Shown piece by piece: positions 1-64,000 of a stretch of DNA of 64,000 nt. A program made the position numbers and the translations under genes. The notes under the pieces are model-generated. The model ran no database searches, was not told where the DNA came from, and saw only the letters and a list, made by a program, of their open reading frames with translations. The stretch's first letter is position 1, and every line of letters starts with the position of its first letter. This stretch comes from Hermatobates lingyangjiaoensis (taxonomy: Eukaryota; Arthropoda; Insecta; Hemiptera; Hermatobatidae): NCBI GenBank assembly GCA_026182355.1, contig JAPFBL010000167.1:526001-590000 (forward strand), written 5' to 3'.

Positions 1-61
1 GGGAAAACAAGACTAAGATCTTTCAACCGTAACAAGCGGTCTTCGTCAGAGTCAAAAACCC
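1..61 (-). ncRNA. Hammerhead-like motif, family A copy 1
   Basis: Read on the minus strand this copy has CTGACGA, one extra A, a GACCG/CGGTT stem-loop, GAAA, the palindrome GATC, then TT and AGTC. The bases just before CTGACGA are GACT, which pair with AGTC (stem I). GGG and CCC about 10 bases further out pair again. This matches the hammerhead core with a minimal stem III. The single base between CTGACGA and stem II is not in the textbook core, so activity is inferred, not shown. The copy is cut by the window edge, so its outer flank is unknown. Confidence 0.55.
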
Positions 62-1675
62 AACTGAGTCAAAAAACTTTCACGTGTTTATGTGAAATCT
101 TTTTATACATACATACATAGAAGTGGGATATCCACTTAAACGTGCATATGGCAACATGTACTCCTGATGTCAAGTGACGTTAAAAACTTGCGCAGATGGC
201 ACACCAAAACACACAAGCCTAAAGAAAATACTATTTCAATTGTAACGTAGACCTAGCATCACCAAACTTTCAAGAACACCATACCTTCCATGTTTACGTG
301 AATCTCTTACCACTTCTTATATAGCACTAATGATTTCCCTCACTTTTCATTTTCTTTATTTAAAAAAGAACGTTGTACTAATTTAGGCATTAATGAAAAA
401 CAAAATAGAAAAACACTACAGAAAGACAAGTTTTATTTACTAAATATCATTTTTTCAACATTCAGTACTTTTTTCAAATTCATACATATTAAAACTACTA
501 ATTTAGTAATAACTTATTCAATAACAAAATTATAAATTGAAATATTGATGATCAAAAGGAAAAAAACTTTCATATTAAGGGGAGATTGAAACGGGAATGG
601 GTTATTTTCATATTTCAATTCATTGTCTTTTTTCCTTAAATGAAACCCTGACTCGTCATTTTACTAAATCCAGAAACACTAAAACGTTATAGAGCCATCG
701 TGGAAGAGTTGGAGAATAAGTATCACTGAACGGAATACAGTCCACGTAATATTCACGCTGCCGTCAGATACGTGTTCCCTGTTCTTTCTAACTCTCATCC
801 CTCAAGTTACAACCACGCAATAGTTAGAACTATACTTCGAGAGATGACTTACTTGGGGCTCGACATAAAACAATAAAAAGAACGGAACAAAACAGACGCT
901 ATAAACTTTTATTTCATTCACCTGATCTTCAAAATTAACAACTGACAACAAACTACTACTTTACACAACTGTGATTTTGCTCATGTGGGTATACGACATT
1001 GTGACTTGGGAAGCTACAAAGCATACCAATTCTCATAGTTTACAAACAATTCAATCCAAAATATTTCAAAACATTCTTCATTGCATTTTCTATACATCGT
1101 ATCAAACAATTTATACTGACCTAAAGAATCCAAACAGTTCAACAAGTTGCAGTACTTCGTTGACAAAGACTTACACTAAAATCTTCCAAACAAACGAAAT
1201 CATTATTCCTAAAAGTATTGTCTAAAATATCTCGGGAAAACCGCGAAACCGTTTGAAAAAGATGTGGCCAAGAGACTTATTTCTGTGAACTGCTCTTAGT
1301 GATTTCGTTTCTTTTATTTATATTTTAGTATTTATTTTTATCCTACATTATTATTACTTAGTTCCCACTCTAAGAAGTGTAATCACAGGATAACATCTTC
1401 CCTCGTCTCTCTTCTGTAATCAATAACCTGCATCAGTGTTTCCAACATCACTGGTAATGTTATTTTTACATTGTTGTAACTTATATACCAAAAAAAAAAG
1501 TTGTTTTATTAAATTTAATACGTTATCACCACGTTATAATTATTATTCTAGATAAACCTGAAGATTGTCACTATTTTTTCAAGAAGAGTTGTTCATATTA
1601 ATGACACATGTTTATATAAACTTTTTTCCATAATTAATAATAACTTATAAAAAGATTTGACATAAATACGTGAAA
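62..1675. other. AT-rich intergenic or intronic DNA, nothing recognised
   Basis: I see no gene, RNA or recognisable element here. The short open frames are AT-rich and lack domain signatures. If the NLK exon at 36 kb belongs to a gene continuing in this direction, this would be intron. Confidence 0.5.
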
Positions 1676-1707
1676 TAACAATCAATGATCAAACTACAAT
1701 AAGAAAT

Positions 1708-1768
1708 GGGAAAACAAGACTAAGATCTTTCAACCGTAACAAACGGTCTTCATCAGAGTCAAAAACCC
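1708..1768 (-). ncRNA. Hammerhead-like motif, family A copy 2
   Basis: The minus strand has CTGATGA, then a stem-loop whose arms keep pairing despite a base change from copy 1, then GAAA, GATC, TT and AGTC. Stem I (GACT/AGTC) is intact, as are the outer GGG/CCC. N7 differs from copy 1 (T for C), which a hammerhead core allows. Confidence 0.55.
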
Positions 1769-1880
1769 AACTTTACTTTACTTTACTTTACCCAACTGAA
1801 GATCTTAGTCTTGTTTTTCCCATTTTCTTATTGTGGTTTATTATAATATCATTGATTATAATAACTTATATAAATCAGTT

Positions 1881-1940
1881 GGGATTTGACTATGACGAAG
1901 ACCACTTGTTGCGGTTGAAAGATCTTAGTCCTTTTCTCAT
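1881..1940 (+). ncRNA. Decayed hammerhead-like motif, family A copy 3
   Basis: The plus strand keeps GAAA, GATC, TTAGTC and the stem II region, but the box reads ATGACGA instead of CTGACGA. Loss of the invariant C3 predicts no cleavage. Kept as a family member showing decay. Confidence 0.45.
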
Positions 1941-1955
1941 TTCTTATTTATGTTG

Positions 1956-2790
1956 AATATATTGAATACACTTGTTAATATATAAAGCGATATAATGGTC
2001 CCCTGTATTTCTCTAATTAGTACAGTGCAGAAACATCTTGATTAGTTAGAACCAACAAACTTCTTTTATATTTAACAATCTAAACAGTTTCCTCAATATT
2101 TGAGTTACTTTTATAAGTAAATAAACGTGATTGATACGTTAAGATAATTCCACTGTCGTCAGTCGATTCTATATCACCAGACTAGTTAGCTGAGAAACAC
2201 GTTCATTTTAGCACGGTTGAATTTACAGCGATTTATCGGTGTCCACTCAGCTCTATTCATGAGGCCACTAATAATAAATCTGCAACGTCACAAGGTCAAA
2301 TAATTTAAGGAAATGAACTCCTGATTCGACAATTAGTTTTTTTTAATGATCAAACATTAAAAAGTAAATTTAACACCACAATTACTAATGCCTTGACAAA
2401 GGTCTCAAAGCGGAACACCAATCCACGAAAAATTAATTATTGTTCGACGAAAATGTGAAATTCTTTAATGTTTTTTCAGTAACTGCAATAAAAGAAGATA
2501 TTTATAGGTTTCTTGCTTTAAAGTGTTTGGAAAATCTAGACAAATTAAAAAAAAAAAGGATCAATTTAGAAAGTAATACCATTGGAAACAGTGGAATCTT
2601 TGAAAAGTCAAATGGTTGAAGTACAACTTAGCTGGAACTTTAGAAAGAATAATAAAAGTATCCACAGCGAATTATGTAAATATTGCATTACATCAACTAT
2701 CGTAAATGGAAAGGTCCTTTCTAAACAGTCGTTAGAACTATAACAGATGCTGTTCGAATTGCGCTGTTGATTTAAAGTATTTTCATGTAT
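1956..2790. other. AT-rich DNA, nothing recognised
   Basis: No coding signature, RNA gene or element boundary was found. Only small poly-A/T runs are visible. Confidence 0.5.
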
Positions 2791-2794
2791 AGTT

Positions 2795-3042
2795 GGGGGG
2801 GGGGGAGGTTAGCTCAGTGGTTAACATACTCACCTCTGAAGTGATAGGTCCAGGGTTCGATACCCACCTGGCCCTCGATTTTTTCACGCGGGAGGTGAAT
2901 AAATCTGAGCACGTCATCCCTCGAAGAGAACGTTAAAACCATCGGTCCGAGCCTGTACGATGTCAGGTGTTCATTAAAGATCTCTATTCTAAATATACTT
3001 GAGTAAAGGGAAAACTTAATACTCCCAATGTAGAATCAACAG
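2795..3042 (+). repeat. tRNA-derived SINE, copy 1
   Basis: After a poly-G run the sequence reads like a tRNA: an A-box region TTAGCTCAGTGGTTAA and a B-box GGTTCGATACC about 45 bases later, then CACCTGGCCC. The roughly 180-bp body that follows (GGGAGGTGAATAAAT, ACGTTAA, TGTACGATGT) recurs at 23.64-23.87 kb, so this is a dispersed family rather than a functional tRNA. The expected promoter is the internal RNA polymerase III A/B box pair. Confidence 0.75.
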
Positions 3043-6000
3043 GTAATGTGGCTCGGCTCGCCCATTACTACAATGGGTGCCAAATGATAAATGAGCCACC
3101 ATTTCTGCCCCTAGAACAGCTTTAAAAGGTGAAAGCCTTATAAGTATGGTCGTTCGGAAACAAACAAAGAAATAATCAATTTTCAGGTATATACTTATAT
3201 TATTCTTCGTAACATAAGTAAACATTACATTGTACCTGATTCAACAACTTTGGAATGAATTAAAATGATCCTTAAATACACGATTACCAAAGTTTAAAAA
3301 TATGATAAAATAAAAAAAAAAGTAACTATATTTACTTCATTCTTTGTTAAATACACTATAACACAAACTAGGTGTTAAATTCCAGGTTTACTTAGTATTA
3401 TTTTTCAGAAAAAGTTACTGAAATCCGGGACTTGAGAATTTGTTCTTAAACCAAGACCCAGAGATTCCTGATAAGAGCCCAATACCTGATAACACATTAT
3501 CAAATTATCCTCGATAAAATTACCGATAATTAAATGTAATGTTCTATTTACATTAAATCCAGAGAATAACTGCAACCATTGGATGGTTGTGAATAACAGG
3601 GATACTCACTCACAAGGGGAATATTGACACATACTAGAAGGTGGCCGAATACCACATATCCTATCAGGAGGGAGAGGATGGCATTCAGAATGTTGACGAG
3701 GTATGATTACCTGCATGCCACCTTCAACGAATTGGGGTTGTGGCCCTGTTACATCCTCTGCGCCAGTCCACGCATATTTCTACTACGGCGAGACACTTAA
3801 TATTCCCCATATGCAAGTCAATTTTTACAAGATAATATCAGAAAAAAACTTATTTTGGCTACCCAGACAAAATGATTGCATCCTAATAGTGCACCTTAGC
3901 TGTGTTTTAAAAAAAATTAGTTAGTTATATTTTTTTTAGATGATATTATCAATCTACTAATGATCATTATTGAAAGGATTCAGCACAAATTAATTAACCT
4001 AAATGTAATTAATGTTACATTTATCTATAAATTGGTAGATGCCTTGTACCAGTTTGGTACATTGTACAAGGCATCCATATTGCAATCAGCAGTTACATAA
4101 GGACATTGTCATATACTTAGGTCAGTATATTTTGATTACTGGCAATTAATTAGCCACAACGAAAAAATTTATTTGCAGTTTACCAAATATAATAAATGCC
4201 ATTTCCTTGAAGATTGAACTGTCGGTTGATTATTATCTTTCTTAAATTCGTAGGTTTCCAAAAATAGGCCTTATTAACGTTATTTCAGTTAACAAAATTA
4301 GGAAATTAGATACAAGTCAATGATAAGGAAATCATTTTAAATGCTAGCCTAATGTACGAATATACGACGTTACTAATTAGTTAAAGCATAAACATTTGAT
4401 AACGTCTTACCATGTACGATATTTCTTGGTGCTCGATCTACCCGTTTCAGATTGATCCATTTTCAACAGCAAATTGTATAAGAGGCTTATTGGTTATTAT
4501 ATAAAAGGCTTATTGTGATTAGTGTAATTGTTTTGCTCGAAACCAATAATACAAAACTCTTAGATCAGTTGCTCTTATAGATGGGAAATGTCCGAAATCG
4601 GACATTGGATAAACTCCATCAATCATATGTGATTTAACTACTTATCAACAATGTATATTCAAACTTCGTGATTTCCTTACTCCGACATGATTCTGATATC
4701 ATTAATTTGTATTTAATATATGACGTAAGGTCTACATTTTGAAGCAACATTTATAAGAAAACAACTAATCTGAGGTATCCCTGGAAAACTACAAAAAGTA
4801 GATTAGTACCTGCCAGTGACGGTTATCTAAAGTTTACATTCTACTTTGATTCTAAATTTTGTTATGTGGAGGAATGTAAAATTTGTGATACATTGGAAGA
4901 AAACGTAAACCTTATTATTCCAAGCCTGCTGGTTGGAGACTCTATGAATAAACTTAAGTATAGGAAACATTAAGTCACCCCTAAAGTATAATCATGTTAA
5001 TAAGTTCAGTCAATGATAGCTGACTTTGCCTAAAAGAGGCGGAAACTTTGACAGGCTTACTTTGTCACAGTCAAGCAATCTGCTATAATACACTCAGGAC
5101 ACTTTAATAAAATTCACCCGACACCTCTAGAAATACGAGAAAGTTAAAAAAAAAACGTACCAGTAAGTTTAAAAGGGAATTTATTCTTTACGTTGCCAAT
5201 TAATATATATATTTAGGGTGTTTACAATAGGGCAATGGTAGCCGCAGTACTTAAATTACTTGAACCCCTTCTATTAATAATAATAAATGAGTGGTGACTT
5301 TCTTTTTTCCATCCTACCTCTCTATTAGAAGTAAAATTGCTCAAATGGCAGTTTATTTTCAGTAAAAAAACTGTTAATCCTATCGATAACTCAAATCAAA
5401 ACAAAATACTTAGTTATATGAATAAAGTGCATAAAAGAAACTTTTCTCTTTACGTCGTAGATACATTTATTTGAAATATTAAGAGAAAAAACAACATATT
5501 TTCTCCCTGCTACCAAACACTCCTCTTTCCTCCTCCTACAGCCATCAACCCTCTTATTCCCTTTGTGAAACAACACCTTGAAAACAACATCCTATGACTA
5601 AAACAATAATACTATTTACAAGGTAAATACAAAAAAAGTTCATGTGAGACGCCGAAGGACTCTCATCTAACTAATTATAATTTTACCAGCAATTATATTA
5701 TTATACTTCAATTATATAATTATAATTAATGTAAACAATTACATTAATTACCTTCAATAAATAATTAAATTGATGCTCTTAATGTTGAGAAGGAACTAAT
5801 TGGAATAAACTACCAATACTAATAATCATTGCTTTAAATATTTTCAATTTAAATAAAATTATTTAAATAATCATGTATTTTATTTTTGCTTTATACTCGT
5901 GTTAGACAGAGTAGTCCTTGTAGAGCAGACAGAAATCTGCAATTGAACTTTACTTCACGAAATTATTATTTACCAATAAAATAGATCTCTTCAATTTTCT

Positions 6001-7020
6001 GTCTTTATTTTAATAGAGAAGTTTCAATTTTCAGATCAAATATTTTAACCTTTTCTTTCATATAAGTACAATATGAACAGCCCTCTAAAATTTTCCATCT
6101 TTTCTAAAATTGTTTTCTGTGAACAATTTCTGCTAGTATTGCACCCTGTACAATGTAAATGCAGACTAAAAGGCGAGAGTGCATTTCTATCTAATCGGAA
6201 GAAACCGATTTTTTTTTTAGATTACGATTACGTTTTTTTTACCCCTTAACGAGATGCAACACTGGTGTCAATCTTCTGTTCACTCTCAGAGCTACCAATA
6301 ACTTAATTATGAAATCATATGAATAAAATTCTTTTGATTTTACAACACACAGACAGACCAATTTGACAGACAGATAGATAGACAATTTTCGACTAAATTC
6401 TTGACAATTTTCGATTTCATCATGTTTTACTTTCAAAATTTCAACCTATTAACTTACCAATGATCCCATATGAGAAGATCATTTATCAATTAACAATTTT
6501 CGTTATTATCTGTCAACATATGATGCAATTAAATGCTATCGTATGATTTATGATGAATTAAAAAAGAAAACCATCCAATCATCCTTGAATAAGTTTTTTT
6601 TTTTTTTATCTAAACTCTCGACCTCCAAAACCGCTGAGTCACTCAACCCTCTACTTCCAAAAACCATCAACCTCAACTTTCAATCTCTAAAACAGCTGAC
6701 CCTCATCTCTCAACTTTCTTGGAAGATAGTAAAACTGATTTCCACGATCCACAACTCCTTATGTGACTTCTCCTCTCTCCTCTTGCCATTTCGTTCCTAG
6801 AATCGTTCAAGCCAAACGTAACTAAATTTGAATAAAACTAATCGAATTAAAATTACGAATGCATGTATTTGTACATGTAGATGCTTGAATTTAATTTACG
6901 TATTTGAAATTATATTTATGATATTATTTTATAATGCTATGTTTATAGTATATGATTTAGGATGTTTTATAAGATATATTAATTGAATTAATGGATGTAT
7001 AGTACAGTATAACGGTATAT
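3043..7020. other. Mostly unique AT-rich DNA with small repeat pieces
   Basis: No gene is recognised. Bases 3090-3140 (ATGAGCCACC, CCCTAGAACAG, AAAGGTGAAA) resemble 20015-20060, so a diverged repeat lies here. A perfect 12-bp stem hairpin is at 4038-4075. The rest shows only homopolymer runs. Confidence 0.45.
4038..4075. other. Short perfect hairpin
   Basis: GATGCCTTGTAC at the left pairs with GTACAAGGCATC at the right across a 14-base loop. The loop itself contains GGTAC. It could be a small foldback scar or a miRNA-like stem. Nothing flanking decides this. Confidence 0.4.
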
Positions 7021-7023
7021 ATC

Positions 7024-7951
7024 ACTAGAAAGTACAGTAACAACATACGTTCATCTCTAACTTACGTTCAACCGATTGGAACTTAAATAAACGTACGTCG
7101 AGAATCGTTTGTATTCCCAGTTAAACTCAATCTTCTATAACTCATAGACAAAAGAGTAGAACGAACAGTAAGTAACAACTTCTGTTCATTTCTAACTTAC
7201 GTTTGACCGATCGGAACATAACTAAAACGTACGTTGAGAATCGTCTGTATTCTTAGTTAAACTCAATCTTCTATAACTCATAGACACCAGACTAGAAAGT
7301 GCAGTAACAACATACGTTCATCTCTAACTTACGTTCGACCGATCGGAACTGAAATAAACGTACGTCGAGAATCGTCTGTATTCCCAGTTAAACTCAATCT
7401 TCTATAACTCATAGACAACAGACTAGAAAGTGCAGTAACAACATACGTTCATCTCTAACTTACGTTCGACCGATCGGAACTTAAATAAACGTACGTCGAG
7501 AATCGTCTGTATTCCCAGTTAAACTCAATCTTCTATAACTCATAGACACCAGACTAGAACGTACAGTAAGGTAACAACTTACGTTCATTTCTAACTTACG
7601 TTTGACCGATCGGAACATAACTAAAACGTACGTTGAGAATCGTCTGTATTTTTAGTTAAACTCAATCTTCTATAACTCATAGACACCAAACTAGAAAGTG
7701 CAGTAACAACACACGTTCATCTCTAACTTACGTTCGACCGATCGGAACTTAAATAAACGTACGTTGAGAATCGTCTGTATTCTTAGTTAAACTCAATCTT
7801 CTATAACTCATAGACACCAGACTAGAACGTACAGTAAGGTAACAACTTACGTTCATTTCTAACTTACGTTTGACCGATTAGAACTTAACTAAAACGTACG
7901 TCGAGAATCGTCTGTATTCCCAGTTAAATTCATTCTTTTATAACTCATATG
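7024..7951 (+). repeat. Seven-unit satellite of two monomer types
   Basis: Monomers start near 7024, 7155, 7291, 7422, 7553, 7690 and 7821, marked by CTAGAA. Units are about 131 or 136-137 bp. Shared blocks are TCTAACTTACGTT, CCGATCGGAAC, CGTACGT, GAGAATCGT and CTCAATCTTCTATAACTCATA. Type a has GTGCAGTAACAACATACG; type b has extra bases (CAGTAAGGTAACAACTTACG) and ACATAACTAAAACG. The order is a-b-a-a-b-a-b, a small higher-order pattern. The last unit decays near 7935-7951. Confidence 0.9.
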
Positions 7952-9120
7952 ACTGGTGTCTGAGAGGAAAACTGTAATAAAACCAAAATAAAAGTAAAAC
8001 CCAATTAAAAATTTATAATTTTTTTATAAATAAATGGGAAATGTTTTGGGAAATAAACTAACTGAACAGATGAAATATACAGTAAACAGAGCTTTGAATA
8101 ATGGTGAATAAATTAATAGTGATGGAAAATAACGAAGACCAAAATATGAATGTAACAGGCTGTTTGACGCATGCGTTGTGATGTTTGAGGACAAAACATT
8201 GCTAAGGTTTGGAAAAGTCGAAGGAACTTTCCACATCGATCCAAAAGGATCGAAAGTGATTTATTAGTAGCTCGTGATGTAACAGGCAATGACGTCAAAC
8301 ATACTACTCATTGTAATCTCCACTAGGAAATCTGCAAGGCGCAAACTCATTTATGTTGAGCATATGAATTAAATTAGTGCATAAACTGGTTTTCTTGCAA
8401 TCAAATCATGAATAATATTAAAATTATACATGATCATTCTATTTTAATGCAACGATTTTAACAGCGAGTTAAAATAAAAATCTTTTAACTAAAATATCTC
8501 CCATTCTAGTTCTGCAGAAAGAATAATTGAAAATGTAGTTCTTATGACGATAACTTAGTCAAACACCATATATATAACTTGAAAAATAGAAACACAAATG
8601 AAAACTAGACACTATGACGCATTTCAAACCTTTCAACAGTCGTCAACAGGAAAAGAAGAGTTTTGGTGAGAAGATGAAAGCAGGCTGAACAACTTTACAG
8701 AATATGAGCAGGTTTGTTCTCAAAGAAAACGAAAAAAGTACTAGAAATAGCTGTAGGACAAAAAAGTGTTAAAAATAAAAAAGACTATACAAAATAAAAA
8801 AATTTAATCCAACAAAAAATTAATAAAATAAGAAATAATTATAAAGTAACTTTCATGATAACTAAGCTAATTAACAAATAAATAGATATAAATGTTTAAT
8901 AAATAAATTAAAAATATTTTCTAAATCTCAGAACACAACGGTTCAGTTTGATACCCGGATGTAAACAAGCTCCTAGGAAACATGTATGGGCTTCTTCAGA
9001 AGCACTTACAGTTAGAAATCTATTGTGTCGAGATGTCACTTTATATATGTATGTATATATATATAGAACATTCCACAATAAACACCTGAAACAACAATCA
9101 ATTTTCAAATCACAATAAGA
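7952..9120. other. AT-rich DNA, nothing recognised
   Basis: Open frames at about 8024-8298 are short and show no family signature. No RNA or element boundary is visible. Confidence 0.5.
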
Positions 9121-9124
9121 AATA

Positions 9125-9186
9125 AGGAAAAAAAGAATTAAGATATTTTAACCGTACAAGTGGTTTTCATCAGAGTCAAAAAACCA
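9125..9186 (-). ncRNA. Decayed hammerhead-like motif, family A copy 4
   Basis: The minus strand keeps GACT-CTGATGA and an ACC/GGT stem, but GAAA is altered to TAAAA and GATC to TATC. Predicted inactive; the repeat identity is clear. Confidence 0.45.
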
Positions 9187-9316
9187 ACTTATTGTGGTTT
9201 AAACAATATTATATATATATATATATACCTGATAAACGGAAATACGATCCAAACTGGACACAATACGAGTAGTTACTAGCCGTTGCGTCTACAACGTGCT
9301 TGGTCTCTCTTTCTCT

Positions 9317-9352
9317 TTTCCCCTGAAGACGGATTCGACGAAAATTTGAGTT
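9317..9352 (+). ncRNA. Hammerhead-like motif, family D copy 1 (diverged)
   Basis: CTGAAGA at 9323 is followed by one C, a weakened GGATTCGAC hairpin, then GAAAATTTGAG. Better copies at 22.06 and 29.36 kb show the consensus (GGA/TCC stem, CTC/GAG stem I). Downstream TTTGTAAGTGTGTT and a (TA)n tract are shared with those copies. Confidence 0.4.
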
Positions 9353-9401
9353 TGTAAGTGTGTTCCTTTATTCTGTGTGTTACTCTTCTTGAATGTTGAA
9401 C

Positions 9402-9404
<3 letters not shown>

Positions 9405-9453
<49 letters not shown>
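9405..9453. repeat. (TA)n microsatellite
   Basis: About 24 TA units directly after the 3' flank of a family D copy. (TA)n tracts end many of the repeat copies in this window. Confidence 0.95.
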
Positions 9454-9458
<5 letters not shown>

Positions 9459-9982
9459 GTGTCGAGAATATTTTAAGAGGTATATATCTAGTTATTATTA
9501 ACCAGAAGAAGTCTGTCCGTTCATATATCCAGCTGTCGGAGTCCTGATTTACCAGGCTTGAGAACATTTACACTATTCTTTTAAATAGAATTTTCTGACT
9601 GGTTCTGAAATTGTTTACTGATCTGAAAATATCCTTTCTAATAAAACTGTTTACAATAAAGATGAAAGTTTTAATATTTAATTGAAAAGAGAAAATTTTT
9701 AATTGATATGCAAAAAAATCTTTACAGGTTATTCAAACTGTGTACAGTTTATATCCATACTTGAATTCAAAGTGTTTAAATAAATAGTTGTGATAATTGT
9801 AAGCAACAGGTGGTACTAACGAGTCCGAGCTAACCTCACGTGCAATTGGATAGACATTTTGGTAAACCAAACGGCCACTACAGTCGCAAGGGTGCAATTA
9901 GCTGTCTAGAGAACCAATCGAGTGGATTCAGCCATTGCGGAGTGATGCCCTGTTCTTGGTCGAGTGTGTCGTTGCTTTAAAC

Positions 9983-10425
9983 CAGTGTTTCCCAAACTTT
10001 TTCGTGTGACCGCCCCCTTGGGTCCATAAACCTATATCTCAACACCCTTGAATAATAATCAGATTCCTAGACTAAATAACCAAATGAGTAAAATTTTAAT
10101 AATTCAAGTAAAATAATTACTAATGGAATATTTATTTAGAATCCAATAGATGTATTGTTTCATAGCATATTTATGCAAAAGAATTAATATACAATAAAAG
10201 AAACTTAGGTGAGAAGATACTTTTAACATAAAAATGAATTATCAAAATAAATAATTTTAAGAAAACGTTTCCTAGAAGTTTACATATGGTGTTTACACTT
10301 AAATTTAGAAATTATATTGCATGAACATTTTCAATTTATGGAAATAGAATCCCCGCTCCTTTTTGCATTACCGCCCCCCCCCCCCCCCCCGGATTTCAAT
10401 GCACCGCCCACTTTGGGAAACACTG
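9983..10425. mobile_element. Non-autonomous hAT element (MITE) with 8-bp target duplication
   Basis: The ends are inverted: CAGTGTTTCCCAAA on the left, TTTGGGAAACACTG on the right. The target site CTTTAAAC is duplicated exactly at 9975-9982 and 10426-10433. Eight-bp duplications and CAGNG...CNCTG ends are the hAT signature. The 443-bp interior has no open frame. A poly-C run (about 10375-10390) lies near the right end. The intact duplication implies a fairly young insertion or little local rearrangement since. Confidence 0.9.
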
Positions 10426-10433
10426 CTTTAAAC

Positions 10434-11120
10434 GATTGACTCCAATATGTAACAGTATGGGCTGTATTACAACATCATACTGTTCTATTTTCTTTAGATT
10501 TCTGAATAAACAAGTTAACGGAGAAAAAAATATAACGTATCTTTCAAATTACTTCGCACAATGCAAATGTCTAGAATCACAAAGAATTGGTTTTAATAAA
10601 GGAAACAATGATTTATCTATTACAGAAACGAAAGGTATATCATGAACTGTCATTGGTTAAAAATAAAACAATAGATATTTATTTAAGTATAAATCACGAT
10701 GAAAGCCTTTCCAGAACTAACTTTTATATTTCGATATCTATTACCATCAACAAGAGAAAAAGAAAAGGAGAGAGAAAGCCAAACTCAAGCAATAGCAAAA
10801 ACTGAAGGAAAGACGTGCTTCAAGTATCTCCGCAACCATAAGAATAAATAGATGGGACAATTAGGTTAAAAAAAAAGATTATTTTTAAAAAAACTTAGAT
10901 GTGAATAGTGAAAAATAAATAATTGAATATATGATAATTAATTTCATTTTATTATTCGTTCTTATTTATGATTTTTGTATCTTCTATAAAATTTAGTTAT
11001 ACTTTTCATGTTTTTTATATTTTTACTAATTTATTTTTTAAAAAATTTTCCCTTTCTTTTTCTTTTTATTATGTTCTTCGAAGTACTGCACTCTCCGTTC
11101 ACTTCATGATGACTATTCAG
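10434..11120. other. AT-rich DNA, nothing recognised
   Basis: Short open frames at 10436-10805 and 10968-11150 have no domain signature. Nothing else is visible. Confidence 0.45.
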
Positions 11121-11124
11121 GTTT

Positions 11125-11165
11125 TTTATCCTGATGACGACGGAAGTTGAAATATAGATGTAAGT
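11125..11165 (+). ncRNA. Hammerhead-like motif, family C copy 1
   Basis: CTGATGA at 11131 is followed by one C, a GAC-GGAA-GTT hairpin (one G-U pair), then GAAATATA and GATG. GATG pairs with TATC just before CTGATGA (three Watson-Crick pairs plus one wobble). The self-complementary ATAT sits where stem III would be, with A as the cleavage base. The layout matches families A, B, D and E although the sequence differs. Confidence 0.5.
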
Positions 11166-12540
11166 TTTGTTAGTAGTTTTTTGTGCGATATTTCTGACAT
11201 TCATTTAAATATATTTGCATCCTGTCTTGTTCTTTTATTTATTATCTTGAGTTTGAAGACAATAAATTGTAATTTAATGGGTACTCAAATGTCTAGTGAT
11301 TAAAAACGTGTTTTAATAGTGATTTAAAGCAAAAGTATAATAAGCAGAGAGTTTCAGCTTTCTGGCTTTGTAATCAAATTACAGATAAGCATCCCCTAAA
11401 ACATTAAAACCAGATCAGCCTTTCAAAGGGATACAGCTACCAGAAGGGAAAAAAAAACAAGTACAACATAATAAATCCACTAATTCTATTACAGTATTGT
11501 GCACATCTGGAAAGATTAAAGTCACCGTCAGGTATACTTCACAAAAAAAAAAACCGTAAAGTTGGACAATTAAGGTGATCACAATGGTACTTAGAAAGAG
11601 GGAGTGGAATTAAAATCCTAGCACCCTTAATTAAGGAACGATTCGAAAAATTAAAAAAGAAGCCATGAAAAAAAAAACCTTGAATTAAGTCTTGTAATGT
11701 CATCTGAACAAGAATAGGCCGCACAGTCGTAAAAGAAACGCTGAAATTGCCTATGAACCAAGTTCAATTTACAATTTGTGGTTTTTACATGGTGGACACT
11801 TTGCAAATTATATTTTCATTTATTTTTCAATTTATACCTTTAGTTTTGTTATAAGTAATAACAAAAACAATTTACACAAATGGAAATTGAATCCTAGCGG
11901 ATTTTAAAACATTCTGTTGGGAAAAGAACTTAATAGTAGTAATCTCTGATTATTGATCTTACCTCGGATAATATTTATTACAAAAAGAATGAACTTTTAG
12001 GTGCAAAAATTACGTGCGATCTACGCAGCATCAAACTCAAATGAATTTATATAAAAAAAAAAAAATTAACTGTATAATTTCACTCAATCACATGCAGTGC
12101 AGAGCAATAATTGACAAATTCATACCGTTTATTTACAGTAATAATATTACTGTGCAATAATATTAAATTTTAATTTTTTTTTTAAAGATTAATGTTTCAA
12201 AGAATTGAAAATGTCAGATTCCAATTCTTGTTTTAGCCATATTGATTTATTCAGACGACTTACACTCAACAATAGAAGATCATTTGGTCATAATCTCTTC
12301 AAATTTGAATCCCACATGAATCAAACCTGTTTTCAGTCAACTGGTTGCGTCTTAGCATTTGAGAATGAAGCATTAAAGATGGAATGACTCATGATTTCTT
12401 TACGCTGAAAATCTGTTTGCGCCCCCCCCCCCCCAAAAAAAAAAACTGAAAATTTTCTTTAAGCCCAAAATGATTTCCATTAAGAAATAATTCATGATTA
12501 GAAAGCGGAAGAAACATTGAGTCTCTATACAAAAGATTTA
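11166..12540. other. AT-rich DNA with poly-C/poly-A tract
   Basis: A poly-C then poly-A run lies at about 12422-12446. Otherwise no gene or element was recognised. Confidence 0.45.
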
Positions 12541-12640
12541 TCAAACGTTGACACGTTTCGAACACTTAGTGTTCATCGTCAGGTACATCTACAGTATAAT
12601 ACGATAAACATTAAGTGTTCGAAACGCGTTGATATCTGAT
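12541..12640. repeat. Family B inverted pair with hammerhead-like motif
   Basis: The left arm, read on the minus strand (about 12549-12590), gives CTGACGA, one T, the GAACAC-TAA-GTGTTC hairpin, GAAA and CGTG. The right arm (12606-12634, plus) keeps only GTGTTC, GAAA, CGCG and TTG. So a copy lies opposite a truncated copy, the same arrangement as at 33.6-33.8 and 37.0-37.2 kb. In the left arm the palindrome is broken (CGTG) and stem I is poor, so this pair is probably inactive. Confidence 0.55.
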
Positions 12641-15100
12641 AAAAAACTTTTTTGTTCAGACTTAAATCTCTCTTACTTTTTCTTATCATGGGTAAATATC
12701 ATAGAATGAATGCTTGCATAGCTTGTAGGTTAACACTTATTTGATAACAGATTACAGTTTGCACCCAACAGACTTAAAGTGATGCCAGGAGATGATATCA
12801 TGCGAAAGCAGACACAGATTCTATTCCAATAGGATGGCATACATTTCTCCTGGCTTATGTTTATTATTGTAGGGATAAGTGGCGTTAAGACGAGTAGCTG
12901 ACATCGTACAGATTTGAAGGTGGATTGCGCAGGACATTCGACGAAATAAAAAATTTAAAGTAGAAATCAAGCTAACTTGGGCTATCTTAGTGGACTGAAA
13001 ACCCATTAGTCAAATCAACCAAATATCACTGATCAAATCATTTATCTTGAGAATGTAATTTAAAAAAGAAAGGTCCTGTTGTGGAACATAAATTAAAGCT
13101 GTATACACAAAATATAAATTGATATCAACTTTTATCTTTGGCATTGACATACTTTCTCACTTAGGCTTTTGTTGAAAACGTGAGCAATGATTATAAAGAT
13201 CTTTCCCAGAAACACTAACTCAATTCCTCTAACTGGTAGGCTTATATGAGTTATAGTGGCGTCTGACCTAAGATTGTTCCTGACCGATTGAGCCTTGAAT
13301 CCTGCGGTAACATGGTTTACTTTTCTGGAACAAAATCACACTTACAGGCTTTTACACCTTTTGTGTTATTCATGGAGCGAAAGTGTGCTCAATTACGATT
13401 CGGCACCCATTAAACGTGAGAAAGCCAGCAAACTGGAGGCACCAACAGGTACCCATCCAGGTACTAATTATACAGAATATTGCTTAACTTCGGATAATTT
13501 CGAGAGAACAAATGTATTCTAAACCAAAGTAAACACAACTGAGCAAAACAGATTCATTCAAACTTCTGCTGTATTTTAGAAAGATTTTCAACTTTGACTT
13601 GAGACGCTGCAACACTATTACTCCGAAAGAAATCGATAAATCTTCTTTTTAGCGGCTCGTTTAAGAGCTTTAAGTAATTAATCTGAAGAGATAACTTATG
13701 CTTTTAACCTTTGCAATTTTTTTTTTGCTATCTGCATTCCTTGCTTGTAATGGCCAAGTGTGCGATCAGATAAGTTAGCTCTTAACTTTTCTTTTACAAG
13801 CCAGTCTAATGCCTCTTCGAAATGTTTTCTTCGGCCTTTCACTTATTAAACCTCTCATCACTTTAGGTTTAGGGTATTCTCAACGTAGAGATTTTAAAAG
13901 AGTCTACTCTATGGTTTACTCTTCAATGGAGAAATGTTTCCAGCTTAATGCATTATTATTAAATATTAATTTATTATGTAAGCAGGCCTCACTAATCTAT
14001 TACATATATTGAACTAGAATATTGTAAAGTAATAAAAAAAATAATATTTATTATTAATGAAAAAAAAAACATAAAATGCAATTTCTTGCATTTGTGGGGT
14101 AAACAAACTTTTGGATAGACACCCACCCATAAGCACAGACATCATTAAAAAATGTCACAACTGAACTTTGAGGACCTCAGGACCTGCAAATCTGTCAAAG
14201 TCTCTAAATCTATTTTTTTTAATGTTCGTTATTTTACTTTCAGTCAAGTTAAAATATGTTATAATAACATGTTATTAATGTATTCTTTATGCATATGTAT
14301 TTTAATCAAAATAAAATTATTCAATGATTTTAAAATTTACAATTACAGTAACATATTTAACAACAAAAAAACAGAGGTTTATTCATTTTCGTTAAAAGGA
14401 AGGGGAACATAAAGGAAAAACTTTTTTCAAGTTGCTATATATATACTATTTACAGGACGTAAATTGTTTCCAAGACTCAAGCAGTATTCCTGAACACTGG
14501 AGACAATAGCGTTAGAGACTCCCACAATCTTCACATTTTTCCTTATACGACTTCCGGAAGGAGGATCTTTTTGTACAGAACGAATTCAAAAATATAATAG
14601 TTATATCTTTTAAACTATCTTCACCCTGTCAGCTATAGAATCACATCAACTCGTAAAGAGGTGGAAGGAAAAGTTAAATGGAAAATTATTGGTTATAGAG
14701 ATTAAGGGGAAGTAACTGGGGCTCAGGGTTACACAACAAAAAACTTTCGACTGCACTAAAAAAAAACAGTGATGTAGAGGAAAAGTCTGGCTAAAGCGAC
14801 AATATTCTTCAATTGAATCGTCGGGGTTCTCATGACGACTTGAACTCTTAATATGTTTAATAATAACCATTGATGTGATATCAACGTAACAGGGAAAACT
14901 TTGCGAGATTGGCATAGTCAACTAAATCTTCACCATCCTATACAGAACAATCATTATTATTTTTTTTTCTAATCTTCCGATAAATATATAAATTTGATTC
15001 GATGAAATTTTTGTTGTTTGGATATATGATTGGGAGATGATGTGGAATCATTTAACTCCACAGTCATCCTGCGAAATCTTTACTATGACTCAGGACACGG
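12641..15100. other. Unique DNA, nothing recognised
   Basis: Open frames up to 91 codons (14646-14921 minus) show no recognisable motif. No RNA gene or repeat boundary is visible. Confidence 0.4.
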
Positions 15101-15105
15101 AAGTC

Positions 15106-16560
15106 CCCCCCCCCCCCCCCTTCTAAGTACCTTCACCTTTACAAGTGCTTATAAAATACAACCACAGTGCCGAGAATGTTCTTCCAGGAGGGAATTTCAT
15201 GTTTATTTCTAATTTCCTTACATAGAGTTTCTGCCCCGTAACCTTCACTATTGTGATTAAGAAGGGAAAATATGACTCATTTATTAATCCCCCCCGATGT
15301 GCCTTGTCGTGGTGGGGGGGGGGGGGGGGGCTTAACATGCCTGGGTGGCATGAACTAAGAAAGGCACAACTGGACAGATGGTCAACGTCCAGGGTTTGGC
15401 AGTTAATGCTTTTTAGTCTCAAGGCTTCTTACTCACTGTGACAGCACAACAGCGGCTTTAGCTGCTACCTCAGAGTTCTCGATCTTGAGCTGGTGTCCAC
15501 GGGTGCAAAGTCCGCTCAATCTTGAACTTGTTCGGGAACTAGGTTCCAAACCCTCCTTTTCTTCTTCTGGCCGACACCTGTCTTTCTTAAGTATTTTCTA
15601 TCCCCTCAGTGGAATCCGACAAGTTCGGTTGACTATCAGACCAAAGTTTTAATCGGACGATGCTTGTTGTAGTCGGTTATAGCGGAAATAGGTTTGCTTC
15701 GTCTGTCACAATATGGTTAGCATGATTCTCCTTCTTTCTCCCTATATATTTTCTTGTAGGCTCTTACTCCTTACTTTACTTGCCTATTGTTTGTTATATA
15801 TCTTCCGCCCCTAGTGGCACCGTGCAGCTATCCACAGGTTGCATTGGTTCATGTCACAGGTTCTTTGAACCAGGGGCTAAATAAGGCCACTGACCTTACC
15901 TGTAGCTGAGCAGGTTCAGTAGGACCTTTGCTCCGAAGTTTGATCAGAAACTCTTAAATAAGTCGGTACTGCGGGCGGCGGGGACACATGGAGGGGTTCT
16001 CTCTCCATCCCGCCAACTGAGGTTGAACTTGCAGTGGCTGTGTGTTCTCACCCAGGTAGGGTAGTCCCTTGCGGTCGCTGTGTGAGAAGCAGTAACTTCT
16101 CGGGGGGATGCCTGCTTAGCATCCAGGGGAGCTAGAGACCCCAAACCCCTACCAGTGGGAATGGGCCTTGAACTCAGCTGATTAGTCAGGACAACTGGTA
16201 ACATGCCTGGTAGGGTCGGCTCTTGACGATCAGTGTCAGCGAGGGGACGATTAGATACACCCCATTGAGCACATTATTTGCCAGTACAGGTGGCGTTTAG
16301 CCAACGGGAGACCTTGGAGTCTATCCTTACAATCTTTACAGGTGGTGTTTAGCCAACGAGAGATTTTTATCTCCCTATAAGAGTCGTTTCTTTCGTACTA
16401 TGACTCCTCACAATGACGCCCTGACGGGGTTGTGATTAACTACTTGCGCAAGGCCTGGTCCCAGGGTAACGGCACTTCCCTCCTGGAGGGGGACGACCGA
16501 GTTCACATTAACTCTATGGTAGCCCTAAACTATAAAGGCAATGGGCTCACAATTTGTTTC
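15106..16560. repeat. GC-richer block of unidentified repeat origin
   Basis: Base composition rises well above the surroundings. Poly-C (15106-15120) and poly-G (15315-15330) runs bracket the first part. A direct repeat with core TTTAGCCAACG.GAGA occurs at about 16290 and 16342. Hairpin-like segments such as CTCCTGGAGG are present. No long open frame or transposase motif is visible. The composition suggests the 5' region of a retroelement or an rRNA/SINE-rich insertion, but I do not recognise the family. Confidence 0.35.
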
Positions 16561-17299
16561 CTATGTATTTCAGTTCTCTATATGTTTTCTTTTTCATTTT
16601 CAACTGAAATTCTTGATGATCTCTTTCATACATTGGCCAATAGACATAAAGAGGTCATTTAGATGACCTATAGTCTCTATAGTCTATATATACCTATATA
16701 GTCTCTATAGTCTCATAGATTGTTCATGTAGGTCGTAGATGCTCGCCTCCGCAAGACCCACTTTGGGCATTTCATGAAGACTGTTTCATTTTTCTCATTC
16801 GTGAGTGGGTTTGTTTCACCTGAGAGGGTGAAAAGGTTCAACACTAGAAAACATCAACCTATTCTGGCTTATCAGGGTGTAGCCGAAAGACATTGTAGGG
16901 GTCCATGTGGATCATGCTGAGACCCTGGTTTACATAAACATGACTATGGTTAATGTTTTTCTGTGTTAAATGGTGCTTAATAAATGTATTTGTTTTTGTT
17001 TATTACTGTTATCAAAGTCATTTCTTGGTATCACAGGCCAAGGATAACACAATGGTGGGAGAGGATATAGCACTAGGTCGTTTTTCTTTTTATCTGAAAC
17101 TTTATGATCTATAGATAAGCTTAATATATAATCATAGATCAAACTATAAATAAACATGTTATTTAAAAGTTCAGATATCCAAATAGAAGTGGTAGCATTG
17201 TAGTTCAAAGTATTCATTGAAATAACCCAAAACAAGATGTAAAGATTTGTTTTGAAGAAATAAAAACTATAAATTACGGTATTCATAGAGTTAACGGTG
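16561..17299. other. AT-rich spacer
   Basis: Contains a local repeat of CTATAGTCTATA-like units at about 16660-16710. Otherwise nothing recognised. Confidence 0.4.
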
Positions 17300-18060
17300 A
17301 TTGTAATAATTGAGCAGGGGGCTTAAGCAGGTAATCCCTGAACTGCAGAGGTTCATTCTACACCAATGATATATTGCCCCCCTCCTCGATCTCTCATGAA
17401 CAATCCTGGTTGCCCCTGATTAAATTCGTTACCTCCCTATACCTATTATACCCCATACCAGATGTCTGCTAACAAGTATTACTTGAACAGTTTTAATCCA
17501 CAAAATCAGACGAAGTTTGCACAAAACAAATTTATATCCTTACTATTTGTGTATTTCCTAAAGGTTATGTCCTATAATGCATTATGAATAAGGAAATATG
17601 GCGTAGCAGAACTATCTGCCCTTTGATGTACCATGGAGATACTGAAGAGCCTGAGGGATAAGCAAAGGTTGGTATTCTAAAGGGCACCCCATGTCGTTAT
17701 CTCCAACTCAAATATCGCTCTTCCAGGGCATAGTATTTCCTGGCTTAAAGACAGCCGATCCCCTCATTAGGAAGCTTTTATCCCAAGTGATCAATAGACA
17801 GACGTAGGGTGGTGGAGTCTATGACCTCAGAGCGGGATTTCCTCCCAGGGCGTTATGATGCTGCCATAAATCGCGGGAAGGGCGGGTACAGTATTTGTTG
17901 AATGGATTAAAGAGGCTATATGGCACTAAAGGAGAGTGTATTATTGATAAGGTTCCGAGTTGGGGGTGGTGGAGGGGTCCTATCGATCGCTGGCCCCGCC
18001 CACGACTGGCCATGACGTCACGACAAACCATTCAGGACTCCCCACTCCGTGCAGGCAGTA
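17300..18060. repeat. Second GC-richer unidentified block
   Basis: Composition changes here as in the 15.1-16.6 kb block, with stretches such as GGGTGGTGGAGGGG and CCCCGCCCACGACTGG. There is no substantial open frame. It is probably old mobile-element sequence; this is inferred only from composition. Confidence 0.3.
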
Positions 18061-18957
18061 ACAAGTAAGCCTGTGTTTGAATGCAACACCAAGGGCACTA
18101 TATAAAGTAAATAACAACATAACCAATCAAACGGAAAACCAGTCAAGCGAAGTAATATTTCTGTATGTCAACATAGAAAAATAAAACAAGATGCAACGTT
18201 TCATCATATTACTGCATCAGTAATTTAAATTTGAAAAAAAAATTGTGAAAATAAACCACACTGTACCAAAAATTTAGTACTACGGCTAGCTTTACTTACT
18301 GGTGGAACAAAGGGAATAAATGACTCATGGTCATTTCATAATTGATCAAAACGGAATTGATTCAGAGAACTCCACGGAAAAGTCATCACTGGAAACACTT
18401 TCTGCCAGAGGAATATTCCACTTCGTCTCATCCCTATAGTTTTAAGAAGCACCTCACTCCCTCATACTAATTTATCAGATTGCATTCTCATCAGAAAGGA
18501 TGATATCCAATGTTATCAAACTGGATAATCACTCAAGTTAGTTACCACCTTAATCAAAACTGTACCGTCAATATTAAAATGTTTGGATTATCTTGAAATA
18601 ACCTTCATTTAAACAGCTTCTACTAAGTCTAAACTCTTATTATTCTTAATATTTTTAATGCGATCGAATGAACACAGAGTGCGCAATAGAAATAAAGGTA
18701 AAAAAAATATTAAATATGTCAATTAAAAATAAAAATATTACCTTGAGAAAGTGTACCACGTATATTGACTTAACTTCAATACTCAATACTTAGCAAATAC
18801 AGATAAAACGCAATAGATGACCTTCTTATTACCAATTGTTCGTCATATCCGCCAGCTAGTCATGACTATAGTTCCCTTCTAGAAGTGAAATTCTCTTAAC
18901 TAGCTCTAGTTTCCCTTCTATATCTTTATTGAAAACGGCGTTGATTGAAGTTGATTC
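18061..18957. other. AT-rich DNA, nothing recognised
   Basis: No coding or RNA signature was found. Confidence 0.45.
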
Positions 18958-18959
18958 AT

Positions 18960-19050
18960 GTCAACGGCCATAGACTTGTTGAATACTTCACGGTTCTCAT
19001 TAAGCAAGTTAAGCAACAATGAGCGTATAGTGATTGGATAGGTGACCATA
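18960..19050 (+). repeat. 5S rRNA-derived sequence, copy 1 (SINE-like or pseudogene)
   Basis: The order of blocks follows animal 5S rRNA: CAACGGCCATA near the start, TTGAATAC, CGGTTCTC, AAGTTAAGCAACA, then TTGGATAGGTGACC. The 5S polymerase III internal control region corresponds to the AAGTTAAGCAACA...GGATGGGTGACC part. Many substitutions and the absence of a tandem 5S repeat argue against a working gene. Confidence 0.65.
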
Positions 19051-19592
19051 TGAGGACAATATATGCCATTGTCATCTCAGTAATATGGCTGCTACAAAAC
19101 ATGGTTAAAATGGGTGCTGAATAACAATTGAACCACACATAATGCCTTGAAAAACCTTTAAGTGCAAGCGTTCTTAATATATCCTATTTAATAAACTAAT
19201 AAATCTTGATATAGCTACAGATATCTGTATCAATCTAATATAACAAGTTAAAACCATCTTACCTCATAAACCACCTTGAGTGTTCTTCTAAAGAGTTCCT
19301 CTTTAAGAGGAACAATATTCAAAACCGTTCGATCTCATAAAGTAATCCGGCGTTATCACTGGAAACAGTGTGGGACTTGAGTGCTTGCATGCTGCCCGAC
19401 AATAGTGAAAATCGGAGGAAAGTACTGAAAATCATAGGCATAACCATTGATATTTTATAAAAGAGATGGAAAACCTTTGCAACCTGTCTCTCAGAAAGAT
19501 GTCAGTCTAGAGTCTATACCGTCAACATTATGACTTCTGAATCAGGTAAAATTTATTATATCCAATATAAAATTAAGCTACTGATATCAACT

Positions 19593-19990
19593 ACTAGATA
19601 GCCTGATTTCATGAATTGCACAAAGTCGTATGATCCTAGTTGTTCAAAGATCTTGGAATTCACTATTTCTATTTCCAAATTATGCATTATGTAATGTCTG
19701 TAAATTTGGAGAGAAATAAAAAAAATTCTATATACACAATATTAGTGTCAATCTACTCTGACCTGAGGGGGAATGACTATCAAATTGAGGAATTTTTAAA
19801 AAAAAAATCATTTTTCATAGCATTTCATTAACAATGCTGTGAGAAATGAGGGTAATATCTGAATATTTGGAGAAAACTCCGTCTAAAACAGGAGTTTTAA
19901 ACTTAAACTTGAAATAACAATCTTCTAACTGAAATGATATCTTTTTGAGCAATTGAACATTTTTCTTCTTAAATTTGTTTAAAGAGCCAC
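19593..19990 (+). repeat. Unnamed dispersed repeat, longer copy
   Basis: Segments 19593-19690 (ACTAGATAGCC.GATTTCATG, GAATTGCACAAAGTCG) and about 19870-19990 (CTCCGTCTAAAACAGGAGTT, CTTCTAACTGAAATGA) match 21163-21260 and 21261-21375. This copy carries about 180 extra bases between the two segments. No coding potential. Confidence 0.65.
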
Positions 19991-20477
19991 AACAAATAAA
20001 ACAAATTAATAAAAAATGAGCCACCCTTTCCATCACCCTAGAACAGAAGGTGAAACTTGATTTCTGTAGTTTCAAAATTAGGTTGTATTAGAAATGTTTG
20101 AAGTTTCGCAACTAAAAGGTTAAAAGATAGAACTATTTACATAGCGTGCTAGAAGGGACGAGACAGGGAGTATGAGGGTTAGAGAGAGATAGAGTGGGAG
20201 GGGGGTGGCAATGAATTCATCTATTGGCAAGTCGTGGCTAGTGAAAGATGAGACCACCTGGGGCAGGGTGACCCCTCGAGTCCACAGCAGGCCCTCGAGT
20301 CCACAGCAGGCCGAACTCACATAAATAGAGACCTCGCTCCAGGTACCAACCAATACATTATGTATTAACTACATCGATATAAAAGCACTTTGTAGACGGT
20401 ATACAATTAATAACCATAGGAATAAAAAAACAAAAGGAATCATTTAGTATCAAAATTAAAAATTAATCAAAAAAGAG

Positions 20478-20572
20478 ACAACGGTTGCAGCCATGTTGAA
20501 TACGCTGGTTCTAATTAGATCAACGAAGTTAATCTAACACTGGCCGTGGATACCACTTGTATGGGTGACTCC
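20478..20572 (+). repeat. 5S rRNA-derived sequence, copy 2
   Basis: 5S-like blocks are in order: GGTTGCAGCCATGTTGAATAC, CTGGTTCTAATTAGATCA, CGAAGTTAATCTAACA, then ATGGGTGACT. More diverged than copy 1. It is followed by GCTTCTTCGTGAGCCATAGC, which may be family tail. Confidence 0.6.
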
Positions 20573-20940
20573 ATCGCTTCTTCGTGAGCCATAGCTTCAC
20601 TCTTTCCATGAGACGGAAAGTCTGCGAGTGTTGCTAATGAATATAAAAGAAAAAATAAAAAGTTAGTAAAACATGGCGCATTTGAATGGGACAGTTGGCA
20701 GGTTCAACGTAAGCCACATACGTGTTTATTGCACTTTATGTAGACCAGATTTTGGATTTTTCCCATTACATGAAATTGATCAATATCAATGAGTAAAAAA
20801 GCAACATTTTATAGCGATTATTGTCATCATTCTTTTTTAACGCCTGCTGCCATTTCCAGGGAACAGAACCATTATTATTTATGATTTGGCACCTATAGTA
20901 GCCATGGGCAATCCACATGTGGTAATGCCAATGGTACGTG

Positions 20941-21034
20941 CTTTTCACCCATTCACTTCTTAGCCCCGCCTAATGTTGCCTAACTTCGATGATCTAATGA
21001 GAACCGATGTATCCAACATAGGTATAACCAATGC
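20941..21034 (-). repeat. 5S rRNA-derived sequence, copy 3
   Basis: On the minus strand the order is TTGGTTATACCTATGTTGG, CGGTTCTCATTAGATCATCG, AAGTTAGGCAACATTAGGCG, then AATGGGTGAAA. The ATTAGATCA variant of the 5S GTCCGATCA segment is shared with copy 2, so both probably come from the same derived family rather than from separate 5S genes. Confidence 0.65.
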
Positions 21035-21159
21035 CTGAATATCATTAAATAAGGATATACATTGCATTATCTCCGTTTTCTTTGTTTTTGTTTTTGTAAT
21101 AATCATTTCAATTGAATTCCCAAACTATGAATAGAAATCTGTGAGAATGATAGATTTTA

Positions 21160-21375
21160 AACTAGATAGCCGGATTTCATGAATTGCACAAAGTCGCATG
21201 ATTCTAGAGTTGAAAGATCTTGGAATTCACTATTTCTTTTTCCCAAATCATACATTCACCTCCGTCTAAAACAGGAGTTATAACTTAAACTTTAATTCTT
21301 TGAAATAAAAACCTTCTAACTGAAATGAACTTTTGAGCAAATTGAACATTTTTGTCCTTTAATTTGTTTAATAGA
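21160..21375 (+). repeat. Unnamed dispersed repeat, shorter copy
   Basis: Same family as 19593-19990 but without the internal ~180 bases. The two copies share block order and differ by scattered substitutions. Confidence 0.65.
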
Positions 21376-21826
21376 TTCAATTTTATCTTTATTTCCATTT
21401 CACAAGGAAAGGAGTACATAATTTTCACCAGATTCTCAAAATGTCCGTGAGTCAAAAAAGAATAAGAACCACTAATCTAAAAGAATCCCACATATATATC
21501 TCTCTCAATATTTTCGTACAAAAAAATATCTTCAATGTTACTGAAGATCGTTGAGTGAAAATATTCGTTCAATTAGTTTGTAATACAGTACCGTCGTAAC
21601 AATTTCTTTTGACATTCGGTTAAGGCAATAACAGATATAAATATGTATAATATTATCTAGAAAATGATTCAAAAAGGACAACAAACATTTCAGGGTGAAC
21701 TATAGGTAGACACTAAACAGATAACACACACTTACAAAATCTAAATTTTCGGTTTAACCGTCTTAAGGAGAAAAGAGATAGGGACGCCACGCTTACTTGC
21801 GAAGTGACGGATGGAGACCCAACATA

Positions 21827-21872
<46 letters not shown>

Positions 21873-21958
21873 TGATAAAACGAAATACGATCCAAACTGG
21901 ACACAATACGAGTTCGAGATTAACAAAGAGCAACACACAAAGTAGGGAAACACACAGA

Positions 21959-21990
21959 CTCAAATTTTCGGGTAATCCGTCTTCAGGAGA
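21959..21990 (-). ncRNA. Hammerhead-like motif, family D copy 3
   Basis: Minus strand: CTC, CTGAAGA, one C, GG-ATTA-CC hairpin plus C, then GAAAATTT and GAG. CTC/GAG form stem I. AATT is the self-complementary stem III candidate with T as the cleavage base. Confidence 0.5.
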
Positions 21991-22056
21991 AAAGAGAATG
22001 GGAGACCAAGCACGTTGTAGACGCAACGGCAAGTAACCAACCCCTCCCATTCTCTT

Positions 22057-22091
22057 TTCTCCTGAAGACGGATTACCCGAAAATTTGAGTC
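22057..22091 (+). ncRNA. Hammerhead-like motif, family D copy 4
   Basis: Plus-strand partner of the copy at 21959-21990: CTC, CTGAAGA, C, a short GG/CC hairpin, GAAAATTT, GAG. The stem II of this pair is weaker than in the 29.36 kb copy (GGA-TTA-TCC). Confidence 0.5.
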
Positions 22092-22142
22092 TGTAAGTGT
22101 GTTTCCCTACTTTGTGTGTTGCTCTTTGTTAATCTCGAACTC

Positions 22143-22176
<34 letters not shown>

Positions 22177-22200
22177 ATGATCAAACCACAATAAGACAAT

Positions 22201-22261
22201 GGGAAAACAAGACTAAGATCTTTCAACCGTAACAAGCGGTCTTCGTCAGAGTCAACAACCC
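22201..22261 (-). ncRNA. Hammerhead-like motif, family A copy 5
   Basis: The minus strand has the full core: GACT, CTGACGA, A, GACCG/CGGTT hairpin, GAAA, GATC, TT, AGTC, with outer GGG/CCC. It differs from copy 1 by a single base in the stem I internal loop. One of the best-preserved copies. Confidence 0.6.
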
Positions 22262-22340
22262 AACTGACTTTATATATATATATCAAATCTAAAAAAACAG
22301 TGAGAAATCAGGACTGATTCAGCTGTTAGACTCAGACTCC

Positions 22341-22395
22341 GTTGAACTCTGACGAAGACCACTTGTTTTGGTTAAAAGATCTTAGTCATTATTCT
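22341..22395 (+). ncRNA. Decayed hammerhead-like motif, family A copy 6
   Basis: CTGACGA is present at 22349, but the GAAA box reads TAAAA and the upstream stem I strand is AACT rather than GACT. Predicted inactive. Confidence 0.4.
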
Positions 22396-22399
22396 TATT

Positions 22400-23161
22400 C
22401 TTGTTTAGACGTTTTTATATATATAAGTTTAGAAATCTTATTATATATACATATAAATTTATATTCCATGTGAAATAGACCACACTGATGTAACATGCGG
22501 ATTATCCCATACAGCCCTCGAATCAACAATGCCACGACTCAAACAAAAATAAGTATCTCAGGGTTCTTTTATATATTCATGTGAAACTTTCACACAAAAT
22601 AAATTAAAAAATCAATAGAAATCAGGTCACGGGGTGTAACCAATAAGTTACTCCAAGATTTCAATTAATCTAGAAGGAATATTTTTTTGTAAATTCCGAT
22701 AGAATTGTAGTTTAAGTATTAAAAAGAAACATTATTCTAATTATTCTTAATTTAAAATTTCCACTTGCAATCTAAATCCGAATAGAAAGCAGCAAAGCTC
22801 AGATGAATATAATAAAATGAATAATTAACACGTCCATCTCTTATTTTGAACCAGTAAAAGTTTAATACACTAAACAACCAACGTTGGTGGACTTATTGAG
22901 GGTTGCTGGATTTGTCTAAATATTCATTCAAACATTATATTTTTATTTCAATATAAATAAGAGGGTTATGTTTTGAGGACTTACTGAACTCAGTAAGTAT
23001 TCCAATGTTTTAAATATTTATATTTCTATTTTCATGCCTTACAACGAGTGTAGGAGCTAAACTGGCAAGCTCTAACAAAATCTACTTTTAAATACTGAAC
23101 TACAATTGAACAAATGAATATTTTATTATTTGTGAAAACAAATTAAATAATCAGATCTTCA

Positions 23162-23162
<1 letters not shown>
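22400..23162. other. AT-rich DNA, nothing recognised
   Basis: No gene or element boundary visible. Confidence 0.45.
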
Positions 23163-23217
<55 letters not shown>

Positions 23218-23222
23218 ATATG
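23163..23222. repeat. (TA)n(TG)n microsatellite
   Basis: About 20 TA units followed by TGTGTGTGTG. It ends just before the GATTTCACATAAACACGTGAAA flank of family A. Confidence 0.95.
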
Positions 23223-23224
23223 TA

Positions 23225-23395
23225 AAAAAAGATTTCACATAAACACGTGAAACAACAATCAATGATCAAACCACAATAAGAAATGGGAAAACAAGACTAA
23301 GATCTTTCAACCGTAACTCTGACGAAGACCGCTTGTTACGGTTGAAAGATCTTAGTCTTGTTTTCCCATTTCTTATTGTGGTTTGATCATTGAAT
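23225..23395. repeat. Family A near-perfect palindrome, short centre
   Basis: The left arm is a truncated minus copy ending at CAACCGTAA; the right arm starts at CTCTGACGA and is a full plus copy. The arms 23258-23315 and 23336-23393 are reverse complements, with the stem II loop and core at the turn. A template switch or foldback during copying would produce this. Confidence 0.75.
23315..23367 (+). ncRNA. Hammerhead-like motif, family A copy 7
   Basis: CTGACGA at 23319, GACCG/CGGTT hairpin, GAAA, GATC, TT, AGTC are intact. The 5' strand of stem I is AACT instead of GACT because the palindrome junction lies there. Confidence 0.5.
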
Positions 23396-23443
23396 GTGTA
23401 TATGTATATATATATATATATGATCAAACCACAAATAAGAAAT

Positions 23444-23504
23444 GGGAAAACAAGACTAAGATCTTTCAACCGTAAGAAGCGGTCTTTGTCAGAGTCAAAA
23501 ACCC
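23444..23504 (-). ncRNA. Hammerhead-like motif, family A copy 8 (G8 mutated)
   Basis: All elements are kept except that the box reads CTGACAA. G8 is catalytic in hammerheads, so no cleavage is expected from this copy, unlike its partner arm. Confidence 0.5.
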
Positions 23505-23531
23505 AACTGAGTCAGAGTCAAAAACTCAGTT

Positions 23532-23592
23532 GGGTATTTGACTCTGACGAAGACCGCTTATTACGGTTGAAAGATCTTAGTCTTGTTTTCCC
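23532..23592 (+). ncRNA. Hammerhead-like motif, family A copy 9 (intact core)
   Basis: Full core: GGG outer stem at 23532, GACT, CTGACGA, A, GACCG/CGGTT hairpin, GAAA, GATC, TT, AGTC, CCC at 23590. It is in the arm opposite the G8-mutated copy. Predicted cleavage lies after GATCTT, before AGTC. Confidence 0.6.
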
Positions 23593-23637
23593 ATTTCTTA
23601 TTGTGGTTTGATCATTGATATAAATATATATATACCA

Positions 23638-23870
23638 GTGCTCGTCTCTGGGCTGGTAGTCCGGGGTTCGATCCCCACCTGGCCCTCGATTTATTCACGG
23701 GGGAGGTGAATAAATGTGAGTACGTCGTCCCTCGGAGAGGACGTTAAGACGTCGGTCACCAGCTTGTACGATGTAAGGTACTCTTTAAAGATCCCTACTG
23801 AAAATGCACTTCATTTAGGCAAAATTTAGGACTCCACAATGTAGAATCTGTAGAATCAAGGATCAAACAA
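23638..23870 (+). repeat. tRNA-derived SINE, copy 2 (5' truncated)
   Basis: Starts inside the tRNA-like head (GTGCTCGTCTCTGGGCTGGT), keeps the B-box GGTTCGATCCC and the CACCTGGCCCTCGATTTATT junction, then the body seen at 2.8-3.0 kb. The A-box half is missing, so it cannot have its own polymerase III promoter. Confidence 0.75.
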
Positions 23871-24836
23871 AAAGCCGGTAAACGGCTAACGTTATTACCA
23901 TCTAAGAAATCGGTTTAACAATAAAAAAAAAATTGAAAAAAGGAGAAGCTCTAGTTGGTACTAGAGCTCCATCGAGAAAAAGCATTTAGAAGATCGCGAT
24001 AAATGATGACACTGGCACCTTGAATAATGATAATCACGATTACTGACCGGGGAGAACTTTGTGCATAACAAATGATGCAAAGTGCACTTCCAAGCAGATT
24101 ACATGCGAGTGCACACTTTTTTACATATTAAAAAATAATTAATATATTTTCCTTTTTTTAATACGTTATTAATAAATTCAATTTTAATTCTAATGCCCTA
24201 TATTTAAAACAAATAAATAATTATTATTCAAATACAGTCTTACTTTGTATCCTCAGGTCTCGACCTGATTGGGAATTCATCCAATATCAGGATGAATATT
24301 GGGACATATTAGGAAAACATATGCGATAAGATGGCATATAATGAAATAAGCAACGCGGAAACTTTTCAATCGAATAAATAATAAAATGAAATCACAGAGA
24401 AAAAACAAAACTCACAAAGATACTTCAACTTCCTTCGTTATCAAGATGAAGGCATGAGAAACTTGTAAGGTAATCCAAGTCTCCAAGTCCTACAATGTTA
24501 GTTATTAGCATTTTAAATCTTGGCTTGTCGTGCAAGAGATGTATTTTGTATTATAACATATTTTACTTTAATTGGTAATTGTTAATATTTATACTTGAAT
24601 CTATTTTTTGACACTTCTGTGTTGATTTTTTTCGAAATAATCAAGCATACATTCATTACTTTAGCCTTAAGCAAAGCGGTCAAGGTTTTTTTTTTTTTTT
24701 AGAAAGTAAACATATGAGAAACTGAAAACAATAGGAGAAACAAAGTGGTTTGGTAGACTTGTAAACATGATCGACTAGTCAAGGAAAAGACCTTGCCTCT
24801 CCCTTGACAAAACTCACACAAAAACAAAAACAAAAA
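23871..24836. other. AT-rich DNA, nothing recognised
   Basis: No gene, RNA or repeat boundary is visible. A run of T occurs at about 24686-24701. Confidence 0.45.
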
Positions 24837-24838
24837 CA

Positions 24839-25093
24839 AATCCGGTTAACTTCATATTCCAGCCTAATCCCTGAAATTTTCAAAACTTCCAAACAAAAAC
24901 AAATCCGGTCAACTTCATATTCCAGCCTAATCCCTGAAATTTGCAAAACTTCCAAACAAAAACAAATCAGGTCAACTTTATATTCCAGCCTAATCCCTGA
25001 AATTTTCAAAACTTCCAAACAAAAACAAATCCGGTCAACTTCATATTCCAGCCTAATTCCTGAAATTTTCAAAACTTCCAAACAAAAACAATG
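24839..25093. repeat. 63-bp tandem repeat, four copies
   Basis: Units begin at TCCGG or TCAGG near 24841, 24904, 24967 and 25030, spaced exactly 63 bases. The unit contains CAACTTCATATTCCAGCCTA and CCTGAAATTTTCAAAACTTC. Because 63 is a multiple of three, frames stay open on both strands (21-residue repeats). This explains the two overlapping frames of about 100 codons, which I do not call genes. Confidence 0.9.
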
Positions 25094-25599
25094 ACACCTA
25101 TCTATGTTAGCTTAAGTAAGCTGCATAGCTGGCTTGATTTCATATGGAGAGTCCTGAACGTTACTTTACTCAAAACTTACATGTTCTGTGAATCAAATTA
25201 TTAAACTCAAAGCACATCTTCCAAATAAGGCGAAACTTTCATTTTGACCTTAACTCAACATCATCCAGGACACACAGCTGTAAACATCTGCCAACAGTTC
25301 TCTAACAATACTTTTAGTTATATCAAAATATACAAGTGTGGTATAAAGAATTGAATGGCCACATAGAGACTGTTGTGACAGCGAAAGGACTGAACAGTGG
25401 AAATATGTCAAGAATTAAAAACTCGAAAATTACAAATCTTATTCTCGGAAATACCAAGAGGGAGTAGAATTTTACCTTTTAACATATACAGTCATGAATA
25501 AAATTATAAATGAAGGAATGACTAGCACGGGCCAGCAAGTTACTTTTGAAAGGAATATGTACATTGTACATCAATATGGTCTCTCTACTGAACTAAAAC
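25094..25599. other. Nothing recognised
   Basis: AT-rich sequence without coding or repeat signature. Confidence 0.45.
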
Positions 25600-26420
25600 A
25601 CTGTTAGTTTAGTTTACTCTAGATTCTATGTCTGATCCATCTGACTGTGAATATACTCTAGACTCTGGTTGATGTAACATTTAGTATGCTCTACATCCTA
25701 TCTCTGACTACCAAGACTATGAGAGTACACTTGACCAGGGATCTTCAATCTTTTTGACGCCAAAATTTATTCGCGAGAACAAAAATAAAATTAACAACAA
25801 ATAAAAAAGGGAAAATTAAAATAAATTTGAACAATAGTAACTTTAATGAGATTGCTGTGTTGCATTAATAATAAATAAATTATTTATTTAATTTAGTCCT
25901 TTATTTTCTATTAAAAAATAAACAATTTCAAACATTTCGCGACCCCCGTTTAACCCTTTCGCGCGACCCACCGGTTGAAGATCCATGCACTAGACTCAGG
26001 CCATGGCTCATGTTGCACTTAGCATGCTCTACAGTATAAATCCAGCTCACCTGACGGTGATTGTACTCCAGACACTGGCATTGCCTCATATAGCATTTAG
26101 TGTACTATAGACTCTATCTCTGGCCCATTTGAGTGTGAGTGTACTCTAGACTCAGGCCTTGCCTGGTGCACGACTTATTATGCTACATCTCTACTAAACA
26201 CTTTAGTGTGATTATCCTGTAGACTAGACCGTGACATTGGCTCATTTAGGGTAATCTAGTCTCTGGCTTTGGCTCATGTGGCATTTACTAAGCTCTAGAC
26301 TTAGGCATTGACTGGTATAGCATCAGTCTATAGTGTACTATAGACTCTATCTCTAGCCCATCTGAGTGTGAATGTACTCTAGACTCTGGCTGATGTATGA
26401 TTTAGAGTAGTAATAATGCG
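25600..26420. repeat. Degenerate tandem repeat (TCTAGACTC-type units)
   Basis: Phrases such as TACTCTAGACTCTGGC, GCATTTAGT.T.CTCTA and CATCTGA.TGTGA recur about every 45-70 bases in varied combinations. The array is old and irregular. It is interrupted by a hAT MITE at 25737-25987. Confidence 0.65.
25737..25987. mobile_element. Short hAT MITE inside the degenerate array
   Basis: Left end CAGGGATCTTCAATC, right end ending GGTTGAAGATCCATG (inverted, imperfect). The flanking 8-mers are CACTTGAC (25729-25736) and CACTAGAC (25988-25995), one mismatch apart. At 251 bp it has no coding capacity. The interior near the right end has the CGCGACCC motif common in hAT ends. Confidence 0.8.
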
Positions 26421-27247
26421 GCTCAGACTTTGAATCTCTATTCCCAAATAATAGTCCATGACTCTAGAAACCCCAGAACAAATGTACATCTGAGTCCGAT
26501 TTACACTCCTCAGACTTAATTAATACATCATCGACCAGAACCCAAACAAATCTGTCCATTACGACCCATAAAATGTTTTTATATATAAAAAGTATTTTAT
26601 GCATCAGATATATAAAAAATAAAGGTAAAAGTTCAAAAGTACATGGCTATAAAAACAAGTTTAAACACATTAATCTTGAATGGGATATTAGAGTGACTTG
26701 AAATGTCATGCGGGGCCAGAGTCAAGGATACGGAATCGCGCAATAGTACATTAGATATCTACAAAGGCTGCGAGTCAAGCTAACCGATACACAAGGCCTG
26801 TGATTTATTCAAAAAGCGTAACTGTCAAGGGCGATGCACTGTCTTCCCGGAAGACTGTTGAGTCTGCAAGTTGACCGTATACTGCACCCAAGGCCATTCC
26901 CTACTTGGCCGTCTATTCAACCGAGCGAAAACTTCAAGCCATTTAAGTTTATTGCAAAACTTTGAAGAAGCTAATAAACTCTACTCGTTATTCCTGTAGT
27001 TTCAGCAAACTGTATTGCTCAGTTCACTATCACTAAATGATATAATTATAAATTAGTTTGTTCATAATAACTATAGGTGTACGAGAATAGCACCATTGAT
27101 ATACAGACGTTACTTATATGACATTTTTTTTTATTAGTTGCTTCAAACACAAATTATATTTAGGGTTATTTATAACTTTGGGCTAACCTTTAACCTGATG
27201 ATTAACATGAATCAGGTCGATACCCACTGGTCGCGCTCCCTAGGATG
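26421..27247. other. Nothing recognised
   Basis: AT-rich sequence; no recognisable gene or element. Confidence 0.4.
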
Positions 27248-27255
27248 GTCTAGGA

Positions 27256-27689
27256 CAGGGGTGTCAAACTCATTTTGGTCTGGGGGCCGAACACAACTTA
27301 AGTTTGATCTCAAGCGAGCCGTACCAACAAGCTAATTGAAAAATTGCATTGAGCTAACAATAAGTCTACCTTTTTCTTTGTATCAGTCAGTAATACTCAT
27401 AATTATTGTAAAGAAAACTAAGTGAATTATAAAAATCTTTATTAAAATCCGACACTCTATACCCACTACGACCACTATTGTCCATATTGACAGAGATATT
27501 TCGCTGGTCAAGGTACGAGGACAAAGGAAAAGTGGATAATTCAGCGCGTACTAAAACACTGCTGGATAATATAAGAACTGCAGGTTTTTAAGGACATTAT
27601 AGTAAACTGATTTTTTTTTTAATAATAATGCAGATTTATCCCCCGGGCCGGATCGAACACCAAGGTGGGTCGGATGTTTGACACCTGTG
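27256..27689. mobile_element. hAT MITE with 8-bp target duplication
   Basis: The left end is CAGGGGTGTCAAACTCAT; the right end is GATGTTTGACACCTGTG, inverted with small differences. GTCTAGGA is duplicated exactly at 27248-27255 and 27690-27697. The subterminal GGGGGCCG and CCGGGCCGG are typical of this hAT group. The 434-bp interior is non-coding. Confidence 0.9.
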
Positions 27690-27924
27690 GTCTAGGAGGT
27701 CTAAGATTGAGGGCTGCAGAAATAGCGTTTGGTTGTATTAATTATTAACAATTACAAGCTTGAGGTTAGTTGTACATAAACTAACAAATTATATAACCTG
27801 CCAAAGTAGCAACTTCGCCAAAGTTTCTTTAAATATTTCATGTCAACATATTTGCTCAAAGATTACAATTTACTTTTTTTTTCTTCCTGTTTTAAGTTTG
27901 GCCTGTTCTCTTTTAGAAAATACG

Positions 27925-28005
27925 CTCATGTTGAATACACCTGTTCCCACTAGATGACAGAAGTTAAGCAACTTTGGTGTGTTGACCAATTGGACAGGTG
28001 ACACC
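27925..28005 (+). repeat. 5S rRNA-derived sequence, copy 4
   Basis: CATGTTGAATACACCTGTTC, GATGACAGAAGTTAAGCAAC and TTGGACAGGTGACAC follow 5S rRNA order. It closely resembles copy 1 and includes the control-region equivalent. The following GTTGAGCTCTCAGTAATATGGC also matches the tail of copy 1 (CTCAGTAATATGGC), which shows that the copies share a non-5S tail, as a 5S-derived SINE would. Confidence 0.7.
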
Positions 28006-28280
28006 TCGTGTCGTTGAGCTCTCAGTAATATGGCCACTTGGATAATATATAATATGACTTGGTATATTGATAGTATATACTTGGATAACATATAAGGCGC
28101 AGAGCTTACAAAAGTCAGCATTGGAAACTTACCGCTTGTTTTAGTTCAAACATTTTAGTCATGTCTCTAATTTCTTACTGTGGTTTAGACGTTCATTTTA
28201 TTTGACTTCTTTATTTAAAAATTTCGTTATATTTATAGTTCACAAAGGAAAGAGAAAAACAGATAAAAACACACACTATA

Positions 28281-28322
28281 GACTCACTGCATATTTCGAC
28301 ATTCGTCGTCATCGGGCAGAAG
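28281..28322 (-). ncRNA. Hammerhead-like motif, family C copy 2
   Basis: Minus strand: CTGC, CCGATGA, C, GAC-GAAT-GTC hairpin, GAAATAT, GCAG. CTGC/GCAG is a perfect four-pair stem I, different in sequence from copy 1 (TATC/GATG), so pairing is conserved while bases change. The box has C for U4 and stem III is a base short, so this copy is probably inactive. Confidence 0.45.
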
Positions 28323-28391
28323 TTATATATATATAAAGATTTCACATAAAAACGTGAAATAACAATCAATGATCAAACCACAATATCAACT

Positions 28392-28452
28392 GGGAAACCA
28401 AGACTAAGATCTTTCAACCGACACATGCGGTCTTCGTCAGAGTCAAAAACCC
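28392..28452 (-). ncRNA. Hammerhead-like motif, family A copy 10
   Basis: CTGACGA, GACCGC...CGGTT hairpin, GAAA, GATC, TT, AGTC and GACT are all present on the minus strand. The stem II loop is changed (CATGTGT) while the arms are kept. Confidence 0.55.
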
Positions 28453-28483
28453 AACTGACTCTCACAACTGACAACAGTCAGTT

Positions 28484-28544
28484 GGGTTTTTGACTCTGAC
28501 GAAGACCGCTTGTTACGGTTGAAAGCTCTTAGTCTTGTTTTCCC
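28484..28544 (+). ncRNA. Hammerhead-like motif, family A copy 11
   Basis: Core intact except that the stem III palindrome GATC is GCTC. If the motif acts as a dimer, this copy would pair poorly with itself. Confidence 0.5.
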
Positions 28545-28572
28545 ATTTCATATTGTGGTTTGATCATTGATA

Positions 28573-29214
28573 TATAATATATATAAATGAAAAAGACAAC
28601 ACATAAAAGAAACGAGAACACTTACTGGATCAATATTTCTAACTGAAGTCCGTCATCAGGAAGGGAGAAGAAGGGAAGAAGAAGAGGTACTTGCGTTCAG
28701 TATTGTGAGTGGAAGGCGAGCCAAGTTAAATTATTTCAAACATTGATGAGTTGGCTCAAGTTTGTTTTAGAAATCCCATTCTTTAGAAGTGCAAATGCTC
28801 CCACACTGGATGTCCGCCTGTTATTTCCTTAAGAAATGATTGCTCAACTATAATGACTTCTGTAAAACCATTATGAATAAGCTAAGAAACGCAGCAAACA
28901 AAATCATGAACTCGCCTTAATTCGAATATTCACTAGACAAGTGCATCGTTTAATGCAAAAATAAATCATTTGGGTGCACAATATCAACTGTATTGTTCTT
29001 TTACAACCTCTGAGAGGTTGCAAATGATCTATTAAAAAATTGATGTTATTCAAAACAAACACAGGAAAAGTAACAACTGCCCAATAAATATACATGACCG
29101 ACTAGGTGACTAAATGTCAAAACTTACGATTAGATAAGCAGTTTACTTTTCCTGGATGAAATATTATCCTCGGGATCTACTCCAAGAAGATGAAAATCCA
29201 CTATATAGATATAT
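28573..29214. other. Mostly unrecognised; decayed family C-like piece
   Basis: At about 28630-28660 the minus strand reads CTTCCTGATGACGGACTTCAG then GAAATATTG, a family C-like remnant with a weak hairpin. No gene was seen in the rest. Confidence 0.35.
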
Positions 29215-29460
29215 ACAAACAAATTTTCAGATAATCCGTCTTCAAGAGGAAATAACAGTGAGAGACGAAGGACGCCGAAAATGCAAATGCAGAAGACCGT
29301 CCTGGCAGCTGACGGTCTCCTGCTGTTGTGTTTATATCGTGCTGGGTCTGCCTCTCTCATTTCTCCTGAAGACGGATTATCCGAAAATTTGAGTTAATAA
29401 GTTTGTCACTTATTCTCTTTGTGTTACTATTCTTCGTTTTTGAACTTGATTGTGTCCAAT
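29215..29460. repeat. Family D inverted pair
   Basis: A decayed minus copy (about 29221-29255) faces the best plus copy (29360-29394). The 3' flank TTCTCTTTGTGTTACT.TTCTT and GATCGACTTTCCG match the flanks at 9.4 and 21.9 kb. Confidence 0.65.
29360..29394 (+). ncRNA. Hammerhead-like motif, family D copy 6 (best copy)
   Basis: CTC, CTGAAGA at 29365, one C, GGA-TTA-TCC hairpin, GAAAATTT, GAG. Stem I CTC/GAG and stem II GGA/TCC are both perfect. The self-complementary AATT plus T occupies the stem III and cleavage position. Confidence 0.55.
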
Positions 29461-29538
29461 TTGGATCGACTTTCCGATTTTAAGCATATATATACATGAC
29501 TTAAATATCACAAAAAACAATATATATTAATTAAAATG

Positions 29539-29574
29539 CTCTAAGGCCTTTCGTCACAACATCATCAGAGAGAT
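29539..29574 (-). ncRNA. Hammerhead-like motif, family E copy 1
   Basis: Minus strand: CTCT, CTGATGA, one T, GTT-GT-GAC mini-hairpin, GAAA, GGCC, TT, AGAG. CTCT/AGAG is a perfect stem I; GGCC is the self-complementary stem III candidate. This is a fifth unrelated sequence with the same plan. Confidence 0.55.
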
Positions 29575-29872
29575 AAATGCTGATTGATATCTTCAAGATT
29601 GTTGGCATCCCTGTCTGAATTTAATGTTCCTTAACTTAAAGGAACTTACTTAAAATAACTTACTTATTTCTTTTATTAATATTTCATCTAGTTTGTAGAT
29701 GAAGTTTATAGTTAATATTAATAAAAGAAATAAGTAAGCAGACCAAGACTCCTTTAAGTTAAGGAACATTAAATTCAGACAGGGATGCCAACAATTTTGA
29801 AGATATCAATCAGCCAGGTTAACTGGTTAACTTGTTATTATGTTGTTTTTTTTTTTTTTTTGTTGCATTTAA

Positions 29873-29907
29873 CTCTCTCATGATGTTGTGACAAAAGGCC
29901 TTAGAGC
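29873..29907 (+). ncRNA. Decayed hammerhead-like motif, family E copy 2
   Basis: The opposite arm keeps GTTGTGAC, GGCCTT and AGAG, but the box reads CATGATG and GAAA is AAAA. Predicted inactive. Confidence 0.45.
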
Positions 29908-30000
29908 ATTTTAATTAATATATATTGTGTATTGTGGTATTTAATTCATATATTATATCAAGAGTTATTGTTGATTATTAATTTATATATATATATATAT

Positions 30001-30156
30001 AAATTGAACATAAACACGTGAAATAACAATCAATAATCAAAACCACAATATGAAATGTTGTCCGAAGTTCGTCATCAGGAAGAGAGTAGAAGGGAAGAAG
30101 AGGTACGTAGCGACTCTCCTTCCACCCCCACTCTTGAACGCACGTATGTGAAACCT

Positions 30157-30211
<55 letters not shown>

Positions 30212-30700
30212 AAAACGATTTCACATAAACTCGTGAAATAACAATCAATGAAAACCACAATATGAAAACAAGACTAATATCGTTCAACCGTGACGAAGAC
30301 TACTTGTTACGGTTGAAAGATCTTAGTCTTGTTTTCATATTGTTGTTTGATCACTGATATATATATATATATATATATAGAGTCGCCGCTCTACCTTCCT
30401 TCGGGACTCTTCGCCTCCTAATGACGACGATGGTCAAAGTATAGAAGTCAGTTATTTCTTTGTCTCTCTCTGTGCTACTTTCTTTTTAATCGGTTTATAT
30501 ATATATACTTAAAATAAACAGTGACAAATAGACTGAAACATGAAACATAGACGACCGTAATGGCGGTCGAAATATTGAAAAGTGAGTCTTTTCTTATGTT
30601 TCAGTCTATGTGTCACTGTTTATTTTAAGTGGTATCTGTCCTGCCGGACCGTTTTTCGTTTATCATGGTATATATATATATATATATATATTTTATTAAA
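30001..30700 (+). repeat. Composite repeat block, first copy
   Basis: In order: an AACATAAACACGTGAAAT flank, a CTTCGTCATCAGGAAGAGAG segment, (CA)n(TA)n at about 30158-30211, a chimeric family A copy (about 30290-30345), a family C-like copy (about 30415-30455), and a second palindrome with arms ACTTAAAATAAACAGTGACA at 30508-30635 whose centre holds GACCG-TAATGG-CGGTC followed by GAAATATTG. The whole block recurs in the same order at 32385-33060. Confidence 0.75.
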
Positions 30701-30864
30701 AATTAGCCATTAACTTTGTTCTTTTCGAGTTATTTTCAAGTTTTCTCACTATGGATTTCCACCTTTCTGGTAAAATAAGTAATTCACAAAGATTTATTCT
30801 TGACTTCCATTTTATTAACTAACAAGTTTTAACTATAACAAACAATAACCTTACATAAAATTAC

Positions 30865-30900
30865 ATACGACGTTCGGTCAGCTCTGACCATCTTCAGGCA
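30865..30900 (-). ncRNA. Hammerhead-like motif, family F
   Basis: Minus strand: GTGC, CTGAAGA, one T, a perfect GGTCA-GAGC-TGACC hairpin, then GAACGTC and GTAT. Compared with the others one A of GAAA is missing, leaving GAA plus CGT (ACGT expected). Stem I is weak, with wobble pairs. A single copy in this window, 0.6 kb from the Penelope-like coding remains. Confidence 0.4.
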
Positions 30901-31235
30901 CTATAACAATTCATAACAGACTCAAATACAAAAATAAAACTATCTAAATTATTAACATAATTATTAACATCCTACAGAATAAGAAATATCTACATGAATT
31001 GAGTGGGAGGTTATACAGGTTATAACGGTCCTCAGGGTTGCTATTAATTAAAGTATACGAATTTGAAAATAATCAGATGAACTTAATTTATCCTACGTTC
31101 CTGCTGCAGTTATATTCTGAGAAGCTCGTGTTGGTTGTTCAGGTTCGGCTTCTTTTTCTATGCAAGCGCTTCCAGATGTGTAGCCTTCTCAGGTCATTTC
31201 TTGATAAAGTAATGTGTTTTTTATTCATCTTCCCT

Positions 31236-31400
31236 GTTAGCTTGAGGCTATGGGTGCTTGCGTATGTCTTTCGGGGCACCTGCAGTCAGGTGCATTGTTA
31301 ATCCTGGATATGTTGTTGCTGTAGAACCAATGTAGCATGATCCATATGCATGATCCATATGTAAGGCATGATCCATTCAACCATATAGATGGTACTTGTA
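31236..31400 (-). pseudogene. Penelope-like element, inverted endonuclease-end fragment
   Basis: Minus-strand bases 31240-31345 are an inverted copy of 32170-32280: the block with CATTGGTTCTACAGCAACAA, GGATTAACAATGCACCTGAC and TGCAGG. It encodes the HWFYSNNIS-like and NAPDCRCPE-like residues in one frame. It lies back to back with the plus-strand remnant that follows, as in the inverted arrangements common in this window. Confidence 0.55.
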
Positions 31401-31439
31401 TTATCAAATTGATGGAGTGGCAATGGGTCACCATTAGGT

Positions 31440-32290
31440 GTTTTTCGCCAACTTCTATATGTGCCATATTGAGATTTAGTGCTTGCACAAGAATCGATAA
31501 GCAAACCAACATGTATTGTGATATGTCGACGACTGTTTATTGGCCACAAATTAGAACACATCGACACCTTAAGAAATGCATTCGAAGCAATCTCTGTCCT
31601 CAAGTTCACAATAGAACTCTGTACGGAAAAACAAAACTTCCTGGATGTCACTATTAATGAAAACATTGATCACTATACAACATCAGTTTACGTAAAACCT
31701 ACAAAAGGTGGAATCTATTGAACGTCGGAGTGAATGCCCTAACAGGTATAAAGATGGAACAGTACGAGCATCATACATCGAGCTTTCAAAACTCTTCAAA
31801 TTGGTTCTTTTTATATTGCAATAGAAAGGATAAAACAAGTTTTATTACAATGGATACAGCAATAGGTACTTTGACAATCTCTTACACAAATATATTTCCA
31901 GATTCAAACACGAAGGACCAGCCACACACCAGGTACAATACAAACGGTCTACTATAGAAACAATTTTCCAATCATTAAAAACCGATGAAAGAATACTGAA
32001 GACCATATTAAAAACAATACAAAGTGCAACAATTCGGAGACAACTGAAGATTAGAATTACTATAGAAGTTTTGCACAACACACTTAATAGTCAAGAATAA
32101 TTTACTGCAAAAACACTCTTGCAAAGACCAATGTGGTATACCAATACAATTGTACCATAGGAAACTGTGATCCTTAAATCATGCTACATTGGTTCTACAG
32201 CAACAACATTTCAGGGATTAACAATGCACCTGACTGCAGGTGCCCGAAAGAACATACGCAGAGCACCCATAGCAACGAATAAATTTAAAC
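31440..32290 (+). pseudogene. Decayed Penelope-like element: RT C-terminal part and GIY-YIG region
   Basis: The RT catalytic box YVDD is encoded at 31522-31533. After a frame change, HIDTLRNAFEAISVLKFTIE, NFLDVTINEN and TTSVYVKPT follow; these are the characteristic Penelope RT C-terminal strings (IKFT.E, FLDV, T.VYVKPT). Further on, after stops and shifts, a frame near 32170-32270 reads YIGSTTTTLS-like then LTMHLTAGAPKEHT, the GIY-YIG endonuclease region of these elements. At least several frameshifts and stops prevent expression. Penelope-like elements carry hammerhead ribozymes in their terminal repeats, which fits the motifs around it. Confidence 0.75.
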
Positions 32291-32384
32291 AGTGATAAAA
32301 ACACAACCTAAATTAAACTGTGGACGTAGGATTTAATTATTATAGTATCATATCTGATTATTTTCAATATTCGTTAGTATTTAT

Positions 32385-33016
32385 ATATATAATATTGAAC
32401 ATAGACACGTGAAATAACAATGATAACTCAAAACCATCAATATGAAGATATTGTCTAAGTTCGTCTCAGGAAGAGAGTGAGGGAAGAAGGTATATGTTCA
32501 CTTCACCCACTTTAACGCACGTATGTGAAACCTTTTCAAACCACCAAACACAAACTATATATAATATATATATATATATATATAAACGATGTTCACATGA
32601 ACTCGTGAATAACATAGTGAACCCAATTGAAAAGTAAATCGTTCAGACCGTGACCGAACTACTGTTACGGTTGATAAGATCTTAGTATGTTTCATATTGT
32701 TGTTTGAACTATATTATTATTATATTATAAGTCGCGCTCTACCTTCCTTCGGGACTCTTCGCCTCCTAATGACGACGATGGTCAAGTATAGAAGTCATTA
32801 TTTCTTTGTCATCTCTCTGTGCTACTTTCTTTATCTAAATAGGTTTATATATAATACTTAAAATAAACAGTGACAAATTAGACTGAAACATGAAACATAG
32901 ACGACCGTAATGGCGGTCGAAATATTGAAAAGTGAGTCTTTTCTTATGTTTCAGTCTATGTGTCACTGTTTATTTGAAGTGTATCTGTCCTGCCGGCCGA
33001 TTTCGTTTATCAGTTA

Positions 33017-33056
<40 letters not shown>

Positions 33057-33060
33057 TCTT
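32385..33060 (+). repeat. Composite repeat block, second copy with many single-base gaps
   Basis: Same order of parts as 30001-30700. The 32400-32720 half lacks many single bases relative to the first copy, while 32740-33000 is nearly identical, including the GACCG-TAATGG-CGGTC centre and the CCTAATGACGACGATGGTCAA piece. This pattern could be unpolished sequence or an unmerged second haplotype rather than a true genomic duplication. Confidence 0.7.
33011..33056. repeat. (TA)n microsatellite
   Basis: About 20 TA units with one irregularity at the edge of the composite block. Confidence 0.9.
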
Positions 33061-33576
33061 TGAGAAATGATAAAACCATACGACAGCTATTATAATTCAA
33101 TAGTTAATTAATAGTTAATAGTTAATTTAATAGACGCACGAATAATACAAAGTTTTTAATTTGTCTGCCTGATATCATCAGTCTTTCTTTACTTATCTTG
33201 TCGATAATTCACTTGACATATCGACCATAGTAAAGTGTGTGGTTCTCCTATTTATAGTTTAAATATTTGTATCATTCTTAGTGTTTGAATATTACAACCT
33301 CGATTCCATAAAAATGAATGCAATGTTTTTTTTATGGAGATGGACAACTTAAAGCATTTGTTGTTAGTTTCCGTTATAATTCATCATCTACTAAATTTAA
33401 ATAAACAAATTTAAAAACAACCACCTATGGTGTATCTAGATCGTTATTATTGCCGAAGAATAGTGAAATCCACACCAATTTTATCTTTATGGCACAATTT
33501 CTATTTCTATAACATAATTGGTAAATTCTAACGTAGTGCAGTTATTACTCGTATGTCATATTTACTTATTGTAGGG
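33057..33576. other. Nothing recognised
   Basis: AT-rich sequence. TAGTTAATTTAATAG-type short repeats occur at about 33099-33132. Confidence 0.4.
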
Positions 33577-33614
33577 TAAAAAGCTAATCAAATGGTCTCC
33601 ACATATAAAAATTT

Positions 33615-33670
33615 AATCGTATAAACAATGCGTTTCAAACACGTAGTGTTCTTCAGGCATTAACTACAAC
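33615..33670 (-). ncRNA. Hammerhead-like motif, family B copy 2
   Basis: Minus strand: CTGAAGA, AACAC-TAC-GTGTT hairpin, then TGAAACGCATTG. The palindrome CGCG has become CGCA. Confidence 0.45.
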
Positions 33671-33689
33671 AGTTGTACCACTGACACTC

Positions 33690-33749
33690 AATCGTAGTTA
33701 ATGACTGAAGAAAAACACTACGTGTTCGAAACGCGTTGTTTATACGATT
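33690..33749 (+). ncRNA. Hammerhead-like motif, family B copy 3
   Basis: CTGAAGA, a hairpin with arms AACAC/GTGTT, GAAA, CGCG, TT. An outer stem I helix AATCGTA (33690-33696) pairs perfectly with TACGATT (33743-33749) across an internal loop, as in long-stem hammerheads that use loop contacts. Two extra A lie between the box and the hairpin. Confidence 0.5.
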
Positions 33750-33800
33750 ATATTTTTATATGTGGAGACCATTTGATTAGCTTTTTACAATACAATAATT

Positions 33801-36064
33801 AGTAAATTTTAGTTCACTAAGGCATAACATATAAAATAAAAACAAAATTAGATCGTGATTTACATAGTCATGAGTTACAGTAGGTATTAAAAAAATCTAT
33901 GTTGAAATTATTCCTTTAAATAATAAAGCATCTGTCTCTGCAATGCTCTGTTAAATATATGACTTATGTTTTAGTCAATTGGTATGAAAATAAAAGGCTT
34001 CCGCAATCAACACGTGGGAAGAAATCAATAAAGTAAACCAACTATTAGTGGCTTTTAGTTAATATTGGAACATTCACGGGATTGTGAGCAAGTCCCTATA
34101 CCGTAATAATAGAAAACTGCCCAGGCGGAAAATACATCCACTGTTTCTTTTTATATGAATATAATGCCTCGAAAAGTGAATTTTATTCAGGTATATCAAA
34201 AGACTACAAGATGAAACCAAATCCAGTATAAAATTGAAACAATTCTAATTAGTCAAAAAACAAAAAACAATCCTATCATTTGCCAAACAAAACACAAGAA
34301 TTTCGTTAAGGTGTCCAATTTCTGATAAGCTAATTCCATAACCTCAGAAATAAGATATTTGGATTTAAAAAAAAAATAAACAGAATATTTATAGATGTTA
34401 ATGGGTGAAGTGGTTCATATAAATGACGTAGTTAGATAGCAATCAAATATATTATTTTCAAAGCTAGTGTTTATTTGTGTCTTAAGAATTCAGAATAATT
34501 ATTCAATTTCTAAATTTTTTTCAGGTTCTTGGAACTGAGAATTAAGGTTTACATTTTGGTAGTTGTTGGTATTTTTTTATTTCTAAATGTATAGTACTTC
34601 ATTTTGGTTTTTCTTAATTTGAATTGCTTCAAAAGTTGATGACAGAAATGACTTAAAAGACTAATAGTATTCTTTTATTTCTTAAGGTATTCGAAAATAT
34701 ATCTTTTCTTGCTTATTTAATCTTGTAATAGGTCAAATTTTCAAGCATATTTGAAATTTTTATTTAAAAAAAAATGGAAACTTAATGATTTATTTACAAT
34801 AAAAAACGTCATTTTGGTCGATAGGAAAAGAGCTGCATTAGAAACGATGGACTAGACACTGACAACGAAAAGTCTTGGATGATGAACGTCGATACCAGAT
34901 ATTCTTTATTCCTCCCGAAGATGGAGTCTGGGTGCCTGTTTTTTTTTGTTTTTGAGTTTCAAAATGTAATTAGTTATCCGTTTCAAAAAAATATGTATAC
35001 AAACCAAACTTTTGGAAACGGTTGAAACAAGCTAAATGAACTCCCCGAAAGAAGACAAGGAAACATTGTAGTTTTACACTACGATATTTTTTCATCAGGA
35101 GAATGGATCTGTCCGAAATTTAAAGTAATACTCAACTAGTTTACAACAAAAGATCTAAGAAATATTTGCATGCTACATTCACAGGTTATACATACTTGAC
35201 GGTTCAGTATGAAAGAGTGAAGACTTGCCTCTCAGACGGCTCACTTCCTCTGATAATGACGGGTGTCAAAATAGTGTTAAAGGTTTCTTGTTTTTTCCGC
35301 TTAACACACTTCTTCCATATGTATGTGTACCACCCGCATAATATCCCTTCAACTATCAAACTACTCCGTACTTCTACTAAGCTCATTAATAAATATTCCC
35401 CATTTTCCGGAAATGCATGAGTCTTTCAACATCTATCCTCCAAATATGTTTGGTAAACAATTTTTAAACTTTTTTATATTTTCAAAATGTAGAAACTGTT
35501 TTGGATAATCTGTATATAATTTGTGAATGAGTGACCCTTTCATCTTGAAATATTCATGCAGGAACATTGTTGACTTCTTAGTCTGAGAAAAGTGTATTTA
35601 AAAAGGATCTTTTGTTTGACAGTATAGTGGTACCTTCTTATGACTGTAATGTTTCGGGTAGATATTGCATGTAATGTAACTTTTGCGTTGAGCCAAACGC
35701 GAGTTAATTGCTATGATTGCTATATTAAAAGACGACAGGTATATTGAGGTGCTTATCATTCATTTGAACGTTGTTGTTGCCTGCATTTGAATGTCATTCA
35801 AGGCTGTCACAGTGGTTTAGACACATTCATGTGTAACTAGAGGGTTGTTACAGTGTAATATAACACGCACTGGAGAATATACAGGTAATTTGACTACTCA
35901 GAGTCAGTCAAGTTGTCACTCTGAAGATAATTGTTACTTGGTCGAATGATTTGAGTTCTACTTCAGAATTATATGTGTCCTTTATCTCTAAATCTTTCGC
36001 ATTTGGTCACAAGACTGTAGGAAGTGTTTGGTATAAGGTGAAGCATGCGGTAAACATATGCTAG
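33801..36064. other. Mostly unrecognised; one decayed family C-like piece
   Basis: At about 35250-35290 the plus strand reads CTGATAATGACGGGTGTCAA then AATAG, a decayed family C-like piece. No kinase exon or other gene is visible, although this should be NLK intron if the exon at 36.07 kb is real. Confidence 0.4.
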
Positions 36065-36070
36065 AGTTAC

Positions 36071-36327
36071 CAGACAACTCCGAAGGCGCCGTAGCCGATG
36101 GGGCGGTCGGGCTGGAGGTCTGCCGGAGGCTGCTGGGGAGCTGGCAAAGGTGCATGGTAGTACGCCACGGTGGCTGCCGCCACTGCCGGCTGTTGTTGCT
36201 GCTGGGTGGCCCGACCCGCCCGCGAAGGTCCTACCACGGCCATTGACTCAACTATGGCCCATATCTCGCACTCAATCCTTTCAATCCTTGGCCAGACACA
36301 CACACGCGAGCAAATCGCAGCTGCCAA
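36071..36327 (-). CDS. NLK: Nemo-like kinase (NLK), first coding exon
   Basis: NLK is a conserved proline-directed serine/threonine MAPK-like kinase acting in Wnt and Notch signalling in nucleus and cytoplasm. This minus-strand frame ends with LQPDRPIGYGAFGVVW, the start of the NLK kinase domain including the glycine-rich ATP loop (GYGAFG). Upstream is a low-complexity A/Q/P region (ATQQQQQPAVAAATVAYYHA), as usual for NLK N-termini. The frame would stop right after the W codon. A donor GTAACT begins at 36070, so the W codon is split TG|G and the kinase domain continues in later exons, not seen here. The start is uncertain: ATG at 36327, or the internal ATG at 36243 (MAVVGPSRAG), which begins the likely conserved part. 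The exon is GC-rich against AT-rich surroundings. Symbol based on family recognition. Confidence 0.8.
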
Positions 36328-36440
36328 TCAACCACCCACGTTACCACCAGACACCTCAGACGGGAACTGGCGCTTTAAAGCCCCCACCCGAACAAACTTG
36401 TCTGGCTAGCCGCAAGGAGCGCTACTAGTCTGACCAACAA
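36328..36440 (-). promoter_or_regulatory. Probable NLK 5' leader and proximal promoter region
   Basis: GC-rich sequence continues upstream of the exon (CACGCGAGCAAATCGCAGC, GGCGCTTTAAAGCCCCC on the two strands), then the composition drops back to AT-rich near 36440. No TATA box or initiator can be assigned with confidence. The call rests on position and composition only. Confidence 0.35.
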
Positions 36441-36989
36441 AAACGCTTCTTCTACATGTCGTCAGATAGAAGCACTAATCAGCCGCAAACCAAAATGTCT
36501 GCTCTGAAGATTATTAGAAATTCAGTTCTTTCAAATCATTATGTCCACACTCTCGGACAAATACCTGACAAGCTCGTTTATAGCTTAAAAATGAGTAGAA
36601 AATAGCATCTGCTTAACACTCGAAGTTAAATTTAGCGAAACAATAATAACTATATAACAATATAAAAATGAAAGTAATTTAGTAATAACTTTAATATTTT
36701 TTCCTGTAGTAACGCTTTATTTTTTGTCTAACTTACACTCAAACATGTATTGCAGAATTTAACATTTATTTTTTCCAAGTACCCTATATCTGTCAAATTC
36801 AATAATTTCTGTTAAGCCATATGACTTGAAAAGGATTTAGTACATTTTGAGTACACAAATGTACTCAACCATCCAACCATAAATATACATTAAGGATCGT
36901 CTAAAAACATCAAAAACAGATTAAGACATCCCAAAGAAGTGTGAATTGGTCAAAATAGATTTTTTGTTCATGATTATTCAACATTACTT
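36441..36989. other. AT-rich DNA upstream of NLK exon, nothing recognised
   Basis: No further exon or element was found. Confidence 0.4.
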
Positions 36990-37040
36990 ATTCTGAGGTA
37001 AAATGGATAAACAAACAAAAGTCTCCACACAAATGAAGTT

Positions 37041-37090
37041 TTATTCAACGCGTTTCGAACACTTTGTGTTCATCATCAGGAAGACAGATA
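37041..37090 (-). ncRNA. Hammerhead-like motif, family B copy 4
   Basis: Minus strand: CTTC, CTGATGA, one T, GAACAC-AAA-GTGTTC hairpin (perfect six pairs), GAAA, CGCG, TT, GAAT. Stem I has three pairs (TTC/GAA). Confidence 0.55.
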
Positions 37091-37107
37091 TAATTTGTAT
37101 TATAGTG

Positions 37108-37152
37108 TCTTCCTGATGATGAACACAAAGTGTTCGAAACGCGTTGAATAAA
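37108..37152 (+). ncRNA. Hammerhead-like motif, family B copy 5
   Basis: Plus-strand twin of copy 4 with the identical core: CTGATGA, T, GAACAC-AAA-GTGTTC, GAAA, CGCG, TT, GAAT. The identity of both arms argues for recent formation of the palindrome or for gene conversion. Confidence 0.55.
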
Positions 37153-37206
37153 ACTTCATTTGTGTGGAGACTTTTGTTGGTTTATCCATTTTACCTCAGA
37201 ATGAGT

Positions 37207-37637
37207 AAATACCATACAATTACGGATTGCACAACTAATGATTCAACATTACTTAATTTAAAGTAAAAATGTATCATTAAAAGCTTAGCGAAATAATAAT
37301 CAAAACACTTCAAATACTAAGTTTTCTGCTTAATACTAGTACCTTACCATTAGTAAAAAATTAATTTGCATATGTAATATGTTGAATATTTGAAAAAAAA
37401 TATGTATACATACTTTAAAATTGGAAAGACGATCCTTGACATAAACAAGTTCAAATGTCATGAAGAATAACACAAAGAATAAAGAAATACAATTACTAAC
37501 TCAAGCATTCTGAATATCCCTCTTCAAGAGAAAAGTGAGAGGGATTGAATGTATACGATTGAATGTATGGTTTTTGAATCTATCGAGTCAAACAAACAGA
37601 CATACATTGATATATATATGTATATATATATATATAG

Positions 37638-37678
<41 letters not shown>

Positions 37679-37995
37679 TAACATAATGTTTGAAAACAAA
37701 CTTTTTTTTCTCAATTTCCTGAAAATAAGGATGAAGGTCAAGACTATATTTCATCCTATCTGCTCTTTTTCATAAACTTATATAATTGTATGTGAGTTAG
37801 CAATAATAGTGGTGAGGTAAAAGAATCCCCCAGAAGAAATAATCTCTTATGGAGAAAAATATCCCTTGGAGGAGATAACCACCAACCCTCTCTACTGAAA
37901 ACAGCTTGCGTAGGGAGGGGTACCGTGAAAATGAGGTAATAACTTTACCCCCTTTTAACTTAAGGGGTTAGAGTTTTTATCACTTATATTGTTAT
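37207..37995. other. Mostly unrecognised, with (TA)n and a decayed family D piece
   Basis: A decayed family D piece (ATATCCCTCTTCAAGAGAAA, minus) lies at about 37515-37540. (TA)n with interruptions spans 37609-37675. No gene seen. Confidence 0.45.
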
Positions 37996-38165
37996 AAATA
38001 ATTCAGCTTTTTATATATATTACCTTCTTGTCTTGTATTTATAAGTAATAGTTTAACTACCAACATTAAATGACATTATGTTTGAATCTTAGAAGAATAA
38101 CTCTTTTCCTTCTTTTCTTACTAATTGATTCCTAAAACGTGAAAGAACATTATAGATGTGCTTTA
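37996..38165 (+). repeat. Isolated satellite monomer with unique tail
   Basis: One unit of the ~132-bp satellite found at 38.54-39.6 kb, followed by CTAATTGATTCCTAAAACGTG and ATTATAGATGTGCTTT. The same tail ends the main array at 39605-39650, so the array and this unit share one original end. Confidence 0.8.
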
Positions 38166-38535
38166 AATTTTTAAACTTTTATTTTAAACTTTAAAAATAA
38201 TAACTTCAAAGTTATTTAAAAAAAAATCCATTGATTTTTAAACATAACCACTAAATTTTTATTTTCTGTGTGTGTTGCCTTAAACACACACACACTCATA
38301 CACAGGAGAACATCATCTAAAAATACCTCATAAAACGACTTCTGAGATCTCAAAACATGTAATTCCGTCAATATATCGAGATCGATTTGTTTCTCAATCA
38401 TTATACTTTACTTAGAGTGAAGTAAAAAAATTCTATCTAGATTTGAAGCTGAGTTAAGAAGTTTAAAATTAGCTTTAAGAAAATTCAACATAAGTAAAAA
38501 ACTGAATCTATGCTTGGAGTAAACTGAAGTAAATT
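38166..38535. repeat. Segment shared with 40.68-40.85 kb
   Basis: About 38320-38490 (ACGACTTCTGAGATCTCAAA, CATGTAATTCCGTCA, GATTTGAAGCTGAGTTAAGA) matches about 40680-40850 inside the left end of the TIR element. It lies between the isolated satellite monomer and the array. Confidence 0.65.
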
Positions 38536-38539
38536 CAAC

Positions 38540-39650
38540 AAATAATTCAGCGTTTTATATAAATTACCTTCTTGTCTTGTATTTATAAGTAATAGTTTTA
38601 CTACCAACATTAAATGACTATAATTATGTTTGAATCTCAGAAGAATAACTCTTTTCCTTGTTTTCTTTCAACAAATTCAACAAATAATTCTGCTTTTTTA
38701 TATATATTACCTTCTTATCTTGTATTTATAAGTAATAGTTTAACTACCAACATTAAATTACATTATGTTTGAATCTTAGAAGAATAACTCTTTTCCTTGT
38801 TTTCTTTCAACAAATAATTCAGTTTTTTATATATATTACCTTCTTGTCTTGTATTTATAAGTAATAGTTTAACTACCAACATTAAATGACTATAATTATG
38901 TTTGAATCTTAGAAGAATAACTCTTTTCCTTCTTTTCTTTCAACAAATAATTTAGCTTTTTATATATATTACCTCTTGTCTTGTATTTATAAGTAATAGT
39001 TTAACTACCAACATTAAATGACTATAATTATGTTTGAATCTTAGAAGAATAACTCTTTTCCTTCTTTTCTTTCAACAAATAATTCAGCTTTTTATATATA
39101 TTACCTTCTTGTCTTGTATTTATAAGTAATAGTTTAACTACCAACATTAAATGACTATAATTATGTTTGAATCTTAGAAGAATAACTCTTTTCCTTCTTT
39201 TCTTTCAACAAATAATTCAGCTTTTTATATATATTACCTTCTTGTCTTGTATTTATAAGTAATAGTTTAACTACCAACATTAAATGACTGTAATTATGTT
39301 TGAATCTTAGAAGAATAACTCTTTTCCTTCTTTTTCTTCAACAAATAATTCAGCTTTTTCTATATATTACCTTCTTGTCTTGTATTTATAAGTAATAGTT
39401 TAACTACCAACATTAAATGACTATAATTATGTTTGAATCTTAGAAGAATAACTCTTTTCCTTCTTTTCTTTCAACAAATAATTCAGCTTTTTCTATATAT
39501 TACCTTCTTGTCTTGTATTTATAAGTAATAGTTTAACTACCAACATTAAATGACTATAATTATGTTTGAATCTTAGAAGAATAACTCTTTTCCTTCTTTT
39601 CTTTTTAATTGATTCCTATAACGTGAAAGCACATTATAGATGTGCTTTTA
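38540..39650 (+). repeat. Eight-unit ~132-bp satellite
   Basis: Units begin at AATAATTCAG near 38540, 38683, 38813, 38946, 39079, 39211, 39344 and 39477. Period is 130-133 apart from the first step, which carries an extra AACAAATTCA. Core blocks: TATATATTACCTTCTTGTCT, TTATAAGTAATAGTTTAACT, ACCAACATTAAATGA and AGAAGAATAACTCTTTTCCT. Units are nearly identical, so the array is young or homogenised. Confidence 0.92.
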
Positions 39651-39660
39651 CTTAGACTCA

Positions 39661-40305
39661 TCTTCTAAGTAGGGTATATGAGTTTACTCCACAACGATCA
39701 GTGGATTGTCAGGTTGGTAGAGGAATACTTATTATTTAGAGAGAGATTAGTTGTTCACGATAATCAAATGAACAGCTATCAGAAAATAACGAATGATGAA
39801 CAGAGATCACACGGTTTTAGTTATCAAAACACCTTGGTATTTATTTTATACCCCTTAAGTGGTAGATATAAGTGGTAGATAAGTGGTATATAGTGGTAGA
39901 TATACTTAATGAGGAAGAGAAAGAACGCGAATGAGTGAATCTATTCTTTCTTTAGAGGGGATTTTCCACAATCATGTTTCCAGCTGAGATTATTTCTTTC
40001 AAAGGAATTTTTCCCAGATCCATTAACATTTCTCAATTAGAAATATATGTAACCAGCGCATTTGGCGACTATCACATCGGATTAGATTATATTGATTGTT
40101 TTACAAGTTATCAAAGAATCATTATATAACTTTGCAAGCAAAATATACTCTTTTTAAAATATATTTCACTCATTTAAAAATAAAATTTACCATATTCTCA
40201 ATCAAAATTACATTTTTTGAAAATCAAATTCAACCTTCTCAAATTCATTCTTTTAAAAAATTTTGAAAATTAACTAAATCTAAATAAACGTGATACATAA
40301 ATTAA
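39661..40305. other. Mostly unrecognised
   Basis: A small AGTGGTAGATA-type tandem stretch lies at about 39858-39905. No gene seen. Confidence 0.4.
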
Positions 40306-40310
40306 AAAAA

Positions 40311-43300
40311 GAATCTGGAGTGGCCTACAATCAACTTTACTATAAACAAACATATAATCATTCTTCTTGGGTATGTAGTAAATAATATTCCATTGAGGTA
40401 TAATATAAATGTTTAAATAGGAGATGTTTATTAGTATTTCATTCCTGGAGGTAAAACAGATAGATAGAATTAGTAGTTTAGGAGGAGAAAAAAAATGTAG
40501 TCTATAAACAGGTTTTTGGAAAAAAGGTGACTTTTCCATCATACATAATTGCTACCAAACAATAGAGCCCATTTTTGCATAAAACATCAATTTGATTTAT
40601 CATACAATTCTGGACTGTAGCGTAGCCACAAACTTTAGATATATCCCCCACCCCCACACACACACAGACATCATCTATAAAACTTCATTAAACGACTTCT
40701 GAGATCTCAAAACATGTATTTCCGTCACAATCTTGAGATCGAATTTTTTCGCGATCACTATACTTTACTTAGAGTGAATAAAAAAATTGCTGTGTAGATT
40801 TGAAGCTGAGTTAAGAAGTTTAAAATTGGCTTTAAGTTAAAAAGGAGTAACTTACAAGCAACTTAAAGTAATTACAATCGTCTTATGATATTGAGTCGAA
40901 TCAAAGCTAGTTTAAATAATTTTAACCATTTATAACATAAATTACATATCAGAGACATGATTTTTTTCTTATGTTGAATACAATTTTTGAATTGACATAA
41001 TTAAAGAAAATATGAATCGTATATAACACATTATTTCAGGCAACAATCTGTTCATAAATAAAAAATTAAATTCAAATGAATATTTAACATTAAATGTTTA
41101 GATATTAAATAAATGGAATTAAAAGTAACATTTTTTCTTTAAAAAAATAAAAGTGTATTTTTAAACTCTTACCGACATTCATTATGATTTCTTTTAGGAA
41201 ATAGTTTATATAGAAAATATTTTGATTTGTTTGACACCATATGATAAGCATATGATAAGTATGTTCTGACTGTAACTGCTATCACTTTATATGTATACAT
41301 ACTGCTATGTATACATAATCTCTCTTTTAAAATATTTCTTCCTAAATTAGTTTTTTACAAACTAATTCTTATTAAAGAAATAATAAAACAAAAACCACAG
41401 ACTTCATTTCAATATCTTGATATTTAAAAAAAACATATTAAAATATAATTTTTATTTTTATTTGGACTCAATCATTTATTTAATAAGAATCATTGTTTGT
41501 TTAGAAATTAAAAATGTAAACATTAAAAACAAAAAATATGATACTAAATGATTTTTATAAGTCAGCTTTTAAATCATCTACAAAGCCCATATATGTAATG
41601 CTTATAATAAGGTTTGTAAAAGATTTTGCAAACTAATTATAAATTTTGTTGTAGATTAAATAATACAAATTAAAAAATCGTTTAATAATGAATTATATAA
41701 TTACCACTATTTTTGAAGTTTGATAAGCACTAAGGCCGAGTTTCTTCATTACTGAAAATCCCTATTAAACTTCTTTAATTGTCCGCTACCTTCGTAAGCA
41801 GCACTGTACAGACTCACTTAACTTATTGGAAAGGGCTAATTATTGATTAATTAATGTTACTTTTTAATTTTGTTTATTTAACTAATCTAATTAATCCTAA
41901 AATTGATCTTAAAATTAATCTAGCCTAAATTAATCTTGTGTATTTTATACTAAAACATTTTTGTAACTATCGAAAAAAGAATTTTCTGTAGTATTTATTA
42001 ATATTTTGGAAGTGCATAGGGGAACACTTATGAGGGATAATATCTAAAAAATATATGTCAAGGAATCATATTTCGACCACATTTATTCTTCAGAATTATT
42101 TTTACTTCACAATACATGAACATATAATAATAATAATATAGTATTATATTTTATAGCAATCATAAAAATGTAGCCCTAGACATTTCTTTAACACTTTTCA
42201 AATCCAAATTTTCAAATTTGTTGTATTAAATCATAAAGGAAAAAATTATGCTTTCTGGATTCTAATCAAACATTTTTTGTCAATGCAAACAGAGCTGTAA
42301 GTATAGCAGGTTATCCATTATTACCAACTTAGTTTATCAGTTTATTATTTTTTTTTAGTTTTTATAGTAATAATGTCAACACTATAAATTCGATCTCAAA
42401 ATTTTTTCAGTTTTACACGTTTTGAGGACCATAAAGTCATTTTTTTTTTTATTGTTTTTGGATGATCCAAAATTTTGTAGTTTGTTGTGGTAAACATCTG
42501 GATATCTTTTTATTTTACCCCAGATGAATATGATTTATCAAAATTATGATGTATATTTATGTTTTATCACATTTGTAATAGACACAAACTTGTAGATTTG
42601 GTGTTAAGATCCTACGATCTAAAGCAAAGATCAAAGAGCAAATATTGGCTTTCCCAATTTAGTTTTTCTTATCTAAAGAAATTCCAATGTTTTGCATAAC
42701 TTTAGGATCAAGTTGATATTTTACACAAAAATGGGCCCCATAAAGACAAAGATCCCTATTGTTTGGGAAGAATTATGCATGATGGGAAAGTCACTTTTTT
42801 TGCCAAAAACCGTTTTTTAGAAAACATTTATTTCTCCTAAACTGATAACCCTACAGTTTTGAAATTTTGACATTATCTTTGAGGTTACAAATGGAACAAA
42901 AGAAAAATATATAGAGAATTTTAAAACAACACGAAATATTTTTTTTCAATAAAATGTAAAAATTTTGACTTATAATTCAATCTCAAACCTTGTGAGAGCG
43001 ATACAAGCCATACTGTTTGACGGATCAAAATGAAACTATGCCTAAAAATAGAAGATTATATGGAGAATGAGTTGAAATATTTTTTTTCAAAATTACATTC
43101 GCTAAAGGGGCGTTACAGTACGATTATTGTTTACAGAAATTGTTTTTTTGACCCTAAACGGCTCATAAAAAAATAATGAATATTTGACCAAAAATGGAAC
43201 AAAAAATTAGCAATTGATAAAAAAACAATCATGAAATTTCAATTACGGAAAAGAGCAATAACACTATAAAAACTGTTTGTTTATCCTAGACTAAGAGATC

Positions 43301-44597
43301 ATCTGCTATACTTCTCGATTTTTTTATATTTTTTACATTGTTTACATTGACTTAGACATTTTTTGAGCGAATCCACTGAGATAAAATTGATATTTATAAA
43401 GGAACAATTTAAATAGTTTATTGACTTATATGAGATGTCAGAGGAATAATAGTGTTACATGTAAAAATATTACCGCCAATAAATATAAATAAATTACCTT
43501 TGTCTTCCATGGCATGATGGATTTGTCTCATAAAATGCTTTAATAAATCTATACATTGCACTCTTGAGCAAAACTTAATATCAGTTACAATTACATTATC
43601 ATTGTGAATGTAGTACCTTTCCATGCTATTTAAATCTGATGAATGATTCTTTCCTCAAGAGAGAGGACTTATGTTTGTTGAGAAATATCTAGTTTTTTTT
43701 TACAATTCTAGTCTAATAGTTCATATTTATTATTTTCAAAAATTAGAAGCTACCAACTATAAAAGATTTAAATTATATTGAATAGCTGGCTTTGACTTCG
43801 ATTTGAGTATGTAAACTGGCTAATTCCTAATATATTTTTTCTCAATATACATTCATAGCAACCTTATAACAGAGTACAGGAGGCAGGAAAAGGATAACAC
43901 TCACTCAGAAAAAATTCGTATATATGTTATTTGACAAAGGGGAAGGAAAATGATCTTATTAAATACTAAGAAGCCATAAAATTCCCAGTATAATAATTCT
44001 ATAAAAAACCAAAAATGTAAAAGATAATTCTAAATTGAAATCTGTCGTTTAGAGATTAATAAATGTAATTATCGTACATCTTTAATTATAAATCATTTTA
44101 AAAAAACATTATTTCTTCGCTGTTTATGATATTTTTCATCATAAAAAATTTTTTCAGAGTTTTTCAGAGAAGAAAGGGTATTTCCCGGTTTTAAATTAGG
44201 AAATTTTACTTTAATGTTCAATGTAGAAGGATGTAAAGTAAACGATGTAAGAAATCCACTGGCTATTTAAACAAAAGCCATGTTCTCTTGTAGAAGAATA
44301 TTTCGTATCAAGAAATGTTCACTTTGCTTTTCAAAAATGTTATTACTGCTGTAGTTATACAGCATAATTTCATATAATGAAATTATTTGCATCAGCTGTG
44401 TGATGTACACAAATAAGCTTATATATTGATATGTCCTTCAATCACTATCTGTACTACCTCAGGAATGAAAGACTAATAATCATATCCCATATAGATGTTT
44501 ACGTTATGCTTATATGAGACGTTATGTGTTATATACTCAAGAAATTTGATATTAAGTTACTTATAGTAAAGTTGAGGGTAGGCCACTCCAGATTTTA
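40311..44597. mobile_element. Large non-coding element with terminal inverted repeats, copy 1
   Basis: The left end reads ATCTGGAGTGGCCTAC then CAACTTTACTATAA; the right end is its reverse complement (TTATAGTAAAGTTG, GTAGGCCACTCCAGAT). About 4.3 kb. Inside, a segment at about 40480-40620 (ACTTTTCCATCATACATAAT, CCAAACAATAGAGCCC) has an inverted relative at about 42710-42830. No open frame over about 90 codons exists, so any transposase comes from elsewhere. I see no clear target duplication, so the superfamily is open and the two ends may belong to different copies. Confidence 0.55.
43499..44597. repeat. 1.1-kb segment duplicated at 48444-49493
   Basis: Begins TGTCTTCCATGGCATGATGG and ends at the terminal GGCCACTCCAGATTTT. 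It is the right-hand part of the TIR element. The two copies are about 90 percent alike by eye, with small gaps. Confidence 0.85.
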
Positions 44598-44997
44598 AGG
44601 AAAATGTAATCATTGTTTTATCCCAACCTGACAGATTCCTACAAATGGAACTTAGCAGATGTATTGTTAAAGTATAATTATTCCAAAGTATGTATTGGGT
44701 GATGAAGTACTCATTCTAACACTTCCTTATTCTATAAAACACCATTTTTGTGTCAATTTCATTATGATCGATCAAAGTTGTGACCAATATCATATTCACC
44801 AATATCACCAATGTCACCAATATCATTTCAGATTAAAACAGAAATCAAATTTTTTTTTACTTTTCTTATCTTCGTTACATGGCAACTTCCAAAAATGCCT
44901 ACTTTCTAAAGTTATTAATTAAGGATAAGAAAGAAAGTACATTAATTGGCTATAAATTGGTCTTCCTATAAGGCCCTCCGCAGCACATGTAAACTAT
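44598..44997. other. Nothing recognised
   Basis: AT-rich; a short CACCAATATCA repeat lies at about 44775-44826. Confidence 0.4.
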
Positions 44998-45440
44998 TTG
45001 GCTAAAAGGGCTTGTCAAATCCTAGATCTCCCAAATTCCTACAGGACAAGTCAAACAGTAATGCATGAATTATCAATGCAGAAATGGGAACTGGAATGGT
45101 CACCTCGACCAAAGGTGTCTTTACTAAAACATTCCTCTAACTATACATTCACGGAAAAAGTGCAATACAGAAACAAACCATATAATAACAAAAGCACTCT
45201 GTAGCCATGGTCGAAACAAAGGCTACCTCAATAGATTTCGGATCATTGATAACGACTGGTGTCCTAGTGACATTTAATACCTCAGACGTGGAATCACATA
45301 GTATATAACTCGCCGAACCTCCATCAAGAGCAACACGGATTCATGAACTTCACAATATCTACGGGAAATTTCTGGCATCTAGGCAAAAGTAAAATTGTGA
45401 AGAACAGTCAAATATCTATATAAAGCATGCTGAATAAATG
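44998..45440 (+). pseudogene. LINE ORF2 C-terminal fragment (end of RNase H and tail), tentative
   Basis: The frame reads LAKRACQILDLPNS (the end of RNase H in I/R1-like LINEs often contains AD.LAK.A), then HELSMQKWELEWSP. After stops and a shift come GYLNRFRIIDNDWCPSD and RIHELHNIYGKFLASRQK. The [GH]GY.NRFRI.D...C pattern is the cysteine-containing tail typical of I-type LINEs. No RT or endonuclease is nearby, so it is a 5'-truncated or broken insertion. The assignment rests on short motifs. Confidence 0.45.
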
Positions 45441-46625
45441 TTTTATTAAAAAAAAATCTAAATATAAGAGTAATTTTTGAGCGTAATATCAAATTAACCC
45501 ATCAAACATGTGACCTGAAGGGTCTTCACAAATCTTTATTTTCACAACTGCTATTAAGTGATATTAACTGCACATGTGATATTAACGATACTTAACTGAT
45601 TATAAAGCACTTTTACAACTTATATTAGTACTTACTTATAATAACAATATACAATATATTATCTTTCTGATTTGTGGACTTCTGCCCATAAACAGGAATT
45701 GCCAAAAAATTAATTGTTACTGTTTGTTCTTTTCAAGAAAAAATCACGCATCCTTAATTTGTTGTTTAGAACCTACACTACGAAATTTTTAAATACGAGT
45801 ATTACCTACGTTTCACAATTAAAGTGACACCTATATCTCAGAATTTCTGGAAAATGTTATCCATGAGATTCCACTTTGTTTATTAAACTTATGTTTTTGA
45901 TGAATCCTAGTTCAACATGTGTTTTTTTCATTTTATTTTATGTGAGTTTTCAGAAATATTCGTTGATTTTTTTATATTCCAGTTTTAAAAAAGATATATG
46001 ATTTAATAATTTATAGATTTGAATTTGATTTGGATTTACTAATAGTGAATTGTGAAAATGAAATTATGAAAAATCAATGCTTAAAATGAAGTTTTATTCT
46101 AACAGAAAGTAAGAAAAATCAAACAACCAACATAAAATGCTGTTGGTGACTCTCTGAAATTAAGTTGGTTTGTTTTATAAATTGAACATGGCGTCAAGTG
46201 TTACTACATGTAACTAATAACATCTTTATTAAAAAGAAAAAAAAACCTTTTTTTAAACACTAACACAACATAAGTATCATTATTTCTAATTTCTAATGTT
46301 GTAGATAAATATATCAAATAGATGGCAAAACTAGAAAAATTACCTGGAGTTTTGGAAAAAAGACGCGTATACTGCTACTCGTAAGAAAACCGAACAACAA
46401 CTGATTCAAAATCATGTATCTGCTAATATAATTGGTTAATTCCTGATGATGAGATGTATACTCAACTATCATTGGCTATAGTAGTGTGATTCACGCATGC
46501 GCTTTAACCAAAACGCTATATCAACAAACTTCAAATATTATGATAATAGGAAATATTCTTTTATTAATTCTATAGAAATAGATAATCAAATTAACACAAA
46601 TAAAGTCATATTTTTCTTAAATTTA
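45441..46625. other. Nothing recognised
   Basis: AT-rich sequence without gene or element boundaries. Confidence 0.45.
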
Positions 46626-46630
46626 TCACA

Positions 46631-49493
46631 GAATCTGGAGTAGACTATATCCAGATTTAGAAACTGATAGTATTATTATCACTAGTTAATTATTTCTACC
46701 TTATAATTATTATTTCAATACAATTATTATTATAAAAATATGAATTTTGTAATAAAGTTAATCAATGAAAATTAATGACTACATCAAATTTGATAAAATT
46801 ACATTAACCCATAACAATGGTTTATCTACATTAAAAAAATGAATATTTTAGTAGGTTTGGTCTCCAACCAAATGTAAAACATTTATACATCACAACAATC
46901 ACAACTTTTTCACGTTTTTTTGTTATAATTAGTGTTAACAAATCATTAAAACATAATTATTATTCTTAAAAACAGTTCTACAGTTTTAATGTGTTAACAA
47001 TAAGTAAGAAATAAAATCGTAGCTTTAATGTGTGATTAGTTACACATTTCTGATAAAACTTCTATTTATGTCATTACTTCTTCTAATTAATTAGTCATTT
47101 AAACTGCACAGTAGATTTTAATGACTGTTAATTGTGCTTTTTACTAATTTCTTAGCTTTGATAAAGCCAAATAAGTCATTTAAACGTGATACTAATATGA
47201 AGATGTATGTTTTTATGACCAAACTCAAGAATACTTAGCTTTTCAAGAATACTTCTTTATTATTATTGGTTGAGAGTCAACTATAATTATAATTTAAACC
47301 ATAAACATGTTTCATCATCTAACCTGTACATTGTGAGTTATATATGGTGTTATGCTTCATTGGGATAGAGGAAAGTGAAACTAAAACTAAGCCATTTCAA
47401 TTATAAATTAATATAACCTACATAACTTATAACAATTAGGTATTATTCATTGCAGTATAATTCAATCTTTGAACTGTGCATAAAATTGTTGTTTAATTTC
47501 AATTATCTAAATAATTATTCTCGATAATATTTTATTAGCATTAGATAAGATTAATTAGTAAGAAAAAGTTGTGTATTTTGTACAGAAAGATATAGTTGTC
47601 TTAAAATAACCAGTAATAACATATTTGTTACTAATATGGAAGTTATTACAATAACTTTGGTGTGTTTTATTCATGTAGATATTTGTTTTACACGTTACAT
47701 TCTTCACAAATATTATTATATATTCATAAAGTTGGGTTTGTAATGTGAATTTCTGTTATCCACTACCTCTAGATTATAAATCAGGCATTTATTTTCCAGT
47801 AAAAGTAAAAGTAACCAGTAAAAGCATCAACGTGTTAGTCGCTTTGCAATATTTTTAGCTCAATGTGAAACCTTAATAAATGTAAGGTTTATTTATTTAA
47901 AGAACTCTGCGTTAAACCTTGTCCATAAAGACAAATTGTGCTAAATAATATGATGTTTTCTTTTAACTATATTCATATAAAAACCTCTAAATCATAGTCA
48001 CCTTTTTCCAATCTAAGGAAGACAATTAAAGTATTGTATTTATATCCCAATTAAAAATAGTAAATCTTTAAGATTAAACATTGGCAATAAATGTTTTAAT
48101 TATGAAAGCTGTACCTTCAATTGAAATAAGGTGAAGTATCCACATATGCAAAGTCAATTTTTAACGACTTCATTAAAATCTTTATGTTCTCATTACAGTT
48201 TTAGTTTTACATTTTAAGCAAAAGCTCACATCAATATTCTAGTAATGTTACCTTGATTTTCTAAAAAAAAATATGATTATCTGTGTATTAGAAGATTTAA
48301 ATCCTTACACTTATTATTCAAATAAATATAATGACTTATTATTCTTCTTACACCTCATATAAGTCATTTAAACATTTCAAATCATTTCATTAACCCTCTA
48401 AACATCAATTTTATTTCAGTCGATTCAGTTAATAAATTTCTTCCATGTCTTCCATGGCATGATGGATTTGTCTCATAAAATGGTTTAATAAATCTACACT
48501 CTTGAGCAAAACTTAATATCAGTTACAATTACATTATCATTGTGTATGTAGTACCTTTCCAAGCTATTTAAATGTAATGAATGACTCTTTCCTCAAGAAA
48601 GAGGACTTATGTTTGTTGAGAAATATCCAGTTTTTTTTTTACAATTCTAGTCTAATAGTTCATATTTATTAAATTCTAAAATTAAAAGCTACCAACTATA
48701 AAAGATTATATTATATTGTATAGCTGGCTTTGACTTCGATTTGAGTATGTAAACTGGCTAATTACTAATATTTTTTTCTTAATATACATTCATAGCAACC
48801 TTATAACAGAGTACAGGAGGCAGGAAAAGGATAACACTCACTCAGAAGAAATTCGTATATATGTTATTTGACAAAGGGGAAGGAAAATGATCTTATTAAA
48901 TACTACGAAGCCATAAAATTCCCAGTATAATAATTCTATAAAAAACCAAAAATGTAAAAGGTAATTCAAAATTGAAATCTTTCGTTTAGAGATTAATAAA
49001 TGTAATTATCATACATTTTTAATTATAAATCATCTTAAAACAACATTTTTTCTTCGCTGTTTATGATGTTTTTCAGAGAAAAAAAGGTATTTTCCTGTTT
49101 TAAATTTGAAAATTTTACTTTAATATTCAATGTAAGAGGATGTCAAGTAAACGATGTAAGAAATCCACTGGCTATTTGAACAAAAGCCATGTTCTCTTGT
49201 AGAAAAATATTTCGTATCAAGAAATGTTCACTCTGGTTTTTCAAAAATGTTATTACTGCTGTAGTTATACTAATGAAATTATTTGCATCAGCTGTGTGAT
49301 GTACAAAAATATGCTTATATATTGATATGTCCTTCAATCACTATCTGTACTACCTCAGGAATGAAAGACTAATAATCATATCCCATTAAGATGTTTACGT
49401 TATGCTTAAATGAGACGTTATGTGTTATATACTCAAGAAATTTGATATTAAGTTACTTATAGTAAAGTTGAGTGTAGGCCACTCCAGATTTTT
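46631..49493. mobile_element. TIR element, possible copy 2
   Basis: A left-end-like sequence AATCTGGAGTAGACTATATC at 46632 and a right end (AGTAAAGTTG, TAGGCCACTCCAGATT) at 49466-49492 bound 2.9 kb. The right 1.05 kb (48444-49493) is the duplicate of 43499-44597. The left part has little in common with copy 1, so the boundaries may not belong together. Confidence 0.4.
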
Positions 49494-51165
49494 TTTTCTT
49501 GTGACTGTATGAAAAAACTTTTTGATTTGTTTGACACCATACGAGTATGATATATGTATGATATGTATATGTATGAGTAGCATATGTTCTGACTGTATAC
49601 TGCTATCACTTTATATGTATACATACTGCTATGACACTTGATTCTCCCTTTTAAAATATTTCTTTCTAAATTAGTTTTTTTACAAACTTTAATCTTGTAA
49701 TCTTGTAATTGTAATTAATCTTGTAATTACTTTAATCTTGATTCTAAATATACTTTGGAACACAAACAAAGTATGTTTGTTTGTGTTCCAGTACATCTAA
49801 CTATGTAAAATCATTAGTTGTGCAATCCGTAATTGTGTGGTATTTACTCATTCTGAGGTAAAATGGATAAACAAACAAAAGTCTCCACACAAATGAAGCG
49901 TGCGTTCATTTGTGTGGAGACTTTGTCCAGATCCGTTATCCATACTATTATCCATATTATACTATTATGTGGAGACTTTACCTTGTTTGTTTATCCATTT
50001 TACCTCAAAACTTATTGTATTACTACAGATTGAACAAAGCAATTGTTAATTTTAATGTGATTAATACCCTTCCAGTATTGTGAGCTAATGAAATATTTCC
50101 ATAAAGACAATACCTAATAAGAAATTTTGTTTATTCTATCACGGGAGATATAGTATACAAATATTATTCCATAATATACAATATTACAATTATTGTACCA
50201 TATTATTACAAGTTGCCATATTGTAATTTAATTACAAAAGAGCATCTTTCCACTGCTCCAGTATTACCAAAAACAATGGAGTTCTTAAACACATCAGTAA
50301 CTATATGTCTGGCAATTGTCTATGTAATTGATATGTCTATGCAAACACTTTCCGTTGAAACCAACCTTTACTCTGGATAGTAGCATAATATACATATATA
50401 GTCTTTTGGAATTAGCTTTGATAGTTTTAAATATTGCATTATTCTTACAAATTATATTAACTCTTTATGTTATGAAAAAAAATTTTTCAATATATTTTCA
50501 AAGTTTTTGTATTGAATCTTAAAGCAATGCTATACCGGATTCTAACCAAAAATTTCTTGTCCATGTAAACAGAGCCGATAAGTACAGCAGTTTATCCATA
50601 TTTTTTTTGTAAAGTCTGATTCACTGACGATGTCAGCCCTCAGATACTGATTCTTCAAGGGAATATTGTATCACATCCATTATTACAAGTTTAATTTTGA
50701 ATTTTTATAGCCATATTGTTAATTGCAGTAATCAGGGTCTCTTGATTTTTTTTCTTAACATACTGCTTTTCTGTAGTTTTCTCACAAAATTTCACTTTTT
50801 CTTCATTTGGTCTTTTAACGTTACAAAAAGATTTTCTGAAATCATAAAATATACCATTAACGTCCTTTTTCTGTACACGTAATGTAAACAAAAAAGTATT
50901 CTCCATTACTGTCAGTCAAACAGTGTGATTTCTAATGTGTGCAGAAGCTTTTGAAATCAATCATAACTATTCCAAAATTAACCTTTTGTGTCCTTGAAAC
51001 AATCTGAAGGTTTTTTTCAGGTAACAGACCTGTCAGTTTCATAATAGTCACAAAATCTCAACTCAGTTAGTTAGAAGTTGAGGAGAAAACATGTTGGCCT
51101 AAGACAGGAAAGATCTAGAGACTATTTGCAAGAAAAACAATCTTATGTTAATATGGTCCAACAAA
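49494..51165. repeat. Scrambled pieces of the TIR element and family B flank
   Basis: About 49520-49690 matches 41222-41372 (TTTTTGATTTGTTTGACACC, TATCACTTTATATGTATACA). 49755-49790 is a hairpin of GGAACACAAACAAA. 49849-50006 carries the outer arms of the family B palindrome without its centre. 50521-50612 matches 42243-42330. Order differs from copy 1, so this stretch is rearranged. Confidence 0.55.
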
Positions 51166-51171
51166 GTAAAA

Positions 51172-52865
51172 AATTTGGAGTGGCCTACACTCCACTTTAC
51201 TATAAGTAAACATAATATAAAACTTCTTGACAATCAATTGATTTTTTTATTTATTTTATTTAACCATAGTTATGAATATGAATATGAATATTCATTAGCT
51301 CCAATCATTTCTGTGGATGGTTAGAAATTGAACTTCCTGTTATAATTGGTCCAATATCACGTATGTTTGTTTGTGTTCCAGTACATCTAATATCACGTAT
51401 ATTGGTTTGTATTCTAGTAGATCTAATATTGGTTTGGAATCGGATAAGTAAGGTTCATAAACTCCGGCTGTATATTGTGTCTACAAAAAAAGATATCTAA
51501 TTTATCATTTTAATTAGTTGTTATTAATTCTCATTCTAATCATGAATATAACTTATATTGATTTAAATAACTACAGAATAAAATGTTTTGTTTCATTTTG
51601 AAGTTACGGTCATCTAAGAACGTGATATTATTACTAAAGTATAACTTTTATAAATGTTTAAAATTTTTTGACATTCAATACTCAAAATGAACACCAGCCA
51701 CCTAGGTGACACCAAAAGTCGTTTATTACATAAGATTTTATACTCATAAAGCCAAGGGATTATTGCAATAAAAATCAAGAATCTCGCATCGTTTTTCAGA
51801 CAGCAAATCTCCCCTTCTTTTATCCCCGCTTATCACACAATCTCAGTGTAGCCTACAACAATAAATATTCAATCTACATCTGATATTATATTGGATCGAT
51901 TAGAGTTTTTTGTTAGACAAATCCATCATACCTTGAAGGGCATCATATATTATATGTTTGATATGTTTTATTGCCGATGATTTTTTACATATAAGAATTT
52001 TATTCTTCGTACATCTCATATTAAGTCATTGAATCATTTTAAATTTATTCATTAAACCTCTAAGTATCAACAATATTTCAGTCGATAATCTTAAAAAAAT
52101 TTAAACTTTGTAAATAAATACAAACCAAAGTGACATTTATTTATTATAGCAGGTGATCGATTAGTCCAGGATGAATATTCAGTTTTTAGAGCATTATTAC
52201 TCGTTGCGGTAATTGAAATTTGACGAATTTTTTTTTATGAATTGTTAATTTTTTGGCAAAGATTCATTTTTTTTAATGAGCTGTTAAGTATGAAAAAAGC
52301 ATTTTCGGAACACATAAATTAAGTTTAACGCCCTTTGGGTTAATGTAGGTTTAGAATAATAACTTGAACTTATTTCATGCATAATGTTCTTTTTTTTTTT
52401 TCAAATAATGCCAAATTTATCGCTGAAACGGCTTGTATCCTCCTCACAAGCTTTCAGAGTGAGTCATAAGTAAACATTTTTACTTTATTATATGAGTAGA
52501 AAAAAATTCCATTTGTTTTAAAAAGCTGAGTATTTTGTCAGTTGTTGCTTTTATGATAAAGCTAAAAATTTCAAGACTCTAGAGTTAGTAATTTAAGTTG
52601 TCAAAAACACATTTTGGCAAAAAAGAGTGATTTTCTGCCGTCACGCATAATTGCTCCCAAACAATAAGGTTCATCTACTCTATGATACCCATTTTGTGTA
52701 AAATATGAATTTCATCCATCAAAGATTGTGGACCATAGCTTATACATATCATCGAAAAAAATTAGAAAACGATTTTGGGGACCTCAAAATATGTAATTTT
52801 GTCAAAATATCGAGATTGAATTTTTAGATGATTACTATACTTTACTTATAGTAAAGTAAGAATAG
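51172..52865. mobile_element. TIR element, possible copy 3
   Basis: The left end reads TTTGGAGTGGCCTACACTCC then ACTTTACTATAAGTAA. The interior at 52620-52860 (CACGCATAATTGCTCCCAAA, ACGATTTTGGGGACCTCAAA) is the same family as 40500-40750. The right end is not clear; ACTTTACTTATAGTAAAGT at 52843-52861 is subterminal-like. Confidence 0.45.
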
Positions 52866-53289
52866 TAATAAATTGAATTCTGTAATGGAATAAACAAGTA
52901 CAAAACATTGAAACTCTGCTTTTAAGTTGGGAGCTTTTGTGTTAAAATAACAACCAGTATTATCAACATAAAGAAACGCAATGGTAGCTATAGTCTGATC
53001 ACTGAAGATACTCTACAAGCCTTAATATATAGCATCTGCTCTGATGATGATTTTAGTCTGCCTTCTAATTATCACAAACTTTTAATATTCCTGTACATGA
53101 TAAAATTAATACTCATGATGATCAGTAATCATCGGAAGCATCAGAGGACGCTCCTCCCTTAGATTCTTCCCCCTTAGATAATAGAAGTAATAACCCCTCA
53201 TCCACCTCTAGTGTAGAAGAAATAATGATAACTTATTTTTTATTTTTCTATGCTTTAATTTTGATAACGAATTTCTCTTAGTATATCTG
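52866..53289. other. Nothing recognised
   Basis: AT-rich sequence without signature. Confidence 0.4.
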
Positions 53290-53363
53290 AATGAATCAGG
53301 ACAGGTCAGACGTGGAGGGTAGCTGTGGTGCAGGCCCAGGCTCTACGAGTGCTGTAGCGCCAA

Positions 53364-53456
53364 GGATGATGATGATAATAATAATAATAATAATAATGGT
53401 GGTGGTGGCGATGATGATGATGATGATGATGATGTTGATGTTGTTGTTGTTGTTGT

Positions 53457-53532
<76 letters not shown>
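53364..53532. repeat. (GAT)n / (ATA)n / (GTT)n trinucleotide microsatellite
   Basis: Runs of ATA, GTG, ATG, GTT and again ATG. It yields poly-Met on one strand and poly-His on the other; the roughly 90-codon frames here are products of the repeat and not genes. Confidence 0.95.
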
Positions 53533-55255
53533 ATATTATATTCAATCTGTGGTATATTATCAATTGAAATAATTGAGCAAATAGAAATTTTAGTACTGTA
53601 TTATATCATCTCAGCGTTTAAATCATCCATTTTGTTATATGAGCTCACCAAATTAAAAGTACGAAAGAATTATTTAGAAAAGAGTTTAATAACAGGTTGT
53701 TTCAGAATTAAATTCAAAATTTAATTGACGCTCAGGATATGAAGGATACGTAACTGTCCTTCTATTTGGCAACCTGTTTAGTTCACCTTGAGCTCGCACC
53801 GTGCGCTCTTTTCTTCCAAATTTAGTGTGTTTAGTGCGCCGCTTGCAGCAGGTTAGTTAGTATTGGAGTGAATGGTTTAGCTGCCTAGGTATCCACCCCT
53901 CTTTCTTCATTGTAACTCACGCGAAGCAGTTCCTTTGAGGAGATCGTCTGCTACAGCAGATCGCCCGAGCTATCCCCTTCATTTTGATGACTATTCTGTG
54001 CCTCTTTTGATCCATTATCGGTCCATTAAACCATAATCTTGAGCCGATACAGTGCCACTAGCAGTCCAGTACCTCAACCCATCTATCAACCAAATGTAAT
54101 CAACAAAAAAACTCTTTAACTTACTAACAAATGCATGTTATTACTACTATTCTTCAAATATCTCATCTACTATCAAAGTTTTTGTTTCAATACATAATTT
54201 AAAGTGACATTTTTATTCCAATATGCCATACTAGTTTGTAAAATATCGGTACGTTTTCATATCAGTTTCTTTAATTTTATCAATGATAAAAGATTTATTA
54301 TCATTTTATACTTACCTTTTTATTGTCTTTATTTAATTTGAAATGTTTATTCCCGAAACAATTAGAACATTAAAAAAAGAAATAAAATCATTAGATTAGC
54401 ATAAAGTTTCTGAATATATGGTTGCAAGAAGAATTACTCCCAAATTTCACTAATATAATAATTGATGATTATGTCTTAAAAACAGTAAGAAAATCAGAAA
54501 AATTACAAGGATCTTTCATCCAAACAAGTATATCTGGACAACCAATTATTTTTTCACAATTGATTTTACTGAATATCAAAATAGTGTTTCAGAAAATCAT
54601 TTATATCATATAAAACTTTATAATTTTATTAATATATCTTTTTTCTATCTATTTTTTCAGGTGACAAAATACCATTTTTCAACTTTTTTATTTCATTACA
54701 TTTACAATGGATTAATTTAAAGTAGTTTTGATCAAATAGTAGATCATAGAGGCTGTTGGTCACATATCGCGAGAGTACTGTTTGTACTGCAATAAATCAA
54801 AAACGTTGAACTAATATTGTTGTATTCTTAGTTTTAAAAATTAATATTAGATAGTTTGATTTGAATTACTGGTAGTAGTTGCATGAAAGGTAATCAACTC
54901 AATTCATATTAATATTTTTTTTTAATTTTTTTTTCACATTTTCAATTGTCTTAAGCATTTAAAAAAGTACTCTTTATAGCAGAGTTTCTCAAACTTTTTT
55001 AGAAACGCAAACTTTCCCGAATATTTATTCGGTTATAATATAAATATTTTCATACTCTTTATAGATAGTATGTACGTTTAAAAACAATTAAAGGTCTATT
55101 TATCGAATAAAAATTTAAAGCTAAAAGATTTTAATTGCCATATTTCCAACAAGTACATAGCACATAAAACAGAATTATTAGCAATTTTAACACAGAGTTT
55201 ATTTTGTAATCATCATGTAATTATTCATGTAATCATATACTAAAAATATTATATA
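53533..55255. other. Mostly unrecognised; possible orphan hAT end
   Basis: CAGAGTTTCTCAAACTTTTT at 54980 looks like a hAT left end, but no matching right end was found. No gene seen. Confidence 0.4.
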
Positions 55256-55256
55256 A

Positions 55257-55440
55257 GTATATATAAAGTTGGTGTGTTTGTTTGTTTGTTTGTTCGCCAT
55301 TTTCTGTGGATATAGAGACCTGAAATTGTTATAATCTTTACTTTTGTTGAGATTGGCTTTGTTGTAGTTGTATTACATAATAACATCGTATTTGGGTGTC
55401 AGGGTAGCCCAGTGGCTTGCGTACTCGTCTAGACTTTCTA
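55257..55440 (+). repeat. Head of a dispersed element related to the 59.4-60.9 kb array
   Basis: ATATAAAGTTGGTGTGTTTG and CCATTTTCTGTGGA correspond to the reverse complement of about 60870-60930. CAGGGTAGCCCAGTGGCTTG then CGTACTCG matches the tRNA-like head repeated at 59.49-60.80 kb. It ends close to the Helitron 3' end. Confidence 0.6.
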
Positions 55441-55464
55441 CAATATTATTTAATAACTAGCAGA

Positions 55465-55488
55465 AGTACCCGACGTTGCTCGGGAATA
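55465..55488 (-). terminator. Helitron 3' subterminal hairpin
   Basis: CCCGAGCAACGTCGGG folds into a short stem-loop 11 bases before CTAG. In Helitrons this hairpin acts as the rolling-circle transposition terminator. Confidence 0.8.
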
Positions 55489-55652
55489 AAGAGAAGAAAT
55501 GATAGACAGAATAGTAATTTTTATTTCTAACATATATTTCTTCATAATTAGACAAAGATATACAATATCATATTTAAGACAACTGTATGAGACATCCATA
55601 TTTTCAATTATCTTGAAAGCAAATCGTACATTTCACAATCCTTTACAATACT

Positions 55653-57929
55653 TTACAATACTTCTCTGTAAACTATATTCTTAGTTTTGCCTTGTGGTAC
55701 ATATATGAACAGATTTGATTTAATTCCAACTCTTGAGCAGCCAACATAAAGTTGACCATGTGAGAAACAATGTTCTTTCAAGTGTAAGCCTGCTACTTTC
55801 AGAGTCTGACCTTGAGACTTATTAATAGTCATGGCAAAACATAACTTTATTGGAAATTGCAGCCTCTTGAATTGAATTACAGAATCAGTTGGTGATATTG
55901 GTATCCTGGGTATGAAAACTGATTCTCCTGCTGCACATCCAGATAGAATTATTGCTTCAATAACATGAGGCATCATTTTTTTGATAACAAATCTAGTCCC
56001 ATTACAAAGCTTAGGTGGATCTAAATTTCTAAGTAACATTATTGGGGCACCAATTTTAAGTTCTAATTTATGAGAAGGCAGACCAGACATCTCCAAAGAA
56101 TTCAAAAATTCAACTGGATAATTCACTGCTTCATTTGGATCAATAACAGTGTCAATAGATTTGTAATTCATGGTGCCTCCCTCCAGGGAATTAATTAGCT
56201 GAGAATTGATTGAATTCACTGTAGAATTTTGAGGTGCTAGAATAGCCCTTTCACACAACCACTTCTCAGACTTGAAATTTTCTTGTAGATTTGGAAACAC
56301 ATTACAAATCAGATCAGTTTCTGTTTTCACTATTGTACTTATTCTTGATGGATCTAATAAACCATCATTATCCAATGGTGCAGTTCCTCCTCCAAGGGCC
56401 AATAAATCTTCTGCAAATTGCTTAGACAATCGGTCTCTTTGCAAATATTCTCTCATATTTGTTTGGAGTTTAAGATTCTTCACATTCCTCCACAATCTTG
56501 AAGACTTTAAGCAAGCTTTTATTTCATCTGCTTTTGTACCTTTTGGGATCACTGGGAGAGTTTGTCTAAAATCACCAGACAAAACTAAAGTTATTCCTCC
56601 CATTGGCAAGTCATTTTCTCTGATATCTTTCAAAGTTCTATCAACAGCTTCCAGAGCTTTCTTGTGTGCCATAGTACATTCATCCCAGATGATAAGACTA
56701 CATTTTTTGAGAACTTGGGCAATATTTGAACTTTTAGTAATATTGCAAAAAGGATTTTCATTACTGGACAAATCTATGGGAAGCTTGAATGTAGAGTGGG
56801 CTGTTCTTCTATTAGGCAAAAGTGTAGCTGCTATTCCTGAAGATGCAACAGCCAGAGCAATTCTTCCTTTCTGCCTTGCTTTAGCTAGTACCAATTTAGT
56901 CACAAAAGTTTTCCCAGTACCACCTGGAGCATCCAAGAAGAAAATGCCTCCATGATTCTTTTGAACTGAATCTAAAATTTCCACATAAACTCTATTTTGC
57001 TCTGGTAAGAGCTTTGGCTCATTTTCATTAATGAATCTGGTTAGAGCTTCTATGTCATAAGAGGTTTCTCTTAACATTTCTCTGCTTAATCCACTTTCAT
57101 TGTTTCTGATGGGTTTAGGAAGACCATAAATTTGAAGTTCATTCCCTCCCATAGTGAGAACTTTATTTTCTATGTCAATCAATGACTTATTGTAGATTTG
57201 ATCATTGTAAGTAATTTCAATTTCTGGAAATTGTAACTGCATTTGATAATGATAATCTTCTGTTAAATCATCCTTGTACTTTGTCCAAAGTCTGACAGGA
57301 TCACTAACATTGCATGCATTGAGAAGCATTGCAAAAAGTGTTCTTAGTCCAGAAGGAGAAGTTGATACTGAGGCCTCTGAAAGTGTAGCATCCCATTGAG
57401 CATCATCTTCAAGCAATCCTCTCTGCAAGCAAGCTTCTCTGTAAGTTGGATACACAATCCCATTCACTGTTCTAAGGTCATTAAATGAGGTTGGACCTTT
57501 CACTTCAAATAATAACATTCTGAGGAAAAAGCATTCATGTTGACTTGGGTGGATGGTATAGACTCTGCCAAGTGCACTATCAAACTTTATTTCTGGATGT
57601 CCTTCTACTGGAGTTCCTCTTTTCCGTCTTTTCCATGCTTTATTGTCCCAGGAGGGAATGTGGTTAGTGTAAGCCAGGGATGCGCAAAGGTTTTTGTTTA
57701 TGGTTGATGTGGGATCCCCCCACTGGGAGCCCTTAGTGTAAGCCAGGGATGCGCAAAGGTTTTTGTCTATGGTTGATGTGGGCTCCCAGTGGGGGGATGG
57801 TGCTTTGCAAAGTGGCCTAAAACCTTCCTTATTACCACATGTGGCCACATGTAAAATTTCAGAAAGATTCGTCAAGTAGGTGAGGAATGCATAGAGGACA
57901 AACGGACATACAAACATACAGACGAACAA
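55653..57929 (-). CDS. Helitron Pif1-type DNA helicase (Rep-less remnant ORF)
   Basis: Uninterrupted frame of 758 codons. In order: a GTPVEGHPEIKFDSALGRVY segment (about residues 110-130), QHECFFLRMLL, then Walker A GGTGKT (near residue 340), motif Ia ASSGIAATLL, Walker B WDE (about 420), SGDFRQTLPVIP (motif III), TNMR, NGTRFV, and the C-terminal SF1 motifs INKSQGQTL and LYVGCSRV. All Pif1 helicase motifs are present. The protein ends NIVYREVL, as Helitron helicases do. The first ~95 residues are translated Helitron 5' terminal sequence and a tandem duplication (KNLCASLAYT twice), so the real start is doubtful. The HUH Rep nickase that should precede the helicase is absent. No frameshift or stop is seen, unlike every other TE gene in the window. 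Confidence 0.88.
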   Translation of the reverse strand: MFVCMFVCPFVLYAFLTYLTNLSEILHVATCGNKEGFRPLCKAPSPHWEPTSTIDKNLCASLAYTKGSQWGDPTSTINKNLCASLAYTNHIPSWDNKAWKRRKRGTPVEGHPEIKFDSALGRVYTIHPSQHECFFLRMLLFEVKGPTSFNDLRTVNGIVYPTYREACLQRGLLEDDAQWDATLSEASVSTSPSGLRTLFAMLLNACNVSDPVRLWTKYKDDLTEDYHYQMQLQFPEIEITYNDQIYNKSLIDIENKVLTMGGNELQIYGLPKPIRNNESGLSREMLRETSYDIEALTRFINENEPKLLPEQNRVYVEILDSVQKNHGGIFFLDAPGGTGKTFVTKLVLAKARQKGRIALAVASSGIAATLLPNRRTAHSTFKLPIDLSSNENPFCNITKSSNIAQVLKKCSLIIWDECTMAHKKALEAVDRTLKDIRENDLPMGGITLVLSGDFRQTLPVIPKGTKADEIKACLKSSRLWRNVKNLKLQTNMREYLQRDRLSKQFAEDLLALGGGTAPLDNDGLLDPSRISTIVKTETDLICNVFPNLQENFKSEKWLCERAILAPQNSTVNSINSQLINSLEGGTMNYKSIDTVIDPNEAVNYPVEFLNSLEMSGLPSHKLELKIGAPIMLLRNLDPPKLCNGTRFVIKKMMPHVIEAIILSGCAAGESVFIPRIPISPTDSVIQFKRLQFPIKLCFAMTINKSQGQTLKVAGLHLKEHCFSHGQLYVGCSRVGIKSNLFIYVPQGKTKNIVYREVL
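57665..57795. repeat. Duplication and inverted motif at the Helitron internal junction
   Basis: GTGTAAGCCAGGGATGCGCA to ATGGTTGATGTGGG occurs twice in direct repeat. The following CCCCCCACTGGGAGCCC is the inverse of GGGCTCCCAGTGGGGGG. This marks where 5' terminal sequence is joined to the helicase half, and probably records the internal deletion event. Confidence 0.75.
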
Positions 57930-58559
57930 AATTATATATTAGATATTTCTCATTAGGGGGTCACAGTAGTCTATATTATACGAGTATAATAAACTATTAC
58001 ATTACAGGTTAAAAATGAATAATTTTAGAATCAAGCTTGAACACCACTGTCAGATAAAATTCGATTGTTCTAAGGTACTCCTAATATTATAAAGACACAT
58101 TCCTTTCAATAATGTTATTTTATGTTGGTAAATAAAGTGAATATTTCCATTTTTAAGCTCTGTTTGTTTTAAATATATTTCATTGTGTAAATAACTTGAA
58201 TTGATGTTTTATTTATTTATATGATAAATAAATGATTTTTTTACGTTTAAATGATTTTTATTTTGCTAAATATTTTTACTGTGTATATTCATATACACAG
58301 TATATAAATACACAATATATGATATATATCTTGAATCATGTTAAGAATACTTATAAGCTTGGTCATATAAGAATCTGTTTCCGTGTCTTAATAACAAGAA
58401 ACAACAATCGAAATGATCCCTGACAATCATTCTCAGTGAATTTATTTCAATAACTATTGCTAGAATTTCTGAATTACACAAAGGGTCACGGGTAGTCTAG
58501 TAATTATAATAATTTTGTAGCCTTTAATGAGAATATTTTATTTTTATGATCACAAAATT

Positions 58560-58795
58560 TATTTCAAGATCCCTTCCTCTAATGAACGTTAAATTCTTCA
58601 ATGTTTAATAAATAAACTTCTGAACTGGTATTCTACCAATAATCATAATCTGAATTTTTCTAAATACTCTATGATCCCCTTATTTCATTTAATAAGAAGA
58701 GGCAACACTTCCTTAAGAAGTGCTGTACCAACATTGGACTGTGATTTTACTGAAACTTGGTTAACTTTAAATGTTGAGCATGGTTTTGATGTTTA
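58560..58795 (+). pseudogene. LINE fragment in foldback loop
   Basis: 58590-58680 matches 63250-63340 of the LINE further right (AATAAACTTCTGA, ATTTTACCAATAATCATAAT-like). It is followed by a frame reading RSAVPTLDCDFTETWLTLNV, whose TETWL string is a LINE endonuclease motif. The RT-end piece precedes the endonuclease piece, so the fragments are out of order. Confidence 0.55.
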
Positions 58796-59061
58796 TAAAG
58801 TACTAGACTACCCATGACTCTTTGTGTCACTCAGAAATTATAACAATAGGTATTGAAATTAATTCACTGAACATGATTGACAGGGATAATTTTAATTGTT
58901 ATTTCTTGCTAATAAGGCACGGAAACAGATTCTTATATTGCCCAAGCTTTTGATATATGTAGTATTCTTAATGTTATTCAAGATATATACACAATAAGAA
59001 TAACAAGATTTCACATAAACACGTGAAACAACAATCAATGATCAAACTACAATATGAAATA

Positions 59062-59121
59062 GGGAAAAAAGACTAAAGTCTTTCAACCTTAACAAGCGGT
59101 CTTAGTCAGAGTCAAAAACCC
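59062..59121 (-). ncRNA. Decayed hammerhead-like motif, family A copy 13
   Basis: Minus strand: GACT, CTGACTA (G8 mutated to T), hairpin, GAAA, then GACT instead of GATC. Inserted in the foldback's right arm; the outer flank GATTTCACATAAACACGTG starts at about 59008. Predicted inactive. Confidence 0.45.
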
Positions 59122-59680
59122 AACTGATTATTGGTTGATCTTGTGGTTTGATTATGGATACACAGAAAGAATATTTAGCAAAATAGAAATCATTTAAAAG
59201 TACAAAAAAATCATTTATTTTATCATATAAATAAATAAAACATTAATTTATGTTATATACACAATGAAATATATTTAAAACATACAAAATTTGTAAATTG
59301 AAATGTTCAGTTTATTTACCTAACATAAAATAGCATTAATGAAAGGAATGTGTCTTTATAATATCATCTAAGAACGTTCGTATTTTATCTGACAATTGTG
59401 TTCAAGTTTGTTTCTACAATTATTCATTTCTAACATCTAATGTATATTTGTTACATTTATTTATAATACATTTGGACAACTGTCATCAGCGAGCACGCAA
59501 GCCTTTGGGCTACTCTGGCTCCATGCCTTTATTTTATTACCAGTGTTTATATTTTGCAAATTTTTAAATTATTTTTTTTTTACATTTATATATAATGCAT
59601 TATCACTATAGTCATCGGCGAGCATACAAGCGACTGGCTGCACTGGATACATGGCTTTACTTTATTACCATTGTTTATAT

Positions 59681-60554
59681 CAGCGGTTCCCAACCTATCA
59701 AATATAGCGACCCATTTTAGAACAAGCAATCAGGAAGCGACCCCAATCGTTAAAATATCTTTTATACATTTATTTTTTCCATAAGAAACTGGCATATATT
59801 GCAATTTATTAGTGAAGTAACTGTATATTCCTTAAATATATGATTAATATAGAATTTATTCATTAATTTCAAAGCTCCTACAAAACATTAATTAATTGCA
59901 AATCAATTTCAAAGTATTCAAACAAACAAATTTCATACCGTTATGTAACTTTACTAAAGTATGTTTATGAACTGACCTTCATGAGATGGCTGGTATTGTA
60001 GCTTTTTAGCTAGCAATTCTATCCTGGGCTCCGTTGTCGATATGACACACTTCAAGTCGTGTTCCACATCTAATTTATTTCGGTACTTGTTTTTAAGGAT
60101 GAGTAGTTGGGAGAAGGCTGTTTCCCATAAGTATGTTGTTGGGAAGGGCAATAAATTCCTTATTGCGATTTCTGATATTACTGGGAATTTTTGGAAATTT
60201 TTTGCCAAATCATGCTTGTATATTTTTGCATAACTTTTTAAATAGAGTTTTTTTTACGTCCAAACAACATAAGAAAAGAGAAAGAAGACTAAGGTATTTC
60301 AAGTGTAACGAAACATGTTCAATACATGTCTCGGACGTTATGTTCAGTGACTTAATGAACTGTTACATTTAGTTTCATAGTGTGAATTTATATAATTGTC
60401 TTAATTTTATTATATAATGTTATTTTTTTAACTGTCTTCTGTTTTTACCGTGTTTTATATAATATTCACGTTCGGGTCAAAATCAATTGGCGACCCCATG
60501 GCATTGGTGTCACGACCCCGTTTGGGGTCGCGACCCACAGGTTGGGAACCACTG
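59681..60554 (-). mobile_element. hAT element with target duplication and transposase remnant
   Basis: The ends are CAGCGGTTCCCAACCT and AGGTTGGGAACCACTG. GTTTATAT is duplicated exactly at 59673-59680 and 60555-60562. Subterminal GCGACCC motifs face each other. It has 874 bp with a transposase C-terminus on the minus strand, so it is an internally deleted derivative of an autonomous hAT. Confidence 0.92.
59954..60208 (-). pseudogene. hAT transposase C-terminal dimerisation segment
   Basis: 84 codons without a stop. LLPFPTTYLWETAFSQLLIL is the hAT C-terminal signature (LPFPTTYLCE.GFS.L), followed by KNKYRNKLDVEHDLKCVIS and PRIELLA, then QPSH, as in SCAND3/ZBED-type hAT proteins. The N-terminal zinc finger and RNase H-like catalytic core are missing, so it has no transposase activity. 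The initial Met is incidental. Confidence 0.85.
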
Positions 60555-60949
60555 GTTTATATTATTCAAATTTTAAATTAAAGAATTTTTTTTGCTACAT
60601 TTATTTTTAATATATTTGTACTTCTGTCATCGGCGAGCACACAAACCACTGGACTACCCTGGCTCCATGCCTTTAGTTTATTACCAGTGTTAATATTTCG
60701 CAAATATAAATTAAAAAAAAATTGTTTTGTTACATATATATACAATACATTTACACAACTGTCATCAGCGAGCACGCAAGACACTTGCTCCCCTGGCTCT
60801 AATTTTGGGACTATAGTGATCATTTTCTTTTATTTAACATTATTCAGGTATTAAATAATATGTGTTTAATTTCAGTTCTATCACCCCAGAAAATGGGTGA
60901 ACAAACAAACAAACTCACGAACTTTATATAAAGTATGCAGGCATGACAG

Positions 60950-63900
60950 AAACGATCAACTAGCCATATTCCACCCTGGTGATTTTACTGTCGCTGTTAA
61001 AAATAATTTATTCTCTTTGCAAAATACCACTAAATCTAGCAATATATTAAACAAATATATAATTTTAATATAAAAACCCGTCATACCTCGTTTATTAGGT
61101 GATATAGCCGCACAACCGGTTTCACACGTTGTGCATCGACAAATGAGCTAAGACGGATTTTTATAATAATTTTATGTTTCATAACTTCTACAATTTGCAT
61201 TCATTTAAACATATAATTGGATTTCTTCATAGTCCATTCAGTCAAAAATCCTATATCTACCAATTATTAAGTAGTAAAGTTGAAAATATTTGCCTAAAAC
61301 ATTCCTACTTACAGTTTATTTTATTTGGTGACTTCAAATTGTCAGAATGGCCGCCAAATATTCAAGGCATTAGTTCGTCGTTATTTTTTTCCAAGTTCGT
61401 TTACTTTAATTTTTTATCTTATTTGTTAATAATTTATGATTACGTCAAATTAACTATGTAGCAAATTATTCCAGAAGATTATTTGTTCTTATATTTACTA
61501 ATGTTCTTTAACTGGATCAGATAGTCGCATTGTCGATTAAGACAATACCGTCTCTCTCTTACTGCACATGTGCATCCTACACTCCCACTTGATTCACCTC
61601 TTAAATTTCGCAATATTGTATATATTTTCTTGAATGGTGACCACATTTCATTTCTATCGTATTTATAAAGTTGAAGTACTTTATTTTTACTCACTAATGT
61701 AAATGAAAGCACTAAATATTCCATTATATTATTTCAGTTGTCACACATCCATTATATACTTAAAATGACACTTCAACTTATCCAAAATAATTCTCCTAAG
61801 AACTAATAAATAAAATTATTAACTCTTTAAACAAACTTACGATAGTAATTACCACAGTTAATTATCTTTTGGAACTGAATGTAAAATTTATCTAAGGAAT
61901 GTTAATAATTTTTAGCTCATATACAAAGGATAGTTCAGAGTAATGCTAAGAACATATGAAAATATGTAATCTCAATATATTTCTGAAAAATTGAGAAATA
62001 TTAACTCAATCACTGACCTGATGGAATCTCTGAAACTGATACGACTTCGATTATCTGATGTTACACGACTTTATCTGAAAAGACAGGAATATTATGAATT
62101 GTTATCAAGTGTTCGTCATATGTCTAGGAATGATGTTAGTACGACTATGTATGTTAGTACGACTATGTATGTTAGTACGATAATGTATGTTAGTACGACT
62201 ATGTATGTTAGTACGACTATGTATGTTAGTACGACTATGTATGTTAGTACGACTATGATGTTAGTACGACTATGTATGTTAGTACGACTATGTATGTTAG
62301 TACGATAATGTATGTTAGTACGACTATGTATGTTAGTACGACTATGTATGTTAGTACGACTATGTATGTTAGTACGATTTCTAACCTATTCGTCAAATAT
62401 TTCTTCCTGTTTTTGATCCTTCCTCTTTGTTTACACCTTTCTAATGTAACAATAGTCAGAAAATACATATTTATAGTTACAATTTCACACCTGAAGATAC
62501 TGAAAGTACAGTTTCTAAATTAAATAGTAATTAATCTCCTGGTCCTGGCAATATTCCTCTAATTTTTGTTCAAATTTATTCCTTCTTCATATTTACAATC
62601 TTTTCCTTTATAATAGTTTATAAAGCTGGTGATAAATCACAAATCATAAACTATAGACCAATATCAATCCAATCCACTTTTTCAAAAATCTCTCTATAAT
62701 TACTAGTAAACTTAGCAGATATATTAATAATTATATTACTTATCAATACATAGTTTTTATCCAATATATCAACTGATTTGCTTCCGATTAAAAATTACAT
62801 TTTCAACTCTATTAACTCCGGTTTACAAGTTGATGGGGTTTATGCTCACTTTGCTAAAGTATTTGATAAGGTAGATCAAATGATGATAGCAATAGATTAT
62901 ACAACTATGTTAGTTATAATCTAACATAGTTCTTTAACTAAAAAATTGGTGTTGATTTATCCATTAATTATTGGATAATTTAGACTCATGTCTAAACTGC
63001 AGGCTCCTGGTATTTCAGCTTACATGTTTTTACTGCAAAGTTACCATGGAAAGTGATAACATCGTCAAAATTAAACCTTATAAATAAAACTCAATTTTTG
63101 GAACAACAAGAGTTCAAGAAGGATCTCACAGTGGTCTATTACTGTTTCCAATATTTATCAACAATATTTATTCCGTACTCCGTATTCCGTCTGTGGAATT
63201 TTGACTCATTGGTGATGATCATAAATTTATTTTAATGTCAACTTCTTCAATGTTCAGTAAATAAACTTCTGATTTAGGATTTTACCAATAATCATAATCT
63301 GAACTTTTCCAAATGCTCCATGGTCTCCTTCTTTCATTTAATAATCCCAGTAATATATTATAATAAGTTTGCAAGTTACCTTTTTGACTGGAGTAGGCTG
63401 TAAAAAATATAGAATTTGATTTTAAATCTAAATTGATTTTTAACAATCATATCATTGATTTCAAAAAAACCGTAGCATGAAAATCATCGGTTTGTTTTAC
63501 AAAAAATTCATTTGACTCCAAACACCCCATTAATTACGTTATTCTCTATAAATCTCTCGTTACACCAAATTTTAGAATATGCCTCTGGTTGGAAGCCGTA
63601 TTATTATTATTACCAAAATTTACTTCAATCCAACTATTCCAAATTTATTAAGAAGCTTTTCTATTCGTTCATATTACTATCCTTCACTTTATCCCAGTTT
63701 AATAACCCTGATGTAGACTCTCTTATAACATCCTATTCATGTTTAAATTATTATATAATTTGATTGATTATCCTTACCTCATTTCCTATTAAATTTCCAA
63801 ATCCGATCATTCTTTAATTAATTAATTTATTTATTCCTTAATTTAAATAATTAATTCTTTAACTATTCTATGCTTATAAGATAATTATTTTTTCCCCGCT
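60950..63900 (+). pseudogene. Decayed non-LTR retrotransposon (I/Jockey-like), endonuclease plus RT
   Basis: Endonuclease pieces: DFTVAVKNNLFS near 60975, then YIYQLLSSKVENICLKHSYL and ILFGDFKLSEW (GDF.L motif) at about 61245-61355. RT pieces: SPGPGNIPLIF near 62535, INYRPISIQSTFSKIS near 62645, YAHFAKVFDKVDQ (motif A, expected F..AFD.V) near 62840, a motif B-like GSHSGLLLFPIFINNI and a DD remnant near 63125-63215, and NLNFSKCSMVSFFHLI near 63300. Stops and shifts are many. An 18-bp minisatellite interrupts it between endonuclease and RT. The subclade is not determined. Confidence 0.75.
62132..62378. repeat. 18-bp minisatellite, about 14 units
   Basis: Unit ATGTTAGTACGACTATGT, with a few GATAATGT variants and one unit shortened by 3 bases (near 62255). 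The unit length is a multiple of three, so frames remain open through it; these are not genes. Each unit contains AGTACGACT, close to an inverted repeat. Confidence 0.95.
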
Positions 63901-64000
63901 GATAACTACGATGATGAAGAGTGATGGTCCGTATAGCACTGTAGATTGTTTTATTGCGAATTAAAGAAATTTAAAAAGTCATTGAACTTTTAGTATAGTT
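63901..64000. other. Possible LINE 3' end to window edge
   Basis: CGATGATGAAGAGTGATGGT then GTATAGCACTGTAG resembles a LINE 3' untranslated end, but no poly-A or target duplication can be seen before the window stops. Confidence 0.3.

Follow-up and report, generated by a model that had tools for sequence, protein, structure and literature searches.

Short non-coding repeats of Hermatobates lingyangjiaoensis with a sequence plan like that of small, dimer-type hammerheads are likely derivatives of Penelope-like elements

Small dimeric hammerhead variants of Penelope-like elements (PLEs) have reportedly been described by Lunse, Weinberg and Breaker in 2017 (RNA Biol 14:1499), the dimer idea being part of the title. 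Compared by that title alone, those variants and the repeat families described here are alike in being small, PLE-tied hammerheads said to cleave as dimers; here, in contrast, the motif lies on non-coding head-to-head arms and has one extra base after A9. The role of the hammerhead in PLEs has been called unknown, and a mystery, in print. Perreault et al. (2011; PMC3088659) reported repeat-type hammerheads whose stem III words are palindromes, proposed that they act as dimers, and noted a natural U3-A8 covariation; these features are common to both sets, the covariation appearing here in the families with the word ACATGT, while of the element ends, tails and head-to-head pairing reported here no mention was found in the parts of that paper used for comparison. 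Metazoan retrozymes (Cervera and de la Pena, 2020; PMC7229834), with 126,247 motifs in the axolotl, are described in the relevant part of that study as tandem repeats of 150-450 bp that form circles; type I hammerheads and a weak stem III are found in both systems, whereas the present elements are inverted pairs that end at tail sites.

Two coding systems offer a comparison for the element itself. According to the excerpts considered of Arkhipova et al. (2013; PMC3846280), the pLTRs of Adineta vaga PLEs are head-to-head inverted, one of the two optionally carrying a 31-bp tail, with target repeats of 8-10 bp and palindromes at the junctions. The layout, the one-arm tail, the target repeats and the junction palindromes all recur here; the A. 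vaga elements, however, are of low copy number, have coding ORFs and include some solo pLTRs, whereas here the non-coding arms number several hundred thousand by extrapolation. The coding element Poseidon of Anolis carolinensis (PAc; Frangieh et al., 2024; PMC11167929) occurs in tandem loci, and the portion of that report used here gives it two reverse transcriptase (RT) start sites that bound a tail, AT-rich targets, and no start-site difference between the strands in vitro. The start sites bounding a tail and the AT-rich targets are points of likeness; the present pairs, in contrast, are non-coding and nearly every scorable one has one of each end.

The window, i.e., the whole stretch of DNA that was analysed, is 64,000 nucleotides long. 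A first-pass annotation had read one hammerhead-like plan in six repeat families, A to F, and all six places that it named are present (Table 1). Families A to E indeed follow the plan in their stem I pairs, in the single unpaired base after CTGANGA, the hairpin and GAA, and in the self-complementary words followed by A or T, although stem II of family E has only 2 bp. Family F fits in its stem II and not in its core, which reads GAACGTC, one A short (a similar copy, L031, reads GAAACGTC), and which looks damaged. The families had also been said to share no flanking sequence; this holds for most of them, while the copy at 30078 on the minus strand carries the 3′ half of family A. The repeat families thus carry the sequence plan of what are predicted to be small dimer-type hammerhead ribozymes. 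The motif itself adds new members to a kind already described, the dimer-type palindromic stem III and the PLE link being already in print; the new part is the elements, which are short, non-coding and mostly head-to-head arms with the hammerhead plan.

Table 1. Hammerhead plans and head-to-head pairs in the window
Feature	Position	Strand or arms	Details
Family A plan	23540..23582	+	GACT/AGTC; CTGACGA; extra A; stem II GACCG/CGGTT; GAA; AGATCT; H17 = T
Family B plan	37110..37148	+	TTC/GAA; CTGATGA; extra T; GAACAC/GTGTTC; GAA; ACGCGT; T
Family C plan	11127..11160	+	TATC/GATG; GAC/GTT; ATAT; A
Family D plan	29363..29393	+	CTC/GAG; GGA/TCC; AATT; T
Family E plan	29539..29572	-	CTCT/AGAG; 2-bp stem II; AGGCCT; T
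Family F degraded plan	30861..30903	-	stem II GGTCA/TGACC; one A missing after stem II
Family A head-to-head pair	23420..23619	23420-23510 minus, 23526-23619 plus	both short-ended
Family A head-to-head pair	28335..28571	left long-ended (arm position 124), right short-ended (94)	AT-rich either side
Family A head-to-head pair	22173..22387	left arm 22173-22267, right partial	left short end in (AT)n
Family A head-to-head pair	1651..1839	left long-ended, right partial	
Family A head-to-head pair	30214..30358		one long end, one short
Family B head-to-head pair	36984..37243		short/long 3′ ends; 11-bp target repeat CAACATTACTT flanking both sides
Second family B plan copy, in pair 36984..37243	37079	minus	
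Further family B head-to-head pair	49809..50010		long/short ends
Family D head-to-head pair	21883..22126	left arm longer	in (AT)n; ends outside the two scored classes
Family H-related head-to-head pair	30509..30668		one short end, one long; absent from the first-pass annotation
Second family H-related head-to-head pair	32851..33012		one long end; other end unscored

The window contains 53 copies of CTGANGA versus 21 expected, a count reached by none of 100 shuffles, and a strict hammerhead descriptor returned 28 sites in the window and a 200 kb sample of the genome, against one altogether for 47 permuted cores; 27 of the 28 have one extra base after A9. In family B this base is T, and A9-T-G10.1 reads ATG. 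Fifteen representatives, amounting to about 11 lineages, had been found by CTGANGA, so that the core was part of the selection, while neither G10.1 nor H17 served as a criterion; the reading rule sought GAA and a palindrome. All 15 combine CTGANGA and GAA with a non-G at position 17 and with G at 10.1 (G17 in 0/15) and, by rule, have a 4- or 6-nt palindrome directly after GAA. In 11/15 stem I consists of 3 or more contiguous pairs, while C2, C4, G and H have a weak stem I of only 1-2. The first three letters of stem II are able to pair in 13/15, or in 12 if family E, with a loop that would measure 2 nt, is left out; C3, G and E are the weak cases here. Neither the stem I nor the stem II count was reached in 20,000 permutations. 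Stem letters differ among the representatives while pairing is mostly kept, through compensating differences, and stem II pairs better in all 15 when one base is skipped after A9. Inside one molecule the stem III word either does not close or closes with just one pair across a 4-nt palindrome; the sequences of these words fit the dimer idea, in which cleavage is predicted.

Some of the representatives came from descriptors that required pairing, and structure-blind clusters provide the complementary control: the 194 CTGANGA sites of window and sample gave 8 repeat clusters, 6 of them with at least one folding copy, whereas the same clustering of 47 decoy cores gave 208 clusters, 2 with a fold. 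Among single sites, 39/194 fold for CTGANGA and 22/3475 for the decoys. When the frame was searched with no demand on the seven core letters, in the window, the sample and eight PLE loci, 47 sites were recovered, i.e., 24 with CTGANGA, 5 with TTGAAAA and 18 others spread over 14 words; TTGAAAA, the second-commonest class, is the paired U3-A8 form. Among the 100 places listed of 1931 in the ACATGT families, positions 3 and 8 are C3-G8 in 56, U3-A8 in 43, mixed in none and C8 in one. The coding PLE family L033-L036 has lost C3, and with it the C3-G8 pair. The motif also departs from the canonical Rfam hammerhead, in which A9 runs straight into stem II, and it gives no model match: an Rfam search of the window gave no hammerhead family at the gathering cut-off, nor was one among the 38 matches at E up to 5. 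These matches are mostly weak microRNA ones, reflecting the inverted repeats.

The well-sampled families share an architecture that had been missed, with head-to-head arms and long or short 3′ ends. The arms are non-coding, about 90-165 nt, and too short to encode the RT and GIY-YIG ORF of an autonomous PLE; they cover 5.6% of the 200,000-base sample, and those of ten sampled families and subfamilies come to 570,000 when extrapolated from it to the genome of 910 million bases. Neighbouring arms of one family within 150 bp are head-to-head in 37/39 cases and tail-to-tail in 2, none being on the same strand; family A neighbours at a looser threshold are head-to-head in 21/25, tail-to-tail in 3 and same-strand in 1, and among 100 listed places 1/19 neighbours within 150 bp is same-strand. 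Neighbours at this spacing thus do not show the tandem direct repeats of retrozymes, with one ribozyme per unit, and the tandem-dimer assay suggested earlier is ill-suited to this genome, in which neighbouring copies are inverted and hardly ever tandem.

A 3′ tail of 30-40 nt is present on one arm only in 21 of the 22 scorable pairs among 39 near pairs, 17 of which were unscorable, and the tail classes were defined after the ends had been seen; the family A pair at 23420..23619 is the sole exception. Of three scorable far pairs, 150-1300 bp apart, one is long/long and two have the tail on one arm. Such a one-arm 3′ tail is a PLE signature, and it is found here, as expected of non-autonomous PLE derivatives, together with head-to-head, pLTR-like arms. 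The 3′ flank is (AT)n in 33/51 arms of family A, 13/19 of D and 9/13 of C2, against 2.7% at random, and family G likewise lies in (AT)n, while none of 20 arms of families B, I and J has it; AT-rich targets are thus a property of A, D, C2 and G and not of B, I and J. Short target repeats of 11-12 bp flank three insertions, the two family B pairs that were examined for them and the coding PLE L035.

PLE genes, with RT and GIY-YIG ORFs, are present at other loci of the same genome. The coding element L035 has long/short ends, the same head-to-head layout as the arms and a repeat of 12 bp, and its ORF was identified as PLE by homologs in a protein search; in Pfam the long ORFs of L034-L036 matched no domain at E up to 0.001, and those of L034 and L035 no RT or GIY-YIG at E up to 10. 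The earlier guess that the motifs are Penelope ribozymes or a relative is therefore supported by the head-to-head arms, the one-arm 3′ tail and, in several families, the AT-rich targets, and further by the target repeats of the two family B pairs and the PLE proteins. Since no coding PLE with ends matching family A was found, copying in trans is proposed, and it is likely that the families are short non-coding PLE derivatives, bearing the plan of small dimer-type hammerheads and predicted to be copied in trans. The PLE RT and GIY-YIG endonuclease would copy the arms, the enzyme presumably cutting both strands of an AT-rich target, and on each strand copying would start from either of two neighbouring positions of the element RNA; two outward-pointing arms would result, differing by the 30-40 nt between the start sites.

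Inverted arms, target repeats and short non-coding copies in large numbers would also be expected of miniature DNA transposons (MITEs or foldback elements), with the arms as terminal inverted repeats and the hammerhead plan incidental. Terminal inverted repeats, however, should end alike, and it is the one-sided tail of the near pairs that disfavours such transposons; moreover the inner junctions vary, like 5′ truncated cDNA, the plan and its pairing are kept across unrelated families, and the coding PLE L035 has the same layout, so that this origin appears most improbable. Animal retrozymes, i.e., non-LTR elements known from mussel, coral and axolotl that have circular RNA and type I hammerheads, share with the families the type I topology, a weak palindromic stem III like that of axolotl HHR_Amex1, a low G+C and a very high copy number. 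They are nevertheless built as tandems, and with same-strand neighbours at 0/39 within 150 bp and 1/25 at the looser threshold, tandem copies at this spacing are nearly absent, which disfavours a retrozyme origin; the arms, besides, end at tail sites and not as permuted circles, and we regard this origin as very unlikely.

A real possibility, if somewhat short of an even chance, is that the same PLE-derived elements form each pair from a single RNA, and not from two, the cDNA folding back and priming itself on the palindrome. The two arms of a pair have variants in common more often than shuffled pairs do (20 against a mean of 6.9; 0/2000 as high), and among the 50 listed loci in which both arms are cut, 12 are perfect palindromes on the stem III word; self-priming was also favoured for PLE inverted repeats by Arkhipova (2013; PMC3846280). 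By itself, however, it leaves the difference between the outer 3′ ends of the scorable near pairs unexplained, the inner junctions are mostly scattered, and the in vitro part of the PAc study has the protein cutting and extending both target strands (PMC11167929).

That the plan is a relic, kept only as an RT-binding or start-codon structure with no RNA cut, would agree with the arm 5′ ends, where no footprint of a ribozyme cut was found: 5 of the 100 breakpoints listed are at the predicted cut, with no pile-up, and therefore the genome gives no sign of ribozyme cutting. PAc insertion works with dead ribozyme mutants, according to the experiments considered of that study (PMC11167929), and the lost C3 of the coding family points in the same direction. 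On the other hand GAA, a non-G 17 and G10.1 are kept over about 11 lineages whose stems differ, and from family to family positions 3 and 8 change as a pair; binding alone does not demand this, which weakens the case for a relic and makes it unlikely.

In PLE hammerheads the palindromic stem III might serve as a template dimerisation site, a tentative suggestion to which only a modest chance is given: two joined RNAs would be brought to one PLE protein dimer, each priming one strand of the cut AT-rich target and each using a different RT start site of the two; every insertion would then be a head-to-head pair with exactly one tail. If true, the PLE hammerhead would gain a structural job besides cleavage, and the self-complementarity of the stem III word, kept while its letters change, would be explained. 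The extrapolated arms amount to many natural replicates of the insertion product, and the near-strict rule of one tail per pair links the RT start sites, of which two were observed in vitro, with the two arms that a single insertion leaves; the origin of PLE inverted repeats and the purpose of their ribozyme, a long-standing puzzle, become directly testable. These numbers also suggest that non-coding PLE derivatives can attain SINE-like abundance.

Self-cleavage of the element RNA is predicted to fall after H17 and to work best in a dimer, where stem III would be built from two palindromes, one of each copy. Selection on the core was not detected within family A, whose inserted copies differ from the arm reading at 5.3% of letters in the core and at 5.7% in the neighbouring stretch 58-90. 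Monomer folding of 93 nt favoured stem II in 10/19 copies and stem I in 1/19. For family A the double-hammerhead plan was computed at -15.2 kcal/mol, the monomer plan at -6.3 and the dimer minimum at -21.8, and for family B at -14.7, -2.9 and -23.3 kcal/mol, respectively; as modelled values, these energies would be neither proof of the double hammerhead nor proof against it. Inserted pairs themselves would rarely cleave, because their two arms pair with each other; when the transcript of one such pair was folded, the predicted structure was a long hairpin with the ribozyme buried in it.

The genome, probably eukaryotic to judge by its size and gene content, comprises 909,949,117 bases in 1629 contigs, the window lying within one of them (G000:C167:526001-590000), and was sampled through 20 stretches of 10 kb (bases 300,001-310,000 of 20 contigs), an arbitrary rather than strictly random choice, with the same G+C content as the window (31%). 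CTGANGA occurs 53 times in the 64-kb window against 21.1 expected, a number reached in none of 100 shuffles. A strict descriptor, specifying in order one strand of stem I (three or more Watson-Crick pairs), CTGANGA, 0-1 nt, a stem II with four or more pairs, GAA, 1-13 nt, a non-G base and the other strand of stem I, retrieved 28 sites in window and sample, the majority being family A copies, versus one in total for 47 permuted cores. To avoid selection on structure, the 194 CTGANGA sites whose flanks were long enough were clustered by flank similarity alone; six of the eight resulting repeat clusters contained at least one copy folding under a relaxed rule, compared with two of 208 clusters obtained from decoy cores, and site by site folding was found at 39 of 194 CTGANGA sites versus 22 of 3475 decoys. 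When no demand was made on the seven core letters, the frame fitted 47 places in the window, the sample and eight loci of Penelope-like elements (PLEs), with CTGANGA at 24 of them and TTGAAAA at five.

The first-pass annotation had proposed that six repeat families, A-F, share one hammerhead-like plan: stem I, CTGANGA, one unpaired base, the stem II hairpin, GAA, a self-complementary stem III word, a non-G base at position 17 and the stem I partner. Families A-E are readable as such; family F is not, its core being one A short, and it was excluded from a comparison of one copy each from 15 families and subfamilies (A-E and ten more), which by clustering and reading represent about 11 lineages (C, C2, C3 and G form one cluster, D and D2 another). 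The unpaired base is present at 27 of the 28 descriptor sites, and skipping it lengthens stem II in every one of the 15 representatives. The three opening letters of stem II pair in none of them if it is not skipped; if it is, they can pair in 13, all but C3 and G, or in 12 when E, which would be left with a 2-nt loop, is discounted. This base is C in eight, T in six, A in one and never G; position 10.1 is always G, and position 17 is T in seven, C in five, A in three and G in none. Stem I has at least three contiguous pairs in 11 representatives, and only one or two before a mismatch in C2, C4, G and H. The self-complementary word was also recovered, a 4- or 6-nt palindrome standing directly 3' of GAA in 15/15 under a fixed rule and the word being fully palindromic at 22 of the 28 descriptor sites. 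That the stems differ in bases and yet keep pairing held as well: with 3' strands exchanged between families, the observed pairing of stem I or stem II was reached in 0 of 20,000 permutations, a figure that overstates the strength because related subfamilies count as independent and some copies were picked by descriptors requiring pairing.

Dimer-type PLE hammerheads were reportedly described by Lunse et al. in 2017, and the motif itself is already known in kind; the new part is the element structure, with its non-coding head-to-head arms. Two reviews (PMC7761336, PMC6155905), in their accessible portions, describe minimal type I hammerheads of unknown role scattered in animal genomes and in PLE terminal repeats (pLTRs). 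The accessible text of Perreault et al. 2011 (PMC3088659) contains both the palindromic stem III and a natural C3-G8 to U3-A8 covariation, the variant being said to be already proven active in vitro. Among the open-licence papers listed, none was recognisable as a description of solo pLTRs, of PLE derivatives that lack coding capacity, of hammerheads paired head-to-head or of an RNA-dimer role.

The same covariation is found here. TTGAAAA stands in the same frame in two PLE-linked families and at a fifth, lone candidate site, and 1931 places genome-wide carry the plan in its CCGACATGTTTC form (which is GAAACATGTCGG reverse-complemented); a manual count among 100 listed of these gave C3-G8 in 56, U3-A8 in 43, C8 in one and mixed states in none. 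Each state goes with its own stem II family, so the 43 cases go back to a single change or a few changes, inherited since, and do not count as independent events. In the coding PLE family of loci L033-L036, stem II, GAA, the palindrome AGCGCT and C17 are retained, with GCGAATGAAGA in place of the core, i.e., C3 is lost. Another family has TATGAAAAA at that place, and its stem II letters are unlike between the copies of two loci, with pairing retained.

The arms, single non-coding copies of about 90-165 nt, are predominantly arranged head-to-head. At a loose threshold, window and sample hold 73 family A arm matches; where two neighbours lie no more than 150 bp apart, they are head-to-head in 21 cases, tail-to-tail in three and on the same strand in one. 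Ten family queries, each taken from a single copy except that of family A (a typed arm reading) and three of them still ending in some (AT)n, detected 126 arms in the sample, covering 11,141 of 200,000 bases (5.6%); numerous arms are partial, and the whole plan is no longer present in all. Same-family neighbours in the sample are head-to-head in 37 cases, tail-to-tail in two and never on the same strand. Extrapolation gives about 232,000 family A arms and about 573,000 arms in all genome-wide. The exact 17-base core word of family A is found at 60,320 places; among 100 listed, 19 have another within 150 bp downstream, 18 head-to-head and one on the same strand.

This orientation, the single tail per pair and the PLE genes of the same genome all favour the proposed relationship to Penelope elements. 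GIY-YIG gave 142 genome matches among 150 scored of 9198 candidates, many weak and partial; the top one lies in L029 (G000:C1092, 26 kb), a contig on which the remaining ORFs appear bacterial on visual inspection, as in a symbiont or contaminant. Locus L031 carries two ORF pieces, one matching RVT_1 under the cut-off and the other matching GIY-YIG over it, with a head-to-head hammerhead pair some 600 bp away. An 821-aa ORF with RVT_1 in L012 is flanked on both sides by inverted UUGAAAA hammerheads, as judged by the plan, and has 26% identity over 615 columns to the 811-aa ORF of L035, with an aligned YVGST/YVGQT stretch that we take to belong to the GIY-YIG domain. The L035 ORF has 56 homologs: 44 are marked RVT_1, 51 RVT_1 or PF26215, which presumably marks PLE proteins, and three GIY-YIG. 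The complete PLE layout is seen in L035, where an inverted pLTR is followed by a direct pLTR, the ORF and a second direct pLTR, one outer end being long and the other short. Ends like those of family A were found on none of the PLE ORFs of L012, L031 and L035.

Arm 3' ends concentrate at positions 90-94 and 122-124 in family A and form two groups about 35-40 nt apart in B and H; those of D are more scattered, 18 of 32 arms falling in neither class. With long and short classes defined after the ends had been inspected, both ends could be assigned in 22 of the 39 near head-to-head pairs from families A, B, D and H; 21 of these are long/short (A 14/15, B 5/5, D 1/1, H 1/1), one short/short and none long/long; in the other 17, at least one end lies outside both classes, owing to decay, truncation or another subfamily. 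Three pairs 150-1300 bp apart were scorable (two long/short, one long/long). On visual inspection, the additional 3' segment can fold into a small hairpin in each of A, B, D and H. A 31-bp tail optionally present on one inverted pLTR is described in the accessible part of Arkhipova et al. 2013 (PMC3846280); in that of Frangieh et al. 2024 (PMC11167929), the tail corresponds to the segment lying between two RT start sites, whose use by Poseidon of Anolis carolinensis (PAc) in vitro was apparently equal between target strands, whereas scorable near pairs here nearly always have one of each. What this genome adds, and what was not found in the accessible parts of either paper, is the rule that insertion would use both RT start sites, one per arm.

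On the basis of the tail rule and the PAc results in vitro, as far as the accessible text reports them, two RT start sites on two target strands would yield two arms, one with a tail. This would need two priming events per target, provided by two RNAs or by one RNA and fold-back. Variants common to both arms of a pair (20 vs 6.9 expected) agree with one RNA, or with two RNAs of one source locus. That two element RNAs, joined by the stem III palindrome, template the two arms appears rather unlikely to us; what makes it attractive is the reported dimer cleavage, the palindrome of all 15 representatives and the PAc PLE protein, predicted to be dimeric (Frangieh et al. 2024, PMC11167929, accessible part). 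Insertion of cleaved RNA would be expected to leave many arms starting at position 54. A 5' junction pattern, whose reach is limited to breakpoints between 54 and about 24, revealed no pile-up at 54 (five of 100 listed junctions of 1859); first kept positions ranged over 27-54, the commonest being 46 (12 of the 100). Both arms are shortened at 427 loci, and among the 50 listed, 12 form a perfect palindrome at the stem III word. Inserted family A copies (arms at least 85% identical) decay evenly, and the transcript of one pair is predicted to form a single hairpin. The missing pile-up, the even decay and the pair-wide hairpin suggest that any ribozyme activity would likely precede insertion and belong to the source RNA.

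Runs of (AT)n 8 nt or longer within 30 bp beyond the arm 3' end, seen in 2.7% of random stretches, are frequent in A (33/51), D (13/19), C2 (9/13) and G (4/6), have small or lower counts in C4 (2/3), H (2/3) and D2 (3/11), and are absent in B (0/13), J (0/5) and I (0/2). Target repeats of 11-12 bp were present at the three insertions inspected, two B pairs and one coding PLE. In the sample, it is the families whose extra base is T that lie outside (AT)n; with T, A9-T-G10.1 spells ATG, and in family B its distance to H17 equals the spacing given for PLEs in the accessible part of Frangieh et al. 2024 (PMC11167929). This suggests that the extra base may be what remains of the PLE start codon, and that families carrying C or A at that position may have abandoned coding.

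Positions of the features in the window and in other loci of the same genome
Feature	Locus	Position	Strand	Remark
Target repeat CAACATTACTT	window	36984-37243		around family B pair
Target repeat GTATTTAGTTAA	L011			beside both ends of B pair; 2-3 letters between repeat and element
Target repeat TATCTTAATTAA	L035			around coding PLE
A of ATG, family B	window	37119
H17, family B	window	37145
Pair with predicted transcript hairpin	window	28335-28571		-150 kcal/mol
TTGAAAA, PLE-linked family	L012	5182; 8701	minus; plus
TTGAAAA, second PLE-linked family	L031; L032	900; 905	minus; minus
TTGAAAA, lone candidate	L017	7598	plus
GCGAATGAAGA family, example	L035	1087	plus
TATGAAAAA family	L012	9046; 9331	minus; plus	head-to-head
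TATGAAAAA family	L020	2390	plus
Four unlike short hammerhead-type elements	L034	3940-4540		side by side in (AT)n, adjoining coding PLE
Repeated CTGATGA, conserved context CTTGCGTGCTCGCTGATGACAGTTG	window	59489; 60768	minus; minus	no hammerhead fold; separate repeat
5S rRNA-like	window	20926-21035	minus	above Rfam cut-off
5S rRNA-like, weaker	window	27927-27976; 18960-19074	plus	below Rfam cut-off
758-aa open frame	window	55653-57929	minus	PIF1-like helicase and 2B domains
Tandem arrays	window	7024-7949; 38534-39604		units ~131 and ~133 bp; ~7 and ~8 copies
Direct repeats	window	43835-44596; 48772-49492		300 nt 96%, 222 nt 97%; ~4.9 kb apart, same order

Among the other features of the window, the 5S rRNA-like stretches are possibly 5S-derived short elements, and the PIF1-like frame could be part of a Helitron or a host gene. 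The two tandem arrays are near animal retrozymes in unit size; none of the listed CTGANGA sites of the window lies within them. The direct repeats represent either a local duplication or two element copies.
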